From: Neoroseomonas lacus
GTDB taxonomy: Bacteria > Pseudomonadota > Alphaproteobacteria > Acetobacterales > Acetobacteraceae
Direction: 5' to 3'
Assembly (NCBI RefSeq): GCF_014644535.1
Contig: NZ_BMKW01000013.1
Span: forward strand, 62,345-126,344
Length of the DNA: 64,000 nucleotides
In this document: one piece after another, positions 1-64,000 of the stretch
How the letters are laid out: every line of letters begins with the position of its first letter
How positions within the stretch are numbered: position 1 is the stretch's first letter
Notes under the pieces: generated by a model
What the model was told of the DNA's origin: nothing
Seen by the model: only the letters and a program-made list of their open reading frames with translations
Database searches by the model: none
Made by a program: the position numbers and the translations under genes

Positions 1-1004
1 GGTTGCTCGCCGAACGCTTCGTGCCGCGGCTGGAAGCCTGCACGGAGGCGATGCTCACCGCCGCCGATGGCAGCCTGAACGTCGCCGGCGCCTGGGCGGC
101 GATGATGAAGAACGAGAAGCCGGGCGGCCATGGCGACCGCTCCGTCGCGGTCGGCGTGCTCGACATGGCGCTGTGGGATGCGGCGGCGAAGCTGGAAGGC
201 GAGCCGCTGTGGCGCCTGCTCGCCGACCGCCATCGCGGCGGCGAGGCCGATGACGCGGCCTGGGTTTATGCGGCGGGTGGTTATTACTACCCGGGCAAGG
301 GCGTGGACGCGCTGGTCGAGGAGATGAAGCGCTACCTCGGCCTCGGCTACACCACGGTGAAGATGAAGATCGGCGGCGCGCCGGGCACACCGATCAAGGA
401 CGCGCTGCGTGAGGATGTCGCGCGCATCGAGGCGGTGGTGAAGCTGCTCGATGGCGACGGGTCGCGCCTCGCCGTCGATGTGAATGGCCGCTTCGGGCTG
501 CATGCGGCGCTGGCCTATGGCGCGGCGCTGGAGCCATACAAGCTGCGCTGGTACGAGGAACCGCTCGACCCGCTGGACTACGCGACACATGCGACGCTCG
601 CCGAGCATTACGCGCCGCCGCTGGCGACCGGCGAGAACCTGTTCTCCATGCTCGATGCGCGCAACCTGATCCGCCATGGCGGGCTGCGCTCGGACCGCGA
701 CATCCTGCAATTCGACCCGGCGCTGTCCTACGGGCTGGTGGAGTATTTCCGCACGCTCGAGATGCTGGTGCAGCACGGCTGGTCACCGCGGCGCTGCGTG
801 CCGCATGGCGGGCATCAGTTCGCGTTGAACATCGCCGTCGGGCTGGGCCTCGGCGGCAACGAATCCTACCCGGAGGTCTTCGCGCCCTTCGGCGGCTTCG
901 CCACCGACACGCCGGTGGTCGATGGCCGCATCCGCATGCCCGACGTGCCGGGTATCGGCTTCGAGGCGAAGAACGATCTCTGGGCGGTGTTGAAGGATCT
1001 GTGA
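1..1004 (+). CDS. Enolase-superfamily dehydratase, D-tartrate dehydratase-like (5' partial)
   Basis: The reading frame is open from the window edge (codon phase starting at base 3), so the N-terminal capping domain is cut off. The visible 333 residues are a mandelate racemase/muconate lactonizing barrel. A KxK-type motif (VKMKIGG) supplies the catalytic lysine, then come the three acidic Mg ligands in order (DVNG, YEEPLD, TGEN), and a late His motif (PHGGHQF). The segment MKNEKPGGHGDRSVAVG resembles D(-)-tartrate dehydratases, which convert D-tartrate to oxaloacetate; related sugar-acid dehydratases cannot be excluded. The stop overlaps the next start in GTGA, so the two are probably co-translated. 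Confidence 0.82.
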   Translation, partial: LLAERFVPRLEACTEAMLTAADGSLNVAGAWAAMMKNEKPGGHGDRSVAVGVLDMALWDAAAKLEGEPLWRLLADRHRGGEADDAAWVYAAGGYYYPGKGVDALVEEMKRYLGLGYTTVKMKIGGAPGTPIKDALREDVARIEAVVKLLDGDGSRLAVDVNGRFGLHAALAYGAALEPYKLRWYEEPLDPLDYATHATLAEHYAPPLATGENLFSMLDARNLIRHGGLRSDRDILQFDPALSYGLVEYFRTLEMLVQHGWSPRRCVPHGGHQFALNIAVGLGLGGNESYPEVFAPFGGFATDTPVVDGRIRMPDVPGIGFEAKNDLWAVLKDL

Positions 1005-1648
1005 CGGCCACGGCGCGCGACCTCGCCGAGGCGGTCGCCGCGCGCCATCGCGGCCGCGTCACCCAGGGCTTCGTGCGCGGCAAGCTGCGCGCGGACCCGG
1101 TGCTGCCAGCGCTGCTCGCGCTACCGCCGCTCGGTAACGTGCTCGACCTCGGCTGCGGGCGTGGCGTGCTCGCGGTCGCGTTGCTGCTGGCGGGGCGGGC
1201 GGCGAGCATCACCGGCTTTGACCTCGACGCCGCCAAGATCGCGCGCGCCGCGGCGGCGGCCGAGGGCCTGCCGGCACGCTTCGCCGTCGCCGATCTCGCC
1301 ACGGCGCCGATCCCACCCGCCGACACGGTCCTGCTGATCGACCTGCTGTACCAGATGCCGCCGGCCGAGCAGCGCGACCTTCTCGCGCGCATCCTCGCCA
1401 CCGCGCCGACACGCGTCATCATCCGCACGGCCGACCCCGATCGTGGCTGGCGCAGCACGATCGGCGTCGTCGCCGAACATCTGCGCCGCTGGCTTGGCGC
1501 CGACCTCGGTCGAGCCGGCAGGGTCGCGCCGATGCCGCTGCGCGAGCTCGCCGCCATCGTCGAAGGCGCCGGCTACCGCGCGGCCGTCACGCCCTGCTGG
1601 GCTGGCACGCCGCTGCCGAATGTGCTCATGCTCGCGCAACAATCATGA
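1001..1648 (+). CDS. Class I SAM-dependent methyltransferase
   Basis: A 215-residue protein with a Rossmann methyltransferase core. The glycine-rich SAM motif I is VLDLGCGRGVLAVAL near residues 46-60, followed by a motif II acidic residue (ITGFDLD) and a post-I segment LLIDLLYQMP. It starts at a GTG overlapping the previous TGA by 4 nt, and its own TGA overlaps the next ATG, so it sits in the middle of a three-gene translationally coupled set. The substrate is unknown. The short C-terminal region beyond the fold gives no clue to function. Confidence 0.75.
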   Translation: MTATARDLAEAVAARHRGRVTQGFVRGKLRADPVLPALLALPPLGNVLDLGCGRGVLAVALLLAGRAASITGFDLDAAKIARAAAAAEGLPARFAVADLATAPIPPADTVLLIDLLYQMPPAEQRDLLARILATAPTRVIIRTADPDRGWRSTIGVVAEHLRRWLGADLGRAGRVAPMPLRELAAIVEGAGYRAAVTPCWAGTPLPNVLMLAQQS

Positions 1649-2493
1649 CCCGCATCATTGCCCCCTTGTTGTTCTGCGCCCTCGCCGCCCTGCCGGCGCG
1701 CGCGCAGCAATTGCCGGTCTTCGAGGTCGGCGTCGCCGGCGGTGGCGGCACGGTGCCGGCCTATCCGGCTTCCAGCCAGAACCAGACGCGCGGGCTGGTC
1801 GTTCCCTACATGATCTATCGCGGCAACGTGCTGCGCTCCGATGATTCAGGCCTGCGCGCGCGGGCCAGCCTGGCCGACGACATCGAATTGTCGGTCAGCG
1901 CCTCGGGCGGCTTCCACGCCGCCTCCTCGGATGTGACGGTGCGGCAGGGCATGCCGGACCTCGACTGGCTGGGCGAGATCGGGCCCAATCTGCGCTTCAC
2001 GGTATGGCGCGGGGAGAATGAAGCATCGCCGGCGCGGCTGGTGGTCGACACGCCAGTGCGCGCGGTGTTCTCGACCGACTGGTCGTCGATCTCCTTCCGC
2101 GGCTTCACCTTCGCGCCCGACATCGCCTATGAGCGACTGAATGTCCTGGCGCCCTATGCGCGGTTGCGCGTCTCGGCCGGGGTGCTGTTCGGGACCAACC
2201 AGTACAGCGACTATTTCTACGGCGTGGACCCCGAATACGCGACGCCGTGGCGCCCAGACTACCACGCGCAGGCCGGCTATGTCGGCGCGCGGCTGACGGT
2301 CTCCTACCGGCTGCCCATCACCGAGCGGCTGTCGGTCGTCGCCGGCGGCCGGGTCGAGAATTTCTCCGGTGCCACCAATGCCGACAGCCCGCTGTACCGC
2401 AGCCAATGGAACGGGTCCCTGGTGGTGGGGTTCGCCTTCTCGCTGTGGCGGTCGGAAGCGCGAGTCGACGTGTCGAGCCAGCCCTTCGACTGA
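1645..2493 (+). CDS. MipA/OmpV family outer-membrane protein
   Basis: A 282-residue protein with a clear Sec signal peptide (hydrophobic stretch after MTRI, cleavage expected after ALPARA). The rest is beta-rich with alternating aromatic and small residues and a C-terminal strand pattern typical of the MipA/OmpV family. Features such as GVAGGGGTVPAYPASSQN near the mature N-terminus and the region with NQYSDYFYGVDP match that family. Members are outer-membrane barrels, some interacting with the lytic transglycosylase MltA. The ATG overlaps the preceding TGA by 4 nt. The specific role here is unknown. Confidence 0.82.
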   Translation: MTRIIAPLLFCALAALPARAQQLPVFEVGVAGGGGTVPAYPASSQNQTRGLVVPYMIYRGNVLRSDDSGLRARASLADDIELSVSASGGFHAASSDVTVRQGMPDLDWLGEIGPNLRFTVWRGENEASPARLVVDTPVRAVFSTDWSSISFRGFTFAPDIAYERLNVLAPYARLRVSAGVLFGTNQYSDYFYGVDPEYATPWRPDYHAQAGYVGARLTVSYRLPITERLSVVAGGRVENFSGATNADSPLYRSQWNGSLVVGFAFSLWRSEARVDVSSQPFD

Positions 2494-2532
2494 CGCCTGC
2501 GGGCGAACGGCCTGGCGCGCAGGGCCGATGCG

Positions 2533-3285
2533 TCAGGCCGCGCCCAGGGCGTGGCTGGGGGAAATGGCGATGTGCCCGTCAGGCGCCGCATGGACATGCG
2601 CATGCACGCCATAGGCCCGGGCGATGGTGGCTTCGGTCAGCACGCCATCCGGCCGGCCCTCGGCCAGAAGCCGGCCCTCGCACAGCAGCGCGACGCGGTC
2701 GGCGAAGCGCGCCGCGGCGTTGAGGTCGTGGATGGCGATGATGGTCACCAGGCCGCGCCCGCGCGTCAGTTCCCGCACCAAAGCGAGCAGCGACAGCGTG
2801 TGGCGGATGTCGAGCGCGCTGGTCGGTTCGTCCAGCAGCAGCACGCGCGGTTCGGCGGCGAGCAGTTGCGCGAGGAACACCAGTTGCCGCTGCCCGCCGC
2901 TGAGTTCGCCGAGCAGGCGCCCGGCGAGGGTGGCGATGCCAAGCTGGCGCAGCACCTCGGCGGCGCGCGCCAACTCGGCGCCGGGCACGCGCCAGCCCAG
3001 CGCGCGGCGACGGCCGAGCAACACCGTCTCCAGCACCGTCAGCGCGGCGCGCGCGCCGGTGTCCTGCGGCATGAAGCCGATCGCCTCGCGTGTTGCGCCC
3101 TCCAGCACGACGACGCCGCCGGCATGGCGTTGCAGCCCGGCGATGGCGCGCAGCAGGGTGGATTTGCCCGAGCCATTCGGCCCGATCAGCGCCACGACCT
3201 CGCCGCCGCGCGCATCGAACTTCACGCCTTCGAGGGCGACCCGCTTGCCATAGTGGACGGTCAGGTCCCGCAACGAGAGCCGCAT
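2533..3285 (-). CDS. ABC transporter ATP-binding protein, iron/siderophore/heme type
   Basis: A 250-residue ATPase of the FecE/FhuC class. Walker A GPNGSGKST is at residues 35-43, signature LSGGQ at 128-132, Walker B LLLDEPTSALD around 149-159 and the switch His at 186. The frame stays open far upstream, but the start is fixed by the ATG whose A shares a base with the permease TGA (TGATG), the usual coupling for this family. It would energise the permease encoded immediately upstream. The C-terminal region has HAHVHAAPDGH, a short His-rich stretch of unknown significance. Confidence 0.9.
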   Translation of the reverse strand: MRLSLRDLTVHYGKRVALEGVKFDARGGEVVALIGPNGSGKSTLLRAIAGLQRHAGGVVVLEGATREAIGFMPQDTGARAALTVLETVLLGRRRALGWRVPGAELARAAEVLRQLGIATLAGRLLGELSGGQRQLVFLAQLLAAEPRVLLLDEPTSALDIRHTLSLLALVRELTRGRGLVTIIAIHDLNAAARFADRVALLCEGRLLAEGRPDGVLTEATIARAYGVHAHVHAAPDGHIAISPSHALGAA

Positions 3286-4334
3286 CACGACAGTACCCGC
3301 CGCGTGCTGAGCACGAGCCAGGCGAAGAACGGCACGCCCACCAGCGCGGTGACGATGCCGATCGGGATGAGCGCGCCGGGCATGATGGTCTTGCTCGCCA
3401 CCGAGGCGGCCGAGAGCAGCAGCGCCCCGGCCAGCGCCGAGCCCGGCAGCAGCCAGCGCTGGTCCTCGCCGAGCAGCATGCGGGCGAGATGTGGCGCGAC
3501 CAGCCCGACGAAACCGATGGTGCCGACGAAGGCGACCGCTGCGCCGGTGGCCAGCGCCACGAACACCAGCGCGCGCAGCCGCAGCCCGAGCAGCCCGATG
3601 CCGAGGGCGGCCGCGCGATCCTCGCCGAGCCGCAGCGCGGTGAGCGACCAGGCGTCGCGCATGATCATCGGCGCCATCGCCAACAGGATGCCGGCCACCA
3701 CGGCGAGCTTGGTCCAGGTCGCGCGCTGCAGGCTGCCGAACAGCCAGAACACCACCTGTTGCAGCGCCTCGGGCGAGGCGATGAATTGCAGTGCCGCGAG
3801 CATCGCCTGGAACAGGAACATCAACGCGATGCCGGCCAGCACCAGCGTCTCCGCCGTCGCACCGCGCGGCCCGCCGAGCAGCCAGACGCAGGAACAGGCG
3901 AGTGCCGCGAAGAGGAAGGCCGAGACCGGCACGGCGAAGGCCTCGGGCACCGGCAGCGCGGCGCCGAGCACGATCACCAGCGCCGCCCCGAACCCCGCGC
4001 CCGCCGAGATGCCGACGGTGTAGGAGGAGGCCAGCGGATTGTTCAGCACCGTCTGCATCACCGCGCCTGTGGCGCCGAGCGCGGCGCCGACGGCCACCGC
4101 CATCAGCGCCACCGGCAGGCGGATGGACCAGACGATGGCGTCCACCATCGGGTCCTCCGCCAGGCGCATGACCGCGCTCGCGACAACGGAAGGCGCGAGC
4201 ATCGCCGGCCCCGTCGCGGTATCGAGCGTGACGCAGACCAGCAGGACGGCTAGGCCAGTGGCGATCGCAGCGCCTCGCCGTGCCGAGAGGCGATGCCAGA
4301 TCGCTTCCGGCGAGGTCGCGTCTATGTCCGCCAC
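3285..4334 (-). CDS. FecCD-family ABC transporter permease
   Basis: A 349-residue, very hydrophobic protein with about ten predicted membrane segments and the FecCD/BtuC family signatures (RLPVALMAVAVGAALGATG near the first periplasmic loop, NPLASSYTVGISAGAGFG, and FVGTIGFVGLVAPHLARML, the coupling helix contacting the ATPase). It forms the inner-membrane channel of an iron-chelate importer. The 5' end overlaps the binding-protein gene by 13 nt and the 3' end touches the ATPase start, so the three are one operon in the order binding protein, permease, ATPase. Confidence 0.92.
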   Translation of the reverse strand: MADIDATSPEAIWHRLSARRGAAIATGLAVLLVCVTLDTATGPAMLAPSVVASAVMRLAEDPMVDAIVWSIRLPVALMAVAVGAALGATGAVMQTVLNNPLASSYTVGISAGAGFGAALVIVLGAALPVPEAFAVPVSAFLFAALACSCVWLLGGPRGATAETLVLAGIALMFLFQAMLAALQFIASPEALQQVVFWLFGSLQRATWTKLAVVAGILLAMAPMIMRDAWSLTALRLGEDRAAALGIGLLGLRLRALVFVALATGAAVAFVGTIGFVGLVAPHLARMLLGEDQRWLLPGSALAGALLLSAASVASKTIMPGALIPIGIVTALVGVPFFAWLVLSTRRVLS

Positions 4335-5437
4335 GGCAGCATCCAGGTGCCGGAGAAGGGTACCGGCAGGAAGCGCGCGTGGTAGTCGGCCAGCACCGCC
4401 ACCGGGTCGTCATCGGCGAAGGCGCCGGGGTGGAAGCGGCGGGCCATATAGAGCGCCGCCGTATCGTCGAACAGGGTGCGGCACAGGCCGTGTTCCATCG
4501 CGTGCAGTTCGCCGGCTCGGATGGCGCTGAGCCCGGCCCAGCCCGGGCGTTGCGCGTACGGGCCGAGGCTGGCGCGCGTCACTTCCGGCGGCACGTCGTA
4601 GCCGGTGCGCACGGCGTTCGGCCGGCCGGTCCAGGACGAGGCGCCGATGAAGACGAATTGCGGGTCGGAGGCGAGCACCGCCTCGGCCGGGATCGGCCCG
4701 TAATTGCCGGGGATGCGGCCGGCGGCGATGTTCTGTGCGCCGAGCATCTCGAAGATGCGCCCCCACATGGTCACCGGCGGATAGCTGTTGCCGATCACCG
4801 CGGCGCCGCCCTGGCCGAGTTCGATGTAGGCGCGCGGCTTCGGCCCGCCGGCCTGCGCCGAGCGGTTGAGGATGTCCTCGATGTTGCGCTGGTAGCGTTG
4901 CGCGAGTTGTTCGGCGCGATCCGTCTCGCCCATGGCGGCGCCGATCGCCCGCGTCGAGGACAGATGCCGTTCCAGCGTCTGCGCGTTGTAGTCGAAGACG
5001 AGGATGGGAATGCCGGCGGCGGCGATCTGGTTGCGCGCCGTCTCGGCCGCCGCCCAGGTCCAGGCCGGCATCATCACCAGGTCGGGGCGCAGGCCGATCA
5101 CCTTCTCGGCGGCGAAGGTGCCTTCGTCGGTGTTGCCGACATCGGGCAGCGTCGCCAGTGCCGGGATCAACGCGCGATAGCGGGAGAAGATAGCCGGGCG
5201 CCAGCCCTCCCACACCACGCGGTTCATGCCGACCACGCGCTGCCAGCCATTGAGGCCGGCGATGGCGGTGAACTCCTCGTAGTTGAAGCAGGTCACCACG
5301 CGTTCCGGGCGCTGCTTGACCACCACCTCGCGCCCCAGCGCATCGGTGATGGTGCGGGTCTGGGCGAGCGCCGGGGCGGCCGGCAGCAGCGCCGCGGCGG
5401 CGAGCAGCGCCCGCCGGCCGAGGATGGGTCGGGTCAC
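4322..5437 (-). CDS. ABC transporter periplasmic substrate-binding protein (iron-complex type)
   Basis: A 371-residue protein starting MTRPILGRRALL, followed by a hydrophobic signal segment with predicted cleavage after APALA; the arginine pair makes Tat export possible. The body has the Fe-hydroxamate/BtuF-like fold signature: ITDALGREVVV at the mature start, then RPERVVTCFNYEEFTAIAG, and an LRPDLVMMP segment where these proteins usually have a DLV(I/V) motif. It captures the metal chelate for the adjacent permease and ATPase. The copper-handling gene 14 nt upstream raises the question whether the ligand is iron or another metal complex; the sequence does not decide this. Confidence 0.85.
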   Translation of the reverse strand: MTRPILGRRALLAAAALLPAAPALAQTRTITDALGREVVVKQRPERVVTCFNYEEFTAIAGLNGWQRVVGMNRVVWEGWRPAIFSRYRALIPALATLPDVGNTDEGTFAAEKVIGLRPDLVMMPAWTWAAAETARNQIAAAGIPILVFDYNAQTLERHLSSTRAIGAAMGETDRAEQLAQRYQRNIEDILNRSAQAGGPKPRAYIELGQGGAAVIGNSYPPVTMWGRIFEMLGAQNIAAGRIPGNYGPIPAEAVLASDPQFVFIGASSWTGRPNAVRTGYDVPPEVTRASLGPYAQRPGWAGLSAIRAGELHAMEHGLCRTLFDDTAALYMARRFHPGAFADDDPVAVLADYHARFLPVPFSGTWMLPWRT

Positions 5438-5451
5438 AACGGCGCCGCCCG

Positions 5452-5928
5452 TCAGTGATGGTGGGGGGCAGCGGGGCCGCGCGCGCCGGCTGACTCGACG
5501 GCGAGTTCCACCCGGACCTCGCCGGCGCGTTCGAAGCGCAGGATCAATGGCACGCGGCTGCCCTGATCCATCGCGGCGGTCAGCCCGATCATCATGATGT
5601 GGAATCCGCCCGGGCGCAGTTCGACCGTCTGGCCGGGTGCGATGGTGATGTCCTGCACCGGGCGCATGCGCATCACGTCGCCGTCGCGGACCATGCTGTG
5701 CAGTTCGACCACGGGCGCGACCGGCGATGTGGCGGAGAGCAGCCGGTCCGGCTGGGTGCCGGTGTTGGTCAGCTTCAGGAAGCCCGCGCCGGTGCCACGG
5801 GCGCCCGCGGCGCGCGTCCAGGGATGGCCGATGGTGATGTCGCCGGCGGTGTAGTCATGCGCCGCGACAGGCAGGGCGATGATGGCGAGGGTGGCGCCGA
5901 GGAGGCTGCGACGGGTGATGATGGTCAT
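5452..5928 (-). CDS. PCu(A)C family periplasmic copper chaperone
   Basis: A 158-residue protein with signal peptide (RRSLLGATLAIIALPVAAHD) and the Cu(I) site H-x(n)-M...HxM: ELHSM, a following RMRPV region and GGFHIMMIGL. It ends in APHHH, a further possible metal-binding tail. PCu(A)C proteins deliver copper to the CuA or CuB centre of cytochrome oxidase in the periplasm. I chose the ATG at 5928 over the in-frame ATG at 5952 because AAGGAT lies about 6 nt upstream of it. It precedes the iron-type ABC importer on the same strand by 14 nt. Confidence 0.88.
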   Translation of the reverse strand: MTIITRRSLLGATLAIIALPVAAHDYTAGDITIGHPWTRAAGARGTGAGFLKLTNTGTQPDRLLSATSPVAPVVELHSMVRDGDVMRMRPVQDITIAPGQTVELRPGGFHIMMIGLTAAMDQGSRVPLILRFERAGEVRVELAVESAGARGPAAPHHH

Positions 5929-6152
5929 GGCTGTATCCTTGAGACGGTTCACCGGGCGGCGGGCGTGGTGAACACGCTGTGCGGCCGGGGCGGGGCAATG
6001 CGGATGGTGGCGGCGTCATCGCGGCGATGCGGGACGCGACGCGCGGCGCGTGCGGGGGCACGCGCGGCGGCGGGAAGCCTGGACATGGAAAGGACCTTCG
6101 TCGGGACGAACAAAAAGATCCGCGCGCGCGGCGGCGCGGCGGGCGGGTGTCG

Positions 6153-6527
6153 TCAGGCGAAGGTGGGTGGGGCCCTGGGTGCGAAGGGCGGGGCGCGCGC
6201 GGCCTGCTTCAACCCGTGCGACGGCGCGATGTGCCAGTTGAAGGCGACGGTGACCCAGGCCGGGGTGGCCAGGACAGGCGCCACCGGCAGGAAGGCTTGT
6301 GGCAGGGCGTGGCAGGCCGGGCAGAAGCCGCCCGAGGTTTCGGGGGCCGGCACCGCCTTGCCATCCGGCCCGAGATGCAGCGTGCGCACCCCGTCGGGCG
6401 AGCAGACCACCGTGTCAAAGCCGGCGGGGGTGGTGACCATCGCCAGGCAATGCGCCGGCGCCAACACGACCTGCAGAAGCAGGACGAGCGCGATCAGGCG
6501 CGCGACGGGGCGAAAGACGTTGATCAC
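6153..6527 (-). CDS. DUF2946-like small secreted/membrane protein
   Basis: About 124 residues from a GTG start: an N-terminal hydrophobic segment (ARLIALVLLLQVVLAPAHCLA), then a short domain with SGGFCPACHALPQ and a second hydrophobic stretch, ending in a proline/alanine-rich tail. The CPAC pair and the size resemble DUF2946 proteins, which often neighbour copper-handling and TonB-dependent receptor genes; here a PCu(A)C gene lies just downstream. The frame is open 120 nt further upstream, so the start is uncertain. Function unknown; a role in metal handling is only suggested by context. Confidence 0.6.
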   Translation of the reverse strand: MINVFRPVARLIALVLLLQVVLAPAHCLAMVTTPAGFDTVVCSPDGVRTLHLGPDGKAVPAPETSGGFCPACHALPQAFLPVAPVLATPAWVTVAFNWHIAPSHGLKQAARAPPFAPRAPPTFA

Positions 6528-6757
6528 GCTCAAGGCGTAACGCGGTCGGGCGCGGCGGGCAAGCGCGCGACCCGCCAACCCGTTCCTTGGCCGGATGCAC
6601 CGGCATCGGGCCGCGAGCGCACAGCGCGACCGCGCCCAGGCCGTCAATTGCCGCCCATGCGCCTGGGCGAGGCGCGCCAGCCAAGCCGGCGGATGCCGGT
6701 GCCGGCGCTTGAGGCAAACCAGGACTTAGCGTGAAGCGGCGCGCGGGCCGCCCCTCT

Positions 6758-7309
6758 TCACGCCGCCTTGCGCGCCATCAGGTCGTATTCGACCTCCGGC
6801 GTATAGACCGATGCCTCCTTGCCCAGCCGCGAGGAGAACAGCGTGAAGTACTCCACCTGCAACGGTGCCGCGCGGAACAGGTTATGCGCCTGGACATAGG
6901 CGATGACCTTCTCGGGCGGCGCCCGGTCGGTCCGCGCGATCGACACATGCGGGGAGAACCGCTTGCGTTCGGGGGCGAGGCCGATGCGCTGCAATGCCGT
7001 CTCCACCTTGTTCTGCAGATGCGTCAGCGCATCGTTGCGTTCCGCGCCCACCCACAACGAATGGATGCGCCCCGCCTTCTCGAAGGTGCCGACGCCGCGC
7101 AGCGACAATTCGAACGCCGTGCCACGGATGGCGGCGAGCGCGTCATCGACCTCCTGCGCGCGCCAGTTCTCGATGGCGCCGATGAAGCGGAGCGTCAGGT
7201 GGTAATTGTCGGGCGGAATCCATTTCGCTCCGGGAATGCCGCCGGCCAAGGCGGAGAGGTCGGCGCGGCACTCGGCGGGCAGACCCAGGGCAACGAACAG
7301 GCGCAGCAT
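6758..7309 (-). CDS. thpR: RNA 2',3'-cyclic phosphodiesterase (2'-5' RNA ligase family)
   Basis: A 183-residue 2H-phosphoesterase with both HxT/Sx motifs: HLTL at residue 37 and HVSI at residue 121, spaced as in ThpR/LigT. These enzymes hydrolyse RNA 2',3'-cyclic phosphates and can join 2'-5' RNA ends; they act in the cytoplasm. Length is normal for the family. It is transcribed alone on the minus strand, 30 nt downstream of the stop of the arylesterase gene. Confidence 0.92.
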   Translation of the reverse strand: MLRLFVALGLPAECRADLSALAGGIPGAKWIPPDNYHLTLRFIGAIENWRAQEVDDALAAIRGTAFELSLRGVGTFEKAGRIHSLWVGAERNDALTHLQNKVETALQRIGLAPERKRFSPHVSIARTDRAPPEKVIAYVQAHNLFRAAPLQVEYFTLFSSRLGKEASVYTPEVEYDLMARKAA

Positions 7310-7339
7310 CTCTCGCCCCCATTCTGGCCGGGGAACGGG

Positions 7340-8020
7340 TCAGCCCGCGGGCACCCGCCCCAGCAACGACTCGACTGATGGAAGCATGCGACGGACCAGT
7401 TCCGCGACGCCAGCCTCATTCGGATGAATGCGGTCCGGCTGGTTCAACGCCGGGTTGCCCGCCACGCCCTCCAGAAGGAAGGGATAGAACACGACATCGG
7501 GACGTGCCTCCGACAATCGCGTGAAGGTGCCGGCGAATTCCCGCCCGTAATCGGCGCCGAGATTGGGCGGCGCCAACATGCCCGCCAGCATCACCGGCAG
7601 GCCGCGCGCGGCCAGCGCATCGAGGATGGCGGCGAGGTTCGCCTCGGTCGCGCGCGGTTCGATGCCGCGCAGCCCGTCATTGCCGCCGAGGGCGACGATC
7701 ACCGCCTGGGGCGCCTCCGCGAGCGCCCAGTCGAGCCGCGCGCGGCCGCCCGCCGTGGTGTCGCCCGACACGCCCGCGTCGATCACACGCACCGTGTGCC
7801 CCTTGGCGCGCAGCGCGGCCTCGAGCTGTGCCGGCAGCCCCTGCCCGCGCGCCAGCCCATAGGCCGCGGTGATCGAATCGCCCAGCATCAACAACCGGGA
7901 CTCGGCAGCGCGGGCCGGCATGGCGGCCAGCAGCGGCAACACTCCGAAACAGGCCGAAAGTTTGCGGATGACCGACCGGCGCCCATATCGGTTCGAAAGC
8001 CGCGGAAATCTGAACGACAT
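7340..8020 (-). CDS. tesA: GDSL-type arylesterase / acyl-CoA thioesterase I, periplasmic
   Basis: A 226-residue SGNH hydrolase. After a signal segment (ACFGVLPLLAAMPARA) come block I GDSI (Ser49), block III GGND (112-115) and block V DRIHPNE (Asp196, His199), a complete catalytic set. TesA-type enzymes cleave aryl esters and acyl thioesters in the periplasm. The start at 8020 is preceded by GAGAAGGG about 6 nt upstream. It is divergent from the ybbA-like ATPase, the arrangement known from E. coli tesA-ybbA-ybbP. The two start codons share two bases, leaving no intergenic DNA. Confidence 0.92.
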   Translation of the reverse strand: MSFRFPRLSNRYGRRSVIRKLSACFGVLPLLAAMPARAAESRLLMLGDSITAAYGLARGQGLPAQLEAALRAKGHTVRVIDAGVSGDTTAGGRARLDWALAEAPQAVIVALGGNDGLRGIEPRATEANLAAILDALAARGLPVMLAGMLAPPNLGADYGREFAGTFTRLSEARPDVVFYPFLLEGVAGNPALNQPDRIHPNEAGVAELVRRMLPSVESLLGRVPAG

Positions 8021-8747
8021 GGATGCCCTTCTCAACACCACCCCGAACGCCCCGGGGCGCCAGGCCGGCGCGTCGCTGATTCTCGCCACCGACCTGCACT
8101 TCAAGGTGAGGGCCCCCTCCGGCGAGATCAATATCCTGCACGGCATCGACCTCGCCGTGGGCGGCGGGGAGGCGGTGGGCATCGTCGGCCCGTCAGGGTC
8201 GGGAAAGACCTCGCTGCTGATGCTGCTGGCCGGGCTCGACCGGCCGACCGGCGGCACGCTGTCGGTCGCCGGCCACGACCTGACGCGCATGGATGAGGAC
8301 GCGCTGGCGGTGTTCCGGCGCGAGACGGTGGGCATCGTCTTCCAGGCCTTCCACCTGGTGCCGACCATGACGGCGATCGAGAATGTCGCCGTGCCGCTCG
8401 AATTCGCCGGCCGAGCGGACGCCTTTGACCGGGCTGAGGTCGCGCTGCGCTCGGTCGGCCTTGGGCATCGGATGACGCATTACCCCGGCCAGCTTTCCGG
8501 CGGCGAGCAGCAGCGCGTTGCCTTGGCGCGCGCCTTCGTCGCCGAGCCGAAGCTGCTGCTGGCGGATGAGCCGACCGGCAACCTCGACCGCGCCACCGGC
8601 GGGCAGGTGATGGACCTGCTGTTCGGGCTGCGCGAGCGGTTCGGCACCACGCTGCTGCTGATCACGCACGACACGCTGCTCGCCGAACGCTGCGAACGGC
8701 AGGTCAGGATCGAGGATGGGCGGATCGTGTCGGACGGGGTGCGGTGA
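8019..8747 (+). CDS. ybbA: ABC transporter ATP-binding protein, YbbA-like
   Basis: A 242-residue LolD/MacB-class ATPase: Walker A GPSGSGKT at 57-64, Q-loop in IVFQAFHLVP, signature LSGGE at 159-163, Walker B LLADEPTGNLD ending at 190. It pairs with the large FtsX-type permease downstream, as YbbA does with YbbP. The frame is open upstream, so the ATG at 8019, opposite the tesA ATG, is the best but not certain start. A 240-bp composite repeat lies between this gene and its permease partner, unusual within what should be one operon. Confidence 0.88.
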   Translation: MDALLNTTPNAPGRQAGASLILATDLHFKVRAPSGEINILHGIDLAVGGGEAVGIVGPSGSGKTSLLMLLAGLDRPTGGTLSVAGHDLTRMDEDALAVFRRETVGIVFQAFHLVPTMTAIENVAVPLEFAGRADAFDRAEVALRSVGLGHRMTHYPGQLSGGEQQRVALARAFVAEPKLLLADEPTGNLDRATGGQVMDLLFGLRERFGTTLLLITHDTLLAERCERQVRIEDGRIVSDGVR

Positions 8748-8773
8748 TGCACGCCTGGGCGGCAATGGTGACC

Positions 8774-9013
8774 GGAAAGGGCCTTTGCCCCTCTCCGGAC
8801 CTCTCCCCACCAAAGGCCCGTGGACTTTGGACACCGATACCGGGCGTTGGGCGAGCGGGGGCCTTCCCGCAAGCGGGACAGGCGCCGCGCCCGGTGTCCG
8901 GCGCGGCGTCTCAACGTCGACAACACCGCTGGACCTCGCTCCAAGGTCAAGGTGTCCAGAGGCCCTTAGGCCTTTGGCGGGGTGAGGTTCGGAGAGGGGC
9001 AGCGCCGCTCTCC
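8774..9013. repeat. Composite inverted-repeat element, copy A
   Basis: Fills most of the 343-nt gap between the ybbA- and ybbP-like genes. The left arm (about 8774-8842) reads as hairpin GGGCCTTTGCCCC-like, then a CCTCTCCCCACC linker, then AAAGGCCCGTGGACTTTGG and GGACACCGATACC. The right arm (about 8948-9013) is the reverse complement of the same pattern. The central 105 bp is unlike the centres of the other copies. No ORF is supported. Confidence 0.8.
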
Positions 9014-9090
9014 GAGGCCACGACCACCGTAAGGATCGCGCCTATGGGGTGGCGCCCCTCACCGGCGACCTTCCGGGGCCTTCCCGCGTC

Positions 9091-11589
9091 ATGAACACCC
9101 TCTCCCTCGCCCTCCGCTTCGCGCGCCGCGACTTGCGCGGTGGCGTGAAGGGCCTGCGCATCGTGCTCGCCTGCCTGGCGCTTGGCGTCGCCGCCATCAC
9201 CGCCGTCGGTACGCTGCGAGCGGGTGTCGAGGCCGGCATCGCCGCCGATGGGGCCCGCATCCTGGGTGGTGAGGTCGAGATCGCCTCCCAGCAGGGACCG
9301 CTGCCGCAGGAAGCGATCGACTGGGTCACCACGCAACGGGCGCGGCTGTCGCGCGTCACCACCATGCGGGCGATGGCCGTCGCCCCTGACGGTGAGCGCA
9401 CCCTCGTCGAACTCAAGGCGGTGGACGACGCCTATCCGTTGTTCGGCGAGTTGGTGCTCGACCCGCCGGGCCAACTGGCGCCCGGCGAGGCGGCGGTGGA
9501 ACGCGTCGTGCTCGACCGGCTCGGCCTGGCGCCGGGGGCTGTCATCCGCATCGGCGAGGCGCGCCTGACCCTGCGCGGCACCATCGCGACGGAACCCGAC
9601 AAGGTCGCCCGCCCGGCGATCTTCGGGCCGCGCGTGATGATCGGCATGGCGGACCTGGCGACGACGGGGCTGTTGCAGCCGGGCAGCCTGGTCTCCTTCG
9701 AATACCGCCTCGCCCTGCCGGAAGGGGCAGACCGCCGCGCCTTCGCCGAGGCGCTGCGCGCCGCCTTCCCGCAGAATGGCTGGCGCATCCGCACGGCCGA
9801 CGCGGCCGCGCCCTCGGTCAACCGCTTCGTTGATCGCGCCGCCTTCTTTTTAACGCTGGCCAGCCTGACGGCCCTGCTGGTGGGCGGCATCGGCGTGGCG
9901 ACGGGAGTACGCGCCTGGCTCGACCAGCGGGCGCGCACCATCGCAACCTTGCGCTGCCTCGGTGCCTCGGCGCGGGTGATTTTCGTGACCTACCTGATGC
10001 AGGTGCTCGCCCTGGCGGTCCTCGGCATCGCCATCGGGCTGGTGGCGGGCTTCGGGCTGACCACCGTGGCGGCGACGGTCCTGGCCGATTCCCTGCCGGT
10101 GCCGCCGCGGCTCGGCTTCTATCCGGCGGTGCTGGGGCTGGCCTCGCTCTATGGGCTGCTGACGGCGCTGGCCTTTGCGCTGTGGCCGCTCGGGCGCGCG
10201 ATGGAGATCCCCGGCGCGGCGCTGTTCCGCGACACGCTGCAGCCGGCCGGGGTGCGGCCGCGCCTCACCCTGGTGGCGGGCACGGTGGCCGCCGGGCTGG
10301 CGCTGGCGGTGCTGATCATCGGCACGGCCGAGAACCGGGCCTTCGCCGCGTATTTCGTTGGCGGCGCGGTGGCGACGCTGGTGGTCTTCCGCCTCGGCGC
10401 CGTGGCGCTGATGGCGGCCGCCCGGCGCTTCCGCACGGTGCGCCGGCCGTCGCTGCGGCTGGGGCTGGCCAATCTGCACCGGCCGGGGGCGCCGACGCCG
10501 CTCATTCTCGTCTCGCTCGGCATCGGGCTGACCACGCTCGCCGCGGTGGCGCTGATCGAGGGCAATCTACGCCGCCAGATCGGAGACCAATTGCCGGCGG
10601 CGGCGCCGAATTTCTATTTCATCGACATCCAGTCCGACCAGGTGGCGGCGTTCGACCGCGTCGCCGCCGCCCAGCCCAGCGTCAGCGAGGTCCAGCATGT
10701 GCCCTCGATGCGCGCACGGATCGTCGCGCTGAACGGTGTGCCGGTCGAACAGGTGCAGACCACGCCGGAGACCGCCTGGGCGCTGCGCGGGGATCGTGGC
10801 CTGACCTATGCGGCGAGGCCGCCGGAGGGCACGCGGATCGTCCGGGGCGCATGGTGGCCGGCCGACTACAGCGGGCCGCCGCTGGTCTCCTTCGACCAGA
10901 CCCTGGCGCGCGGCTGGGGGGTGGGGATCGGTGACACCATCACGGTGAACGTGCTCGGCCGCGACATTCCGCTGCGCATCGCCAATCTGCGCGACATCGA
11001 ATGGCGCGGGCTGGGGCTGAACTTCGTGCTGGTCGCCTCGCCGGGGCTGCTGTCGGCCGCGCCGCACACGCACATCGCCACGGTGCGATCGGGCACGGCG
11101 GAGGAAGGCGCGGTGCTGCGCGCGATCAGCGAGGCCTTCCCCAATGTCTCCGGCATCCGGGTACGCGATGCTCTGGAACAGGTGGCCGAGTTGCTCGGGA
11201 AGATCGGCACGGCGCTGACCGCCACCGCCTCCCTGACGCTGGCCGCCGGGGCGCTGGTGCTGGCCGGGGCGGTGGCGGCCGGGCAGCGGCGGCGGGTGCG
11301 CGACGCGGTGGTGCTGAAGGTCGTCGGTGCCACGCGCGCGCAGATCCGCCGGGCCTTCCTGGTCGAATTCGGGCTGCTGGGGGCGACCGCCGGGGTCATC
11401 GCGGCCGGCATTGGCACCGCGGCGGCCTGGGGCGTGGTGCGCTTCGTCATGGGGGCGGATTGGGTATTCCTGCCCTGGACGCTGGCCGTGACGGTGCTCG
11501 CCTGCACGGCGCTGACGCTGGCCTTCGGCTATGTCGGGACGGCGCTGGCGCTGCGGGTGCGGCCGGCACCACTGCTGCGTAATGAGTAG
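9091..11589 (+). CDS. ybbP: FtsX-family ABC transporter permease, YbbP-like
   Basis: An 832-residue membrane protein with the YbbP architecture: one N-terminal transmembrane helix (LRIVLACLALGVAAITAVG), a large periplasmic domain, three helices with the first FtsX motif (around FFLTLASLTALLVGGIGVATG), a second periplasmic domain, and a C-terminal FtsX set (ending in TLAFGYVGTALALRVRPAPLL). It works with the YbbA-like ATPase; the family is thought to move or extract lipophilic molecules at the inner membrane. The ATG at 9091 fits the family N-terminus better than the upstream in-frame codon at 9049. Confidence 0.9.
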   Translation: MNTLSLALRFARRDLRGGVKGLRIVLACLALGVAAITAVGTLRAGVEAGIAADGARILGGEVEIASQQGPLPQEAIDWVTTQRARLSRVTTMRAMAVAPDGERTLVELKAVDDAYPLFGELVLDPPGQLAPGEAAVERVVLDRLGLAPGAVIRIGEARLTLRGTIATEPDKVARPAIFGPRVMIGMADLATTGLLQPGSLVSFEYRLALPEGADRRAFAEALRAAFPQNGWRIRTADAAAPSVNRFVDRAAFFLTLASLTALLVGGIGVATGVRAWLDQRARTIATLRCLGASARVIFVTYLMQVLALAVLGIAIGLVAGFGLTTVAATVLADSLPVPPRLGFYPAVLGLASLYGLLTALAFALWPLGRAMEIPGAALFRDTLQPAGVRPRLTLVAGTVAAGLALAVLIIGTAENRAFAAYFVGGAVATLVVFRLGAVALMAAARRFRTVRRPSLRLGLANLHRPGAPTPLILVSLGIGLTTLAAVALIEGNLRRQIGDQLPAAAPNFYFIDIQSDQVAAFDRVAAAQPSVSEVQHVPSMRARIVALNGVPVEQVQTTPETAWALRGDRGLTYAARPPEGTRIVRGAWWPADYSGPPLVSFDQTLARGWGVGIGDTITVNVLGRDIPLRIANLRDIEWRGLGLNFVLVASPGLLSAAPHTHIATVRSGTAEEGAVLRAISEAFPNVSGIRVRDALEQVAELLGKIGTALTATASLTLAAGALVLAGAVAAGQRRRVRDAVVLKVVGATRAQIRRAFLVEFGLLGATAGVIAAGIGTAAAWGVVRFVMGADWVFLPWTLAVTVLACTALTLAFGYVGTALALRVRPAPLLRNE

Positions 11590-11734
11590 GTAGGGAGGGT
11601 CCGGCGGAATCGGCTGAAAACCGCGCAAAATTGCCGGAATGGACCGGTGGCGATCCCTACCACGCGCGCAATCCTTCCTGTAAGGTCGCCCCGGTCGAAT
11701 TCAACCGGCCCCGAATTTCCATCGAGGATCTGCC

Positions 11735-12331
11735 ATGTCGTACACCACCCGCTCGCGCCTGAAGCTGGCCGCGTTCGTTCTGCTGCCGCTGCTCGGCGCC
11801 TGCGCCACCACGCCGCCGCAGCCCGTGACGCCGCCGGCGCCGGTCGTCGTCTCCACCGCCAAGGAAGCTGTCGGCGTCGTCCGCAGCGTGAACCCGCGCA
11901 CCCGGCAGATCGCGATCCGCACCCCGAGCAACGAGACGGTCACTGTCGTCGCCGGCCCCGAGGTTCAGAACTTCGCGCAGATCCGCCGTGGCAACCGTGT
12001 CCGCCTGCGCTTCGAGGAAGCGGTGGCGGTGCAGCTGACCCCGCGCGGCACCAACCTGCCGGCGGAGGTGGATGTCGGCGCCGCCCGCGCCGCCCCTGGC
12101 GAGCGTCCGGCTGGCGCCGTCGTGACCACCGTGCGTGACACCGTGACCATCAACGCGGTCGACACCACGGCGAACACGGTGACCTTCACCTCCTCGCGCG
12201 GCGTGCGCCGGACTCTGCCGGTCCGCTCGCCCGAGATGCAGGCCTTCATCCGCACGATCCGCCCGGGTCAACGCGTGAATGTTGCGATCTCCGAGGCGGT
12301 CGCCCTCTCGGTCGAGCCGGCCGAGGGCTGA
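11735..12331 (+). CDS. Predicted lipoprotein, function unknown
   Basis: A 198-residue protein with a lipoprotein signal peptide: basic N-terminus, hydrophobic core and lipobox LLGAC with Cys near residue 23, then a proline-rich linker (TTPPQPVTPPAPVV). Two similar beta-rich modules follow (VGVVRSVNPRTRQIAIRTPS... and VRDTVTINAVDTTANTVTFTS...), each describing conversion-like strands and ending in a QRV/NRVR-LRFEEAVAV-type segment; this looks like an internal duplication. GAGGAT precedes the ATG. No family is recognised. A hairpin followed by TCTTT lies just after the stop. Confidence 0.78.
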   Translation: MSYTTRSRLKLAAFVLLPLLGACATTPPQPVTPPAPVVVSTAKEAVGVVRSVNPRTRQIAIRTPSNETVTVVAGPEVQNFAQIRRGNRVRLRFEEAVAVQLTPRGTNLPAEVDVGAARAAPGERPAGAVVTTVRDTVTINAVDTTANTVTFTSSRGVRRTLPVRSPEMQAFIRTIRPGQRVNVAISEAVALSVEPAEG

Positions 12332-12339
12332 GTGACGGG

Positions 12340-12376
12340 CCGGGACCGTCGCCGCTCGGCAACGGTCCCGGTCTTT
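12340..12376 (+). terminator. Probable rho-independent terminator after the lipoprotein gene
   Basis: Arms CCGGGACCGT (12340-12349) and ACGGTCCCGG (12362-12371) form a perfect 10-bp stem followed by TCTTT, starting 8 nt after the lipoprotein stop codon. Confidence 0.65.
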
Positions 12377-12503
12377 ACCGAATGACTACCGCCGCCATGC
12401 GATCCTGTAAGGGAGGCATGGCGGGGGATGCAGCCGGGCAAGCCGCATCCCATCTCAATGCCGGCGCCAATCATCGGTGACCGACGGGGCCCACGGTCTC
12501 CCG

Positions 12504-12533
12504 TTGATCCAGATGAAAAAGTGTCCATATTCT
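12504..12533 (+). promoter_or_regulatory. Candidate sigma-70 promoter for the Bax-inhibitor-1 gene
   Basis: TTGATC (12504-12509) and TATTCT (12528-12533) are separated by 18 nt, about 43 nt before a start codon with a strong GGAGGAG site. The stretch is AT-rich relative to its surroundings. Confidence 0.4.
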
Positions 12534-12575
12534 GCATAGCGGGGAATCATCCCCTTCGGAGGAGTTTTCCACACC

Positions 12576-13364
12576 ATGGCCTTAGGTCCCGACACTCGAT
12601 ACACGACGGGTGCGCCCGGCTGGGGTCGCAGCGCGACCGCCGACGCCGCCGCCGTCGATGCCGGCCTGCGGTCCTACATGCTCCGGGTCTACAACTGGAT
12701 GGCGTCGGGGCTGCTGCTGACGGGCATCGTTGCCTATGTCGTCGCCTCGACCCCGGCGCTGATGAACCTGTTCTGGTCGGTCGGCTACGCGGCGAACGGC
12801 ATGCGCGTGGTCAGCCCCACGCTGCTCGGCTGGGCCGCGATGCTCTCGCCGCTCGCCTTCGTGCTGGTGCTCTCCTTCGGCATCAACCGCATGAGCAAGA
12901 GCACGGCGCAGCTACTGTTCTGGGCCTTCGCCGCAGCGATGGGCGCGAGCCTGTCGAACATCTTCCTGCGCTACACCGGGCAGTCGATCGCCAGCACCTT
13001 CTTCATCACCTCGGCGATGTTCGCGGGCATCAGCCTGTATGGCTACACCACGAAGGCTGACCTGACGAAGATGGGCAGCTTCATGATGATGGGCCTGATC
13101 GGCATCATCATCGCGGGCGTGGTCAATATCTTCCTCGCCTCGAGCGCGCTGGCCTTCGCCATCAGCGTCATCGGCGTGGTCGTGTTCGTCGGCCTGACGG
13201 CCTATGACACGCAGCGCATCAAGGCGGACTACCTGTCCTACGCCTATGCGGAAGGCACCGAGGAAGCCGGCAAGCGCAGCGTGCTCGACGCGCTGGCGCT
13301 GTACCTGAACTTCGTGAACCTGTTCCAGCTGCTGTTGTCCTTCATGGGCCAGCGCCAGAACTGA
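12576..13364 (+). CDS. Bax inhibitor-1 / YccA family membrane protein
   Basis: A 262-residue protein with a soluble N-terminus (about 35 residues, including TRYTTGAPGWGRSATADAA) and seven predicted transmembrane helices. The BI-1 family pattern is visible: RSYMLRVYNWMASGLLLTG at the start of the membrane domain, MSLYG/SLYGYTTKADLTKMGSF in the middle and the C-terminal DALALYLNFVNLFQLLLSF. Bacterial members are calcium-leak or protease-modulating membrane proteins. A GGAGGAG ribosome-binding site lies upstream of the ATG. A strong terminator follows. Confidence 0.93.
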   Translation: MALGPDTRYTTGAPGWGRSATADAAAVDAGLRSYMLRVYNWMASGLLLTGIVAYVVASTPALMNLFWSVGYAANGMRVVSPTLLGWAAMLSPLAFVLVLSFGINRMSKSTAQLLFWAFAAAMGASLSNIFLRYTGQSIASTFFITSAMFAGISLYGYTTKADLTKMGSFMMMGLIGIIIAGVVNIFLASSALAFAISVIGVVVFVGLTAYDTQRIKADYLSYAYAEGTEEAGKRSVLDALALYLNFVNLFQLLLSFMGQRQN

Positions 13365-13394
13365 TCCGGCCCGGCCCGACAGGCCGGCCAAAGG

Positions 13395-13428
13395 AAAGGC
13401 CCCGGGGAGCGATCCCCGGGGCCTTTTT
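13395..13428 (+). terminator. Rho-independent terminator
   Basis: A perfect stem of AAAGGCCCCGGGGA (13395-13408) and TCCCCGGGGCCTTT with a GCGA loop, ending in a five-T run. It sits between the convergent BI-1-like and carD genes, and the T run serves the plus strand. Confidence 0.88.
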
Positions 13429-13451
13429 CGTGTCCGACCCTGTGGGCCGAT

Positions 13452-14465
13452 TCAGTCCTCGACGTCGTCCGCTTCCTTGTCGGCGGCGTCGGCCTTGCCG
13501 CCCTTGTCACCCTTATCCGCCTTGCCGAGGTAGATCAGGATCTTGTCGATCGCGCCCTGCTTGTCGGTGGCGTCGATCGCCGCGACCTCGGCCGCCAGGC
13601 GGTCGAGCGCCTGTTCGTAGATCTGCCGTTCCGAGAAGGACTGGTCCGGCTGGCCGGCATTGCGGTGCAGGTCGCGCACGACCTCGGCGATCTGCAGCGG
13701 GTCGCCGGAGTTGATCTTCGCCTCATATTCCTGGGCGCGGCGGGACCACATGGTGCGCTTGATGCGCGCGCGGCCCTTCAGCGTGTCGAGCGCCACCTGC
13801 ATCGCCGCCCCGGCGGCCAGCTTGCGCAGGCCGGAGGAGGCCGCCTTGTTGACCGGGACGCGCAGCGTCATCCGGTTTTCCTCGAAGGTCACGACGATGA
13901 CCTGCAGGGAATAGCCGGCGGCTTCCACCGTCTCGATGCCCTGGACCTGGCCGACGCCATGGGTCGGGTAGACCACGTGGTCGCCGGCCTTGAAGTCCTC
14001 CTTCTGGCGCGGCGGCGCCTTGGCCGCGGCGGCGACCATCGCCGGCGAGGCGGAAGGCCGCTGCGGCGGGCGGTGCGGCGGCGGCGGGGAGACGATCGCG
14101 CGCGAGGGCGGCGGCGGGATCGGCGTGCGCGACGGCGCCAGCGGCGCGACCGGCGTGGTGACCGCCGGCGGGGCCGGAGCGCGCGGCGCCACGGGCTTCG
14201 GTTCCGCCGCCACGGGCTGCGGGGCGGCCGTCTTTGCCGCTGGGGCTGCCTTGGTGGGCGCCTTGGTCTTTTGCATTGGTATCGGGGTGGCCTTGGTGTT
14301 GGCCGCGGGCTTCGCCGCGGTCTTGGTGGGCACTTTCACCGCCTTGGCGGCGGCCTTGGTCTTGGTGGGCGGCGTCGGTATCTTGGCTTTCGGCTTGGTG
14401 GCGGTTGCCGCCTTGGCAGTGGTGCGGGACTTGGTCGGCGCCGTCGGGCGAGCCGTTGCCTTCAT
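13452..14465 (-). CDS. CarD family transcriptional regulator with long Lys/Ala/Pro-rich N-terminus
   Basis: A 337-residue protein. Residues 1 to about 155 are low-complexity, lysine/alanine/proline-rich (repeated PTK, AAK, TKAP and later PPPP runs) and probably disordered. The CarD domain starts near residue 157 (DFKAGDHVVYPTHGVGQVQG), the RNA-polymerase-interacting beta module, followed by the helical region with LAAGAAMQVALDTLKGRARI and MWSRRAQEYEAKI. CarD stabilises open complexes at rRNA and housekeeping promoters. Typical members are near 170 residues, so this one is about twice the usual length. The start at 14465 has AGGAG 10-14 nt upstream. It is followed by an acidic/lysine C-terminal tail. 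Confidence 0.92.
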   Translation of the reverse strand: MKATARPTAPTKSRTTAKAATATKPKAKIPTPPTKTKAAAKAVKVPTKTAAKPAANTKATPIPMQKTKAPTKAAPAAKTAAPQPVAAEPKPVAPRAPAPPAVTTPVAPLAPSRTPIPPPPSRAIVSPPPPHRPPQRPSASPAMVAAAAKAPPRQKEDFKAGDHVVYPTHGVGQVQGIETVEAAGYSLQVIVVTFEENRMTLRVPVNKAASSGLRKLAAGAAMQVALDTLKGRARIKRTMWSRRAQEYEAKINSGDPLQIAEVVRDLHRNAGQPDQSFSERQIYEQALDRLAAEVAAIDATDKQGAIDKILIYLGKADKGDKGGKADAADKEADDVED

Positions 14466-14675
14466 CGCGGAGTCGCTCCTGCTCCCGCAACGCCCGCCGG
14501 CGTTGCGGCCGAGCCCGGACCGGTCAGGCCCGAGCCGAAAATGCCATGACCGCGACACGCCGTATGGCGCAGCACGGCCATCCATTTGAAACCATAGCAG
14601 AAAAAACGCCCCCCGTCACCCCGCGGGCGCGGCTGTGCCGGCGGGGCGGCCCCCGCCTCCGTGCGGACGCCTCGT

Positions 14676-15002
14676 TCAGCCCGGGTTGGGGCTGAACAAT
14701 TCCTTCTTGCCCGGCTTGTCCTTCCACTCATCCGCATCGGCCGGCGCCTCACCCTTGCGGGTGATGTTGGGCCATTGCGTCGCATAGGTGCGGTTCAGTT
14801 CAAGCCAGGCGGTCCCCTTGTCGTCGCTGTCGGGAACGATGGCTTCGGCCGGGCATTCCGGCTCGCACACGCCGCAGTCGATGCATTCATCCGGATGGAT
14901 GACCAGCATGTTCTCGCCGACGTAGAAGCAGTCCACCGGACAGACTTCGACGCAGTCCATGTACTTACACTTGATGCAGTTCTCGGTGACGACGTAGGTC
15001 AC
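14676..15002 (-). CDS. fdxA: 7Fe ferredoxin FdxA
   Basis: A 108-residue ferredoxin from a GTG start. The first cluster region has Cys at 9, 12, 17, 21 and 25 and the second has Cys at 40, 43, 46 and 50, giving one 3Fe-4S and one 4Fe-4S centre as in Azotobacter-type FdxA. It is a low-potential cytoplasmic electron carrier. Adjacency to carD on the same strand is a recurring alphaproteobacterial arrangement. The GTG is chosen because the family begins TYVVTENCI; no strong Shine-Dalgarno is visible. Confidence 0.95.
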
Positions 15003-15289
15003 GGGCAGAGAGCCCCCGGTGCTCGTGGTTGCGGCGCACCCAAAATGGCTGCGCGGGGCCCCGGTCGCAAGACGTCCTGCGCACAGGGCTGGGGCGCGAT
15101 GGCCGCGCGAGCCGACCATGCGCCGGCCGGCACGGGATGGACGTGGGGCCGCCGCCCCTCGCGACCCCGATCCGGGCCGTCGACGATCGGGCGGCACCGG
15201 CCCGCAACGCCTGTCACGGCGACCGTATCCGGGACGGGTGGCCGCATGAGGGTGCCAGCCGGCGCCGCATCCGCCACGACGGAAGCCCT

Positions 15290-16492
15290 TCAACCACCGC
15301 CGGTGCCGATCCGCAGCGAGTGGTACAGCGCCACCAGCCGGGCCGCCTCGCTCTCCCAGGCATAATCGGCCCGCGCGGCGCGCCAGCCCGCCTCGCCCAG
15401 CGCGCGGCGCCGGGCCGGGTCGGCCAGCGTCGCCACGGCCTCGGCGACGGCTGCCGCATCGCCGCTGTCCACCAGCAGCCCGCAGCCGGCCGCGCGCACC
15501 ACCGCGGCGACCTCCTCGGCGAAATCCGGCGCGATCACCGGCAGCCCGGCCGCCATCGCGTCGAACAGCTTGTGCGGCAGCGCCAGGCGATGGTTTTCCT
15601 CGCCCCGCTGGAACAGCACCAGCGCGACATCACATCCCCGCAGCCGGCGCAACGCCTCGGCCTGCGGCAGCCAGCCAGTCACCTCGACCCGGTGGGCCAA
15701 GCCCAGCACCGCGGCGCGGGCATGGAACTCGGCCTCGCTGCCATCGGTGAAGCGGCCGATCAGCAGCAACCGCGTCGCCGGGTCGGCGCGCGCCAGCACA
15801 TCGAGCATGCACGGCCAGCCCCGCGCCCGCGTGACGGCCCCGAGATGCCCGAGCAGCAGCGGCCCCGGCCCATGCGCGCGCGGCGGGGCGACCGGCGCCG
15901 GAGCGTAGTTGCGCACGGCGACGACCCGGGTACCGCCAAAGGGACCGTCGAGCCCGTCCTTCGCCACCACCACCGCATCGGCCAGCCGACCCATCACATG
16001 GCAGGCGGCGGCGATCGCGGCGCGTACCGGCGGCCGCAGCATCGCCGGCAGCCGCGCATCGAGCCGCGAGGGGTAGTGTTCATGCACGTCCAGCACGGCG
16101 TGCGCGCCGCAGCGACGGGCGGCGATCAGCGCCGCCAGCCAGGCATCGGGCTCGGAGGCGTGGATCGCCGCGGGGCGCAGCGCCGCCGCGTCGCGCGCCA
16201 GCGCCCACAGGCCTCGCAGGCGACGGTGACGGTGCGGCAGGATCTCGACCCCGTCGATGAGCGTGCGGGCCTCGCCGGGGCACAGATGCACGACGCGCCA
16301 ACCGGCGGCGGCCAGCGCCGCGCCCTCCTTGCGGACCACCCGCGTGTCGCCCGGCGGATGCGCCGCCGAGAGCAGCAACACCGGGCGCGGTGCCGCCAGA
16401 CTCGCGTCGTCGGGGCAAAGCCGCCCGGCGCCATCCGGCGCGAGGCGTGGCCTCGCGGTCAGTGCCCGTTCAAGCATCCGCCATCCGGCCAT
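15290..16492 (-). CDS. Glycosyltransferase, GT4 family
   Basis: A 400-residue GT-B glycosyltransferase. The N-terminal half begins with a nucleotide-fold strand ([21 protein letters not shown]); the C-terminal half has the donor-binding region with [21 protein letters not shown], where GT4 enzymes carry the E/D-x7-E donor motif. It also contains HEHYPSR, a motif seen in glycosyltransferases of exopolysaccharide clusters. It is the last gene of the minus-strand polysaccharide set. Substrate unknown. Confidence 0.85.
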
Positions 16493-16562
16493 GCGGCCCG
16501 CCGCTCACCCGGCCAGTCATGCCAGGACCATGGGCCGGTGCGGCGCGTCTCGACCGGATCTG

Positions 16563-17636
16563 TCACGCCGCCAGCACCTCGGCCAGATGCTGGCGCATCC
16601 GCGTGCCCGCCTCGCCGTCCCACAGCGGGATCGGCCGCGCCCGGCCGGGCGGGTCAAGCACGGCGCGCGACAGGGTCTCAGGCGTCACCAGCCGGTTGCC
16701 GCCGGCCGCGATGGTGGCCGGCCGCTCGGTGGAGGGGCGCAGCGTCAGGCAGGGCAGGCCAATCGCCGAGGCTTCCTCCTGCACGCCGCCGCTGTCGGTG
16801 GCGACCAGTCGGGCTTGCGCCATCAGCGAGAGGAAATCGAGGTAGCGCAGCGGCGGCAGCATGATGACACCCTCGGGCGGGGTGCAGGCGAAGTCGCGCA
16901 TCCGCGCCGCGGTGCGCGGATGTATCGGCCAGGCGAAGGGCATGTGCCGTGCCGCTGCGGCCAGTCCGTTCAACAGGGACGATAGGGCGCGCCGCTCATC
17001 CACATTGGCCGGCCGGTGCAGCGTGACGACGCCGTAGCCGCCCGGCACCAGGGCCTGCGGTAGGGCGCGTTCCCGCGCCTGCGGCAGGTGGCGCAGCACG
17101 GTATCGACCATGGCATTGCCGACGGCGCGCACGCGATGGGCGCCGAAGCCGTCGGCCACCAGGCGCATCGCCGCCTCGCGGTCCGGCGCCCAGAGCAGGT
17201 CACTGATGGCATCGAGGGCGCGACGGTTGATCTCCTCGGGCATGTCGCGGTCGTCGCAGCGCAGCCCGGCCTCCAGATGCGCGACGCGGATGCCGAGCTT
17301 GCGCGCGGCGAGGCCGGCCGCCAGCGCGCCATCGACATCCCCGGCGACCACCACCAGGGCAGGGCGGCGCCGCTGCCAGGCGGCCTCAGCGGCGATCATC
17401 GTCCGCCCGGTCAACTCGGCATGGCTGCCGCCCGCGATGCCGAGCGCGATCTCCGGCGCCGGCAGGCCGAGATCCTCCAGCAGGTCGCCGAACATCGCCG
17501 CGTCGTGGTGCTGGCCGGTGTGCAGCAGGACGGGGGTGCAGATCGGCCTAGCCTCGGCGAGCGCATGCCACAGTGCGGCGAGCTTAGGCAGGTTCGGCCG
17601 CGCCGCGGCGACAAGGTGGATTTCCGGCAGACTCAT
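16563..17636 (-). CDS. wecB: UDP-N-acetylglucosamine 2-epimerase (non-hydrolysing)
   Basis: A 357-residue enzyme converting UDP-GlcNAc to UDP-ManNAc. Family motifs: LLHTGQHHD near the N-terminus, VVVAGDVDGALAAGLAARKL (normally GD-T), HLEAGLRCDDRDMPEEINRR, TLHRPANVDERR, and TDSGGVQEEASAIGLPCLTLRPSTERP with the catalytic Asp/Glu/His residues. The ATG at 17636 has GAGGGAG upstream. It lies between two glycosyltransferases and indicates that ManNAc or a derivative is part of the polymer made by this cluster. Confidence 0.93.
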   Translation of the reverse strand: MSLPEIHLVAAARPNLPKLAALWHALAEARPICTPVLLHTGQHHDAAMFGDLLEDLGLPAPEIALGIAGGSHAELTGRTMIAAEAAWQRRRPALVVVAGDVDGALAAGLAARKLGIRVAHLEAGLRCDDRDMPEEINRRALDAISDLLWAPDREAAMRLVADGFGAHRVRAVGNAMVDTVLRHLPQARERALPQALVPGGYGVVTLHRPANVDERRALSSLLNGLAAAARHMPFAWPIHPRTAARMRDFACTPPEGVIMLPPLRYLDFLSLMAQARLVATDSGGVQEEASAIGLPCLTLRPSTERPATIAAGGNRLVTPETLSRAVLDPPGRARPIPLWDGEAGTRMRQHLAEVLAA

Positions 17637-17667
17637 GGCAGGTCGGCTCCCTCGGAGCGGCTTCCGA

Positions 17668-19122
17668 TCAGGCGGCACCGGCGCGCACCCTACCCGGCCG
17701 TCTGACGGCCGTATCCTCGCTGGGCGGGTGGGTGGCTGCGCGGGCCACGGCCGAATCCGAGGGATCGGAAGGCGCGCGCGAGCGGTTCCCCTGAGCGTTG
17801 AACCCCTCCGGTGTGGTCCGGGCGAGCATCTTCGCCCATCCGGATGATTCAATCCGAATGGGATCCGCTCCACCGCCCGCGGGGCTGGGCCGGCTGGATG
17901 GTCGCGATGCCGCGGCTTCCACGACGGCGCAGAATTGTTCGGCGAGCAGGCGGCGGTCCCAGCGCGTCACAGCCTGGCGCCGCCCGGCGATGCCCATCGC
18001 CGTTCGCTGTGCCGGGTTGCCGGCGAGGCACTGCAGAGCATCGGCCAGCGCCGGTGCATCGCCCGGCGGCACGGCGATGCCCGAAGGCCCGTCCTGCACC
18101 AGCCGCGCGGCGCGGCCCGGCTGGTTGGTCACCACCGGCCGGCCGGCGGCGAGGCCGTCCATCAGCTTGTTGGGTGCGGTCCATTCGGCGAAGGCTGGTA
18201 CATCGGCCAACAGGTGCAGCGCGACCTGGCAGCCGGCATGCAGCGCGCCGAGGGCCGGGCGCGGCATGGGATCGAGGAAGGTGACGTTGATCAGCCGCTC
18301 GGCCTGGGCGCGGGCGATGAGCGCCGGCTTCTCGGCGCCCTCGCCGACCAGCAGGAGGCGCAGCCGCGTCTCGCCCCGCGCGCGCAGCATCGCGGCGGCA
18401 TCGAGCAACGTGCTTAGCCCGTTCGCCCGCCCATGCGCCCCGGCATAGAGGGCGAGGCATTCGGTCGGGCCTGCCTGTTCCGGCCGCCAGCCGGCGACAT
18501 GCGGGCCGAACAGGCCGAGGTCGCAGCCATTCGGCACGACATGGACGCGCGCGGGGTCGGTGCCGCGGGCCAGGGCGGTCTCGGCCATGCCGTCGGTCAG
18601 CGCGACGACGGCGGCGGCGCGGCGGCAGGCGGCATTGGCGAGGTGCTCCATCGCCGCCAGCGCCGGGCCCGGTACGCCGCCCAGGGCGCGGGGCAGTTCG
18701 GGCCAGGGGTCCCGGATCTCGAAGATGAAGGGCGTTCCGCGCAGCGCGCGCGCCGCGAGCGCCGGCACCGCCACGGTCAGCGGCGTGGAGGAGGCGACCA
18801 CCACGTCGAAGCGCCGCGTCAGCGCCAGCCGCGTCGCCGCCGCCGCATAGCGCAGGAAGGCCGTCGTGCGCGCCCGCAGGCCCATCGCATTGGCGCAGGG
18901 GATGTCGAATTCCATGATCTCGACGCCGCCGACCCGGCCGGCACGGCAGCCCCGGCGGAATGGGCCGCCCAGGCCGGTCGTCGCGCCGTCATAGCGACCG
19001 CAGGCGATCGTCACCGCGTGGCCGCGCGTCGCCAGCGCCTGGGCGAAGGCATGGCTTCGCGTCGCGGTGCTGCCGGATGGCGAGGAATAGTGCTGGTGCA
19101 GGTACAGGACGCGCAGGCTCAT
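17668..19122 (-). CDS. Glycosyltransferase GT4 (WcaI-like) with unusual C-terminal extension
   Basis: A 484-residue protein. Residues 1 to about 400 are a GT-B transferase starting LRVLYLHQHYSSPSG, with FEIRDPWPELPRALG (typical of WcaI-type enzymes) and a donor-site region TAPNKLMDGLAAGRPVVTNQ. The final 85 or so residues (from SRPSSRPSPAGGG) are low-complexity and out of keeping with the family; they include a translated copy of a hairpin repeat (17824-17870). The ATG overlaps the aminotransferase TGA by 4 nt. The gene probably once ended earlier and was extended by repeat insertion. Confidence 0.85.
   Translation of the reverse strand: MSLRVLYLHQHYSSPSGSTATRSHAFAQALATRGHAVTIACGRYDGATTGLGGPFRRGCRAGRVGGVEIMEFDIPCANAMGLRARTTAFLRYAAAATRLALTRRFDVVVASSTPLTVAVPALAARALRGTPFIFEIRDPWPELPRALGGVPGPALAAMEHLANAACRRAAAVVALTDGMAETALARGTDPARVHVVPNGCDLGLFGPHVAGWRPEQAGPTECLALYAGAHGRANGLSTLLDAAAMLRARGETRLRLLLVGEGAEKPALIARAQAERLINVTFLDPMPRPALGALHAGCQVALHLLADVPAFAEWTAPNKLMDGLAAGRPVVTNQPGRAARLVQDGPSGIAVPPGDAPALADALQCLAGNPAQRTAMGIAGRRQAVTRWDRRLLAEQFCAVVEAAASRPSSRPSPAGGGADPIRIESSGWAKMLARTTPEGFNAQGNRSRAPSDPSDSAVARAATHPPSEDTAVRRPGRVRAGAA
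17824..17870. repeat. Hairpin repeat, second family, copy 1
   Basis: Flank GAGCATCTTC, stem arms CCCATCCGGAT and ATCCGAATGGG around loop GATTCA, then flank ATCCGCTC. It shares flanks and loop, but not the stem sequence, with the copy at 38006-38053. It lies inside the 3' part of the glycosyltransferase gene. Confidence 0.75.
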
Positions 19123-20312
19123 GCCCGGCACGCCCCCCGGATCGTGGCGATGATGCGGTCCTGTTCCGCCTCGGTCATGCCGGTGCCGGAAGGCAGACAC
19201 AGGCCGCGTGCGAACAACGCCGCCGCCACGGCGCCGCCGGCGCCCGGCGCGTCGCGGAACACCGGCTGGTCGGGCAACGGCTTCCAGACCGGCCGGCTCT
19301 CGATCCCGGCGGCGTCGAGCGTCTGGCGCAGCGTCTCGCGGTCCATGCCGAAGCGGACGGGGTCGACCAGCATGGCGGTCAGCCAGCGCGTTGCCAGGCC
19401 CCAGGGCGCCTCGGGCATGAAGCCGATGCCCGGCAGGTCGGCGAACGCGGCGGCATAGCGGTCGAAAATGGCGCGGCGGCCTGCCACGCGGCGGCCGAGT
19501 TCGGCGAGTTGCACCGTGCCCACCGCCGCCAGCAGCGACGACAGCCCGTAGGAATGCCCACTCGTCGAATGCTGGTAATGCGGCGCGGGGTCCTTGGCCT
19601 GGTGGGCGAGGTGGCGGGCACGGGCGACCAGCAGCGGGTCATCGGCGACCAGCGCGCCGCCGCCGCCCGCCGTGACGATCTTGTTGCCGTTGAAGGAGAG
19701 CGCGGCGAGCAGCGCGCCGCGCCCGGCGTGCCGGCCATGCAGGCTGGCGCCGAGACCCTCGGCGCTGTCGCTGATCACCGGCACGCCCCAGCGCCCGCAG
19801 GCGGCGAGGATGGCATCGAGTTCGGCGCTCTGCCCGTAGATATCCACCGCGACCACCGCGCGCGGCAGTTGCCGGCGCCCCGCGGCCGCATGCAATTCCC
19901 GCCGCAGCAGGCCGGGGTCCAGCGTCCAGGAGGCCGGGTCGACATCGAGGAAGCGCGGCACCGCGCCCATCTGCACCGCCGGCGCGATGGTGGCGATGAA
20001 GGTAAAGCCCGGCGCCCACACCTCGTCGCCCGGCGCGATGTCGAGCACCCGGAAGGCCAGGTGCAGCGCCGCCGTGCCGGAGGCGGTGGCGAGCACATGC
20101 GGAAAGCCGGTCGCGGCGGTGACGGCGGCCTCGAAGCCGGTGATGGCGGGCCCGGCGGGGGCGACCCAGCCGCTGTCCAGCACGCCCTGCACCGCCGCTG
20201 CCTCACGCCCGGTCAGATGTGGCGGGGAGAGGTGAATCCGGCGCGGCGAAGCCTCGGCGGTCAGGCCATCGAGGGACCGGGCGGCGGGGCGAAACGGCGC
20301 GAGATATGTCAC
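19119..20312 (-). CDS. DegT/DnrJ/EryC1/StrS family PLP aminotransferase
   Basis: A 397-residue sugar aminotransferase. The PLP lysine is in ALSFNGNKIVTAGGGGAL, with LATASGTAALHLAF (phosphate-binding), DEVWAPGFTFIATI and DSAEGLGA (Asp contacting the pyridine N). The enzymes transaminate keto-sugar nucleotides to amino sugars; the SFNGNKI form is common in PglE/LegC-type bacillosamine or legionaminic pathways. It is the first gene after the 20.3-kb AT-rich gap and overlaps the following glycosyltransferase by 4 nt. Confidence 0.92.
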   Translation of the reverse strand: MTYLAPFRPAARSLDGLTAEASPRRIHLSPPHLTGREAAAVQGVLDSGWVAPAGPAITGFEAAVTAATGFPHVLATASGTAALHLAFRVLDIAPGDEVWAPGFTFIATIAPAVQMGAVPRFLDVDPASWTLDPGLLRRELHAAAGRRQLPRAVVAVDIYGQSAELDAILAACGRWGVPVISDSAEGLGASLHGRHAGRGALLAALSFNGNKIVTAGGGGALVADDPLLVARARHLAHQAKDPAPHYQHSTSGHSYGLSSLLAAVGTVQLAELGRRVAGRRAIFDRYAAAFADLPGIGFMPEAPWGLATRWLTAMLVDPVRFGMDRETLRQTLDAAGIESRPVWKPLPDQPVFRDAPGAGGAVAAALFARGLCLPSGTGMTEAEQDRIIATIRGACRA

Positions 20313-20351
20313 CTGGATACGTTATGCAATGATTCGTAAATCAACCAGGGG
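20313..20351 (-). promoter_or_regulatory. AT-rich gap, possible promoter for the aminotransferase gene
   Basis: A 39-nt gap with unusually high AT content (GATTCGTAAATC, GTTATATTG, a T run) in a region of about 70% GC. On the minus strand TTGATT lies upstream of a degenerate TAACGT or CATAAC element, so a promoter is plausible but no clear hexamer pair is seen. Confidence 0.3.
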
Positions 20352-20948
20352 TTATATTGTTTTTTTCGTTTGCAGCGCCGGCATGGTGGCGTGGCCCGGT
20401 GCGGTCGCGCCGCGCGCCGTGGCGGCGAGCGCCGCGCAGCGCAGCAGCAGCCATACGTCGCGCGTCAGGCGTGGCGGTGCCTCGGCGTAACGCGCATCGA
20501 GTTCGAGCCGCGCCTCCCATGGCACCGCATTGCGCCCAGCCGCCTGCGCCAGGCCGGCAAGGCCCGGCCGCACCGTCAGCCGCTGCGCCTGGCGGGCGGT
20601 AAAGCGCGGCAAGTAGTCGAGCGGCAGGGGGCGCGGGCCGACCAGGCTCATCTCGCCGCGCAAGACATTGACGAGCTGCGGCAATTCGTCGAGTGCCACA
20701 GCCCGCAGCGCGCGGCCGGTGCGCGTCATGCGGGCGGCATCGTCGCCGGGGCCGTCCCGCAGGCTGCGGAATTTCAGCAGGGTGAAGGGTACGCCGTCGC
20801 GGCCGGCGCGGGTCTGGCGGAACAACACCGGCCGACCGAGCGCCAGCCGCACAAGCAGCGCCAGCCCAATCATCACGGGCACCAGCGCCGCGAGCAGCAG
20901 CGCCGCGGCGATAACGTCAAAGCTCCGCTTGCCGAAGCGCCGGTACAT
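20352..20948 (-). CDS. Bacterial sugar transferase (monotopic initiating phosphoglycosyltransferase)
   Basis: A 198-residue PglC/WcaJ-C-terminal-type enzyme. One re-entrant membrane helix (VIAAALLLAALVPVMIGLALLV) is followed by the family core: FRQTRAGRDGVPFTLLKFRS, the region equivalent to the catalytic Asp-Glu (ALDELPQLVNVLRGEMSLVGPRP) and VRPGLAGLAQAAGR. It transfers a sugar-1-phosphate to undecaprenyl phosphate to start polymer assembly. The start MYRRFGKRSFD at 20948 matches the family; it overlaps the ligase/polymerase gene by about 32 nt. Confidence 0.92.
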   Translation of the reverse strand: MYRRFGKRSFDVIAAALLLAALVPVMIGLALLVRLALGRPVLFRQTRAGRDGVPFTLLKFRSLRDGPGDDAARMTRTGRALRAVALDELPQLVNVLRGEMSLVGPRPLPLDYLPRFTARQAQRLTVRPGLAGLAQAAGRNAVPWEARLELDARYAEAPPRLTRDVWLLLRCAALAATARGATAPGHATMPALQTKKTI

Positions 20949-22143
20949 GTCGCGGTGTCGCCGTGATGCCGAGGCCGAGGGCGAGCCCCAGCGCGAACCA
21001 GGCCATGCGGTTGCCGAGGTCGGTCGAGACCATGACCGAGAGCGCCACCGGCAAGGCCAGCGCCGCCACCCGCGCCGCATCGCCGGGCGCCGCCCGCGCG
21101 CCGAGCCGCAGTGCCACCAGCGCGCCGCCGCCGAAGGCGAACAGCCACAGCGTCAGGCCCGGCAAGCCGCCCTCGGCCAGGGCCTCCAGCAAATGGTTGT
21201 GGGGGTAGAGGCCGCGCCGTTCGCCATGCCCGGCGGCGATGGTGAAGCCGCCCGTGCCCAGCCCCCAGGGCGTGGCCGCGCCGCCCTGTTCGGCGGCGGC
21301 GCGCCACAGCGGCAGGCGGCCGGAGGATTGCGCCACTTCACCTTCCGACAGTCGTTCCAGCGTGCGCAGCCCGGCGGCGAGCGGCGGGTCCGACAGCACC
21401 GCCGTCAGCACCGCCGCCACCCCCAACACCACGGCCAGCGGCCAGAGCAGTGCGACGCCGCGCCGACCACCGCGCCACAGGGCAATGGCCGGCGCGACTG
21501 ACACGGCGAGAGCCAGCGCCGCCAGCGCCGCCCGCCCGCCCGGCATCAGCGAGGCGGCCGAGAGCAGCGCCGTCAGCCCCACCCAGCCGAGCCGGGCCGG
21601 CAGGCGCGCGGTCTCAGACGCCCGGATCGCCGCCACCGCCGCGGCCGAGGCGATGGTCAACCCGGCGATCTGGTACTGCACGCGGAGCTGGTCGGGGCTC
21701 GCCCCCGGCAGGCCGCCGAGCACGATGCTGTCATGCGCCAAGCCCCAGACGATGGCGGTGGCGACGACGACGCCGATCACTACGGTGGCATCGGCGCACC
21801 ACGCCAGGGCGCGGTCCCGCGCGGCCACCGCCATGCCGGCCGCCAGCATCGCCGGACCCATCAGCACGGCGTCCGGCAGCTTGGCGGCGAGGATGCCGCG
21901 CGAGGGGCTCCAGGCGCCGGCGACCACCATCCACAGCCACAAGGCACCACAGGCGGCCAGCGGCAGGCCAAGCAGCGGGTCCGCCCGCCACGCGCAGCCG
22001 GCCGCCACCAGCACCAGCGCGGCCAGCAACCCGAGGGCGGCGACGGCGGTCAGGTCGACCGGCAGGGCCGTGCCGAGGGGGGTGGATTTCAGGGTGCCGG
22101 CGAATTGCAGGATAGCGGCGAAGAGGCCAGCGAGCGCGGTCAT
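20917..22143 (-). CDS. O-antigen ligase / Wzy polymerase family membrane protein
   Basis: A 408-residue polytopic protein with about ten to twelve hydrophobic segments. The Wzy_C/WaaL signature is present in the large loop: GLGTGGFTIAAGHGERRGLYPHNHLLEALAEGGL, with the PHN-H residues and the GxxG-type helix following. It would polymerise or ligate lipid-linked repeat units in the periplasm. The stop overlaps the sugar transferase start. Ligase and polymerase cannot be told apart from sequence alone; the export context favours polymerase. Confidence 0.83.
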   Translation of the reverse strand: MTALAGLFAAILQFAGTLKSTPLGTALPVDLTAVAALGLLAALVLVAAGCAWRADPLLGLPLAACGALWLWMVVAGAWSPSRGILAAKLPDAVLMGPAMLAAGMAVAARDRALAWCADATVVIGVVVATAIVWGLAHDSIVLGGLPGASPDQLRVQYQIAGLTIASAAAVAAIRASETARLPARLGWVGLTALLSAASLMPGGRAALAALALAVSVAPAIALWRGGRRGVALLWPLAVVLGVAAVLTAVLSDPPLAAGLRTLERLSEGEVAQSSGRLPLWRAAAEQGGAATPWGLGTGGFTIAAGHGERRGLYPHNHLLEALAEGGLPGLTLWLFAFGGGALVALRLGARAAPGDAARVAALALPVALSVMVSTDLGNRMAWFALGLALGLGITATPRHVPALRQAEL

Positions 22144-22164
22144 GGCGGGGCGGCGCTGGCGAAT

Positions 22165-22562
22165 GGAGAGGGGCGCCGCCCCTCTCCAGACCTCACCTCA
22201 CCACGGGCTCCCATCGACATTGCCCTGCAATGCCGATGGGGTCCCACAGGGTGCCCGGCACCCTGGACCGCCGGAACCGAGCGCCAGGCATCAAGGTTTG
22301 GATGCTGCGACGACACGCGCTGCGGGCATAACGGCGCCAAGGATTCCCAGGCTCCGGGCGTCGGGCATCCTCGGTCTTGCCGGCATGCCTGCCTTGCCCG
22401 ATCCCTGGCGTTGGGCAGCAGGGGCGGCCCCACCAATACGCGCCACGGCGGGCACGGCAGGTCCTTCGGGTCCCGACCCTGACGGTCATGCCCTGCGCCC
22501 CGCAATGGTGTCCAAAGGCCTCGGGCCTTTGGCGGGTTGGCTTGGAGGGGCAAAGCCCCTCC
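22165..22562. repeat. Composite inverted-repeat element, copy B
   Basis: Occupies nearly all of the 453-nt gap between the ligase/polymerase and the chain-length genes. The left end is GGAGAGGGGCGCCGCCCCTC followed by CCCATCGACATTG...CAATGCCGATGGG and CAGGGTGC...GCACCCTG hairpins. The right end (22506-22562) is the standard arm with GGTGTCC, AAAGGCC...GGCCTTT and GGAGGGGC...GCCCCTCC hairpins. No gene is supported in the gap. Confidence 0.78.
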
Positions 22563-22596
22563 AATCTTCGCGCGGGCGGGGGAATGCCATCCCCGT

Positions 22597-23535
22597 TCAA
22601 TCCCCATTGGCCACCTCCGGCGACCGCCGGGTGGCGCGGCGCGGCCGGTCCACCACCAGCTCCGGCTCCCGCCGCACCCGCTCGGCGGTGGTGAGCAGCG
22701 CCGCAGTCGGGTCGTAGCGCATCAGCAGCAGCGCCATCGCCCCCAGCAGCACCGCCATCGGCACCGTCACGCACAGCAGCGCCACCAGCAGCGGGCGGTT
22801 GGGCAGGGAGGGCCGTGCCTCGACCATCGGCGCCGAGACCAGCCGCGCCGCCACCACCTCGTCGGCCGCCACCACCAGCCCGGCGCGTTGCTGTTGGGCC
22901 AGCAACTCGTACAGGCTGTTGCGGAGGAAGATGTCGGTCTCGCGCGCGATGCGCCGCTCCAGCGCGGCGACGCGGCGGCCGGCCTGTTCGGCGAGGTCGG
23001 CGCGCACCTTGGCCTCGGCGAAGGCATGCAGGTGGCGCAGCATGGAAAGCGCCAGGCCTGCGTCCTGCTGCCCGATCTCCAGCGTCCAGGTCACCGAGGC
23101 GAGCGACTGCGTCACCGCCAGGTTGCGCGTCAGCCAGTCGAGCACGTCATCGGCGTCGACCTCGCGGTCCAGGCCGAACAACTCGCGCAGGGCACCGCCG
23201 GGCCCGGCGCGGCGGCGTTGCGTCAGCGCGGCGGCGATCGCCGTCTCGCGCACCAGCATCGCCGCGGCTTCGGGCGAGCGCAGCGCCCCGAGATAGACGG
23301 CGAAGTTCCCGTTCGGCCGGGTGTCGAGCAGGCCCGCCGGCGCGAAGGGCGAGGGCGAGAGCAGCGAGGAGACGGCGAAGGAGGTGGTCTCGGCCGGCGC
23401 CACCACCGCCTGCGCCACGAAGGCGCGCGGCATCACCATCACCACCGTCACGCCGCCGACCCACACCGCGGCGATGATGCCGAACAGCCGCCAGCGCCAC
23501 CGCCACAGCCCGGCCAGGAGCATCGGCAGGGGCAT
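22597..23535 (-). CDS. Wzz/chain-length-determinant-like polysaccharide biosynthesis protein
   Basis: A 312-residue protein with an N-terminal transmembrane helix (RLFGIIAAVWVGGVTVVMVMP), a periplasmic region rich in alpha-helix with alternating charged residues (AEAKVRADLAEQAGRRVAALERRIARET), and a C-terminal transmembrane helix (LLVALLCVTVPMAVLLGAMALLL), the topology of polysaccharide co-polymerases. No kinase domain follows. The ATG shares a base with the heparinase-like TGA (TGATG). It probably sets polymer length together with the Wzy-like protein. Confidence 0.8.
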   Translation of the reverse strand: MPLPMLLAGLWRWRWRLFGIIAAVWVGGVTVVMVMPRAFVAQAVVAPAETTSFAVSSLLSPSPFAPAGLLDTRPNGNFAVYLGALRSPEAAAMLVRETAIAAALTQRRRAGPGGALRELFGLDREVDADDVLDWLTRNLAVTQSLASVTWTLEIGQQDAGLALSMLRHLHAFAEAKVRADLAEQAGRRVAALERRIARETDIFLRNSLYELLAQQQRAGLVVAADEVVAARLVSAPMVEARPSLPNRPLLVALLCVTVPMAVLLGAMALLLMRYDPTAALLTTAERVRREPELVVDRPRRATRRSPEVANGD

Positions 23536-25511
23536 CAGCCGGCCTCGACCACGGTGGTCAAGCGCGAGACCGGCGCGACGGCGGCGAGTTCCAGCACCGT
23601 CGCCGGGTCGACGCGCCCATAGGCCGGGCTGTGCCAGCCTGACGCCAGCCGGATGCGGCAGGGTGCATCGGCCGCCAGGCGCAGCCGCGCGCGCGGACCT
23701 TGCGCGCCATCGGCCGTCACGCGCCATGCCCCGGGCGCAAGGCGCCAGCGGAGCACCAACCCCGCGAAGGGGCCGGCGACCTCGTCCTCAATGACCACGC
23801 TGTGCGTCGTGGCGTGCAGCCGCCGTTCATGCCGCCGGCTCCGCGCATCACGCATCGTCGCGCCACCGGGCACCGCCACGCAGCGCGGCCAGCGCGCGAA
23901 GAGGAAGCGGCCGACGCGCGGCATCTGGTCTTCGTCGTCGAATTGCACCGTGTTGTGGCCGGCGGTCCCGGCCAGCACCTCGGTCCACCAGCTGAAGCCG
24001 GATGGCGGGTTGTAGGCGCCGGTGCCGCCATCGGTCAGTAGCGGGGCGCCATCGAGGGCGAGGTCAAGATGCAGCAGGTCGGCCTGGGACGGGCGGAAGC
24101 GCAGGGGGGCGCCGGTACGCAGCAGGGCCTGGAAGCGTGGGGTGCGGAGGCCGAGCCAGCCTTCGCTGCGCCAGGCGAGCGGGGCACCACCAGAGGGGCG
24201 TCGCCCCTCCGGACCTCCCCACCAAAGGCCTAAAGGCCTCTGGACACCTCCTGTTGGCCTTGGGCAGGGCGGGGCGTCCGCGTCGTCGCGACCCACATCG
24301 AGCGCGACGGTGGGGCTCTCGCTTACGCCTCCTGGCGCCAAGCGGGGCGGAGCATCGGCGTCGTCAAAACCCACATCGGGAAGGAACAATGCCGCCGCGC
24401 GGCCGACACTGCCGCGCGCGTCCAGGGCGCCATGCAGCGACAGGTCCGCCAGGGCTGAATCATCCACCGGCCCGCAGCGCGGCAGTGCGCCCGTCCGGGG
24501 GTCCATCACGCGATCCAGCCACCGCGTCGCCGCCGCCGCGCGGTCGGCGAAGGGGGCGGCGAACGCCGGCGCGCCATGGCGGCGGCGGAACCATTCGGCG
24601 ACCACCAGCGTGTCCAGCAGCAGCCGATGATAGCCCGGCGAGGCCTGCGCGAAGGCGCCATCCGGCGCCACCAGCCGCGTCACCGCCCGCGCCAAGCCCC
24701 GCGCACCTCGCCGCGCCAGCGCCGCATCGCCCAGCACCAGGCCGATAACGAACAGGCCGGCCAACTCGCTGATCACATGGTTGTTGTCCTGCGCGGCGGC
24801 ATAGGCGCGCGTCGCCGCGATCCGTCGTGCATGGACGCCCAGCAGCGCCCGCATCGCCGGCGCGGGGGCACGGTCCGCCTCCAGCAACGCCAGCGCCAAG
24901 CACAGATGCACCGCCCGCAAGGCGGCTTCCTGCCCACAGGCCCAGGCCGGGCCACGATAGGACGGGTTGGCCTCGGCCCAGTCGCGCAGCACCGCCTCGG
25001 CCCGCGCCAGATGCCCGCCGCCCGGCGCCAGCCGCGCCGCCTTGGCCAGCAAGGGCAGCGCCAGCAGCCGGTTCGCCTCCCAGACCGGACGGATGTCGCC
25101 GGCCGAGAACAGGTCGAGCCCCAGCGACGGCACATCGGCGGGGAAGGCGCCATGCCAGCCGGGCGCCAGGGCAACCTCGGCGGCGGCGGCCAGCGCGGCA
25201 GCGTCGCCCTGCCCCACCGCCTCGGAGAGACGGTGCGGCAGGAATGGCCCATCCGGCAGCGCCACGTCCCGCAGCGCCCGCGCGGCGAGCCCGCTGCGCC
25301 GCCAGGCCCGATGCCACCCCGCCAACAGGCAGGCGCGCGGCCCCAGCCGCCAGGCGGCATCGGCGAGCAGCCAAAACCGCGGGGAGACCCGCACCCAAGC
25401 ACCGTCACCGCGAACGGCGGGCACGGCAGCCTCGGCCAGGGTGACGCTCTCGGTCAGGGCGGGCAATCCACAGGTTAACAATCGCCTGTAAGTTGTATAA
25501 TACTTTTCCAA
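23535..25511 (-). CDS. Heparinase II/III-like protein interrupted in frame by repeat sequence
   Basis: A 658-residue ORF. The N-terminal two-thirds are helical, typical of the alpha/alpha-toroid of heparinase II/III and alginate lyase families (AQDNNHVISELAGL, ASPGYHRLLLDTLVV). After residue 445 comes the beta-sandwich with LLHLDLALDGAPLLTDGGTGAYN and GHNTVQFDDEDQMPRVGRF. About residues 376-445 are foreign: two copies of DVGxDDADAPP and a translated repeat arm (QRPLGLWWGGPEG). The longest frame begins at a TTG inside an AT-rich promoter-like stretch; a later start such as the GTG near residue 30 is possible. Such proteins trim or degrade polymer in EPS loci. Confidence 0.8.
   Translation of the reverse strand: MEKYYTTYRRLLTCGLPALTESVTLAEAAVPAVRGDGAWVRVSPRFWLLADAAWRLGPRACLLAGWHRAWRRSGLAARALRDVALPDGPFLPHRLSEAVGQGDAAALAAAAEVALAPGWHGAFPADVPSLGLDLFSAGDIRPVWEANRLLALPLLAKAARLAPGGGHLARAEAVLRDWAEANPSYRGPAWACGQEAALRAVHLCLALALLEADRAPAPAMRALLGVHARRIAATRAYAAAQDNNHVISELAGLFVIGLVLGDAALARRGARGLARAVTRLVAPDGAFAQASPGYHRLLLDTLVVAEWFRRRHGAPAFAAPFADRAAAATRWLDRVMDPRTGALPRCGPVDDSALADLSLHGALDARGSVGRAAALFLPDVGFDDADAPPRLAPGGVSESPTVALDVGRDDADAPPCPRPTGGVQRPLGLWWGGPEGRRPSGGAPLAWRSEGWLGLRTPRFQALLRTGAPLRFRPSQADLLHLDLALDGAPLLTDGGTGAYNPPSGFSWWTEVLAGTAGHNTVQFDDEDQMPRVGRFLFARWPRCVAVPGGATMRDARSRRHERRLHATTHSVVIEDEVAGPFAGLVLRWRLAPGAWRVTADGAQGPRARLRLAADAPCRIRLASGWHSPAYGRVDPATVLELAAVAPVSRLTTVVEAG
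24192..24268. repeat. Single composite-element arm inside the heparinase-like gene
   Basis: GAGGGGCGTCGCCCCTC hairpin, CGGACCTCCCCACC linker, AAAGGCCTAAAGGCCTCTGG hairpin and GGACACCTCCTGTTGGCC, the same order as the left arm of the intergenic composites. No partner arm is present; the insertion keeps the reading frame. Confidence 0.75.
24264..24377. repeat. Two direct copies of a 36-bp segment within the heparinase-like gene
   Basis: Segments 24264-24299 and 24342-24377 match at most positions (period 78 bp). They encode GxDDADAPP-type peptides on the minus strand. They adjoin the repeat arm and are probably part of the same insertion event. Confidence 0.65.
25476..25501 (+). promoter_or_regulatory. 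Candidate promoter of the export-protein gene
   Basis: A perfect TATAAT at 25496-25501 lies in an AT-rich stretch; upstream GTTAAC/TTAACA is at an acceptable but imperfect -35 distance. The reverse strand also reads TATTAT here, so the site may serve divergent transcription of both polysaccharide arms. Confidence 0.42.
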
Positions 25512-25551
25512 ACTGTCGCTAGGCGTTCGTCACCCTGTGCCACTAAGCCCG

Positions 25552-28257
25552 ATGCCCGCTGTGCGTATGATGGGCCTCCGCCGGATCATGGCGGTGCTGG
25601 TAGCCAGCTATTTCGGCCTGTCGGCGGCGGCTTTCGGCCAGACCGGGCCGGGCGGGTCGTCGTTCCTGGCGCCGCCCACCCTGCCCCCCATCATGCCCAA
25701 CGGCACGCCGCTGCCGAACCTGCCGCCGGGCACCCAGCAGGACCTGCTGCAACGGCTGCTCGATGGCGGGGCGACGCGCGGGCCGCCGCCGGGCATGCCG
25801 CGCAGCGCGCCAATCATCGCCCCGGCCTTCGCCACCCAGCCGCTGCCCGCGCCGACCACGCCGGAGGACCCACTCTCCTCGGCCGAGGCCTTCTTCGCCG
25901 CCCGGCTCGACCCGCCGCCGCTGCGCCAATTCGGCTACGAGACCTTCCGGAGCGGCGGTACCGGCGCGGCGCAGGGATTTGGCGCCCTGCCGGAAGATTA
26001 TGTCCTGGGCCCCGATGACGAGCTGATCGTCGCCTTCCGCGGCCGCGCCCGCCAGACTCTAACGCTGCGGGTGGGGCGCGACGGCACGCTGCTGCTGCCG
26101 GACCTGGCGCCGATCCCCGCTGCCGGACGCAGCCTGAAGGATCTGCGGGCGCAACTCGAGGGCATCGCCACGCGCGACCTGGGCGGCTCGGAGGTCTTTG
26201 TCTCGATCGGCCAGGTGCGGCAGATGAACATCTTCATCGCCGGCGAGGTGCTGCATCCGGGTTTCCAGCCGCTCAATGCGCTGTCCACCGTACTCGATGC
26301 GCTCTCGGCCGCAGGGGGCGTGCGCAAGACCGGCTCGCTGCGCGCCATCCGCATCGAGGGGCCGCGCGGGCGGCGGGTGCTGGACCTCTACACCGTGATC
26401 GCCGATGCGCCCGGCGATGCCGACCTTTCACTGCGCGAGGGCGACCGCATCATCGTCCCGCCGGTGGGCGGCACCGTCGCCGTCGCCGGGGATGTGGCGC
26501 GGCCGGCAATCTATGAACTGCCGGCCCGTCAGGCCGCCGCACCGCTGGCGGAGCTGCTGGCGCTGGCCGGCGGCACCATCCGCCAGGGCGGCAACCGCCT
26601 GCTGGTGCAGCAGAGCGACAGCGCCGGGCGGCGGTCCTTCGCCGAACTCGCGCCGAATTCGACGGTGCGGCGCGGCGATGCGGTGCTGGTGCAGCCCGGC
26701 GCCGATGTCGTCGCCAATACCGTGCGGCTGATGGGCCATGTCGCGATCCCGGTGACCCGCGCGGCGAGCGGCGGGCGGCAGGCGCAGACCTTGCGCGGCC
26801 TGATCTCCGACCGGCGATTGCTGCGCAACGACCCCTATGTGCGGCTCGGCGTGGTGTGGCGGGCGGACCGGCGCACCGGGCAGCGCAACTTCGTCGGCTT
26901 CGACCTCGGCCGCGTGCTGGAAGGCCAGGCCAACCTGGCGCTGCAGGAGGGCGACGAGGTCATCGTCTTCGCCCGGTCGGACATCGTGTTCCTGACCTCC
27001 CCGGCGGTGCAGCGGGCGTTGCGCGGCGAGGCGGCCGAGGCCGCGCCCAATGGTGTCGCCGCCGTGGACTGCCCGGCGATGACCGCGCTGGCGCTGGCCT
27101 CACGCGCCTCGTCGCAGCGCTATGCCTATGTGAAGGGCGCCGGCTTCCCCGAATTGGGTAGCGCCGCCTGCCCGCAGGTCTATCTCGACTACCCGGACCT
27201 GCCGACCTTCCTGCTCGACCAGTCGATCGTGTTGACCGGGGAAGCGCGCGTGCCCGGCGTGTTTCCCATCACCGACAATACCGGGCTCGACCAGGTGATC
27301 GCCGCCGCCGGCGGGCTGTCGGATGCGGCCGATCTGCGCGTGGTGGAATTCGCCCGCGAACCGACCGATGCCGGCGGGGCGATCCCGCTGGCGCGCACCA
27401 GGCTCGACCTGTCCAGCCGCAACTTCGCCGCGGTGCGGCTCTCCCCGCGCGACACCATCCGCATCCCGCGCAGCTTCGGCGACCGCGACACCGGGCCGGT
27501 CATCCTGGTCGGCGAGTTCCTCCGCCCCGGCAGCTACGACATCCGGCGCGGCGAGCGGCTCTCGGAGATCATCGGCCGCGCCGGCGGGATGACGCCGCAG
27601 GCCTACCCCTATGGCGCCGTCTTCACCCGCGCCTCGGTCCGGGAGCGGCAGCAGGAAGGCTTCTCCCGCACCGCGCGGGAGCTGGAGACCAGCCTGATCC
27701 AGGTCGCCTCGGGCCAAGCGGTGGCCGGGTCGCGCGGCACCCGCGCGGACCTCGGTTCCGCCATCTCCGCCGGGCGGGAGCTGGCCAATTCGCTGCGCGA
27801 GGCGCGGGCGGCCGGGCGCATGGTGGTGGAGGCCAATCCGGTGCTGCTCGCCGCCCGGCCCGAACTCGACGTGCTGCTGGAACCGGGCGACATCATCGCC
27901 ATCCCGAAGCGGCCGAACGAGGTGACCGTGGTGGGCTCCATCTTGAACCCGGGGTCGCTGCAGTTCCGCTCGGGCTGGCGGGCCTCGGATTACGTGCGCG
28001 CCTCGGGCGGCACGCAGCGTTTCGCCGACCCGTCGCGCGCCTTCATCGTGCTGCCCAACGGGCAATCCACCGCAGCGGGTCTGTCGGCCTGGCAGCAGGG
28101 CGGGCCACCGATCCCGCCAGGATCCCTGGTGGTCGTGCCGCAGGACCCCAGCCCCTATGAGACATGGGGCTTCGTGCGCGACCTGACCCAGGTGCTCGGC
28201 CAGATCTCCGTCTCCGCCGCCGCCCTGGCCGTGATCGCGCGCGAGGCCGGGCAGTAG
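25552..28257 (+). CDS. Polysaccharide export outer-membrane protein (Wza/SLBB type), enlarged
   Basis: About 900 residues. Signal peptide around IMAVLVASYFGLSAAAFG, then a proline-rich region, a Poly_export domain (EDYVLGPDDELIVAFRGRARQTL) and a series of at least four SLBB-type beta-grasp modules: FIAGEVLHPGFQPL, VAGDVARPAIYELPA, LTGEARVPGVFPI, LVGEFLRPGSYDIRRGERLSEI, and a final VVGSILNPGSLQF. It ends with a hydrophobic helix (LGQISVSAAALAVIA). Wza is about 380 residues, so this is a long multi-SLBB variant. The start is ambiguous (25537, 25552, 25567 and 25570 all in frame); none has a clear ribosome-binding site. Confidence 0.88.
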   Translation: MPAVRMMGLRRIMAVLVASYFGLSAAAFGQTGPGGSSFLAPPTLPPIMPNGTPLPNLPPGTQQDLLQRLLDGGATRGPPPGMPRSAPIIAPAFATQPLPAPTTPEDPLSSAEAFFAARLDPPPLRQFGYETFRSGGTGAAQGFGALPEDYVLGPDDELIVAFRGRARQTLTLRVGRDGTLLLPDLAPIPAAGRSLKDLRAQLEGIATRDLGGSEVFVSIGQVRQMNIFIAGEVLHPGFQPLNALSTVLDALSAAGGVRKTGSLRAIRIEGPRGRRVLDLYTVIADAPGDADLSLREGDRIIVPPVGGTVAVAGDVARPAIYELPARQAAAPLAELLALAGGTIRQGGNRLLVQQSDSAGRRSFAELAPNSTVRRGDAVLVQPGADVVANTVRLMGHVAIPVTRAASGGRQAQTLRGLISDRRLLRNDPYVRLGVVWRADRRTGQRNFVGFDLGRVLEGQANLALQEGDEVIVFARSDIVFLTSPAVQRALRGEAAEAAPNGVAAVDCPAMTALALASRASSQRYAYVKGAGFPELGSAACPQVYLDYPDLPTFLLDQSIVLTGEARVPGVFPITDNTGLDQVIAAAGGLSDAADLRVVEFAREPTDAGGAIPLARTRLDLSSRNFAAVRLSPRDTIRIPRSFGDRDTGPVILVGEFLRPGSYDIRRGERLSEIIGRAGGMTPQAYPYGAVFTRASVRERQQEGFSRTARELETSLIQVASGQAVAGSRGTRADLGSAISAGRELANSLREARAAGRMVVEANPVLLAARPELDVLLEPGDIIAIPKRPNEVTVVGSILNPGSLQFRSGWRASDYVRASGGTQRFADPSRAFIVLPNGQSTAAGLSAWQQGGPPIPPGSLVVVPQDPSPYETWGFVRDLTQVLGQISVSAAALAVIAREAGQ

Positions 28258-28277
28258 GGGTGGCGCCGATGAAGGTT

Positions 28278-28762
28278 GGAGGGGCGTCGCCCCTCCAGGC
28301 CACCCCACCAAAGGCCCGGGGCCTTTGGAATGCCGTATGCGGGCTTTGGGCGCGGTTGCCGGGCGGTGTGCGCGGCGGGTGGAACCGGAGAGGGCTTTGC
28401 CCCCTCCGCGTGAGGCAGTGCCTCACGCCCCGCACCAAAGGCCTAAGAGTCCGTTTGGAAACAGGCCTTCCGGCGTGTTTCCGGGTCCGGCACCGGCCCG
28501 CACCCGGCCACCCATTCCAGGATACTGACGTGGGTGGCCGGGCGGGGGTGCGGGCCGGTGCCGGACTTTCCAAACAGCCTCTAAGGACCTCTGGACACCA
28601 ATACCTGGTGTTGGGCGGGTGGGCCTGGTCGGAGACAACGGGCGCATTGGGCACGGAGGCGAATCCCGGCCCTGATCCTATCTGTGGCGCCGAGCACCAA
28701 GTATCGGTGTCCAGAGGCCTTTCGGCCTTTGGTGGGGTGGTTTGGAGGGGCAAAGCCCCTCC
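28278..28762. repeat. Composite inverted-repeat element, copy D, with a nested insertion
   Basis: Spans the 479-nt gap between the export protein and the YjbH-like gene. It has a first left arm (28278-28330: GGAGGGGCGTCGCCCCTCC, then AAAGGCCCGGGGCCTTTGG), a second left arm starting near 28391 that is interrupted at 28447 by a MITE-like element and resumes at 28582, and the right arm (28700-28762). It also carries an extra GCGTGAGGCAGTGCCTCACGC hairpin. No independent gene is seen. Confidence 0.78.
28447..28581. mobile_element. 135-bp MITE-like element with 15-bp terminal inverted repeats and TAA duplication
   Basis: The ends are GAGTCCGTTTGGAAA and, on the other strand, GAGGCTGTTTGGAAA (13 of 15 identical), flanked on both sides by TAA (28444-28446 and 28582-28584). 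Inside lies a long imperfect hairpin with arms 28485-28514 and 28531-28566. Removing the element and one TAA restores the normal AAAGGCCTAAGGACCTCTGG form of the surrounding repeat arm. The size, ends and TNA-type duplication suggest a non-autonomous derivative of an IS5-family (IS1031-group-like) element; that family assignment is inference. Confidence 0.7.
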
Positions 28763-30899
28763 ATTCTTTGAGCCCACGGCGCGCCGTCTCGCCCTTGCGG
28801 TGGCGCTCCTCCTGCTGTTCTGCGCCCCGGCCCGCGCCCAGGATGTCGAGCAGATGGTCGAGGGCTCCGGCTCCGACTGGGGTGGTGTCGGCCTGATCGA
28901 GATGCGCAATGCGCGGTTCCGTCCCGATGGCACGCTGGAGGCCGGCTTCGGCCTGCGTCACCAGCGTAATTTCTGGTTCCTCAGCTTCCAGGCGTTGCCG
29001 TGGCTGGAGACCACCTTCCGGCTAAGCGAACGGCTGAACGGCACCACCGGCGAGGGGATGACCACCGACCGCTCCTTCGACATCAAGATCCGGCTGTGGG
29101 AGGAGAATGACTGGCGCCCCGCGCTGGCCCTGGGCATCCAGGACCTCGCCGGCACCGGCATCTATGGCGGCGAGTACCTCGTCGCCTCGAAGCGGCTGTG
29201 GGATTTCGACTTCACCCTCGGCGTCGGCTGGGGCCGACTCGGCACCTATGCCGATACCGCCAACCTGCTGACCGATGTGTGGAGCGGCTTCGCCGACCGC
29301 CAGCGCGATGTCGGCCAGGGCGGCACGCCGCGCTGGGGGACCTATTTTCACGGCCAGGATATCGCCTTTTTCGGCGGCATCGAGTGGTCGGTGCCGCCGA
29401 TCGACACGCCCTGGGGTGTGCTGGACGGGCTGCGCGCCAAGGTCGAGTTCAGCGGCGACCAGTTGCGCGACGAACGCGGCGGCTATCCGGGCAGCACGAC
29501 CAATCTGCGCGGGCTTGCGGCGTCGCGGGTCAATGCCGGGCTGCAATGGCAGAATGACTGGCTCGATGTCGGCATCCAGTATGTTAACGGCACGGATGTT
29601 CTGGTGCGCGCCTCGGTGCGGATGAATCCGGCGGATCCGCCGCGCGTGCCGATGCGCCCGCCGCCGGCGATGACGGCGCGGCCGGATGATGCCTCACCCC
29701 AGGCACGACTGATCGCGCCACGGCTGTTCGCCGCGCTGCGCGAGGCCGGGTTGAGCCCGCGCGCCGTCGCGATCGAAAGGGACGAGGCGCGCATCGCCGT
29801 CGGTGACGGGCGGTACCGCACCTTGGCGCAGGTGGTCGGGCGGGTGTTGCGCGCGGCGCAGCCGCTGCTGCCGCGCCAGGTGGAGCGCGTCGTGGTCGCC
29901 TGGTCGCTGTCGGGCGTGGAGATCGCCCGCATCCTGGTGCTGCGTTCGGCGATGGAGGCCGCGGCGCAAGGCCACGGCAGCGCCGAGGAGGTATTCGCCA
30001 CCGCCATCCTGATGGCGCCGGGGGACGGCTTCGAGGATGCCGTGCATGCCCCCGGCCCGTTCTTCGACTGGCATATCGAGCCCGGCGTGCGGCTGGTGCT
30101 GGGCGATCCGTCGCGCAGCGTGTTGTGGCAGGCGGCCGTGGTGGCCGGTGCGCGCGTCGAACTCGGCGCCGGCTTCTCGATCGCCGGCGGGGTGGCGCAG
30201 GTGGTGGCGCAGAATCTCGATGGCGCGGCGCCGTCGGACTCGCTGCTGCAGCCGGTGCGCTCGGACTACGCGCTCTATGCCGACCAGGGGCAGAACCTGG
30301 CGGTCACCTCGCTCTATGCCGAACGCATCTGGTCAGTCGCGCCCGATGTCTTCGCGCGGGCGACGGCGGGGTATCTGGAGCCGATGTTCGCCGGCGTCTC
30401 GGGCGAGGTGCTGTGGCGGCCGCATGACCGGCCCTTCGCCATCGGGCTCGACATCAACTACGTCGCGCAGCGCGACTTCGACCAGCGCTTCGGCGTGCAG
30501 GACTACCGGGTGACGACGGGACAGGTGTCGCTCTACCTCGACCTGCCGTGGTGGAACCTGACGACGACGCTGCGTGGCGGGCGCTACCTGGCGGGCGATT
30601 GGGGCGGCACCATCGAGGTGGCGCGGCGCTTCGATTCCGGCATCGAGGTCGGCGCCTTCGCGACGCTGACCAGCGCGTCCTTCGAGCAATTCGGCGAAGG
30701 GTCCTTTGACAAGGGGATCTTCATCCGTGTGCCACTCGACCTGTTCGGGGTGCAGACGCGCTCGAACCTCGGCGCGGTGATCCGTCCGGTGCAGCGCGAT
30801 GGCGGGCAGCGGCTGGCGGTGGAGAATCCGCTCTGGGAGGTGACGCGGGATGGGCGGGAAGAAGCGCTGCGGCGCGGGGTGGCGTGGTTCACGCGGTGA
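28737..30899 (+). CDS. YjbH-like exopolysaccharide outer-membrane protein
   Basis: About 720 residues from the GTG at 28737. A hydrophobic signal segment (LALAVALLLLFCAPARA) leads into a beta-rich porin-like N-terminal domain (GFGLRHQRNFWFLSFQALPWLETTFRLSE, GLQWQNDWLDVGIQYVNG) and a second domain (ILMAPGDGFEDAVHAPGPFFDWHIEPGVRLVLGDPSR), the YjbH arrangement. YjbH proteins act with YjbF and YjbG in polymer secretion. The GTG lies inside the repeat arm upstream; a shorter start at GTG 28800 leaves only a 13-residue signal. The native N-terminus may have been altered by the repeat. Confidence 0.85.
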   Translation: MVWRGKAPPFFEPTARRLALAVALLLLFCAPARAQDVEQMVEGSGSDWGGVGLIEMRNARFRPDGTLEAGFGLRHQRNFWFLSFQALPWLETTFRLSERLNGTTGEGMTTDRSFDIKIRLWEENDWRPALALGIQDLAGTGIYGGEYLVASKRLWDFDFTLGVGWGRLGTYADTANLLTDVWSGFADRQRDVGQGGTPRWGTYFHGQDIAFFGGIEWSVPPIDTPWGVLDGLRAKVEFSGDQLRDERGGYPGSTTNLRGLAASRVNAGLQWQNDWLDVGIQYVNGTDVLVRASVRMNPADPPRVPMRPPPAMTARPDDASPQARLIAPRLFAALREAGLSPRAVAIERDEARIAVGDGRYRTLAQVVGRVLRAAQPLLPRQVERVVVAWSLSGVEIARILVLRSAMEAAAQGHGSAEEVFATAILMAPGDGFEDAVHAPGPFFDWHIEPGVRLVLGDPSRSVLWQAAVVAGARVELGAGFSIAGGVAQVVAQNLDGAAPSDSLLQPVRSDYALYADQGQNLAVTSLYAERIWSVAPDVFARATAGYLEPMFAGVSGEVLWRPHDRPFAIGLDINYVAQRDFDQRFGVQDYRVTTGQVSLYLDLPWWNLTTTLRGGRYLAGDWGGTIEVARRFDSGIEVGAFATLTSASFEQFGEGSFDKGIFIRVPLDLFGVQTRSNLGAVIRPVQRDGGQRLAVENPLWEVTRDGREEALRRGVAWFTR

Positions 30900-30935
30900 G
30901 AAGAGCGCGCGGCGTTATCTGGCGATGAGGAACCA

Positions 30936-31181
30936 GAGAGGGGCTTTGCCCCTCTCCGGACCTCACCCCACCAAAGGCCTAAGGGCCTTTGGAAACCGAT
31001 ACCTGATGTTGGACAGGGCGGCGGGTGCACTGTGCCCGGCGCCTGGAAATCTCTCCGGGCACCGTGCCGCACGCGCCATCCCACTATCGGCACAGCAGCC
31101 TTGCCCGGCACCCGATCAGGCGGTCCAGGGTGCTCGGCACCCTGGCGGGGTGAGGCTTGGAGAGGGGCGGCGCCCCTCTCC
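30936..31181. repeat. Composite inverted-repeat element, copy E
   Basis: Fills most of the 369-nt gap between the YjbH-like and WecA-like genes. The left arm has GAGAGGGGCTTTGCCCCTCTC and AAAGGCCTAAGGGCCTTT; the right arm has the same first hairpin, but its second hairpin is CCAGGGTGCTCGGCACCCTGG (31125-31145). Outer linkers CCTCACCCC match in both. No gene is supported in the gap. Confidence 0.8.
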
Positions 31182-31268
31182 AAGCACCAGCCGATACCGT
31201 CGCGCGCCCGGGTCCGGCGCACCCCGCCGCTGGACGCCCTGCCCTGGCCGGGGCATAGCCGCCTCCCC

Positions 31269-32327
31269 ATGCTGATCGACGCTGTCCTACGGCATCTCGC
31301 CTTCGCGCTGTGTCTCGCGCTGCTCTCCGCGGCTGCGGTGCGGCTGATGATCGCCTATCCGATCCTCGACCACCCGAATGAGCGGTCATCCCATGCCCGG
31401 CCGACGCCGCGCGGCGGTGGGGTCGGCGTGGTGCTGGCCTTCGTCACCGGCATGGCGGCGCTGTACGTCGGGGCGGACTACGCCCGGCTACCGCCGCCGC
31501 AATTCCTCGGCGTGATCGGCGCGGCGGTGGCGATCGCAGCAGTGTCGCTGTGGGACGACGTGGCGGACCTGCGCTTCGCGGTGAAGCTCGCCGCGCAGGC
31601 ACTGGCGGCACTGGTCGCGGTGGCGGCGGGGCTGGTGCTCGACCGCCTGGCGTTGCCCTGGGTCGGGCAGGTCTGGATCGGCTGGCTCGGCGTGCCGCTG
31701 ACGCTGTTCTGGATCGTCGGCTGCACCAATGCGGTCAATTTCATGGATGGGCTGGACGGGCTGGTCGGCGGGTCGCTGTTCCTCGCCGCCGTCATCCTCT
31801 GCGTCGTGGCGGGCGATGAGGGCGGCTGGTTCGTCTATGCGGCCTCCCTGCTGATCGCCGCCGGGCTGGCCGGGTTCCTGCCCTTCAACCTGCATCCGGC
31901 GCGCATCTTCATGGGCGATGTCGGCAGCCAGTTCCTCGGTTTCATGATGGCGGTGCTCGCCGTGGCGGCGGCGCATTTCGATGCCGCCGCGGTGTCGTTC
32001 CTGATCGTGCCGCTGCTGCTGTTCGGGCTGTTGTTCGATGCCGCCTTCACCCTGGTCCGCCGGGCGCTGCGGGGCGAACGCGTCGCCGCGGCGCACCGGA
32101 CGCATCTGTACCAGATGGCGCAACGTTCCGGCCTCGGCGTGCGCGCCGTGGCGGCGACGCATTGGGGCTTCGTGCTGTTCCACGGCGCGCTGATCGCGCT
32201 GTTCCTGCGCCTGACGCCGGAAACCAAGCCGCTGATCGTGCTGCCGGCACTGGCGCTGCAATTCGCCTGGGCGCTGTATGTGGCACGGCGGGTGCGCCGC
32301 GCGGGGCTTACCTGGGCAGCAGGATGA
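31269..32327 (+). CDS. WecA/MraY-family polyprenyl-phosphate glycosyl-1-phosphate transferase
   Basis: A 352-residue polytopic enzyme with about ten to eleven membrane helices. Catalytic region motifs: LDHPNERSSHARPTPRGGG, SLWDDVADLR (metal-binding acidic pair), NAVNFMDGLDGLVGG, GDVGSQFLGF and AHRTHLYQ. It transfers a HexNAc-1-phosphate to undecaprenyl phosphate. The ATG at 31269 immediately precedes the conserved membrane start; the frame is open far upstream only because of the repeat. This is the second type of initiating transferase in this cluster, besides the monotopic one at 20.4-20.9 kb. Confidence 0.9.
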   Translation: MLIDAVLRHLAFALCLALLSAAAVRLMIAYPILDHPNERSSHARPTPRGGGVGVVLAFVTGMAALYVGADYARLPPPQFLGVIGAAVAIAAVSLWDDVADLRFAVKLAAQALAALVAVAAGLVLDRLALPWVGQVWIGWLGVPLTLFWIVGCTNAVNFMDGLDGLVGGSLFLAAVILCVVAGDEGGWFVYAASLLIAAGLAGFLPFNLHPARIFMGDVGSQFLGFMMAVLAVAAAHFDAAAVSFLIVPLLLFGLLFDAAFTLVRRALRGERVAAAHRTHLYQMAQRSGLGVRAVAATHWGFVLFHGALIALFLRLTPETKPLIVLPALALQFAWALYVARRVRRAGLTWAAG

Positions 32328-32991
32328 TCTCGGGCGAGGTGGGGGCGGTGACCACCTCGACCACCAATGGCGGCATGTCATCGCCGACCCATTGTTCGGA
32401 GCGGAACACCGCGTAGTTGCGCGCATCGGCCCAGAAGCGGTTGGTGAAGCTGGCGTCGCCGCGACAGATCTCGGTGACCAGCAGCGTGTCCTCGACCTCG
32501 GCCGGGCCCACGATCATCCGGCAATTCAGCCGCACGCCGAAGCGCATGCGGGTCGGGTTGGTGGCCGAGCGCATCAAATCCACCACGCGCGTGGCGCGGA
32601 ATTCGCCTTGGCCGAGTTCCGGCAGCCGCGCCAGGAGGTCGGTGCCGTCGAAGCGCGTGGCGGCGAGCACCTGGCGCAGCCCGGCGGTGGCGACGACGCG
32701 CGCGCCATCGGTCGCGACCGCGACGCCGCCTGGGGTGCGCCAGAGGCGGCGCTCGCCCTCCTCCTGCAACAGGACAGCCACGCCGCGACGCGACCCAAGG
32801 CTGAGCGACAGCGCGGGTTCGCCCTGCGGCGCCTCGGTTGGCTCGGACTCCCATTCCGCCAACGGTTCACTGGTGCCGAAGATGGCCTCGGTCAGCCCGT
32901 CCGGCATCAGGGCGGCGGGCACGATGTCATCGCTGAGGAAAGGCCCGCAGGCCGTGGGCAGCAGCAGGCAGAGCAGGACGGGCCAACGCAT
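32308..32991 (-). CDS. YjbF-like (group 4 capsule/EPS) lipoprotein
   Basis: A 227-residue lipoprotein with a short signal and lipobox LLPTAC (Cys near residue 15). The body carries YjbF family features: SRRGVAVLLQEEGERRLWRTPGGVAVATDGARVVATAGL in the middle and a C-terminal FTNRFWADARNYAVFRSEQWVG. YjbF works with YjbH in exopolysaccharide secretion at the outer membrane. Unlike the classical yjbEFGH operon it is convergent with the WecA-like gene, their 3' ends overlapping by 20 nt, and no yjbG-like gene is visible. Confidence 0.72.
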   Translation of the reverse strand: MRWPVLLCLLLPTACGPFLSDDIVPAALMPDGLTEAIFGTSEPLAEWESEPTEAPQGEPALSLSLGSRRGVAVLLQEEGERRLWRTPGGVAVATDGARVVATAGLRQVLAATRFDGTDLLARLPELGQGEFRATRVVDLMRSATNPTRMRFGVRLNCRMIVGPAEVEDTLLVTEICRGDASFTNRFWADARNYAVFRSEQWVGDDMPPLVVEVVTAPTSPEIILLPR

Positions 32992-33000
32992 GATGCGAGA

Positions 33001-33015
33001 ATATCATGCTGATAT
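33001..33015. promoter_or_regulatory. 15-bp palindrome upstream of the YjbF-like gene
   Basis: ATATCA-TGC-TGATAT, a perfect inverted repeat 10 nt upstream of the start codon at 32991 in an AT-rich stretch. It could be an operator or part of the promoter; nothing identifies the regulator. Confidence 0.35.
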
Positions 33016-33090
33016 GATAAACCTATTGGGGAAATGCCTTGGCAATCGAGGGCAGCGCTGAACGGGGCGGCGGTGTGTTGGTGGCGCATC

Positions 33091-33110
33091 GGAGAAGGGC
33101 TTTGCCCCCT
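33091..33110. repeat. Possible remnant of a composite-element first hairpin
   Basis: GGAGAAGGGCTTTGCCCCCT resembles the first hairpin of the composite elements (GGAGAGGGCTTTGCCCC) but no second hairpin follows. It is in the 274-nt gap between the YjbF-like gene and fabG-like gene, which otherwise holds nothing I recognise. Confidence 0.4.
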
Positions 33111-33265
33111 GTATCTCGAGCACCCGGCGTTGTTGGTGTGATGGAAATGGCGCTGCGAGCGATCCCGTGGCCGCCGGCCCCTTCGCGCGGTGCCGCCGCC
33201 CGATTGCTCCCTGGCTACAACCGTCGGAGAGTTCCCTGGCGCGATGCCGCCATGATCGCCCGCCG

Positions 33266-33970
33266 CTACGCCATCCCCCCGTTGATCGACACCGTCTGCC
33301 CGCTGATATACGCAGCCCGGTCCGAGCACAGGAACGCCACCAGTTCCGCCACCTCCTCCGGCCGACCGAGCCGCCGGGCGGGCACTATCTGCTTCACCGC
33401 CTCGGGCGGCACCGCGGCGGTGATCGCCGGGCTGTCGATCAGCCCCGGCGCGACCGCGTTCACCGTCACCCCGCGCGGCGCACATTCCAGCGACAGCGCG
33501 CGGACCGCGCCGATCAGCCCGGCCTTGGCGGCGGCGTAATTCGCCTGGCCGCGATTGCCCATGATCGCCGAGACCGAGGACATCGCGACGATCCGCCCTT
33601 GCCGCGTGCCCATCATCGGCAGCAGCAAAGGCCGCGCGACATGGAAGAAGCCATCGAGCGAGACGGCCATCACCCGGCGCCACTGCGCCTCGGTCATCGC
33701 CGCCATCGGTACGTCGTCATGCGCGCCGGCATTGTGCACCAGCACCTGGATCGGGCCAGCCTCCAGCAGCGCCTCGCAGGCGGCTAGCGTGGCGTCATGG
33801 TCGGTGATGTCGAAACTTACCGCGCTGCCGCCGATCTCCGCCGCCAGCGCCGCCGCCCGCGTCGCATTGGCGTGGGCGTGCACGATCACCGCGCAGCCGT
33901 CGCGAGCCAGCGCGCGGCAGATCGCCGCCCCGATGGGACTGGCGCCGCCGGTGACGAGCGCCCGCCTCAT
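33266..33970 (-). CDS. SDR oxidoreductase, 3-oxoacyl-[ACP] reductase-like (FabG family)
   Basis: A 234-residue short-chain dehydrogenase. Cofactor motif TGGASPIG at residues 7-14, NAG in VLVHNAGAHDD, catalytic Ser in MSSVSAI and YxxxK in ANYAAAKAG, and the C-terminal SGQTVSINGGMA typical of FabG paralogues. The variant TGGASPIGAA (S and P instead of RG) may affect NADPH preference. Its ATG overlaps the MoeB-like TGA by 4 nt, so both genes are coupled. Substrate unknown. Confidence 0.88.
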   Translation of the reverse strand: MRRALVTGGASPIGAAICRALARDGCAVIVHAHANATRAAALAAEIGGSAVSFDITDHDATLAACEALLEAGPIQVLVHNAGAHDDVPMAAMTEAQWRRVMAVSLDGFFHVARPLLLPMMGTRQGRIVAMSSVSAIMGNRGQANYAAAKAGLIGAVRALSLECAPRGVTVNAVAPGLIDSPAITAAVPPEAVKQIVPARRLGRPEEVAELVAFLCSDRAAYISGQTVSINGGMA

Positions 33971-34791
33971 TCGGCGGCGCAGACGGGCCCGGCCATGTCG
34001 CGATGCGCCGAGAGGTCATGGATCGTCGCCTCAGGCCCGCACAACGCGCAGGCCGGGTCGCGCTTCAGCCGAACGGTGCGGAAGCGCGCATCGAGCGCAT
34101 CCCACAACAGCAGCCGCCCCTTCAGCGGGTCGCCGATGCCGATGATCAGCTTCAGCACCTCGGTCGCCTGCAAGGTGCCCATCACGCCGGTGACGGCGCC
34201 GAGCACGCCGGCTTCCGAACAGCTCGGCACCAAGCCTTCGGGCGGCGGTTCGGGGTGCAGGCAGCGATGGCAGGGGCAGGTCCCGTCATGGCCGGCGAAG
34301 ACGGAAAGCTGCCCCTCGAAGCGCAGCACCGCCGCGCTGACCAGCGGCCGGCCCAGCAGGTGGCAGGCATCGCCGAGCAGGAAGCGTGTCGCGAAATTGT
34401 CGGTTCCGTCGCAGATGATGTCGTAGCGCGGGATGAGGTCCTGCGCGGCGTCGGCATCCATGCGCCGGACATGGATCTCGACGCGCGTGTCGGGGTTCAG
34501 CGCGTGCAGCGTCTCGGCCGCGCTGTCGGCCTTGTTGCGGCCGATCCGTGCGGTGGTGTGCGCCACCTGGCGCTGCAGGTTCGACAATTCCAGCCGGTCG
34601 TCATCGATCAGCCCGATGGTGCCAACCCCGGCCGCGGCCAGGTACAGCGCCAGCGGAGAGCCCAACCCGCCGGCGCCGACGATCAGCACGCGCGCCGCGC
34701 GCAGCCGCGCCTGGCCAACGGCCCCCACCTCCTGCAACAGGATATGGCGGGAATAGCGGTGCAATTCCGCTTCGGTGAAGTCGAGCTCCAT
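33967..34791 (-). CDS. moeB: ThiF/MoeB/HesA family adenylyltransferase (molybdopterin-synthase activating)
   Basis: A 274-residue E1-like enzyme. Nucleotide-binding VLIVGAGGLGSPLALYLAAAGVG near residue 35, the DDDRLELSNLQRQ segment with the catalytic Arg/Gln, DGTDNFATRF, and two CxxC zinc pairs (CPCHRC and CALC). It adenylates the C-terminal glycine of a MoaD/ThiS-type sulfur carrier in molybdopterin or thiamine synthesis. The start MELDFTEAELHRYSRHI is the family N-terminus. The role in MoCo synthesis is inferred; no mo- or thi- genes are adjacent. Confidence 0.87.
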   Translation of the reverse strand: MELDFTEAELHRYSRHILLQEVGAVGQARLRAARVLIVGAGGLGSPLALYLAAAGVGTIGLIDDDRLELSNLQRQVAHTTARIGRNKADSAAETLHALNPDTRVEIHVRRMDADAAQDLIPRYDIICDGTDNFATRFLLGDACHLLGRPLVSAAVLRFEGQLSVFAGHDGTCPCHRCLHPEPPPEGLVPSCSEAGVLGAVTGVMGTLQATEVLKLIIGIGDPLKGRLLLWDALDARFRTVRLKRDPACALCGPEATIHDLSAHRDMAGPVCAAE

Positions 34792-34870
34792 GGCCGGGAT
34801 ATGGGCGCGGCCGGCCACCCGGCGCAAGGCACCCCTTGCCGCGCACCGCCCCGTGGCGCGAAATGCACCG

Positions 34871-36136
34871 ATGAACGGGGAGGATCTGATCCGCCGGCTG
34901 GCCGTGGCGCTGGCGATCGGGCTGCTTGTGGGCGCGGAGCGCCATTGGCGCGATCGTGACGCCTCGCCGGGCCGGCGCACCGCCGGAGTGCGGACCTTCG
35001 CGTTGATCGGCCTGGCCGGGGGCGTCTTCGCCGCCTTGGCGGGATCCGGCGGGCCGCTTGGCGGCGCGCTGCTGATGGCTGCTGGCCTGCTGGCGCTGGT
35101 CGCCGTGCTGCTGCCGCTCGAACTCCGCGAGGCCGAGGCTGAGGACCGCTTCAGCGCCACCAGCCTGGTCGCCGCCATCGGCACCTATGCGCTCGGGGCG
35201 CTGGCGGTCCTGGGCCAAGGGGAAGCCGCCGGGGCGGCGGCGGTGGCGATGGTCGCGGTGCTCGCGGCACGCGAATCGCTGCATGGGCTGATGTCGCGGA
35301 TCACCTGGGCGGAGATGCGCTCCGCCATCGTGCTGCTGTCGATGACGTTGCTGGCGCTGCCGCTGGTGCCGGACGAGCCGGTGCGCTGGCTGGCCGGCGT
35401 CAATCTTCACAAGGCCTGGCTGCTGGCTATCCTGCTCGCGGGCATTTCCTTCCTCGGCTACCTGGCGGTGAAGCTCGGCGGCGAGCGGCGCGGGCTGCTG
35501 CTGGCCGGCGCGGCGGGCGGGCTGGTGACCTCCACCGCCGTGACGCTGGCCAATGCCGCCGCCTCGATGCAGGGCGGCCCGACACGGGGGTTGGCGGCCG
35601 GGGCGATGGTGGCCGGCGCGGTGTCCTGCCTGCGCACCGTGGTGCTGGCGATGCTGGTGGCACCGCAGGTCGCTCGGGTGCTGTGGCCGGCGCTGCTCGC
35701 CGCCGCGATGGCGATGGGCGCGATGGCGTTGGTGCTCTCGCTGCGCGGCACCACGGCGGATGACGCCCCGAAACCGCCGGACAATCCCTTCGAGATCGCC
35801 TCGGTGCTGCGCATGGCCGCGCTGCTGACCGCCGTCGGCGCGCTGGCGAAGCTTGGGGCGGAATGGCTGGGCGGCGCCGCGGTCATCGTCATCTCGGCGG
35901 TCACCGGGCTGACCGACGTCGATGCCATCACCCTGTCGGTGCCGCAGCTGGTGCCGGAGGTGATCACGGCGGCCCTCGCGGCGCGCGCGATCGCCGTCGC
36001 GGTGGCGAGCAACATCATCGCCAAGGCCGTCTATGCCGCGGCGTTGGGCAACCGGGCTTATGGGCGATCCTATGGGATCGGCTCGCTGATCGCGCTCAGC
36101 GCAGGGGGGGCGGTGCTGGTGTTGACAATTCGGTAG
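34871..36136 (+). CDS. MgtC/SapB N-domain + DUF4010 membrane protein
   Basis: A 421-residue membrane protein. The first 150 residues form an MgtC/SapB module (LAIGLLVGAERHWRDRD, RTAGVRTFALIGLAGG, ATSLVAAIGTYALGALA). The remainder is DUF4010, with repeated hydrophobic helices (LAILLAGISFLGYLAVKLGG, GAAVIVISAVTGLTDVDAITLS). Members are predicted transporters or channels of unknown substrate. It is divergent from moeB with 79 nt between the start codons. Confidence 0.88.
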   Translation: MNGEDLIRRLAVALAIGLLVGAERHWRDRDASPGRRTAGVRTFALIGLAGGVFAALAGSGGPLGGALLMAAGLLALVAVLLPLELREAEAEDRFSATSLVAAIGTYALGALAVLGQGEAAGAAAVAMVAVLAARESLHGLMSRITWAEMRSAIVLLSMTLLALPLVPDEPVRWLAGVNLHKAWLLAILLAGISFLGYLAVKLGGERRGLLLAGAAGGLVTSTAVTLANAAASMQGGPTRGLAAGAMVAGAVSCLRTVVLAMLVAPQVARVLWPALLAAAMAMGAMALVLSLRGTTADDAPKPPDNPFEIASVLRMAALLTAVGALAKLGAEWLGGAAVIVISAVTGLTDVDAITLSVPQLVPEVITAALAARAIAVAVASNIIAKAVYAAALGNRAYGRSYGIGSLIALSAGGAVLVLTIR

Positions 36137-36197
36137 GGGCGAGTGTCACCCCTTGAGCATCTCGGCAGGAAACTCAGTTTGAGTCGTTCGTGAAGGT

Positions 36198-36273
36198 CGA
36201 GGGGCGCCGCCCCTCGAGCACCCCGGCAGGAAACTCAGTTTCCTGCACCTTCGCTCGATTTCTGCGAAATCGA
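36198..36273. terminator. Triple hairpin array at the convergent gene ends
   Basis: Three consecutive perfect palindromes: CGAGGGGCGCCGCCCCTCG (36198-36216), GCAGGAAACTCAGTTTCCTGC (36226-36246) and TCGATTTCTGCGAAATCGA (36255-36273). They lie between the 3' ends of the MgtC-like gene and the D-threonine-aldolase-like gene, where a bidirectional terminator would be expected, but there is no T run. The first hairpin matches the first hairpin of the composite elements. Confidence 0.5.
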
Positions 36274-36306
36274 CGGGAGGGCAGGCACGCTGACCGGCGC
36301 CAAGCC

Positions 36307-37413
36307 TCACCAGCCGTTGACGCGTTCCCAGGTGGCGATCACCTCACGCCCGCCATTGACGACATAATACCGGTCATGCGCCGCGACAGTCAGGCAGGTG
36401 TGGTTGGGCGCGATGCGCAGCAGGGCGCCGATCGGCAGTGACTCGAAAGGCAGGGGACCGCTGCCAATCACTTCGCCATGTTCCTGATGGACGCGGGCAA
36501 CGATGGCCTCGCCGAAGCTCGGCTTGCCATCGGCATCGAGCATCAGCCCAAAGCCGTAATCCTTCGGCGCCTTCTCGGTGGAGCGGTCCTTCGACAAGGC
36601 GATCGCCCCGGCATCGACCAGTACCGCATTGCGGTCCGGCTTGCGGCCCGTGACGGCGGTCAGCACGGTGACGGCGATATCGCCCATGCCATGGGTGCCG
36701 ATCTGCGCCTGGAACAGGTCGCCGAACATGTAGACGCCGGCACGGATGTCGGTGATGCCCGACATGTCGCGGCCATACAGCGCCGTCGGCGAGGAACCGA
36801 GCGAGACGACCTCGACCGTCGCCCCCATCGCGCGCAGGCGTTCGGCAGCGAGGACGGCGCCGCGATGCTCGGCCTCCGCCACCGCGGCGACACCCTCGAG
36901 CGTGCGCTCGGCATAGGAGTGGCCGGCATGGGTCATCACCCCGGCGCAGCGCGCGCCGAGCCGGCCGCCGATCTCGGTCAGCAGGTTGGAACCGGGCGAG
37001 ACGCCACCACGGCCCTCGCCGCAATCTACCTCGACCAGGGCACGCAGCGGGCCGGGATGGGCGGCGATGGCGGCGGCGACGTCGATGTCGTCGGTGATCA
37101 CCTTCACATCGGCGCCCTGCGCGTTCAACGCCGCGATGGCGTCGAGCTTCGCCGGCGTGACGCCGACGGCGTAGATCTGGTCGTGGAAGCCGCCGCCAGC
37201 GAAATACCGCGCCTCGGCGACCGTGCTGACGGTGATCGGGCCCTTGCCGGGGGCGGCCAGGTCAGCGACCGGGATAGACTTCGCCGTCTTCATGTGTGGG
37301 CGCAACCGCAGCCCCGGGTGGCGGTCCACCGCCGCCTGCATGCGGGCGAGATTGGCCTTGAGGATGCCAAGGTCGAGCACCAGGCAGGGGGTGGGCAGGT
37401 CATCGAGAGTCAT
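36307..37413 (-). CDS. D-threonine aldolase / D-serine dehydratase-like PLP enzyme
   Basis: A 368-residue alanine-racemase-fold enzyme of the DSD1/DTA type. PLP lysine in RPHMKTAKS (Lys42); the C-terminal metal site is PNHTCLTV (His and Cys ligands). Family segments DLPTPCLVLD at the start and VSLGSSPTALY are conserved. Members cleave D-threonine to glycine and acetaldehyde or dehydrate D-serine. Specificity cannot be told. The hypothetical secreted gene lies just upstream. Confidence 0.86.
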   Translation of the reverse strand: MTLDDLPTPCLVLDLGILKANLARMQAAVDRHPGLRLRPHMKTAKSIPVADLAAPGKGPITVSTVAEARYFAGGGFHDQIYAVGVTPAKLDAIAALNAQGADVKVITDDIDVAAAIAAHPGPLRALVEVDCGEGRGGVSPGSNLLTEIGGRLGARCAGVMTHAGHSYAERTLEGVAAVAEAEHRGAVLAAERLRAMGATVEVVSLGSSPTALYGRDMSGITDIRAGVYMFGDLFQAQIGTHGMGDIAVTVLTAVTGRKPDRNAVLVDAGAIALSKDRSTEKAPKDYGFGLMLDADGKPSFGEAIVARVHQEHGEVIGSGPLPFESLPIGALLRIAPNHTCLTVAAHDRYYVVNGGREVIATWERVNGW

Positions 37414-37426
37414 GATGCGATTCCGG

Positions 37427-37876
37427 TTACCAGCGCGAGGCGATCGAGAGTTCCACCATGGATTCCGGCACCTCGCCGCCGCCATCGGCAACGCGCAGCC
37501 CGACGATGGCATATTGGGTCTGCCAACGGGCCTGGCTGCCGCCGCCGCCCGGATTGACGCCGAGGAAGCTGCCCTCCGTCAGGCAGGCACCGACCTCGCG
37601 CTGCAGGCGCGTGAAGTGCTGCTGCGCTTCGGCGGAGGGGCCATTGTGGCGGTACATTACGGCGTAATAGACGCCATGCGGTCCGCTCGAGGTTTCCTCG
37701 ACGCCGCGCCTTTCACTGATGGAACCAGGGATGTTGCGCCCGGTGGTCGGCAGCCAGTCGAAACGGCTCTGCGCCGCGTTGACGAGGCCTTGCAGCCCCT
37801 CGCAGAAGGCGCGGTCGGCCTGCGCTTCGAAGGGTAGGCTGGCAAGCAGCGTCAGGACGAACAGGTGGCGGCGCAC
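37427..37876 (-). CDS. Hypothetical secreted protein
   Basis: About 149 residues from a GTG start with GGGAG about 8 nt upstream. A signal peptide (RRHLFVLTLLASLPFEAQA) is followed by a domain with two cysteines (AFCEGLQ, VGACLTEG), HNGPSAEAQQHF and a C-terminal AIVGLRVAD segment. It is 13 nt upstream of the D-threonine-aldolase-like gene on the same strand. No family is recognised. Confidence 0.7.
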   Translation of the reverse strand: MRRHLFVLTLLASLPFEAQADRAFCEGLQGLVNAAQSRFDWLPTTGRNIPGSISERRGVEETSSGPHGVYYAVMYRHNGPSAEAQQHFTRLQREVGACLTEGSFLGVNPGGGGSQARWQTQYAIVGLRVADGGGEVPESMVELSIASRW

Positions 37877-38005
37877 GGGGCGTCTCCCGGGACAGGGGTG
37901 GGTGGCGGGCAGGCTCGCGCGACGGCGACGCGCCGCGCAAGGCCCGCTTGGAACTGTTTGCGTTCGACTGCGCTTACGCAAACCGCTCCAAGTCTTTTCT
38001 TGTTC

Positions 38006-38053
38006 GAGCATCTTCACGCGCCCGGCTGATTCCAGCCAGGCGCGATCTGCTCT
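38006..38053. repeat. Hairpin repeat, second family, copy 2
   Basis: Flank GAGCATCTTCA, stem arms CGCGCCCGGCT and AGCCAGGCGCG around loop GATTCC, flank ATCTGCTCT. The flanks and loop match the copy at 17824-17870 while the stem sequence is different. The final bases overlap the stop codon of the M81 peptidase gene. Confidence 0.75.
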
Positions 38054-39557
38054 AAGGCCAGCGCGCCTCGGCGTCGATGGGCAGCACCGGGCGCGGCAAG
38101 TGCTTCCAGTCGAAGCGCGACAGGATGGGGGAGGTCAGGCCGGGGCAATCGACCTCGACGATCTGGTCATGGCCGAAGAATTCGTCGAAGCCGCCGCGGA
38201 AATGGCCGCGCGACTTCACCACAACGGCCCGCGCCGCGCCGATGTCGAGGCCGAGATGTTCGAAGAACACCGGGTCGGCGCATTGCGCGCGGCCCTCGGC
38301 CACCACCACCGACAGCCCGCCGATCTGCAGGCAGGCCATGCGGCCGAGCGTCATCGCCGTGCCGGCATAGATGCCGCGCCGGCCGGTGACCTTGCCGTCC
38401 GAGACGGCGCGCACCACCGCTTCGGCTTCGAAGCGTTTGCTGAAGGGGTCGTCGGGCGCCATGTCGGTATTGAAGCGGGCGGTGAAGCGGGCGCCGACGC
38501 CGAGGCCATGGGCTTCAACGGCGAGCGGCGCGTCGAGCAGCATGCCGATCAGCGCGCCCTGCACATCCGCCTTATGGAAGGCCTCGAGAATCCAGGTGGT
38601 GTTGCCGCGACCGCCGCCGCCGGGGTTGTCGGCGACATCGGCGAAGGCGAGCGGAATCGGGCTTTCCTTGGCGCGGCGCACCGCCTCGTCAAGTGGCGTC
38701 AGATGCGCGACGAAGCGCGCGCGGCGGTCCCAGGCGGCGTGGGCCAGCGTATCGGCCAGCGCCTCGGCGGCAGCGGCATCGGTCGCGGTGACGATCACCG
38801 CCATGCCGTTGAATGGCGTGTCGCCATAGGCGAAACCGCCCATCACCGAGACGTTGGCGATGCGCGGATCCTTCGCCGCCAGTTCCTGGCCGAGGTTGAT
38901 CACCTCCGCGTAAGGCCCCTGCGCCGTCAGCATCGAGACGGTGGGCGCGACGATCGGCAGGCGGCGGAAGGCGCGGACGAAATGTTCGCCGGCCAACAGG
39001 CGGCGTAGCAGCTGGGCGCTCTCCGCGCCGCATTCGCGCATGTCCATATGCGGGTTGGTGCGGTAGCCGACGAAGGCATCCGTGCTCGCCACCATGCGGT
39101 CCGAGACATTGGCGTGCAAGTCGTAGGAACAGACCAGCGGGATGTCGCCGAGGATCTCGCGGATCAGCGCCTGCAGCGTGCCTTCGGGGTCGAGGTCGTC
39201 GGTCGTCAATCCCGCACCGTGCAACACGCAATAGACGCCATCGACCTTGCCCTTCGCGGCCTCCAGGCCACGGCGCCAGACCGCCATCATCTCGGCGAAG
39301 AAGGGCGCTTCGACCGGTCCGTTCGGCTCGGCCATGGCGAGCAGGATCGGCACGGGATGCCACGGGCCGGCGGCGTCCATGTCAGCGACGAAGCCTGGCA
39401 TTTCCGCCAGCGCGCGCGGGGCGGGGCTACGGGCGTCGGTGACGACCTCATCGCCCAGCAGGTAGCAGCGGCCGGTGAATTCGGCGCGTCCGGCGGGTGG
39501 GGCGAAGCGGTTGCATTCGATGGAGAAGCCCAGCAGGGCGATGCGCGGCGTGGTCAT
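38052..39557 (-). CDS. M81 family metallopeptidase (MlrC-like)
   Basis: A 501-residue protein with the M81/MlrC pattern: start RIALLGFSIECNRFAP, VDGVYCVLHGAGLTTDD, SYDLHANVSDRM (metal-binding His/Asn), GYRTNPHMDMRECG, and a C-terminal DNPGGGGRGNTTWILEAF region. MlrC from microcystin degraders opens linearised peptides, but most members act on unknown peptides or amino-acid derivatives. The start is preceded by a family-conserved N-terminus, so the ATG at 39557 is well supported. Confidence 0.9.
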   Translation of the reverse strand: MTTPRIALLGFSIECNRFAPPAGRAEFTGRCYLLGDEVVTDARSPAPRALAEMPGFVADMDAAGPWHPVPILLAMAEPNGPVEAPFFAEMMAVWRRGLEAAKGKVDGVYCVLHGAGLTTDDLDPEGTLQALIREILGDIPLVCSYDLHANVSDRMVASTDAFVGYRTNPHMDMRECGAESAQLLRRLLAGEHFVRAFRRLPIVAPTVSMLTAQGPYAEVINLGQELAAKDPRIANVSVMGGFAYGDTPFNGMAVIVTATDAAAAEALADTLAHAAWDRRARFVAHLTPLDEAVRRAKESPIPLAFADVADNPGGGGRGNTTWILEAFHKADVQGALIGMLLDAPLAVEAHGLGVGARFTARFNTDMAPDDPFSKRFEAEAVVRAVSDGKVTGRRGIYAGTAMTLGRMACLQIGGLSVVVAEGRAQCADPVFFEHLGLDIGAARAVVVKSRGHFRGGFDEFFGHDQIVEVDCPGLTSPILSRFDWKHLPRPVLPIDAEARWP

Positions 39558-39584
39558 GGCGCGATCATAGCCACGATGGCCCGG

Positions 39585-40076
39585 TCAGGGCGACCCCGCG
39601 CCCGTCGCGGCTTCGGCGTGCAGCCAGGCCATGCGGTCGAGGAACCACAACTTCGCCAGCATGGCGACGACGATGCCCATGACGGTCGGCCAGATCGACA
39701 GCAGGGTGACGCCAAGGATGGCGAGCAGGACGCCGGCCCCGGCGATGGCCGACAGGATGTTCGGCAGCAGGCGATGATGCGAAGGCACGGGCCTGGTGTC
39801 GCGGGCGAGCCAGAGGCGTTCCCCCAGCACGCCGCGCGTCATCCAGGCATCCTGCCGCGCCGGCGGTGGGAACAGGCGCGGATTGAACCAGATCCAGGCC
39901 AGGGCGGCGGCGAGGGCAAGCAGCCACCAGCCGCCGATCCAGACACGGCTCCACCCCGCCAGGGCAAGCAGCGGCAGCGCCGTCAACCGTGTCCAGCCGG
40001 ACCAGGGATTTGCATGGCGCGCCCAAGTGGCGTCATCCATGCGGAAGGCTGCGGCGATGCGGCGTTCGAGCGTCAC
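39585..40076 (-). CDS. DUF6653-like small membrane protein
   Basis: A 163-residue protein with a soluble start containing WARHANPWSGWTRLTALPLL, three to four hydrophobic helices (SRVWIGGWWLLALAAALAWI, ILSAIAGAGVLLAILGVTLL, and the following segment) and NPRLFPPPARQDAWMTRGVLGE in between. The conserved NPWSGWTR fits uncharacterised DUF6653 proteins. It begins 4 nt after the stop of the PLP enzyme gene and is likely co-transcribed with it. Function unknown. Confidence 0.68.
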   Translation of the reverse strand: MTLERRIAAAFRMDDATWARHANPWSGWTRLTALPLLALAGWSRVWIGGWWLLALAAALAWIWFNPRLFPPPARQDAWMTRGVLGERLWLARDTRPVPSHHRLLPNILSAIAGAGVLLAILGVTLLSIWPTVMGIVVAMLAKLWFLDRMAWLHAEAATGAGSP

Positions 40077-40080
40077 GCCA

Positions 40081-41205
40081 TCAGATCGTGACGCCGAGCA
40101 GTTCCGCGATGCGCGGTGTGGATTTCAACCCGGTGCCGGTCAGCACCACCACTGTCGTCTCATCGGCGCGGATGGTCCCGGCCACCAACAGCCGCGCGAA
40201 GGCGGCCGCCGCCTGGGCGCAGGTCGGTTCGACATAGATGCCGGTGCGGGCCAGTTCGAGCGTCGAGGCGGCGATTTCCTCCTCGGACAGCATCACCACG
40301 CCGCCGCCGCATTCGGTCAGCACCTGGCTGATCTCGGCGGTACGCAACGGTTGGGCGATGGCGGTGCCCTCGGCGATGGTGGGCTGGGCGGGGACCGGCG
40401 GCTCGCCCAGGAAGGCGCGGGCGATTGGCGCGCAATTCGCCGGCTGGGCGGCGAAGATGCGCGGCAAGCGAGTGATCTCCCCGGCGCGGAGCAATTCCGC
40501 GAAGCCGATGCCGCAACCGAGCACGTTCGAGCCCGCACCACAGGGCACGATGACGTTGTCCGGGGCGACGAAGCCGAGGTCTTCCCACAGTTCATAGGCC
40601 AGCGTCTTCGTGCCCTGCAGGAAGAAGGGATGCCAGTTGTGGCTGGCGTAGAAAATGCGCGCCGATTCGGCGAGCGCCGCATCCGCGCAATCCTGCCGGC
40701 TGCCAGGGATGAGCTGGATCGTCGCGCCCGAGGCGCGCGACTGCACGGTCTTGGCCGGGGAGGTGCTAGCGGGGACGAAGATGGTGGCGTTCATCCCGCC
40801 CGCGGCGGCATAGGCGGAGACCGCCGCGCCGCCATTGCCCGAGGAATCCTCCAGCACATCCGTGACACCCTGCGCGCGCAGCAGCGAGAGCATCACCGAG
40901 GCGCCACGGTCCTTGAACGAGCCTGTCGGCATGAACCATTCGCATTTCAGCAGCACCGAGGCGCCGCCGATCACGCGCGGCACCAGCGGCGTGCAGCCCT
41001 CCCCCATGCTGATCGGGTCGTCGGGGATGAAGGGCAGAGTGGCGGCGTAACGCCACAGCGAGCGTTCCTCCGGCACGATGGCGGCGCGGGTGATGCCGGG
41101 CAGCGGCGTCAGCAGCAGCGGGGCCTGGTCATCCCCGCACCAGCGCGGCGTGTCGAGCGGATAGGTGCGCCCCGTGCGGGGGTCGAGATAAGCGATGTCG
41201 GTCAT
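40081..41205 (-). CDS. Threonine-synthase-like fold-type II PLP enzyme
   Basis: A 374-residue enzyme of the tryptophan synthase-beta family. PLP lysine in PTGSFKDRGA (Lys98), SSGNGGAAVSAYAAAGG (substrate-binding Asn/Ser loop), and VPCGAGSNVLGCGIGF (phosphate-binding glycine loop). It has an N-terminal zinc-ribbon-like start lacking the second Cys pair. It could be a threonine synthase, cysteate synthase or another beta-replacing enzyme. Substrate open. Confidence 0.85.
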   Translation of the reverse strand: MTDIAYLDPRTGRTYPLDTPRWCGDDQAPLLLTPLPGITRAAIVPEERSLWRYAATLPFIPDDPISMGEGCTPLVPRVIGGASVLLKCEWFMPTGSFKDRGASVMLSLLRAQGVTDVLEDSSGNGGAAVSAYAAAGGMNATIFVPASTSPAKTVQSRASGATIQLIPGSRQDCADAALAESARIFYASHNWHPFFLQGTKTLAYELWEDLGFVAPDNVIVPCGAGSNVLGCGIGFAELLRAGEITRLPRIFAAQPANCAPIARAFLGEPPVPAQPTIAEGTAIAQPLRTAEISQVLTECGGGVVMLSEEEIAASTLELARTGIYVEPTCAQAAAAFARLLVAGTIRADETTVVVLTGTGLKSTPRIAELLGVTI

Positions 41206-41258
41206 GATGGGCGGAGCCTCGCTTGCCCGCGCGCCGACGGCAAGGGATGCTGCGCGGC

Positions 41259-42359
41259 ATGAACGCAGATGCCGATGCCGTCCTTCGTCTCGCCGCCGAT
41301 CTGGTGGCGATCGACAGCCGTTCCTCCGTCTCCAACCTGCCGGTGGCCGAGCGCATCGCCGCCGAGCTGACCGGGTTCGACGTCGTCCCGGTGGACTATG
41401 CCGACGCCAATGGCGTGGCCAAGCGCGTGCTGATCGCCCATCGCGGGCCGAAGGCCGGCTATGCCTTGTCCGGCCATATGGACACGGTGCCGGAGACGAG
41501 TTGGACCAACCCGCCCTGGACGCCGCGGGTGGTCGATGGCGTGCTGCACGGGTTGGGGTCGGTGGACATGAAGGGGCCGGTTGCCGCCTGCATCATTGCC
41601 GCCCGCGGCATGCCGGCGGATGTGCCGGTCACGCTGCTGCTGACCACCGATGAGGAGACCAGCAAGCAGGGGGCGCGCGCGATTGCCGCGTCTGATTTTG
41701 CGCGCTCGCTGGGGCTGAAGGGTATCGTGGTGGCGGAACCGACCAACCTCAAGCCGGTGCGCGGCCACCGCAGCCATATCGAATACACCGCCGTCGCGAC
41801 CGGGGTGCAGGCGCATTCCTCGACCGGGCAGGGCGTGAATGCGAATTGGGCGCTGATCCCGTTCCTCGCCGAGATGAAGACGGTGTTCGAGCGGCTGCGG
41901 CACGACGCGGCCTTCCACGACGCGGCCTATGACCCGCCGTTTTCCGACTTCAACCTGGTGCTCGACAATCACGGCACGGCGGTGAATGTCACGGTCGCCA
42001 AGGCCACCGTGCGCATCAAATTCCGCCGCAGTCGCCGGATCGATTATTCGGGCATCGAGGCTGCGGTGAAGGACGCCGCCGCGCGCGCCGGCGTGACGCT
42101 GAGCGAAAAGCGCGAGGGCACGCCGCCCGAACTGCCGGCGGACCATCCGCTGATCGCCCTCGGTGTTTCGGTGACGGGCGAAGCGGCGCGCACGGCGCCC
42201 TATGGCACCGATGCCAGCGAATTGCAGGAACTCGCGCCGTGCATCGTGCTCGGCCCGGGCAGCATCGGCACGGCACATACGCCGCATGAATGCGTTGCGG
42301 TAGCGGACCTCGTCGCCGCGGTGCCGCTGTTCCGCAGGATGCTTTCAGCTGGCGCCTGA
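41259..42359 (+). CDS. M20 family metallopeptidase (ArgE/DapE-like)
   Basis: A 366-residue zinc hydrolase. First metal His in SGHMDTVPE, second ligand in GLGSVDMKG, catalytic Glu-Glu in TDEETSKQGARA, and the last His in GTAHTPHE; a lid domain sits at residues 170-290. Members deacylate acetylornithine, succinyl-diaminopimelate or other N-acyl amino acids. The start at 41259 is chosen because AAGGGA lies 10 nt upstream; 41247 and 41223 are in-frame alternatives. Confidence 0.85.
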   Translation: MNADADAVLRLAADLVAIDSRSSVSNLPVAERIAAELTGFDVVPVDYADANGVAKRVLIAHRGPKAGYALSGHMDTVPETSWTNPPWTPRVVDGVLHGLGSVDMKGPVAACIIAARGMPADVPVTLLLTTDEETSKQGARAIAASDFARSLGLKGIVVAEPTNLKPVRGHRSHIEYTAVATGVQAHSSTGQGVNANWALIPFLAEMKTVFERLRHDAAFHDAAYDPPFSDFNLVLDNHGTAVNVTVAKATVRIKFRRSRRIDYSGIEAAVKDAAARAGVTLSEKREGTPPELPADHPLIALGVSVTGEAARTAPYGTDASELQELAPCIVLGPGSIGTAHTPHECVAVADLVAAVPLFRRMLSAGA

Positions 42360-42466
42360 CCCGCGCGATTGACCTTCCGCAAGGCCCGCACGGGGCGGAT
42401 GCGCCAGTGTGCCGATCGCATGATGGCGCAGCCGACGCGCGGCGCCGCAACGGGAGGAAGGACTGA

Positions 42467-43030
42467 ATGGCCATCCCGCTCCAGGTCACATTCAAGGGCA
42501 TGGACCCATCGCCGGCGCTGGAGGCGCGCATCCGCACGAAGGCAGCGCGCCTCGAACGCTTCGCGGATTTCATCCTGCGGTGCCACGTCACCGTGGAGGC
42601 CCCGCACCAGCATCACCATCAAGGCAGGATGTACCAGGCGAGGGTCGAGCTCGACGTCCCGCAGGGGCGCATCGTCACGGGCCATGAGGGCCCGCAGGAC
42701 CATGCGCATGAAGACGCCTATGTCGCGATACGCGATTCCTTCGCCGCCGCGACACGGCGGCTCGAGGACCATGTCCGCAAGCTTGGCGGCTCGGTGAAGC
42801 ATCATGAACCGGTACTCGTCACGGGCCGCGTCGCCCGCTTCGTCGCCGGCGGGGATTACGGTTTCATCGAGACCGGCGATGGGGAGGAAGTGTACTTCCA
42901 CCGCCATGCGGTCGCGAACAACGCCTTCGGCAAGCTGCGCGTTGGCGACCATGTGCGCCTCGCGGTCACCGAGGGCGAGCAGGGCCCGCAGGCCAGTGCC
43001 GTGCATGCCGTGGCTGCCGGTCACGACTGA
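42467..43030 (+). CDS. HPF/RaiA-type ribosome-associated protein fused to a cold-shock domain
   Basis: A 187-residue two-domain protein. Residues 1-110 have the HPF/YfiA beta-alpha-beta pattern (VTFKGMDPSPALEARIRTKAARLERF, YQARVELDVPQGRIV, HEDAYVAIRDSFAAATRRLED). From about residue 116 a cold-shock OB-fold follows (VTGRVARFVAGGDYGFIETGDGEEVYFHRHAV), with the RNP1-like GDYGFI and RNP2-like VYFHRH. HPF domains silence or dimerise ribosomes in stationary phase; a cold-shock domain would add RNA binding. GGAGGAAGG precedes the start. It is followed 14 nt later by a small gene. Confidence 0.92.
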   Translation: MAIPLQVTFKGMDPSPALEARIRTKAARLERFADFILRCHVTVEAPHQHHHQGRMYQARVELDVPQGRIVTGHEGPQDHAHEDAYVAIRDSFAAATRRLEDHVRKLGGSVKHHEPVLVTGRVARFVAGGDYGFIETGDGEEVYFHRHAVANNAFGKLRVGDHVRLAVTEGEQGPQASAVHAVAAGHD

Positions 43031-43044
43031 GAGGGGATCGGACG

Positions 43045-43287
43045 ATGTCGGGAACCACCCCCGCCGGCGCGGCGGATATCCGAGAGATCCTGGGCTCGGT
43101 GGATGAGGTCGTGCTCGCCGACCTGCTGCGGATCGGGCCCACCGCGGCGGAGGTGCAGGAAGCCGTGATGCGGCTCGATGCCGATGACGCTGTGTGGCGG
43201 GAGGCGCGCCGCAGTCCCTCCCCCCGCGTGGTGGCGGTGATGGAGGTACTCGCGGCCGCCGAACTGGGTGGCCGCGAGGCCGAGTAG
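43045..43287 (+). CDS. Small hypothetical protein
   Basis: 80 residues, mostly helical, acidic, with no recognised motif: MSGTTPAGAADIREILGS, then DEVVLADLLRIGPTAAEV, which resembles a small helix-turn-helix-like bundle. GAGAGGGGAT precedes the ATG. It is 14 nt after the HPF-cold-shock fusion gene and so probably in the same operon. The asparaginase gene is convergent 7 nt away. Confidence 0.65.
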   Translation: MSGTTPAGAADIREILGSVDEVVLADLLRIGPTAAEVQEAVMRLDADDAVWREARRSPSPRVVAVMEVLAAAELGGREAE

Positions 43288-43294
43288 CGGGTCG

Positions 43295-44290
43295 TCAGGC
43301 CGGCAGTGTCGCGACGACCGAGCCGACCGGATTGCCGTTGCTGTCGCGGATCTCGCCTTCCACCGCCTGCGCGAGGGCTTCGGCGGCATCCACCAGGCCA
43401 AGGCGGCCCAACAGCGTCGCGAAGACACCCATTTTCGCGCGCGATGCGCCGTCGGCGAATTTCACCGCGATGCCGAGGCCCTGTTCGGGCACGAAGCCGA
43501 CGACGAAGCCCTCCGCGCCGCCCTTCAGCAGCACGCGGCCCTGCGTCGCGCGCACGATCTTCCCCGTGGCGGAGTCACGTCCGGACAGATGGTCCGGAAA
43601 GGCGCGGATGGCGGATTGCAGGCGGCGGATCGCGGTACGGCGGGATTCGGTTGCGACCTTGGCCGCGGCCCAGCGCGCGGCGGCCTTCGCCATCGCCGCC
43701 ATGGGCAGGGCGACCGCCGGCAGGCCGCAACCATCGGTGCCGCGCGGCAGCTTCGCCGCATCCTCGCCGAGCAGTTCCGAGAAGGCTTCGAGATACAGGC
43801 GCTGCGCCGGATGCGCCGGATCATTGTAGCTGGCGACAGGCGCACCGAGATGCTTGGTCAGCGTCAGGAAGCCGCAATGCTTGCCGGAGCAATTGTGATA
43901 GACGCGCGACCGGTCGCCGCCGGCGCGCCAGATCGCCGCCTGGTCGGCCTGGCTGCGCGGCATGTCGGGGCCGCAGACCAGTGCTGACTCCGTCAGGCCC
44001 AGGCGGTCGAGCCAGCCGCGCACCAGCGCGACCTGGAAATCCTCCGCGCTGTGGGAGGCGCAGGCGAGGGCCAGGTGTTCCTCGGTCAGCCCCGCCGCAT
44101 CGGCGGCGCCAGTCTCCACCAGCGGGATCGCCTGGAACGGCTTGAGCGAGGAGCGCGGGAAGGTGACGAAGGACGGGTCGCCCCAGGATTGCAGGATGTG
44201 TCCATCCGCATCGGCGACCACGGCGACGCCGTGATGCAGGCTTTCGAGGATGCCGCCGCGGCGGATCTCGGCGAGGGGGACGAAGGTCAT
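43295..44290 (-). CDS. L-asparaginase, rhizobial-type (PF06089 family)
   Basis: A 331-residue asparaginase II of the R. etli AnsA type, unrelated to the E. coli enzymes. Motifs: FPRSSLKPFQAIPLVETG (the SxxK-type Ser-Lys), ASHSAEDFQVALV, NCSGKHCGFL and GTDGCGLPAVALPMAAMAKA. It hydrolyses L-asparagine to aspartate and ammonia. Its ATG overlaps the TGA of the glycosyltransferase upstream by 4 nt, an odd pairing that suggests operon assembly without obvious functional link. Confidence 0.9.
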   Translation of the reverse strand: MTFVPLAEIRRGGILESLHHGVAVVADADGHILQSWGDPSFVTFPRSSLKPFQAIPLVETGAADAAGLTEEHLALACASHSAEDFQVALVRGWLDRLGLTESALVCGPDMPRSQADQAAIWRAGGDRSRVYHNCSGKHCGFLTLTKHLGAPVASYNDPAHPAQRLYLEAFSELLGEDAAKLPRGTDGCGLPAVALPMAAMAKAAARWAAAKVATESRRTAIRRLQSAIRAFPDHLSGRDSATGKIVRATQGRVLLKGGAEGFVVGFVPEQGLGIAVKFADGASRAKMGVFATLLGRLGLVDAAEALAQAVEGEIRDSNGNPVGSVVATLPA

Positions 44291-45552
44291 GGCGTGGCCT
44301 CGGGCAGGGGGATGGCGTCGGTGCCGGGGCGACCCTCCAGCACCGCATCGAACAGTTTGACCTGTTGGGGCAGGCAATGGGCGTGCAGGTCGAAGCGTTC
44401 GAGCATGGTGCGGCGCGCCGCCTTGCGCAGCGGCATGTAGCGATCGGGGTTGGCCAGCGCGTCGACCACCGCCTCGGCCATGTGGGCATGGTCGAAGAAG
44501 GGCAGCATGATGCCGTTCTTCTCGTGCTGCATGACCTCGGCGAGCGGCGGCGTGTCGGAGCCGATGACCAGCGCCTCGCAGCCCATCGCCTCGACCAGCG
44601 ACCAGGAGAGTACGAAGGGGTAGGTGTAGTAGACATGCGCCTTGGTCAGACGGAACAGCGCGACGAGCCCTTCATGCGGGATGCGCCCGGTGAAGTGAAC
44701 GCGTGACATGTCGAGCTTGTCGCCGACCTCCGCCATCATTGTCGCCTTCCACGATTTCCCGTCGGCGGGCAGGCGGCCATAGCCACGCTCGTCGCCGCCG
44801 ACGATCACCGCATGCGCGCCGGGCCGGCGGGCGAGAATCTCGGGCAGGGCGCGCATGAAGATGTCGAAGCCGCGATAGGGTTCGAGGTTGCGCGAGACGA
44901 AGGTGACGATCTCCTCCTGCTTCGAGGCCACGAAACCATCGGGCAGCTTGACGTTGGACGGGCCGTTGGGCGTCGCGAAATTCGCATCCACGCCCTCATG
45001 GACGACGGAGGTCTTGGCGCGGATGAATTCCGGATACCGGCTGCGCTGCCACAGCGTGGGCGAAATGCCCCAATCCGTCGCTTCCAGCGACTGCGTCTGC
45101 GTCATGTTCAATGTGCGCACGCGGGCCATCTCGTCGAGCGTGACCTCCTGCGCCGGGTCGAAGCCGACATCGCCGCCGGTCGATTGGTAGTAGTACTCGC
45201 AATATTGCAGTTGCTTCGCATCGGGAAACACGTCGCGCAGGAACAGCCCCTCGCCCCAGCCCGGATGGCAGCAGATGATGTCGGGCACGAAGCCCTTCTG
45301 CTTCAGCCCCACCAGCGTGCGCGCGACAGCCTGACCGCGCCGCACCGCCGCCTCGACCGGGCGGAGGTAGCGATGGGTCTTCTCCCCCGCCCCTTCCGGC
45401 GCGGCATAGCGGATATGGATCGGGCCGGGCGGGGACTGGTTGGCGCGTTCCCCGAGGCCGATGACGCGGGCGCCCTTCCGCTTGGCGATGAGCGGCGCGA
45501 GGTGCCGGTACTGCCCCGGGAAGTTCTGGTGGATGAACAGCGCCTGGACCAC
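44287..45552 (-). CDS. Glycosyltransferase GT4, separate from the main polysaccharide cluster
   Basis: A 421-residue GT-B enzyme. It starts at a GTG giving VQALFIHQNFPGQYRHLAPLIAKR, with GGGAG and GAGG upstream. The fold is seen in DIICCHPGWGEGLFLRDVFP, TFVSRNLEPYRGFDIFMRALP and the donor segment FVLSWSLVEAMGCEALVIGSDTPPLAE. Many enzymes of this subgroup work on capsule or surface glycans. It lies 11 kb away from the EPS cluster and is translationally coupled with the asparaginase gene; its acceptor is unknown. Confidence 0.87.
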   Translation of the reverse strand: MVQALFIHQNFPGQYRHLAPLIAKRKGARVIGLGERANQSPPGPIHIRYAAPEGAGEKTHRYLRPVEAAVRRGQAVARTLVGLKQKGFVPDIICCHPGWGEGLFLRDVFPDAKQLQYCEYYYQSTGGDVGFDPAQEVTLDEMARVRTLNMTQTQSLEATDWGISPTLWQRSRYPEFIRAKTSVVHEGVDANFATPNGPSNVKLPDGFVASKQEEIVTFVSRNLEPYRGFDIFMRALPEILARRPGAHAVIVGGDERGYGRLPADGKSWKATMMAEVGDKLDMSRVHFTGRIPHEGLVALFRLTKAHVYYTYPFVLSWSLVEAMGCEALVIGSDTPPLAEVMQHEKNGIMLPFFDHAHMAEAVVDALANPDRYMPLRKAARRTMLERFDLHAHCLPQQVKLFDAVLEGRPGTDAIPLPEATP

Positions 45553-45681
45553 GCGCCTCGTCTCCCGTTGTCGCGCCTGGTCGCTTGATGCCGGCATTCC
45601 GGCGGGCAGGCAACCTGGTCCCTGGCCGGGCGTGGCGGGACGGGCCAGGATGCCGGCCTCCACGATACGGGACGGTGTACG

Positions 45682-46416
45682 ATGAGCTTCGATTTTGCAG
45701 GCAAGCGGGTGTTGGTGGCGGGCGGCAGCCGCGGGATCGGGCGGTCGATCGCGCTCGGCTTCACCCAGGCGGGGGCGACCGTGTCGGCCTGCGCGCGTGG
45801 TGCGGAAGGCCTCGCCTCGCTGAAGGCCGAGGGCATTGCCCATGTCCAGCCGACCGACCTCGCCGATGCCGGCCAGATCGCCAGCTGGGTCGAGGCGGCC
45901 GCCAAGGCGCTGGGCGGGATCGATGTGCTGGTCAACAACGCCTCGGGCTTCGGCGCGCCGGATACCGAGGAAGCCTGGAAGCGCGGCATCGATGTCGATG
46001 TGATGGCGACGGTGCGTGCGACGCACGCCGCGCTGGGGTACCTGCGCGCGTCGAAGGGGTGCATCGTCAACACCACCTCGATCTCGGGCTATGCGCCGTC
46101 GACGCGCTCGCCGGCCTATGCGGCGGTGAAGGCGCTGGTGATCAACTACACCGCCTCGCAGGCGGCGATGTACGCGCCAGACGGCATCCGCGTGAATGCG
46201 GTGGCGCCCGGTTCGATCGAGTTCCCCGGCGGGTCCTGGGAAAGGCGGCGCACGGATGACCCGGCCCTGTACAACCGCATCCTGGCGGGCATCCCGTTCG
46301 GCCGGCTCGGCGAGCCGGAGGAAGTGGCGGATGTGGTGCTGTTCCTGGCCTCCCCGCTGGCACGCTGGGTGACCGGGCAGACCATCATCGTAGATGGCGG
46401 GCAGATGCTGAGCTGA
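45682..46416 (+). CDS. SDR family oxidoreductase
   Basis: A 244-residue short-chain dehydrogenase. Cofactor motif GGSRGIG near residues 14-20, NNAS in VLVNNASGFGAPD (an altered NNAG), Ser in TTSISGYA and YxxxK in AYAAVKALV, and the C-terminal TGQTIIVDGGQMLS. The ATG follows GGTGTACG without a strong Shine-Dalgarno. It is divergent from the glycosyltransferase gene and stands alone. Substrate not deducible. Confidence 0.87.
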   Translation: MSFDFAGKRVLVAGGSRGIGRSIALGFTQAGATVSACARGAEGLASLKAEGIAHVQPTDLADAGQIASWVEAAAKALGGIDVLVNNASGFGAPDTEEAWKRGIDVDVMATVRATHAALGYLRASKGCIVNTTSISGYAPSTRSPAYAAVKALVINYTASQAAMYAPDGIRVNAVAPGSIEFPGGSWERRRTDDPALYNRILAGIPFGRLGEPEEVADVVLFLASPLARWVTGQTIIVDGGQMLS

Positions 46417-46506
46417 CAGGGCCGCGACAGGCGCGCGCAGCCCTAATGCGAAGCATGAACGACTGGCAGCACCAGCGCTTCATGCAGCAGCCGCGGCAAT
46501 GGCCGG

Positions 46507-46917
46507 TCAGCGAGGGCCGGCCTCCAGCAGGCCTTTCAGGGTGTTGAGATCGGCGGCGACCAGGCCTGCATCGCGCTCGAAATCCTCCGCCGACATGGCG
46601 GGCTGGCGGAACAGGGTGAACATCACCTCCGCCCCCGTCGCGTTCGGCACCACACGCATCGGCACATCGACTTCCGTGCCGTCGGGCAAAGTGACGGCGT
46701 GGTCCAGCACGCCATAGGCATTGGCCGGCGCGAAGCGCAGCTTCAGGCGACCGAGAGGGGATTCCACCAGCCAGCCCTCGCCCGCGCGCGTCAACCCACG
46801 GCCCAGGCCGGCCGCCCAGCGTGGCAAATTCTCCGGCTGCGAGGCGAACGCATAGACGATGCCGGCATCGCGTTCGATGCGGACGGTCAGGGTGCGGCTG
46901 TCGCGAGTCGGCATCAT
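46507..46917 (-). CDS. SRPBCC (START-like) family protein
   Basis: A 136-residue protein with the SRPBCC beta-sheet and helix pattern: LTVRIERDAGIVYAFASQPENLPRWAAGLG, a central YGVLDHAVTLPDGTEVDVPMRVVP and a C-terminal helix (SAEDFERDAGLVAADLNTLKGLLE). This fold binds hydrophobic ligands; polyketide cyclase/dehydrase annotations are common but not informative. The start overlaps the ArfB-like gene by 4 nt (ATGA). Confidence 0.75.
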   Translation of the reverse strand: MMPTRDSRTLTVRIERDAGIVYAFASQPENLPRWAAGLGRGLTRAGEGWLVESPLGRLKLRFAPANAYGVLDHAVTLPDGTEVDVPMRVVPNATGAEVMFTLFRQPAMSAEDFERDAGLVAADLNTLKGLLEAGPR

Positions 46918-47342
46918 TCGTCTCCTGGCTTGCCGCCGCGCAGGCGCTTGGTGGTGCCGCGGCGCGTCTTTTCGTCAACGCGGCGCGCCTTGGCGGCGCG
47001 GGACGGCTTGGTCGCCCGCCGTGGCGGCGGCGGCGGCGTCGCGGCTTCGCGCAACAGTTCCAGCAGCCGTTCCTGCGCATCTTCGCGGTTGCGTTCGCGC
47101 GTGCGGTGGCGCTGGGCGGTGATGACCAGCACGCCGTCCTTGGTCATGCGCCGGCCCGCGAGCGTGACCAGGCGTTCCTTCACCGCCGTCGGCAGGTTAG
47201 GCGAGGCCATGGCCGCGAACCGCAGCTGCACTGCGGTTTCCAGCTTGTTGACGTTCTGACCGCCGGGGCCAGAAGCGCGCAGGAAATCCTCCTGCAGCTC
47301 ATCCTCCTCGATGGCGATGCGGGCAGTGACGCGGATCATCAT
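46914..47342 (-). CDS. arfB: Peptidyl-tRNA hydrolase ArfB (YaeJ)
   Basis: A 142-residue release-factor-like protein. The GGQ motif (ASGPGGQNVNKLETAVQLR) is at residues 27-29, and a basic tail (RRATKPSRAAKARRVDEKTRRGTTKRLRGG) inserts into the empty mRNA channel. It rescues stalled ribosomes by hydrolysing peptidyl-tRNA. Both ends overlap neighbours by 4 nt: the ATG with the eutC TGA and the TGA with the SRPBCC ATG, so all four genes from eutB on are one transcription unit. Confidence 0.93.
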   Translation of the reverse strand: MMIRVTARIAIEEDELQEDFLRASGPGGQNVNKLETAVQLRFAAMASPNLPTAVKERLVTLAGRRMTKDGVLVITAQRHRTRERNREDAQERLLELLREAATPPPPPRRATKPSRAAKARRVDEKTRRGTTKRLRGGKPGDE

Positions 47343-48094
47343 GGTGCGGGCAATGCGGTGGCGGGCATCTCGTCCTTCAGTGCGACACCGGTGGCGCCCA
47401 GCCCCTGCGCGGCACGCAGCAGCCAGGCGGCCTTGGCCGCGGCGTCGTCATAGCCCATGCCGCCGGGGCGGACATTGCTGATGCAGTTGCGCTCGGCATC
47501 AGTGCGGCCGCGCCGCGGCGCCCAGGTGATGTACAGACCCAGGCTGTCGGTGGTGGACAGGCCCGGGCGTTCGCCGATCATCACCACCACGGCGGCCGCA
47601 CCGATGCGCTCGGCGATGTCGTCGCCGAGCGCAACGCGGGCCTGTTCGGCGATCACCACCGGGCCCGCTGGCAACGGCAGCATCGGCAGCAGGCGTTGCA
47701 GTACGGCCGGCGCGTGGCGCTGCACGCCGATGGCGCACAGGCCGTCCGCTACGACGAGGGCGACGCTGCCCGGCGCGTGCGGCAAGGTCACGCCATCGGC
47801 CAGCCGGCGACCAAGGTCGGGTCGCAGCAGATAGGTTCGCCGGTCCGGCGCGCTGCTGTGCACCAGCGTCACCGGCAGGCCGATCGCGGCCGCCAGCGCC
47901 GGCACGTCCAGCGCCGACCACACCGCATCCCGTGCCCGCGCATGCGCTTCCTGGAAGTCGAGATGCGCCGCGGTCGGCACCGCTGTACCGGCGCGGCCCA
48001 AACCGACGCGGGCGTCGGTAAAGCGTCGCAGGTCGCGCCAGAGGGCGGGCGCGTGGGACGGCCGGTTCAACGCGGCATCGTCGCGCGCGTTCAT
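47339..48094 (-). CDS. eutC: Ethanolamine ammonia-lyase, small subunit
   Basis: A 251-residue EutC. Typical segments: RDLRRFTDARVGLGRAG at the N-terminus, FQEAHARARDAVW, VALVVADGLCAIGVQRHA, VVVMIGERPGLSTTDSLGLYITW and RNCISNVRPGGMGYDDAA. With EutB it forms the B12-dependent enzyme that converts ethanolamine to acetaldehyde and ammonia. The ATG at 48094 overlaps the eutB TGA by 4 nt. No microcompartment, EutA reactivase or acetaldehyde dehydrogenase gene is nearby. Confidence 0.95.
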   Translation of the reverse strand: MNARDDAALNRPSHAPALWRDLRRFTDARVGLGRAGTAVPTAAHLDFQEAHARARDAVWSALDVPALAAAIGLPVTLVHSSAPDRRTYLLRPDLGRRLADGVTLPHAPGSVALVVADGLCAIGVQRHAPAVLQRLLPMLPLPAGPVVIAEQARVALGDDIAERIGAAAVVVMIGERPGLSTTDSLGLYITWAPRRGRTDAERNCISNVRPGGMGYDDAAAKAAWLLRAAQGLGATGVALKDEMPATALPAP

Positions 48095-49455
48095 GCCAGC
48101 CCGATCAGCGCCGGCGACAGTCGCGCGGGGATGTGTTCCGCGTCGAGCCCGATGCCCATGCGCGCGAGCCACGCCTCGAACTCCGGCGCCGCGCGCTTGC
48201 CCAGCATCGCCCGCGCCGTGAGCCCATCATGGAAGGAGGTGGATTGGTAGGCGAGCATGACGTCATCCGCCCCCGGCACGCCCATCACATAGGTGACGCC
48301 GGCGACGGCGAGGCAGGTCAGTAGCGTGTCCATGTCGTCCTGGTCGGCCTCGGCATGGTTGGTGTAGCAAACATCGACGCCCATCGGCAGGCCGAGCAGC
48401 TTGCCGCAGCAGTGGTCCTCGAGGCCCGCGCGCAGGATCTGCTTGCCGTCGAACAGGTATTCCGGGCCGATGAAGCCGACCACGGTGTTGACCAGCAGCG
48501 GCGCGAATTCCCGCGCGACCGCATAGGCGCGCGCCTCGATGGTCTGCTGGTCCACGCCGTGATGCGCCTCGGCGGACAGGGCGCTGCCCTGGCCGGTCTC
48601 GAAATACATGACGTTGTCGCCCAGCGTGCCGCGGCCCAGCGCCAGCGCCTGTTCCCGCGCCTCCTTCAGCACCGAGAGCGACACGCCGAAGGAGGTGTTC
48701 GTGGCCTCGGTGCCGCCGATCGACTGGAACACCAGATCGACCGGGGCGCCGCGTTCCATCGCCAGCATCGTCGTCGTCACATGCGACAGCACGCAGGTCT
48801 GGGTGGGGATCTCGTAGCGGTCACGCACACGGTCGAGCATGTCGAGCACGCGCATCACCGCCTCGACATTGTCGGTGGCGGGGTTGATGCCAATCACCGC
48901 ATCCCCCGCACCAAGCAGCAGCCCGTCGAGCACCCCCGCCGCGATGCCGTGCGGATCGTCGGTCGGGTGGTTCGGCTGCAGGCGGATGGACAGCGTCCCC
49001 GGCAGGCCAATGGTGTTGCGGAAGCGCGTGACGACGCGGCATTTCGCGGCCACCTGTATCAAGTCGGCGACGCGCATGATCTTGGACACGGCCGCCGCCA
49101 TCTCCGGCATCAATCCCGGCGCCAAGGCGGTGACCGCCGCCGGGTCGGCGGCGAGCAGCCAGTCGCGGAAGCCGCCCACGGTCAGGTGCCGCACCGGGGC
49201 GAAGGAAGCGGCGTCGTGGCGGTCGATGATCAGCCGCGTGACCTCGTCGGCCTCATAGGGGATCACCGTCTCGTTGAGGAAATGCGCGAGTGGCAGGTCG
49301 GCCAGCGCCCGCTGCGCCGCGATGCGCTCGGCGGCGCTCTCGGCCGCCACCCCGGCCAGGGCGTCGCCCGAACGCAGCGGCGTGGCCCGCGCCAGCAGGG
49401 TTTTCAGGTCGTCGAAGACGAAGCGCGTGCCGCCGATGGTCTGCGTGAAGGGCAT
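48091..49455 (-). CDS. eutB: Ethanolamine ammonia-lyase, large subunit
   Basis: A 454-residue EutB, full length, holding the B12 and substrate-binding barrel. Conserved sequences: IPYEADEVTRLIID, NTIGLPGTLSIRLQPNHPTDDPHGIAAGVLDGLLLGAGDAVIGINPATDN, LSHVTTTMLAMERGAPVDLVFQSIGGTEATN and VNTVVGFIGPEYLFD. It binds adenosylcobalamin at the interface with EutC. It is the first gene of a four-gene overlapping set. The intergenic space to the divergent decarboxylase gene is 89 nt. Confidence 0.96.
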   Translation of the reverse strand: MPFTQTIGGTRFVFDDLKTLLARATPLRSGDALAGVAAESAAERIAAQRALADLPLAHFLNETVIPYEADEVTRLIIDRHDAASFAPVRHLTVGGFRDWLLAADPAAVTALAPGLMPEMAAAVSKIMRVADLIQVAAKCRVVTRFRNTIGLPGTLSIRLQPNHPTDDPHGIAAGVLDGLLLGAGDAVIGINPATDNVEAVMRVLDMLDRVRDRYEIPTQTCVLSHVTTTMLAMERGAPVDLVFQSIGGTEATNTSFGVSLSVLKEAREQALALGRGTLGDNVMYFETGQGSALSAEAHHGVDQQTIEARAYAVAREFAPLLVNTVVGFIGPEYLFDGKQILRAGLEDHCCGKLLGLPMGVDVCYTNHAEADQDDMDTLLTCLAVAGVTYVMGVPGADDVMLAYQSTSFHDGLTARAMLGKRAAPEFEAWLARMGIGLDAEHIPARLSPALIGLA

Positions 49456-49544
49456 GGTAGCCCCATGATGCCGCGCCGAGTGGCGGTCTTGCCAGCCTCT
49501 CGCCTCGCCCTAGGATGCTCTGGAGCCGATTTTCGAGGAAACGA

Positions 49545-50096
49545 ATGGATCCCAACGCGATCGACAAGGCGCCGGACGCAGCCGCCGCCTGGCCCGACCA
49601 GATCTATGACCTGCTGAAGAAGCATGAGATCCGCCAGGTCTGCCTGGTGCCGGATGCCGGTCACTCCCGCCTGATCAAGCGCTGCCTGGCCGACAACGAG
49701 ATCACGGTCACCACGCTCACCACCGAGGAAGAAGGCATCGCCCTGATGCAGGGCGCCTGGCTGGGCGGCGACAAAGCCGTGCTACTGATGCAGTCCTCGG
49801 GCGTCGGCAACTGCATCAACATGCTGTCGCTAAGTCACATCCATCGCTGCCCGATGCCGATGCTGGTGACGATGCGCGGCGATTTCGGCGAGTTCAACCC
49901 GGCGCAGATCCCGATGGGCAATGCCACCCAGGCGGTGCTCGAAGCCATGGGCACGCTGGTCAAGCGCGCCGACACGCCCGAGGACATCGCGCCGACCGTG
50001 GATGCAACCATCCGCATGGCCTTCAACACCTTCCGCCCGACCGCGACGCTGATCGGCCAGCGCGTCATCGGTGCCAAGACCTTCGGGAAGGACTGA
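49545..50096 (+). CDS. ThDP-dependent decarboxylase, alpha subunit (sulfopyruvate/phosphonopyruvate type)
   Basis: A 183-residue PYR-domain half enzyme. The ThDP-activating glutamate is in LTTEEEGIALMQGAWLGGDKAV near residues 65-85; QSSGVGNCINML and MLVTMRGDFGEFNP match ComD-type sulfopyruvate decarboxylase alpha chains and the N-terminal half of phosphonopyruvate decarboxylase. GAGGAA precedes the ATG at 49545. The PP-domain partner starts 4 nt after the stop. The 2-oxo acid substrate cannot be fixed from sequence. Confidence 0.8.
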   Translation: MDPNAIDKAPDAAAAWPDQIYDLLKKHEIRQVCLVPDAGHSRLIKRCLADNEITVTTLTTEEEGIALMQGAWLGGDKAVLLMQSSGVGNCINMLSLSHIHRCPMPMLVTMRGDFGEFNPAQIPMGNATQAVLEAMGTLVKRADTPEDIAPTVDATIRMAFNTFRPTATLIGQRVIGAKTFGKD

Positions 50097-50100
50097 GACG

Positions 50101-50703
50101 ATGCTGGCTGAATCCGGAAAGATCGACCGGCGCGAGATGACGCGCGCCCTGCTTGCCGACCGCGGCGACCTCGCCGTCATCGCCGGCCTTGGCGCACCCT
50201 GCTGGGACATCACGGCGGTGGGCGACCATCCGCTGAACCTGCCGCTGTGGGGCGGCATGGGGGCGGCGGCGATGATCGGCCTCGGCCTCGCGCTCGCTCA
50301 GCCGGACCGCAAGGTGCTGGTGATCACCGGTGATGGCGAGATGCTGATGGGAATCGGCGCGCTCGCGACCATCGCGGTGAAGAAGCCGAAGAACCTGTCC
50401 ATCGTGGTGCAGGACAATGAGCATTACGGCGAGACCGGCATGCAGGAGACCGCCACCAAATACGGTGTCGACCTGGTGGCGATGGCCAAGGGTGCCGGCT
50501 TCAAGCACACGATGTTCGTCATCAAGCCGGAGGAAGTGCCCGCTCTGCGCGCCGCGATCCATGCCGGCGAGGGCCCGTTCTTCGCCGTGGTGAAGATCGA
50601 CGCCAGCAGCCACAAGCTGGTGCTGCCGCCGCGCGACGGCTCGATCATCCAGAACCGCATGCGCGAGGCCATCCTCGGCCCGGCGGCGCATCACCAGCTC
50701 TGA
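50101..50703 (+). CDS. ThDP-dependent decarboxylase, beta subunit
   Basis: A 200-residue PP domain. The ThDP-Mg motif is GDGEMLMGIGALATIAVKKP followed by NLSIVVQDNEHYGETG, ending in Asn-Glu as in ComE-type chains. N-terminal part: RREMTRALLADRGDLAVIAGLG and PLWGGMGAAAMIGLGLALAQ. Alpha and beta subunits form the active site at their interface. A strong hairpin follows the stop (50710-50729), but the next gene is on the same strand and may still be read through. Confidence 0.82.
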   Translation: MLAESGKIDRREMTRALLADRGDLAVIAGLGAPCWDITAVGDHPLNLPLWGGMGAAAMIGLGLALAQPDRKVLVITGDGEMLMGIGALATIAVKKPKNLSIVVQDNEHYGETGMQETATKYGVDLVAMAKGAGFKHTMFVIKPEEVPALRAAIHAGEGPFFAVVKIDASSHKLVLPPRDGSIIQNRMREAILGPAAHHQL

Positions 50704-50709
50704 CGCCGA

Positions 50710-50729
50710 AGGGGGGCGAAAGCCCCCCT
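50710..50729 (+). terminator. GC hairpin after the decarboxylase genes
   Basis: AGGGGGGC GAAA GCCCCCCT, a perfect 8-bp stem and a GNRA tetraloop, 6 nt after the stop. There is no T tract, so it may act as a processing or stability element rather than a terminator. Confidence 0.5.
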
Positions 50730-50780
50730 GTCATGACGTGAACCGGCGAAGACCGGTGCCAAGCAACAGGGAGCAGACGC

Positions 50781-51749
50781 ATGAATCGCCGCAGCCTGAT
50801 CGCCGGGATCGCCGCCCTTGGGGCCACGCGCCCGGTCTTCGCCCAGGGGTCCTGGACGCCCGACCGGCCCATTCGCCTCGTCGTTCCCTATGCGCCGGGC
50901 GGCAGTTCCGATGTCACGGCGCGGCTGGTGGCCGCGGCGATCGCCCCCGCGCTTGGCCAGCCCGTGGTGGTCGAGAATCGCCCGGGCGCCGCCGGCAATA
51001 TCGGTTCCGAGGCCGTGGCGCGGGCCGCGCCGGACGGCCATACGCTGTTGCTGGGCACCAGTTCCACCCACGCCACCAATGTCGCGCTGTACCGCAACCT
51101 GCCCTACCAGCCGCTGCGGGACTTCGCGCCGGTCAGCCAGGTCGCCTTCATCCCGAACCTGCTGGTGGTGCATCCCGATGTCCCGGCGCATGACCTGCCG
51201 GCACTGATCGCCCTCGCCAAGGCGCAGCCGGGCGCTCTCAATTTCGGCAATGCCGGCTCGGGCACGTCGCAGCATCTGTCGGCGGCGATGATCGCCTCGA
51301 AGGCCGAGATCGACGTCACGCACGTCTCCTATCGCGGCGGTGCGCCAGCGGTCACCGACCTGCTCGGCGGCAAGATCCAGGCGATGGCAGCGCCGCTGGT
51401 CGAGGTCGTCGCCCATGTCCAGGCCGGCCGGCTGCGCGCCATTGCGGTTACCACCGCGCGACGTTCTTCGCTCCTGCCGGATGTCCCGACCATCGCCGAG
51501 ACCATCCCCGGCTTCGAGGTGGCGCTGTGGAACGGCATCTTCGCGCCTGCCGGCACGCCACCGGCCGCCGTGCTGCGGATCTCCGCGGCCATCGCGGAGG
51601 CGATGCGCACGGACGACATGCGCACGAAGCTCGCCCAGCAGGGCAGCGAGCCGGTCGGCTCCACGCCCGAGGTCTTCGCCACCTTCATCGCCGCCGAGAT
51701 CCCGAAATGGGCGGAGCTTGTCCGCATCTCCGGCGCCACCGTCGAATAG
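50781..51749 (+). CDS. Bug family tripartite-tricarboxylate-transporter substrate-binding protein
   Basis: A 322-residue periplasmic protein with signal NRRSLIAGIAALGATRPVFA. The Bug family core is clear: RLVVPYAPGGSSDVTARLVA, GQPVVVENRPGAAGNIGSEAVA, the ligand-contact segment NFGNAGSGTSQHLSAAM and VSYRGGAPAVTDLLGGKIQ. Bug proteins bind carboxylic acids, amides or solutes for TctAB-type permeases; no such permease is in the window, so it may use one elsewhere. It is the third gene of the decarboxylase operon. Confidence 0.92.
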   Translation: MNRRSLIAGIAALGATRPVFAQGSWTPDRPIRLVVPYAPGGSSDVTARLVAAAIAPALGQPVVVENRPGAAGNIGSEAVARAAPDGHTLLLGTSSTHATNVALYRNLPYQPLRDFAPVSQVAFIPNLLVVHPDVPAHDLPALIALAKAQPGALNFGNAGSGTSQHLSAAMIASKAEIDVTHVSYRGGAPAVTDLLGGKIQAMAAPLVEVVAHVQAGRLRAIAVTTARRSSLLPDVPTIAETIPGFEVALWNGIFAPAGTPPAAVLRISAAIAEAMRTDDMRTKLAQQGSEPVGSTPEVFATFIAAEIPKWAELVRISGATVE

Positions 51750-51757
51750 GAATCGCC

Positions 51758-52732
51758 ATGCCGCACGTCGTCTGCCTGCGCCCGCTTCACCCCGACGCCA
51801 TGGCCCGGCTGCGCGCCGAGCCGGGCTACACCATCACCCTGCTCGACCCGGTCACGCCCGAGACCCTGGCGGAGCCGATGAAGACCGCCGATGCCATCAT
51901 CGTCCGCGCGACGAAGATCGACCGCGCCTTCCTCGCCAATGCGCCGATGCTGCAGATCTGCGCGCGGCACGGCGTGGGTTATGACGCGGTGGATGTCGAG
52001 GCGCTGACCGAACGCGGCATTCCGCTGACGGTCACGCCGGATGCGAACGCCGTCTCGGTCGCCGAGCACGCGATGATGCTGATGCTGACCACGGCGCGGC
52101 GCACCATCGACTACGACCGCAACACCAAATCGCTCGACTGGGGGCCGAAGCCGTCGCTGCGCACGCTCGACCTCGCCGGGCTGACGGTGCTGGTGGTGGG
52201 ATTCGGGCGGATCGGCGGGCGCGTCGCGCGGCTGTGCCAGGCCTTCGGGATGGAGGTGCTGGTCCACGACCCCTATATTCCGCAGAACACCATCAAGGGT
52301 GCAGGGTTCAAGCCGGTGAAGCTGCTCCATGAAGGCCTGGCCGCCGCCGATATCGTCACCACCCATTGCCCGTCCAACACCGAGACGCGCGGGATGGTAA
52401 ACGCCACCTTCTTCGCGGCGATGAAGCCGGGTGCCGCCTATATCAACACCGCGCGCGGCACGCTGGTGGATGAGGCGGCGCTGACCAATGCGCTGAAATC
52501 CGGCCATCTCGGCGCCGTCGGCATGGATGTGTTCTGGGAGGAGCCGGTGACGACCAAGCTTCCCTTCCTCGACTTCCCCAACGTCGTCGTCTCGCCCCAT
52601 TCCGCGGCGGCGACCGAACAATCCACGCGGCGCATGGGGCTGTCCTGCGCCGAGAGCATCTTCGCCCATCTCAAGGGCCAGCTCGACCCCGACGTCGTCA
52701 TCAACAAGGAGGTGCTCCGCGGCAACGCGTGA
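51758..52732 (+). CDS. D-isomer-specific 2-hydroxyacid dehydrogenase
   Basis: A 324-residue NAD(P)-dependent enzyme. The N-terminal domain has QICARHGVGYDAVD; the Rossmann domain VLVVGFGRIGGRVARLCQAFG; catalytic Arg in NTARGTLVDEAAL, Glu in MDVFWEEPV, and His in VVSPHSAAATEQS. Members oxidise D-2-hydroxy acids or reduce 2-oxo acids; within this superfamily SlcC is an (S)-sulfolactate dehydrogenase. ATAGGAATCGCC precedes the ATG. The stop overlaps the next start by 4 nt (GTGA). Confidence 0.9.
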   Translation: MPHVVCLRPLHPDAMARLRAEPGYTITLLDPVTPETLAEPMKTADAIIVRATKIDRAFLANAPMLQICARHGVGYDAVDVEALTERGIPLTVTPDANAVSVAEHAMMLMLTTARRTIDYDRNTKSLDWGPKPSLRTLDLAGLTVLVVGFGRIGGRVARLCQAFGMEVLVHDPYIPQNTIKGAGFKPVKLLHEGLAAADIVTTHCPSNTETRGMVNATFFAAMKPGAAYINTARGTLVDEAALTNALKSGHLGAVGMDVFWEEPVTTKLPFLDFPNVVVSPHSAAATEQSTRRMGLSCAESIFAHLKGQLDPDVVINKEVLRGNA

Positions 52733-54114
52733 GCAGCACGACCATGACGAATCCGCTTCTCGTCCTTGCCGACCATGCCGCCACTTGGAGGGCCCGCCCG
52801 CTCGAGGCCGAGGTCGCGCATCATGCGCGGCGCGCCCTGGTGGATTGGTTCGCCGCCCTGCTCGCCGGCGCCTGGCGCGAACCGGCGACGCTGATGTCCG
52901 CCGCGCTGGAGGACGAGACGCGCGGCGGTGGCGGCGCGGTCTGCTACGTGACCGGCCGCCGCGTGCCGGTGCGCCATGCCGCGCTGCTCAACGGCACGGC
53001 GTCGCATACCGTCGAGTTCGACGACATCTATCGCTACGCCGTCTATCACCCGGGCTGCCCGACCATCGCGGCGGCGCTGGCCGCCGCGCAAGCGCGCGGG
53101 ACGGATATGGAAGCGCTGCTGCGCGCGATGGCTGCGGGCTATGAAGTGTCCTGCCGCATCGGCCTCGCGGTGCAGCCGTCGCATTACAATTTCTGGCATA
53201 CGACCGGCACGGTCGGCACCTTTGGCGCAGCGGCTTCGGTCGCCGTGCTACTGGATTGCGACGCGACCCGCACGGCGCATGCCATCGCCACCGCGGCGAC
53301 CATGGCCGGCGGGCTGCAGCAGGCCTTCCGTGGCGAAGGCATGTCGAAGCCGCTGCATCCGGGCCATGCGGCCGAGGCCGGCGCGCTGGCCGCGATGGCA
53401 GCGGCAAAGGGGATGACCGGGGCGCTCGATGTGCTGCATGGCCCCGCTGGTTTCGCAGCCGCGACCAGCGAGGACACCGGCAAGTGGGACAAGTCGCTGG
53501 CGAAGATCGGCCAGCCCTTCGCCATCACCGACATGACCTTCAAGAATCATGGTTGCTGCGGGCATATCTTCGCCGCGCTCGATGCGGTGCGCGATCTGCA
53601 TCTTGAAGTGGGCTTCAAGCCGGAGGACGTCGTCTCGATCGCCGTCGGCGGCTACAAGGCGACGAAGGATGTATGCGACCGGCCGACCGCGCAGACCGAG
53701 CAGGATTGCCGCTTCTCGACCCAGTTCACCGTCGCGACGATGCTGCTTCATGGCGGCGTGCGGCTGGCGGCGTTTGAGCCCGCGCGGCTGTCCGACCCGG
53801 CGATCCGCGCGCTGATGGGCAAGGTGACGGTGGCGCTCGACGCCGAATGCGCCGCTGCCTTCCCGGCGAAGCGCTCGGCCAAGGTGGCGATCACGCTGAA
53901 GGATGGCCGCGTGCTGAACCGCCACCAGCATACGCGCAAGGGTGACCCCGACGCGCCGCTGACGGATCAGGACCTCTCCGACAAGTTCCTGGAACTGACG
54001 TCCGATGCGGTGGGGGCGGCCCAGGCCAAGGCGCTTCTGGCACAGCTGTGGGAGGGCTCGGCCTTGCCGGGGATCGTGCCGCTGGTGGCCAATCAGGCGC
54101 GCGCCGCGGAATGA
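52729..54114 (+). CDS. MmgE/PrpD family protein
   Basis: A 461-residue protein of the 2-methylcitrate dehydratase/cis-aconitate decarboxylase fold. HTVEFDDIYRYAVYHPGCPTIAAALA and GEGMSKPLHPGHAAEAGALAAMAA are the most conserved stretches, with NHGCCGHIFAALDAV later. Known members dehydrate 2-methylcitrate, decarboxylate cis-aconitate or isomerise similar acids; most are of unknown specificity. It starts with GTG overlapping the dehydrogenase stop, the last gene of the operon, and is followed by a strong hairpin. Confidence 0.9.
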   Translation: MSSTTMTNPLLVLADHAATWRARPLEAEVAHHARRALVDWFAALLAGAWREPATLMSAALEDETRGGGGAVCYVTGRRVPVRHAALLNGTASHTVEFDDIYRYAVYHPGCPTIAAALAAAQARGTDMEALLRAMAAGYEVSCRIGLAVQPSHYNFWHTTGTVGTFGAAASVAVLLDCDATRTAHAIATAATMAGGLQQAFRGEGMSKPLHPGHAAEAGALAAMAAAKGMTGALDVLHGPAGFAAATSEDTGKWDKSLAKIGQPFAITDMTFKNHGCCGHIFAALDAVRDLHLEVGFKPEDVVSIAVGGYKATKDVCDRPTAQTEQDCRFSTQFTVATMLLHGGVRLAAFEPARLSDPAIRALMGKVTVALDAECAAAFPAKRSAKVAITLKDGRVLNRHQHTRKGDPDAPLTDQDLSDKFLELTSDAVGAAQAKALLAQLWEGSALPGIVPLVANQARAAE

Positions 54115-54167
54115 TCATGATGGCCAGAGGGGCGGAGGCCCCGAAGAGCTGAAGCGACGCTCACCGG

Positions 54168-54192
54168 CGGGGGGGAGGACGACCCTCCCCCG
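54168..54192. terminator. Hairpin between convergent genes
   Basis: GGGGGAGG ACGA CCCTCCCCC forms a strong GC stem between the MmgE/PrpD stop and the stop of the small minus-strand gene. There is no T run, so termination efficiency is uncertain; the location suits both strands. Confidence 0.5.
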
Positions 54193-54198
54193 AGCCGA

Positions 54199-54429
54199 CT
54201 ACTTGCGCTTGCCGTCGACGCGGACGAGCTGCGAGATCGCCAGCGCGGCACGGCCGGACGCCTTCGCGATTTCGTTGTCCTGTTCCTCGATGACCTTACG
54301 GGCCGGCTCATCGCCGTCGAGCCCACCGAGGATCTCCGCGGGAACCTTGCGGTTCGAGCGGCGGCTGCCGTCTTCATAGAAAACGTCGAACAGCACGAAG
54401 TTGGCTTTGCTGCCTGGTTTGGCGGCCAT
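54199..54429 (-). CDS. Small conserved hypothetical protein
   Basis: 76 residues with a likely helical C-terminus: AAKPGSKANFVLFDVFYEDGS, then RSNRKVPAEILGGLDGDEPAR and EQDNEIAKASGRAALAISQLV. There is no signal or metal motif. The ATG is preceded by GGAGAGACAGACATG-like sequence with GGAG. It forms a minus-strand block with the 57-residue basic/acidic protein and CspA; all three are short and begin with good ribosome-binding sites. Function unknown. Confidence 0.72.
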   Translation of the reverse strand: MAAKPGSKANFVLFDVFYEDGSRRSNRKVPAEILGGLDGDEPARKVIEEQDNEIAKASGRAALAISQLVRVDGKRK

Positions 54430-54449
54430 GTCTGTCTCTCCTCCGCGCG

Positions 54450-54623
54450 TCAGTCCCGCGCGGGTTCCTCGGCCTCGGTGTTCTCGGGCTCGTCATCGTC
54501 CAGTCCGGAGGCCTTGCGCTTGGCGACCGCTTCTTCGCGTTCGCGCAGCTTCGCTTCCTTCTTGGCCTGCTTCGACCGGCTCACGTCGGCACGCTGTTGG
54601 CCGTAATTGGGCTTTCGCGCCAC
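54450..54623 (-). CDS. Very small charged protein (57 residues)
   Basis: A 57-residue ORF from a GTG with GGAGAA about 7 nt upstream. The sequence starts MARKPNYGQQRADVSRSKQA, continues with a lysine/arginine/glutamate helix (KKEAKLREREEAVAKRK), then an acidic tail (DDDEPENTEAEEPARD). It looks like a real gene: it sits 20 nt upstream of the 76-residue gene and 59 nt downstream of cspA, with coding-like GC at third positions. Such charged mini-proteins occur next to csp genes in other alphaproteobacteria, function unknown. Confidence 0.66.
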   Translation of the reverse strand: MARKPNYGQQRADVSRSKQAKKEAKLREREEAVAKRKASGLDDDEPENTEAEEPARD

Positions 54624-54682
54624 GGCGTTTCTCCGCGTGTCAGAGATGGAAAGGGCGACCCGAAGGCCGCCCCTTGGAAGTC

Positions 54683-54889
54683 TCAGGCGAGGCGGAGGTT
54701 GCCCGCCGAAATCTTGCCCTGCTGCCCGCGCTGCAGCTCGAACTCGACCTTGTCGCCTTCATTGAGGCCGTTCAGGCCGGAACGCTGCACGTCGCTGATG
54801 TGCACGAACACGTCCTTGCTGCCGTCTTCCGGCTGAATGAAGCCGTAGCCCTTGGTCGCGTTGAACCACTTAACGGTACCGATGCTCAT
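54683..54889 (-). CDS. Cold-shock protein, CspA family
   Basis: A 68-residue OB-fold protein. RNP1 is KGYGFIQP and RNP2 VFVHIS, with the usual start [16 protein letters not shown]. It binds single-stranded RNA and DNA and unwinds structured mRNA. GGAGA lies about 9 nt upstream of the ATG at 54889; a 270-nt gene-free leader region upstream could hold the long 5' leader common in csp mRNAs, but no Y-box or cold box was identified. A second cold-shock domain is in the HPF fusion at 42.5-43.0 kb. Confidence 0.96.
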
Positions 54890-55159
54890 GCCGATGTCTC
54901 CGGGTTGAGCGTTGCCGCCACACGACATTGCGCGGCGGAAATGCCGGCGCGCACGGTGCGCGACGGGCCAGCCATCGCTGCGGCTCAACCATAGGGAAGG
55001 CACGGAGAGCAGGTCCGAGATGCGGACCGGACGAGGTGACGGAGGGGATATGCGCGTTCCCTCCTCCGAATGCAAATCCAATCGGCCGCCCGACGATGCG
55101 CCCCACCGCGCACCGTGAACGACGACGCCGAGACGTTGGGCGCCCGCATCAACCGCCCA

Positions 55160-56122
55160 TCATCCCGCGCGAGCGCCGGTCGTGTTCAGGATCGGCAGCC
55201 AGCGGTCCATCTCCGCCTTCAGGAAGCCGCGCAACGCCGCCGCATCGCCGGGGCGCGGTTCGACGCCGCGCTGCGCAAAGCGCTCCTGCACCGCCGGATC
55301 GGCCAGCACCTCGAGTGTCGCCGCGCTCAGCCGCGCGACGATGGCCGGGGGTGTCGATGCCGGCGCATAGAGCGCCTGCCAGGACGAGGTCTCGTACCCC
55401 GCCACGCCGGCTTCCTGCATCGTCGGCAGGTCTGGTACCAGGCGCGACCGCCGTGCCGTCGTCACGGCCAAGCCGCGCGCGCGATTATCCTGCATCAGCG
55501 GTGCGAGCAGCGTCTGGCTGTCGATCATGAACTCCACCCGGCCGGCGATGAAATCCGTCACCGCCGCCGGCGTGCCGCGATACTGCACGATGGTGAAATC
55601 CACCCCGGCGAGCTTCTTCAGCAATTCCCCCGCGAGATGGGAGGCCGCGCCGATGCCGGTAGTCGCGAAGGTCGCCTCGCCGTTACGGCTGCGCAGCCAG
55701 GCGAGCAGGCTCGGGATATCGGTCGCCGGCACCGCCGGATTCACCGCGACAATGAAGGGCTGCTCGCCCAGCAGCGCGATCGGCGCGAAATCGGCGACGG
55801 GATCGATGCCGGAATCGGGGAACAGTGCCGGGATGACGCTATGCGCCGCGCCGTTCAGCAGCAGCGTATAGCCATCCGCGGGCGCGCGGGTGACGTTGCG
55901 CGCGCCGATCGTGCTGCCGGCGCCGGGCGTGTTCTCGATGACAATCGCCTGCCCCAGTTTGCGCGACAGCGGCTCGGACAGGATGCGCGCCACCACGTCG
56001 ATCACACCACCGGCGCCGAAGGGCACGACGACGCGCACCGGATGCGATGGATAAGGCGCCTGGGCACGGGCGATGGCCGGCGCGGCGAGCAGGGCGGCAA
56101 GCAGGGGGCGGCGTGGCAACAT
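55160..56122 (-). CDS. Bug family tripartite-tricarboxylate-transporter substrate-binding protein
   Basis: A 320-residue protein with signal RRPLLAALLAAPAIARA. Bug family motifs: RVVVPFGAGGVIDVVARILSE, GQAIVIENTPGAGSTIGARN, FATTGIGAASHLAGELL and VQYRGTPAAVTDFIAGRVE. It is a periplasmic solute receptor, apparently orphan (no TctA/TctB gene next to it). It is only moderately similar in visible motifs to the Bug protein at 50.8-51.7 kb, so the two likely bind different acids. Confidence 0.92.
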   Translation of the reverse strand: MLPRRPLLAALLAAPAIARAQAPYPSHPVRVVVPFGAGGVIDVVARILSEPLSRKLGQAIVIENTPGAGSTIGARNVTRAPADGYTLLLNGAAHSVIPALFPDSGIDPVADFAPIALLGEQPFIVAVNPAVPATDIPSLLAWLRSRNGEATFATTGIGAASHLAGELLKKLAGVDFTIVQYRGTPAAVTDFIAGRVEFMIDSQTLLAPLMQDNRARGLAVTTARRSRLVPDLPTMQEAGVAGYETSSWQALYAPASTPPAIVARLSAATLEVLADPAVQERFAQRGVEPRPGDAAALRGFLKAEMDRWLPILNTTGARAG

Positions 56123-56423
56123 CGTGATGTCTCCCGATCGATCGATCGCAGCTTAGTGTGCGCGCGGGAATGCGCCACGGCGCGCGTTCCCATGCGCGGC
56201 ACCATCCGGCGGCGCCCCCTCCAGAGGTGCATTTGGGAGGGTGCCGGATTCATGAAACGGCCCAGAACAGGGCCGCGACGATCACCCACCGGTTTGCGCG
56301 CTGCTGCCAGAAGGCGGGCCGCACCATCCCTGCCCGCTTGGGCGCCCAGTTGTCGCGCCGATGCGGCCAGTCTGTGGCGATGCGGTTGCGCCCGCGCGCC
56401 CGCCGGGCCATGACCGGGGCTGG
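56123..56423. other. 301-nt divergent gap between the Bug and rlmJ genes
   Basis: Holds GATCGATCGATCG near 56137-56149 (a short alternating repeat) and a GC-rich remainder. No gene, hairpin or clear promoter pair was found. Confidence 0.3.
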
Positions 56424-57248
56424 ATGAATTACCGTCACGCCTTCCACGCCGGCAACCACGCTGACTGCCTGAAGCACGCGCTGCTGCTGCTTTTGCTCGA
56501 CGCGCTGCGACGCAAGGAGGCGCCCTTCGCGGTGCTCGACACCCATGCCGGGCGCGGCCTCTATGACCTCGCGGCCGATGAGGCAGCGCGAACCGGCGAG
56601 GCTGCGCGTGGCGCGCTGCGGCTGCAGGGGATCACCGAGGGGCCGCTCGCCCCCTTCATCGCGGCGTTGGCGGCGCAGGGGTTTCCGGCGCGTTATCCAG
56701 GCTCCCCGGCGCTGATCCGCGCGGCGCTGCGGCCGCAGGACCGGCTCGCCTGCTGCGAATTGCACCCGGAGGACCATGCCGCGCTCCGCGCGCTGTTCGC
56801 GCGGGACCGCCAAGTGGCGGTGCATCGGCGCGACGCCTATGAGGCGATCCGCGCCCTGACACCCTTCCCGGAGCGCCGTGGCCTGGTGCTGCTCGACCCG
56901 CCCTTCGAGGCGGAGGACGAGTTTGATCGCCTCACCGCCGGGATCGTGGAGTTGCAGCGGCGGTTCCGTGCCGGGATGATTGCCGCCTGGTATCCGGTGA
57001 AACACCGCGCGCCGGTGCGCGACTTCCATGACGCGTTGCGCGGCGCCGGGGTGCGGGACGTGATCGCCACCGAGATGTGGTTGCGCGAGCCGATCGATCC
57101 CCGGCGGTTGAACGGCAGCGGGTTGCTGGTGGTGAAGGCACCCTTCGGCTTCGAGGCGGCGGCACGAGGCGTGCTCTCAGCGCTGCTGGCGGGGTTGGAG
57201 CACGAGGCCGGGGCAGGGGTGGCGGTGACGCGGGTGGTGGCGGAATGA
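56424..57248 (+). CDS. rlmJ: 23S rRNA (adenine(2030)-N6)-methyltransferase
   Basis: A 274-residue RlmJ. The N-terminus NYRHAFHAGNHADCLKH is the family hallmark, followed by VLDTHAGRGLYDL (SAM-binding), VHRRDAYEAI, and the catalytic LLDPPFE (NPPY-like). It methylates A2030 of 23S rRNA. GGGGCTGG precedes the ATG without a strong Shine-Dalgarno. The composite repeat follows its stop. Confidence 0.95.
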   Translation: MNYRHAFHAGNHADCLKHALLLLLLDALRRKEAPFAVLDTHAGRGLYDLAADEAARTGEAARGALRLQGITEGPLAPFIAALAAQGFPARYPGSPALIRAALRPQDRLACCELHPEDHAALRALFARDRQVAVHRRDAYEAIRALTPFPERRGLVLLDPPFEAEDEFDRLTAGIVELQRRFRAGMIAAWYPVKHRAPVRDFHDALRGAGVRDVIATEMWLREPIDPRRLNGSGLLVVKAPFGFEAAARGVLSALLAGLEHEAGAGVAVTRVVAE

Positions 57249-57267
57249 GAGGCGATGGGCGCGCGGT

Positions 57268-57572
57268 GAAGGGCTTTGCCCCTCTCCGGACCTCTCCCCA
57301 CCAAAGGCCTCAGGGCCTTTGGAAACCAATACCTGGCGCCAGGGTTGAACGTGTTCGCCGCCGTGCCGGGCTTTCGGATCCCGGCACCTCCTTTCGCGGC
57401 AAGCCCTCATGCCAAGGCATGGCATCGCAACAGGTCGCACCCAAAGGATGGCCGCTTGTGGCGGAGTTCAACCGCAGCCTTCCCGGCACGCGCGCCGCGC
57501 CCAGCGCCAAATTGAGGTGTCCAGAGGCCCTTAGGCCTTTGGCGGGGTGGTTTGGAGGGGCGGCGCCCCTCC
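57268..57572. repeat. Composite inverted-repeat element, copy H
   Basis: Fills nearly all of the 340-nt gap between rlmJ and gpsA. The left arm (57268-57340) has GGGCTTTGCCCC, CCTCTCCCCACC, AAAGGCCTCAGGGCCTTT and GGAAACCAATACC; the right arm (57507-57572) is its inverted counterpart and ends about 16 nt before the gpsA start. No gene is supported in the gap. Confidence 0.8.
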
Positions 57573-57588
57573 ATGTCGGATGCAGTCC

Positions 57589-58572
57589 ATGACCAAGACA
57601 ATCGCCATCCTCGGTGCCGGCGCCTGGGGCACCGCGCTGGCCATCCAGGCCGCCCGTGCCGGCCGGCGCGTCACCCTGTGGGCGCGCGACCCGGCTGTGG
57701 CCGCCGCGATCGCCGCGACGCGCGAGAATGCCCGCTACCTGCCCGGTATCACGCTGCCCGCGGCAGTGACGGTTACCGCCGATGCGAATGTCGCGCTTAA
57801 CGGGGCTGCCCTCGCCTTGCTGGTGGTGCCGGCGCAGGCGCTGGCCGGTGTGTTGTCGGCCATGCCGGTGAGGGCGGTGCCATTGCTGGCCTGTTGCAAG
57901 GGTGTCGAGGCCGGCAGCCTGCGACTGCCGCTGGAGGTGGTGGCGGCGCTGCGGCCGGGCGTGCCGGCAGGCGTGCTGTCGGGGCCGAATTTCGCGCATG
58001 AGGTGGCGCGCGGCCTGCCCGCCGCCGCGGTGGTCGCCGCCGCCGACGCGTCGTTGCGGGAGTCCGGGCTGGCGCTGCTCTCCTCCGCCGCCTTCCGGCT
58101 TTATGGCGGAGAGGACCCGATCGGCGCGGAGGTCGGCGGGGCGGCGAAGAATGTCATCGCCATCGCGGCGGGCGCGGTGATCGGGGCCGGCCTGGGGGAG
58201 AATGCCCGCGCCGCGCTGGTCACCCGGGGGCTCGCCGAGTTGTCGCGCCTGGCGGTCGCGCTGGGCGGGCGGGCGGAGACGGCGGCGGGCCTGACGGGGC
58301 TTGGCGACCTGATGCTGACCTGCGCCGGGCCGGGCAGCCGCAACATGTCGCTCGGCCTGGCCTTGGGGCGGGGGGATAGCCTGGCCTCGGTGCTGGCGGG
58401 CCGCGCCGGCGTGACCGAGGGCGTGACGACCGCGCCGGCCATTGTCGCGCGCGCCGCGGCGGCTGGGGTGGAATTGCCGATCTGCGAGGCGGTGGCCGAC
58501 CTGGTGGCCGAACGGATCACGGTGCCGGAGGCAATGGCGCGCCTGCTGGCGCGACCGCGCCGCGCGGAATAG
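57589..58572 (+). CDS. gpsA: Glycerol-3-phosphate dehydrogenase [NAD(P)+]
   Basis: A 327-residue GpsA. NAD-binding GAGAWGTALAIQAARAG at the N-terminus, KGVEAGSLRLPLEVV, SGPNFAHEVARGLPAA and the catalytic Lys segment VGGAAKNVIAIAAGAVIGAGLGENARAALVTRGLAE; TGLGDLMLTC follows. It makes sn-glycerol-3-phosphate from dihydroxyacetone phosphate for phospholipids. Two in-frame ATGs (57580, 57589) precede the glycine-rich strand; the frame is open into the repeat upstream, which has no bearing on the start. Confidence 0.96.
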   Translation: MTKTIAILGAGAWGTALAIQAARAGRRVTLWARDPAVAAAIAATRENARYLPGITLPAAVTVTADANVALNGAALALLVVPAQALAGVLSAMPVRAVPLLACCKGVEAGSLRLPLEVVAALRPGVPAGVLSGPNFAHEVARGLPAAAVVAAADASLRESGLALLSSAAFRLYGGEDPIGAEVGGAAKNVIAIAAGAVIGAGLGENARAALVTRGLAELSRLAVALGGRAETAAGLTGLGDLMLTCAGPGSRNMSLGLALGRGDSLASVLAGRAGVTEGVTTAPAIVARAAAAGVELPICEAVADLVAERITVPEAMARLLARPRRAE

Positions 58573-58811
58573 TGCAACGTCGTCTGGTTCGGCGCCTCAT
58601 GCCAACGGCCGAGTGCTTCGACCGCTGGCATCCGCCCCATCAGGCCCTCGGACACCGGGCGCAAACAGCCGGTTTGCCTGGCTTTCGCGAGATTGCCGGC
58701 GGGCCGCATCCGGCTCTGACCGCATCATGTTGCCGCACGGCTGGCCGGGCCTGGGCATCGGCCGCTGCCGCCCACCGGAATGACCCAACAGACGCGTTCG
58801 AAACCGGATTC

Positions 58812-59084
58812 TCAGGCGCGCCTGATCTGCTCCAGGTCGTGCAGATTGCGCACGGCGGCGACGTAGCCGGATCGCGTGCCGGTCACGAGCGCCTGATTCA
58901 ACTGGCGCAGTAGCCTTTCCAGATTGTCGGTCCGGCACAACTCGAGCGACCCGAGGCCGGCGCGATGCGTGGCGCGGTAGGAACCGTCCTGCAAGCGATC
59001 AATCTCGATGGTGCTGGCGCCGCCGGCTGCGGGGCGAAGCGTGATGATGACGTCCTCAGGCCCGATGCTCTGTGCGTCCCCCAT
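58812..59084 (-). CDS. Hypothetical protein, 90 residues
   Basis: A 90-residue protein starting MGDAQSIGPEDVIITLRPA, with beta strands (STIEIDRLQDGSYRATHRAG) and a helix (LERLLRQLNQALVTGTRSGYVAAV). AAAGGA lies about 11 nt upstream of the ATG. It is convergent with gpsA and isolated. The size and pattern suggest a small alpha/beta domain. No family assigned. Confidence 0.55.
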   Translation of the reverse strand: MGDAQSIGPEDVIITLRPAAGGASTIEIDRLQDGSYRATHRAGLGSLELCRTDNLERLLRQLNQALVTGTRSGYVAAVRNLHDLEQIRRA

Positions 59085-59473
59085 GGGCGACGTGTCCTTT
59101 CCAAATAGCGGACACGGCGGCGCCCTCCTGGCGGCGGCCGGTCAGATCATCACCGACGCGACGCATGGACATGGGCCGGGACATGATGCCGAAGTCATAG
59201 GATTTCGCCCTGATGGCCGCCAGCGACCAGCGGTAGCGGTCTTTTGACGAACTCGCCTCAATATCTTGTGTAGGGTTGCGCCATCAACGCGCTGGTTTGG
59301 GCACGATCCGGCAATCCGGGCATTTCAGGCAGATACGCCTCCGGCACGGACCGGAGGCCTATCAAGCTCGCGGCTCATTCCCGGTTCTTGGGCTGCCTCA
59401 CATCTGTGACACGAGGCCCGACCTGGATGCAGCGGGCGGGGATGGCGCCGGCCACCCCCGTCCCGTCGGCATG
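59085..59473. other. 389-nt gap between a small gene and the RTX gene 3' end
   Basis: Holds a CCTCCGGCACGGACCGGAGG hairpin at 59339-59358 without a T run, and a relatively AT-rich patch near 59255-59275. No gene, repeat copy or clear promoter was identified. Confidence 0.35.
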
Positions 59474-62224
59474 TCAGCCGCGCTGGGTAAGGCGCGGCGC
59501 CTGCTCAGCGCGAGCCGAGATGCGTGCGCGGATGACAGCGAGCGCCGGGGCGCCCTCCTCCAGCAGCGGCGCGCAGGCGGTGGCGGCGTAGCTGCCATTG
59601 CCGCGCTTCGCCTCGAAGTCGACCACCAGGGCGGTGACCTTCGTGTTGTCGAACAGATGCCGGTTGCCATCGTCGAAGTAGGTTTCGGTCACCGCGCCTT
59701 CGGAGACCACAAGGCCGTGGCTCGCCAACTCGACATGGTAGTAGGTGACCTCACGCACCCACAGCTCCTGCACGATGGTGGTGTCGTTCACCAGCAGCCG
59801 CGCCGGCACCAGTCGGCCATCGAGGAAGATGGCGTGCTCGGGGCTGACGCGCAGGTCGCGGAACGGCACACCATCGGCCAGCGCATCGGCCTTGATCAGG
59901 ATCGGCGCGGCCTTGGAGCGGTCCCGCTGGCGCGCGACGTTCACATGGCTACGGCCAACCCAGACCAGCGGCTGCAGTGGCGCGCCGCCATGGGCGGTCA
60001 CCACCAGATCACCGGCGCGCAGGTTCTCCACCGCCACTTCGCCGCGGGCGGTCGCGATGCGCGTGCCCGGGGCGAAGCAGTTGATGACGTAGTCGTCCGA
60101 CGAATAGCCGTAGACGGTCAGTTCATCCCCGTCGCCATTGGTGAAGATGGTCGGCGTGGTGTCGTCGCCGCCGCCGGACACGGTCCAGGGGTTTTCCGAC
60201 CCGGGGCGCCAGTGTTCGAGGTGGATCGTATCCGAGCCACCGCCCAGATAGATGGTGTCATTGCCGCCGCCCTCGCTCCAGGAATAGCTGTCGTTGCCGT
60301 CGCCAAGGTCGATTGTGTCGTCCCCGCTGCCGGCGAGCACCGTGTCGTTGCCGTCACCCAGGACGTAGTTGCCGAAACCGGAGATGGTGTCGGTGCCGCC
60401 CTGGCCGTCATCGACGGTGTCGTTGCCGCCGCTGAGGTTCAGGAAGACCGGCACGTTCGAGCCGGAATAGTCCAGCGTGTTAATGCCGCTGCCGCCGACC
60501 AGGCTGTCATTGCCGGCCGAGCCGACCACCGTGTCGTTTTCCGTCCCGCCGTCGATAGTCTCGTTGTCCGAGCCGCCGACCAGGCTGTCATTGCCCGCAC
60601 CGCCGGCCAGGCTGTCCGCGCCGCCGCCACCGACGATGGTGTCGCCGCCGGCGCCGCCGTCGATGAAGTTCGCCGAGGAACCGCCGATGAGGCTGTCCGC
60701 GTTCGAGCTGCCGAGCAGGTTCTCGACACCCGACAGGCTGTCAGTGCCGGCCGCGCCCGAGGAGGAGCCATTGCCCGCGCCGTCGATCGCGACGGTCACG
60801 CCACCGGTCGCACCCGCATAGGACGCCCAGTCATTACCCGAGCCGCCGATCAGCGTGTCGTTGCCGCCGCCGCCAAGCAGGGTGTCGTTGCCGCCGCCGC
60901 CGTCGAAGACATTGGCGAGCGTGCCGCCGACGCCGCCGGTGATCAGGTCATTGCCCGTCCCGCCGGTGACGTTCTCCATGCCGGTCAGGCTGTCGGTGCC
61001 GACATCAGTCCCGCCAGTGCCTGTGCCGCTGCCGATGCTGTCGAGCGCCACGGTGACGTTGGACGTCGCGCCGCTGTAGTCAGCAAGGTCGGTGCCGTTG
61101 CCGCCGATCAGGCTGTCATTGCCGGCACCGCCATTGAGGCTGTCGTTGCCATCGCCGCCGTTCAGCGTGTCGTTCGCGTTGCCGGCACCGCCAAAGAGGC
61201 TGTTGGCACCCGTCGAGCCGAGGATGCTGTCTGCGCCCGAGCCGCCATTGACGTTCTCGAAGCCCTTGATGGTGTCGGTGCCGGCGCCGCCGGTGCCTCT
61301 TTCGGTCGCCAGGTTGACGGTGACCGGGCCTGTGATGCCCGTGTAGTCGAGCAGGTCGGTGCCGGTGCCGGCGAGGATGCTGTCACTGCCGAGCGTGGCG
61401 ACGACGGTGTCGTTGTCGGCACCGGCGTCGATCGTCTCGGCATTGGCGCCGCCGACGATGCTGTCGTTGCCCGCGCCGCCGAAGATGGTGTCGGCATCGC
61501 CATTGCCGAGGATGGTGTCGTTGCCCTCACCGCCGTCCAGGAAGTCGACGCCGTCAACGCGGCCGGCGTTGGAACTGCCGACCAGCAGGTCGTTGCCGGA
61601 CTCGCCAAAGGCGGTGTCGCCGTAGTTGGTGTTGATGGTGTCGTTGCCGCCGCCGCCCCACAGCACGTTGTCGACGTCGCTGCTACCGGTCAGGTTGTCG
61701 TTGCCCGAGCCGCCACGCAGGTTCTCGAAGTCGTTGGCGACGATGCTGTCGCCCTGCGCGTCGCCGCCCGAGGCGGTGCCGTCGACCAGGCTGACCGTCA
61801 CGCCCGCCGTATCGGAGGCATAGGAGAGTTCGTCGGTGCCCGAGCCGCTGGTCATGGTGTCGGCGCCGGCGCCGCCCTCGACCGTGTCGTTGCCTGAATC
61901 ACCGGTGATCGAGTCATTGCCGGCACCACCGAGCAGCGAGTCGTTGTTGTCCTCGCCTCGGATCGTGTCGTTGCCGACACCGCCGAAGATGGTGTCATTC
62001 CCGTCATTGCCGCGGATGCTGTCGTTGCCGCCCTGCCCGTAGACGAGGTCATTGCCGCCGCGTGCGTCGATGTAGTCGGCGCTGCCAATGGTCGTGGCGT
62101 CGGCACCCGAGGCGAGCTGGGTGTCGCCGTAGATCACGTCGGCATTGTTCGTGGTGTTCGTCAGACTGCCGGTGCTGTTCGAGCTGAGCGTGTCCGATCC
62201 GGTGGTACCAACAACGTTAGCCAT
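59474..62224 (-). CDS. RTX-type calcium-binding repeat protein with C-terminal Hint domain
   Basis: A 916-residue protein. Residues 1 to about 690 are dozens of glycine/aspartate nonapeptides (GGxGNDxL/I-type, such as GGAGNDSLIGG) that form calcium beta-rolls; they are interrupted by segments with TDSLSGVENL or TGGVTVAIDG. From Cys at about 716 (NCFAPGTRIATARGEVAVENLRAG) a Hint-like domain follows, with VSPEHAIFLDGRLVPARLLVN and YYHVELASHGLVVSEGAVTETYFD. RTX proteins are usually exported by type I secretion; Hint domains cleave or splice proteins, but most bacterial Hint_2 domains are uncharacterised. No type I export genes are adjacent. There is no N-terminal signal peptide, as expected for type I. 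Confidence 0.93.
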   Translation of the reverse strand: MANVVGTTGSDTLSSNSTGSLTNTTNNADVIYGDTQLASGADATTIGSADYIDARGGNDLVYGQGGNDSIRGNDGNDTIFGGVGNDTIRGEDNNDSLLGGAGNDSITGDSGNDTVEGGAGADTMTSGSGTDELSYASDTAGVTVSLVDGTASGGDAQGDSIVANDFENLRGGSGNDNLTGSSDVDNVLWGGGGNDTINTNYGDTAFGESGNDLLVGSSNAGRVDGVDFLDGGEGNDTILGNGDADTIFGGAGNDSIVGGANAETIDAGADNDTVVATLGSDSILAGTGTDLLDYTGITGPVTVNLATERGTGGAGTDTIKGFENVNGGSGADSILGSTGANSLFGGAGNANDTLNGGDGNDSLNGGAGNDSLIGGNGTDLADYSGATSNVTVALDSIGSGTGTGGTDVGTDSLTGMENVTGGTGNDLITGGVGGTLANVFDGGGGNDTLLGGGGNDTLIGGSGNDWASYAGATGGVTVAIDGAGNGSSSGAAGTDSLSGVENLLGSSNADSLIGGSSANFIDGGAGGDTIVGGGGADSLAGGAGNDSLVGGSDNETIDGGTENDTVVGSAGNDSLVGGSGINTLDYSGSNVPVFLNLSGGNDTVDDGQGGTDTISGFGNYVLGDGNDTVLAGSGDDTIDLGDGNDSYSWSEGGGNDTIYLGGGSDTIHLEHWRPGSENPWTVSGGGDDTTPTIFTNGDGDELTVYGYSSDDYVINCFAPGTRIATARGEVAVENLRAGDLVVTAHGGAPLQPLVWVGRSHVNVARQRDRSKAAPILIKADALADGVPFRDLRVSPEHAIFLDGRLVPARLLVNDTTIVQELWVREVTYYHVELASHGLVVSEGAVTETYFDDGNRHLFDNTKVTALVVDFEAKRGNGSYAATACAPLLEEGAPALAVIRARISARAEQAPRLTQRG

Positions 62225-63286
62225 CAGGCGCGTCTCCTCAAGGACAGGCCGCGCCGGCGGCAGCCGAGCGGCGATCGGGGTGGAAATGGCGAAGACCCGC
62301 CGCGCTCGGGCGCGGCAGGGTGATCAGGTGAAACGCGACGTGCGAACCGGCTGCGGCCGGCGCGCGGGATGGTCGGCCCGGGCTGCCCGCTGGGCGCTTG
62401 GGAGCGACCGGTCGTGTAGCCGGGCGCGGCGCACGGGCAGTGGCCTGCGCCACGCCCCCCGGCGACGGGAGCGTCGACGCGCCCCCCGATGGCCGGATGC
62501 CGGCAATGGCCGCAGGCACGGATGCCGGCATCGCGGCGGCGTCGCGTCGTGTCAGCCTCACGCCGCGTTGGCTCGCCTGCCACAGCCGCCGGGCGAGCCG
62601 CGCGGCGGACCGGCGGACCGCCGAGACGGCAGGACCGGCAATCATGCGATCGTATCGAATTTCAGGACAAGACATTGATCCGCGTCAATTAACGATAAAT
62701 GAGACGTAGTGCGCTTGTTGCCGCTTTTCTTCGCGCCATATACTCACAAATTCGTGCAATTTTCATCTGTAAATCAGATTTAAATGATTATTGAGACACG
62801 CCACGGTTGTGCGGCGTGCACCCATGCTCGAACTGATGCAGAGACATCCAACGAAGATTGCGCAGCCGCGCGGCCGTTTCGGAGCCGAGCGAATCAATGG
62901 AAAAGAGGTGGCGCTTTCACGCCTGGCGTGTATCGCCGGCGCAGCTCGAACCGCGCGGGCGCCCCGTCACACGCATTCCGGCATTATCACCATTGCGTGA
63001 TGTATCGGCGCGTGGACGCTTCCGACCGGTCCCGGCCAGTTGCGGCGGCGGCGCAGCGTCAGGCCCGTGCCGTTCGACCGGGCGCGCCATGACCGCTCGG
63101 CGCGCCAGTAACCAGCGAAGCATCCATCGGGCCCAACAAGGATCCTGCATCGTCGGTGCGGCACTTCACCGCCAAGCCGATGCTGGCCCCGCGCCAGGCG
63201 CTGGCTGGCAGGGGCGGGCGCGGCGCGATGCGCGGCATGCCGGCATCGATGACGTTGCGGCGATCCGGCCTCGCAGCACCGTCGAG
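62225..63286. other. 1.06-kb region without a convincing gene between RTX and ccmB genes
   Basis: ORFs here on both strands lack motifs and look like noise. An AT-rich island near 62690-62800 (TTAACGATAAATGAG, TTTAAATGATTATTGAG, ATCTGTAAATCAGAT) contrasts with the high GC around it and probably contains the RTX promoter or a binding region for a nucleoid protein. No hexamer pair could be assigned confidently. Confidence 0.4.
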
Positions 63287-63946
63287 CTATTCGCTCGTCA
63301 ACGCCGCTCCGGCCGCCAGCGGTGCCAGCGGCAGCGCCAGCGACACCCCGGCGCCGAGCAGCAACAGGAATGGCGCGGGCGAAAGCCCCGCGGCGGCGGC
63401 TTCGATCGCCGCAGCGCCGAAGATCACCGCCGGAATCGCCAGCGGCAGCACCAGCAACGGCAGCAGCACGCCGCCGCGCCGCGCGCCGAGCGTCAGCGCC
63501 GCCCCCACCGTGCCGAGCAGCGACAGCAGCGCGGTGGCCAGCGCCAGCGCCGCCAGCGCCGCGCCCCAGGCCTCGACCGGCAGGTTCAGCATGGCGGCGG
63601 CGACCGGTGTCGCGGCCAGCAGCGGCAGGCCGGTGGTGATCCAATGCCCCAGCGCCTTGGCCGCCGCGATGCCCGCGCGCGGTAGCCCCGACAGCAGCAA
63701 CTGGTCAAGCGTGCCATCCTCCGCATCCGCCCCGAACAGCCGGTCGAGCGGCAGCAGCGCCGCCAGCAGCGCGGCGGCGAACAGAGCCCCGGGGGCGAGC
63801 CGCGCCAGCGTCTCCGGCGCCGGGCCGACACCGAAGGGGAACAGCGACGCGACCAGCACGAAGAACAGCACCGCCGCCAGCGTGTCGGCCGGGTGGCGCA
63901 GGGCGAGGCGTATCTCGCGCGCCAACAGGGCGGCGAAGGCCCTCAC
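63287..63946 (-). CDS. ccmB: Heme exporter protein CcmB
   Basis: A 219-residue membrane protein with six hydrophobic helices and the CcmB start FAALLAREIRLALRHPADTLAAVLFFVL, plus LDRLFGADAEDGTLDQLLLSGLP. It starts at a GTG overlapping the ccmA stop by 4 nt. CcmAB with CcmC and CcmD is involved in loading heme onto CcmE during cytochrome c maturation. No ccmC lies downstream within the 1 kb that follows. Confidence 0.92.
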   Translation of the reverse strand: MRAFAALLAREIRLALRHPADTLAAVLFFVLVASLFPFGVGPAPETLARLAPGALFAAALLAALLPLDRLFGADAEDGTLDQLLLSGLPRAGIAAAKALGHWITTGLPLLAATPVAAAMLNLPVEAWGAALAALALATALLSLLGTVGAALTLGARRGGVLLPLLVLPLAIPAVIFGAAAIEAAAAGLSPAPFLLLLGAGVSLALPLAPLAAGAALTSE

Positions 63947-64000
63947 AACCGCAACTCCCGCGCATCGGGCAGTGGCAGCGGGATATGCGTCGCGGCGACG
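63943..64000 (-). CDS. ccmA: Heme exporter ATP-binding protein CcmA (3' end only)
   Basis: Only the last 18 codons are in the window; they read VAATHIPLPLPDARELRL and a TGA, the typical CcmA C-terminus. The gene continues beyond base 64000. The TGA overlaps the ccmB GTG by 4 nt. Confidence 0.8.
   Translation of the reverse strand, partial: VAATHIPLPLPDARELRL

Follow-up and report, generated by a model that had tools for sequence, protein, structure and literature searches.

Dispersed inverted repeats of Neoroseomonas lacus are built from double-hairpin arms that follow a triple-helix code behind genes

Inverted repeats recur along the window analysed here, a stretch of 64,000 nucleotides of Neoroseomonas lacus DNA, and raise the question of what their repeating unit is and what it may do behind genes. 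The initial annotation had described dispersed inverted-repeat elements at five sites. We searched the window with a covariance model of 77 positions, derived from an 80-column alignment of 47 arms, and both arms were recovered in inverted orientation at every site, which confirms that description; the E-values of these arms range from 2.1e-19 to 1.7e-6, under a model for which the arms of the five sites partly served as input. Element 1, located between an ABC-transporter ATPase gene and an FtsX-like permease gene (Pfam), consists of a left arm at 8771-8848 (plus strand, 65.3 bits) and a right arm at 8938-9016 (minus strand, 73.0 bits). Element 2 comprises a left arm at 22162-22255 (plus strand, 35.7 bits), which has a longer alternative hairpin 2, and a right arm at 22494-22567 (minus strand, 66.6 bits). 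Element 3 (28273-28767) is compound: its left arm at 28273-28347 (plus strand, 57.9 bits), about 20 bp past the stop codon of a polysaccharide export (SLBB) gene, and its right arm at 28693-28767 (minus strand, 82.3 bits), upstream of a YjbH gene (both genes by Pfam), enclose the start of a second, degenerate left arm that contains an extra hairpin (28404-28477, plus strand, 28.2 bits) and an unrelated inverted-repeat insertion. Element 4 has its arms at 30932-31010 (plus strand, 92.4 bits) and 31107-31184 (minus strand, 56.3 bits), and element 5 at 57262-57340 (plus strand, 84 bits), about 18 bp past the stop codon of rlmJ (Pfam RsmJ/RlmJ), and 57503-57577 (minus strand, 82 bits), just upstream of gpsA (Pfam). 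Additionally, single arms occur at 24187-24261 (plus strand, 67.9 bits), within a heparinase II/III-like coding sequence, and, weakly, at 36193-36262 (plus strand, 32.6 bits), between convergent genes. A known Rfam family was rejected as their identity, as the window gave no Rfam match at gathering score; the region 57200-57650 gave only sub-threshold matches.

The repeating unit is a single arm of about 75-80 bp rather than the complete element. Arms are arranged as hairpin 1, linker, hairpin 2 and tail, and each is predicted to fold as two tandem intrastrand-triplex hairpins. The G-rich strand runs in the order third strand, purine strand, loop, pyrimidine strand, which corresponds to a class I purine motif. 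The linker and the GGACACC.. tail had been listed as parts of the arm layout; they are not filler, since each co-varies with the hairpin that precedes it. Specifically, the letters after each hairpin follow a triple-helix code and change with the hairpin. In the left arm of element 4, hairpin 1 (GAGAGGGGC/GCCCCTCTC) is followed by the third strand CTCACCCC, and hairpin 2 (CCAAAGGCC/GGCCTTTGG) by AAACC, and the right arm of the same element carries a hairpin 2 of another type, CCAGGGTGCC/..GCACCCTGG. In the right arm of element 5, hairpin 1 (GGAGGGGC/GCCCCTCC) is followed by CCACCCC, and hairpin 2, ending CCTCTGG, by ACACC. By a strict script, an exact first third strand is present in 7 of 13 rows of the window, one row being the extra hairpin, and an exact second one in 5 of 8 parsed rows.

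To quantify the hairpin-1 code, we kept 133 distinct arms out of 303 profile hits (E up to 0.05) after removal of duplicates and of hits in which two hairpins could not be parsed. Linker letters match the mirrored pyrimidine strand of hairpin 1 at 97.2% of positions in all 133 arms, a rerun that dropped no row, versus 78.0% after permutation (maximum of 3000, 81.7%). The subset of 115 arms with a core of at least 6 letters and a long enough linker gives 97.4% versus 77.8% (maximum of 5000, 82.0%), and a direct-repeat rule reaches only 65.5%, so that the linker is a mirror and not a direct repeat. The 37 distinct hairpin-1/linker combinations agree at 91.8% versus 66.5% permuted, and the other genera alone (31 arms, 29 loci) at 98.8% versus 81.2% (maximum 89.1%). 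The lengths of the C runs are equal in 94.3% of the 122 of 133 arms that entered the comparison (permuted 65.3%, maximum 75.4%); the other 11 arms, with a run of 0 or 1, mostly disagree, and equality with them included is 117/133 (88.0%). Opposite A-T pairs, the linker carries T in 88 cases, A in 76 and G in 6 (115 arms). The purine motif admits A(T)AT and GGC triplets (PMC4666352), and both T and A are thus allowed at these positions. Within the stems alone, pairs with double changes are not more frequent than in shuffles (4 versus 3.4), and the number of such cells is higher. In all these covariation counts, related arms are not independent of each other, and covarying letters are no proof of a third strand in the cell.

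The coupling of the tail to hairpin 2 is looser than that of the linker to hairpin 1. After exclusion of the 45 of 303 hits lacking a parsable hairpin 2, 145 distinct arms remained. By sequence type, TTTCC in hairpin 2 is followed by AAACC in 49/70, TTCCC by AACCC in 14/16, and TCTCC by ACACC in 12/12. The code is broken by TCCCC, with the predicted ACCCC in only 2/8 arms, and by CTCCC, with CACCC in 0/4. Agreement amounts to 91.1% versus 78.0% permuted (maximum 81.7%) in the homopyrimidine subset of 115, to 81.9% versus 67.1% in all 145 arms, and to only 60.0% versus 45.5% in distinct hairpin-2 combinations. Opposite A-T pairs, the tail carries mostly A.

The genome of N. lacus holds at least 150 arms, and the 48 arms found in 800 kb suggest about 385 genome-wide. 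Arms were detected in 186 of 299 genomes of Acetobacteraceae; a class-level search of 385 genomes returned four matching genomes outside the family, and 16 genomes of other families of the class gave no match to the arm model, which together with the E-values serves as the chance baseline. Copy number varies within one genus from 1-7 arms to at least 121, and closely related species differ by the gain or loss of single arms. One species has an arm pair where a close relative (95.7% identical, one gene) has an unrelated GC hairpin at that convergent end, as judged by eye. Comparison by eye of a few orthologous sites revealed neither a target-site duplication nor a clean empty site, the junctions being rearranged or replaced. 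The two-armed plan described for the five sites is not general: low-copy relatives carry single arms, and both orientations within 450 bp are absent in 23 of 35 loci of other genera and in 27 of 27 of the low-copy clade.

Where arms are paired, the partners are less alike than random arms (similarity 0.651 versus 0.680, lower tail about 0.005, 38 pairs), and the partner is the nearest relative for 0 of 76 arms, so that recent inverted duplication is rejected. Over the 38 pairs, tail subtypes are never joined as AAACC with AAACC or GCC with GCC, six pairs join ACACC with ACACC, and eight have one unparsed tail. The centres, described earlier as unlike one another, are mostly so, but they are not quite random sequence: among 36 centres, 11 of 630 pairs show weak homology with a local score of at least 36 (reversed and shuffled controls, 0/630 each), the best score being 49 versus 32 in controls.

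Arms lie close to stop codons and seldom between divergent genes, as determined with gene calls from a simple, purpose-written codon-usage gene finder, not a published one. In 864 kb we found 25 pairs, counted as 24 sites because those starting at 28273 and 28404 share the right arm ending at 28767. Of these sites, 17 are co-directional, 7 convergent and none divergent, against 83 divergent gaps among the 280 gaps of at least 100 bp in the same 864 kb. The 35 loci of other genera comprise 24 convergent, 11 co-directional and no divergent ones, with the nearest facing stop codon at a median of 5 nt. Divergent loci number 1/40 in N. lacus and its near relatives, and 4/27 in the low-copy clade, for which 27 of 30 loci entered the position count. 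This placement is BIME-like, i.e. extragenic, at 3' ends and outside divergent promoter regions; the exceptions in 864 kb are 2 of 12 single arms and the arm at 24187. The latter lies in frame within the heparinase II/III-like gene (23535-25394, minus strand), in the linker before the Hepar_II_III_C domain, and no other of the 61 arms in 864 kb is fully contained in a called gene, indicating that in-frame insertion is rare. Rickettsia palindromic elements are likewise palindromic repeats read through in frame inside protein genes; such cases are rare here. The initial annotation had placed the elements at operon boundaries, which is half right: they are placed behind genes, but one pair splits the ABC gene pair, which abuts in 12 of 15 relatives. 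Similarly, the element between rlmJ and gpsA widens a gap that is short in many other genomes.

The arms had also been likened to BIMEs or MITEs of no described family. Our searches of the open literature brought up no description of the arm family, and the BIME-like part is supported. Enterobacterial BIME/REP sequences are mosaics in which several subtypes of palindromic unit stand in inverted orientation; they lie at gene 3' ends and keep out of divergent promoters, and the arms share all these features. They differ in that BIME/REP units measure 20-40 bp, whereas the arm measures about 75-80 bp and has two hairpins, a third-strand code and no RAYT. Rhizobium intergenic mosaic elements (RIME) are an alphaproteobacterial mosaic of large intergenic palindromes, and resemble the arms by description only. 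Bacteria have been known to carry intrastrand-triplex repeats since about 2000 (PMC4666352). Like BoxC/PIT/TM_ECO, the arms are short intergenic repeats scattered over the genome; their purine, pyrimidine and reverse-Hoogsteen blocks correspond base by base, they form inverted pairs joining different subtypes (type A with type B in 5/5 TM_ECO pairs), and they vary between close relatives (PMC4666352). By its description, TM_ECO differs in being a single 37-nt motif of class II that lies more often upstream of ORFs (PMC4666352), whereas the arms hug stop codons and carry two motifs in tandem, and their G-rich strand is of class I, with the order reverse Hoogsteen, purine, pyrimidine instead of the class II order pyrimidine, purine, reverse Hoogsteen of BoxC/TM_ECO. 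Judged by their letters, the arms would thus be BIME-like relatives of the E. coli BoxC/PIT repeats, in the other strand order and doubled.

What the arms do may be explained in several ways. Our preferred reading, to which we give about even chances, is that they act at the DNA level as bidirectional 3'-end boundaries and spread by a non-RAYT route. The arm DNA would fold into triplex hairpins when the strands part or supercoil, and behind genes such folds, single or as inverted pairs, would act in both directions, making RNA polymerase pause or stop, or taking up supercoil between adjacent transcription units; selection would keep the copies behind stop codons and mostly out of promoters. 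Similar boundary roles have been proposed for BIMEs. Triplex formation, function and mode of spread are all inferred here from sequence. Against a boundary stands the pair inside a former operon, since a strong terminator there would silence the gene behind it unless a promoter came with the element. Further counter-evidence is the scarcity of T runs after arm hairpins, the 4 divergent loci of 27 in the low-copy clade, and the arms that break the code. In E. coli, PIT/BoxC, the analogue of the arms, showed neither promoter nor terminator activity and no stable triplex in vivo (PMC4666352), which also speaks against this reading. A double-hairpin signal at the RNA level, i.e. an intrinsic-type terminator, an mRNA stabiliser or a C-rich Rho loading site, with the linker at most forming a pyrimidine-motif RNA triplex on the C-rich strand, is a less probable but serious alternative. 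It fits the closeness to stop codons in other genera, the compensatory changes seen by eye in hairpin-2 stems, another repeat family that has a mirror third strand and often a T-rich tail, and three non-arm hairpins in 864 kb with a mirror third strand, all followed by T runs. However, a T run directly follows only 9 of 321 arm hairpins, and none of the 139 with an exact third strand has one after that strand, so that a GC hairpin with T run, as in an intrinsic terminator, is rejected for the arms. Moreover, the pyrimidine motif requires T opposite A-T pairs, yet A is almost as frequent as T there in the linker and predominates in the tail; the purine motif tolerates either letter but is said not to form in RNA (PMC4666352). 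The mirror pattern is improbable as a G-quadruplex formed by the G-rich strand: although four G runs occur in several arm types, such as GGGTGGG..GGGAGGG in the low-copy clade, the common type GGGGAGAG..GAGAGGGG keeps the mirror with just two long runs, a hairpin is maintained in the complementary pyrimidine strand, and hairpin 2 (GGTTT/AAAGG) does not resemble a quadruplex. By eye, the GAGAGGGG type and hairpin 2 thus do not fit this fold.

The arms could also be selfish, non-autonomous elements whose fold serves their own copying by some enzyme, their position being what selection leaves; we consider this unlikely, though almost as plausible as the RNA signal. The range of copy numbers within one genus, the gain and loss of single arms between close species and the in-frame arm in a coding sequence agree with it. 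Against it, neither target-site duplications nor clean empty sites were found at the few sites compared, the 24 paired sites have no called gene between their arms (at one site a gene overlaps the end of the pair), and the family-wide spread with structural covariation suggests long-term constraint. A REPIN or MITE mobilised by a REP-associated tyrosine transposase, the lead given by the initial annotation, is the least probable of these readings. Like REPINs, the elements show an inverted pair around a variable centre and a high copy number, and arm-arm pairing dominates, as one RNA strand, in 27 of 30 elements of 195-275 bp. REPINs consist of two closely similar inverted REPs, however, whereas partner arms are unlike here and single arms are common in relatives. 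In the alignment of arms, no terminal GTAG or CGTC tag of the REP kind was noticed. A profile search for PF01797 (Y1/RAYT), which found its target in 5 of 14 known control genomes including E. coli, gave no match in the N. lacus genome, which also speaks against the selfish reading; matches were present in 1 of the 35 genomes of the genus (none of the 28 good ones) and in 24 of 200 from the family. As no RAYT was found in the own genome, the REPIN idea fails here, and it is rejected for the genus as far as PF01797 detects. CGTC REPs are described as missing in Acetobacteraceae (PMC3733652). Some family genomes (e.g. G083 and G191) hold both arms and a PF01797 gene.

Together, our data allow the tentative suggestion, less assured than the boundary reading itself, that a whole family may have bidirectional boundaries behind its genes made of triple-helix DNA modules, which come two in tandem in each arm and are maintained by three-strand covariation. 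This addresses the question of whether a triplex is ever selected or is a by-product of sequence composition. In E. coli the copies show "an extraordinary degree of identity" (PMC4666352), which leaves the two alternatives indistinguishable there. Repeats that diverged across genera, with third strands changing along with their hairpins, provide evidence of the type that won acceptance for RNA secondary structures; if the suggestion is true, evolution itself would testify that a third strand is under selection in bacteria. Clear predictions follow for transcript ends and supercoiling, and the Acetobacteraceae, said to lack CGTC REPs (PMC3733652), gain a large repeat population.

We built a 77-position covariance model of the arm, R1, from 47 arms of the Neoroseomonas lacus genome and the window. 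The five sites at which the initial annotation had described inverted arms are real, since R1 matches both arms at each of them with 36 to 92 bits. Additionally, it matches a lone arm at 24187-24261 and weak arms at 28404-28477 and 36193-36262. By eye, an inverted-repeat insertion unrelated to the arms lies at 28448-28580, within hairpin 2 of an arm starting near 28384; its ends are AGTCCGTTTGGAAA and, inverted, AGGCTGTTTGGAAA, its core reads CCGGCACCGGCCCGCACCC.., and CTAAG stands on either side (28443-28447 and 28581-28585). A similar core is present in N. oryzicola.

Scanning Acetobacteraceae with the model and counting copies, as had been proposed, revealed arms far beyond the five sites, in other genera as well. 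The 6.40-Mb N. lacus genome (73 contigs) holds at least 150 arms, with 150 of 3526 candidates scored; a census of 800 kb counted 48 arms (E<=0.001), a density of 60 per Mb, which extrapolates to about 385 arms for the whole genome, and the window with its 13 arms is about three times as dense as the genome. All 22 other genus genomes scanned contain an arm match, ranging from 1-7 arms in nine genomes of 2.6-4.1 Mb to at least 121 in each of six genomes. Across the family, with 15 candidates scored per genome, matches occur in at least 186 of 299 genomes and at least 67 of 102 genera. A first set of 16 genomes outside the family gave no arm match, while a class set of 385 genomes, at least five of which belong to the family (two with matches), gave four matching genomes outside it; the few out-of-family matches inspected resemble arms in plan.

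The internal order of the arm follows a rule. In a MAFFT alignment of 54 arms across genera, made with no structure-fitted model, the linker is a mirror copy of the hairpin 1 pyrimidine strand and changes together with it, as in the strand/linker combinations CCCCTCTC / CTCTCCCC, CCCCTCC / CCACCCC, CCCCTCCC / CCCTCCCC, CCCTCCC / CCCACCC and CCCTTCCC / CCCATCCC. Over all 133 parsed arms the linker agrees with the mirror rule at 97.2% of positions versus 78.0% when permuted (maximum of 3000 shuffles 81.7%), a margin which, like those of our other permutation tests, ignores the kinship of arms and overstates the evidence. The kinship effect is lessened, though not removed, in the 37 distinct combinations of 115 longer arms (91.8% versus 66.5%) and in other genera alone (31 arms, 29 loci; 98.8% versus 81.2%, maximum 89.1%). 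The linker is not filler. Read as a direct repeat, it reaches 57.5% agreement in the other-genera arms, where the mirror reading attains the value just given.

The tail follows hairpin 2 in the same way, less strictly. With hairpin 2 read outward, TTTCC is followed by AAACC in 49 of 70 arms, TTCCC by AACCC in 14 of 16 and TCTCC by ACACC in 12 of 12; the code is broken by most arms with TCCCC (ACCCC in 2 of 8) and by those with CTCCC (CACCC in 0 of 4), tails AATGCC and ACCGCC depart after a few letters, and several window arms are imperfect. Tail agreement is 91.1% versus 78.0% for the 115 arms of the homopyrimidine subset, 81.9% versus 67.1% in all 145 and 60.0% versus 45.5% in 50 distinct combinations. 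In one case, two orthologous arms differ at both letters of a base pair in the stem of hairpin 2 (CCAGAGGCC/GGCCTCTGG versus CCAAAGGCC/GGCCTTTGG). Considering the two hairpin stems alone, we counted 36 double-changed cells versus 11.8 shuffled, and 4 double-changed pairs versus 3.4.

Seen on the G-rich strand, third-strand letters run antiparallel to the purine strand, with G facing G-C pairs and A or T facing A-T pairs; PMC4666352 describes this arrangement as the purine (reverse-Hoogsteen) triplex motif. Because the letters fit this motif, each arm is predicted from its sequence to be two tandem class I intrastrand-triplex hairpins. Within 864 kb of the N. lacus genome, arms contain 58 purine-stem hairpins (stem >=7), 24 of them with an exact third strand; outside arms there are 22, with 3 exact third strands, all terminator-like with a T run, and three random sequences of that size gave 10 hairpins and no third strand. 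Over all loci collected, an exact third strand is found in 139 of 321 arm hairpins versus 33 of 136 others, the latter including some profile-missed arms and members of a second dispersed repeat family. This second family, with the plan GGGGGAGGnGAACCTCCCCC-GAA-CCCCCTCCCTTCTTTGG, is unrelated to the arms in sequence and has the same hairpin and mirror third strand: a purine stem (e.g. GGGGGAGG), the third strand CCCCCTCC, and then a T-rich tail. It occurs in the extracted loci L203 (8383), L204 (5525), L206 (4077), L208 (6043), L253 (8311), L254 (8516), L170 (5713) and others; in several species, N. marina and N. oryzicola among them, it fills the gap between rlmJ and gpsA. That an unrelated family obeys the mirror rule argues that the rule, and not the sequence, is kept.

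Among known kinds, intrastrand-triplex repeats (BoxC, PIT, TM_ECO) come closest. PMC4666352, however, describes a lone class II motif that is found more often upstream of genes, whereas the arms carry class I motifs, two in tandem, and lie mostly behind stop codons; the terms Acetobacter-, Roseomonas, Acidiphilium and Gluconacetobacter are absent from its main text. Passages of three further papers state that Acetobacteraceae lack CGTC repeats (PMC3733652), name REPs only in a general list (PMC4686929, on Acetobacter) and name none of the acetic acid bacteria looked for (PMC4060949). In agreement with the earlier impression of an undescribed family, a search of mostly open-access literature on repeats in Roseomonas/Acetobacteraceae and on triplex terminators yielded no description.

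The unit is the arm, not the whole element. Specifically, arms in low-copy genomes are solitary, often directly behind a stop codon, and in none of 27 loci of the low-copy clade do the two orientations occur less than 450 bp apart. N. marina and N. oryzicola, which share 95.7% identity along one gene of 2.5 kb, differ at one site by a pair versus a single arm and at a second in reverse; a third site is common to both and more alike than the flanks, and at a fourth one species has a pair where the other carries a GC hairpin that is unrelated. Among 38 N. lacus pairs, partner arms resemble each other less than random arms do (0.651 versus 0.680); with one tail unparsed in 8, AAACC+AAACC or GCC+GCC tails occur in none and ACACC+ACACC in 6. 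The lengths of the pairs group around 226 and 260 bp. The centres, which the initial annotation called unlike one another, are not wholly so: weak relatedness between them was found.

Presence and absence were compared at three sites. In 12 of 15 relatives the ABC-transporter ATPase and permease genes (site 8771-9016) lie end to end or overlap, and a pair separates them in N. lacus, N. terrae, the nearest metagenome bin and N. alba. Just upstream of gpsA (57262-57577), whose closest named records among the matches listed are N. terrae LMG 31159 (88% aa), a metagenome bin (87%) and N. alba (84%), all Acetobacteraceae, 3 of 80 named loci carry an R1 arm: one arm in the bin, a pair in N. terrae and the right-hand arm in N. 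alba. A different hairpin family occupies this gap in five of 23 loci inspected. In the heparinase-like gene (Hepar_II_III_C; 23535-25394, minus strand), the linker before the domain holds one in-frame arm in N. lacus and the bin, and a full pair with the reading frame open throughout in N. terrae and N. alba (L228, L229 and L230 being the loci of the three relatives); among 15 relatives searched, ten others with the gene have no arm there and two have no gene match. From these comparisons we infer that elements arrive in lineages and that arms are later exchanged or lost. No target-site duplication was demonstrable at the sites compared between relatives. Elsewhere, an arm pair coincides with a gene-order break between close species (G021 contig C41 near 171 kb versus G022 contig C2 93-102 kb), which is consistent with the instability that triplex repeats are reported to show. 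Separately, a long protein gene at 59474-62224 (minus strand) bears a 27-bp direct-repeat array, a pattern we take to be that of repetitive calcium-binding (RTX-like) proteins.

Positions relative to genes, a check that had been called for, were determined by calling genes with a simple finder based on codon usage. Of the 24 paired sites found in 864 kb, 17 are co-directional, 7 convergent and none divergent, while 83 of 280 gaps of >=100 bp are divergent; drawing sites at random from such gaps, the chance of 0/24 is near 2e-4. The twelve single arms there include two divergent ones and one (24187) within a gene. The 35 loci of other genera, a non-random sample of best-scoring arms from 24 genomes, are 24 convergent, 11 co-directional and none divergent, with the nearest facing stop codon at a median of 5 nt and within 50 nt in 34. 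Divergent loci number 1 of 40 in N. lacus and near relatives, and 4 of 27 in the low-copy clade.

As to the level at which arms would work, DNA is preferred to RNA on two grounds: A, a letter not accepted by the pyrimidine motif, occurs in the linker almost as often as T, and purine-motif triplexes reportedly do not form in RNA (PMC4666352). Counting against a role as boundaries, T runs are missing at the arms, one pair is located inside a former operon, and the E. coli analogue (BoxC/PIT) is described in the same paper as negative in assays. Arms lie behind stop codons, are used at convergent ends, pair in inverted orientation and avoid divergent promoters, which together suggest that they form a bidirectional boundary. 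The triplex fold would arise as strands part or supercoil, and the folded arm would slow or stop RNA polymerase, or absorb supercoil, between transcription units.
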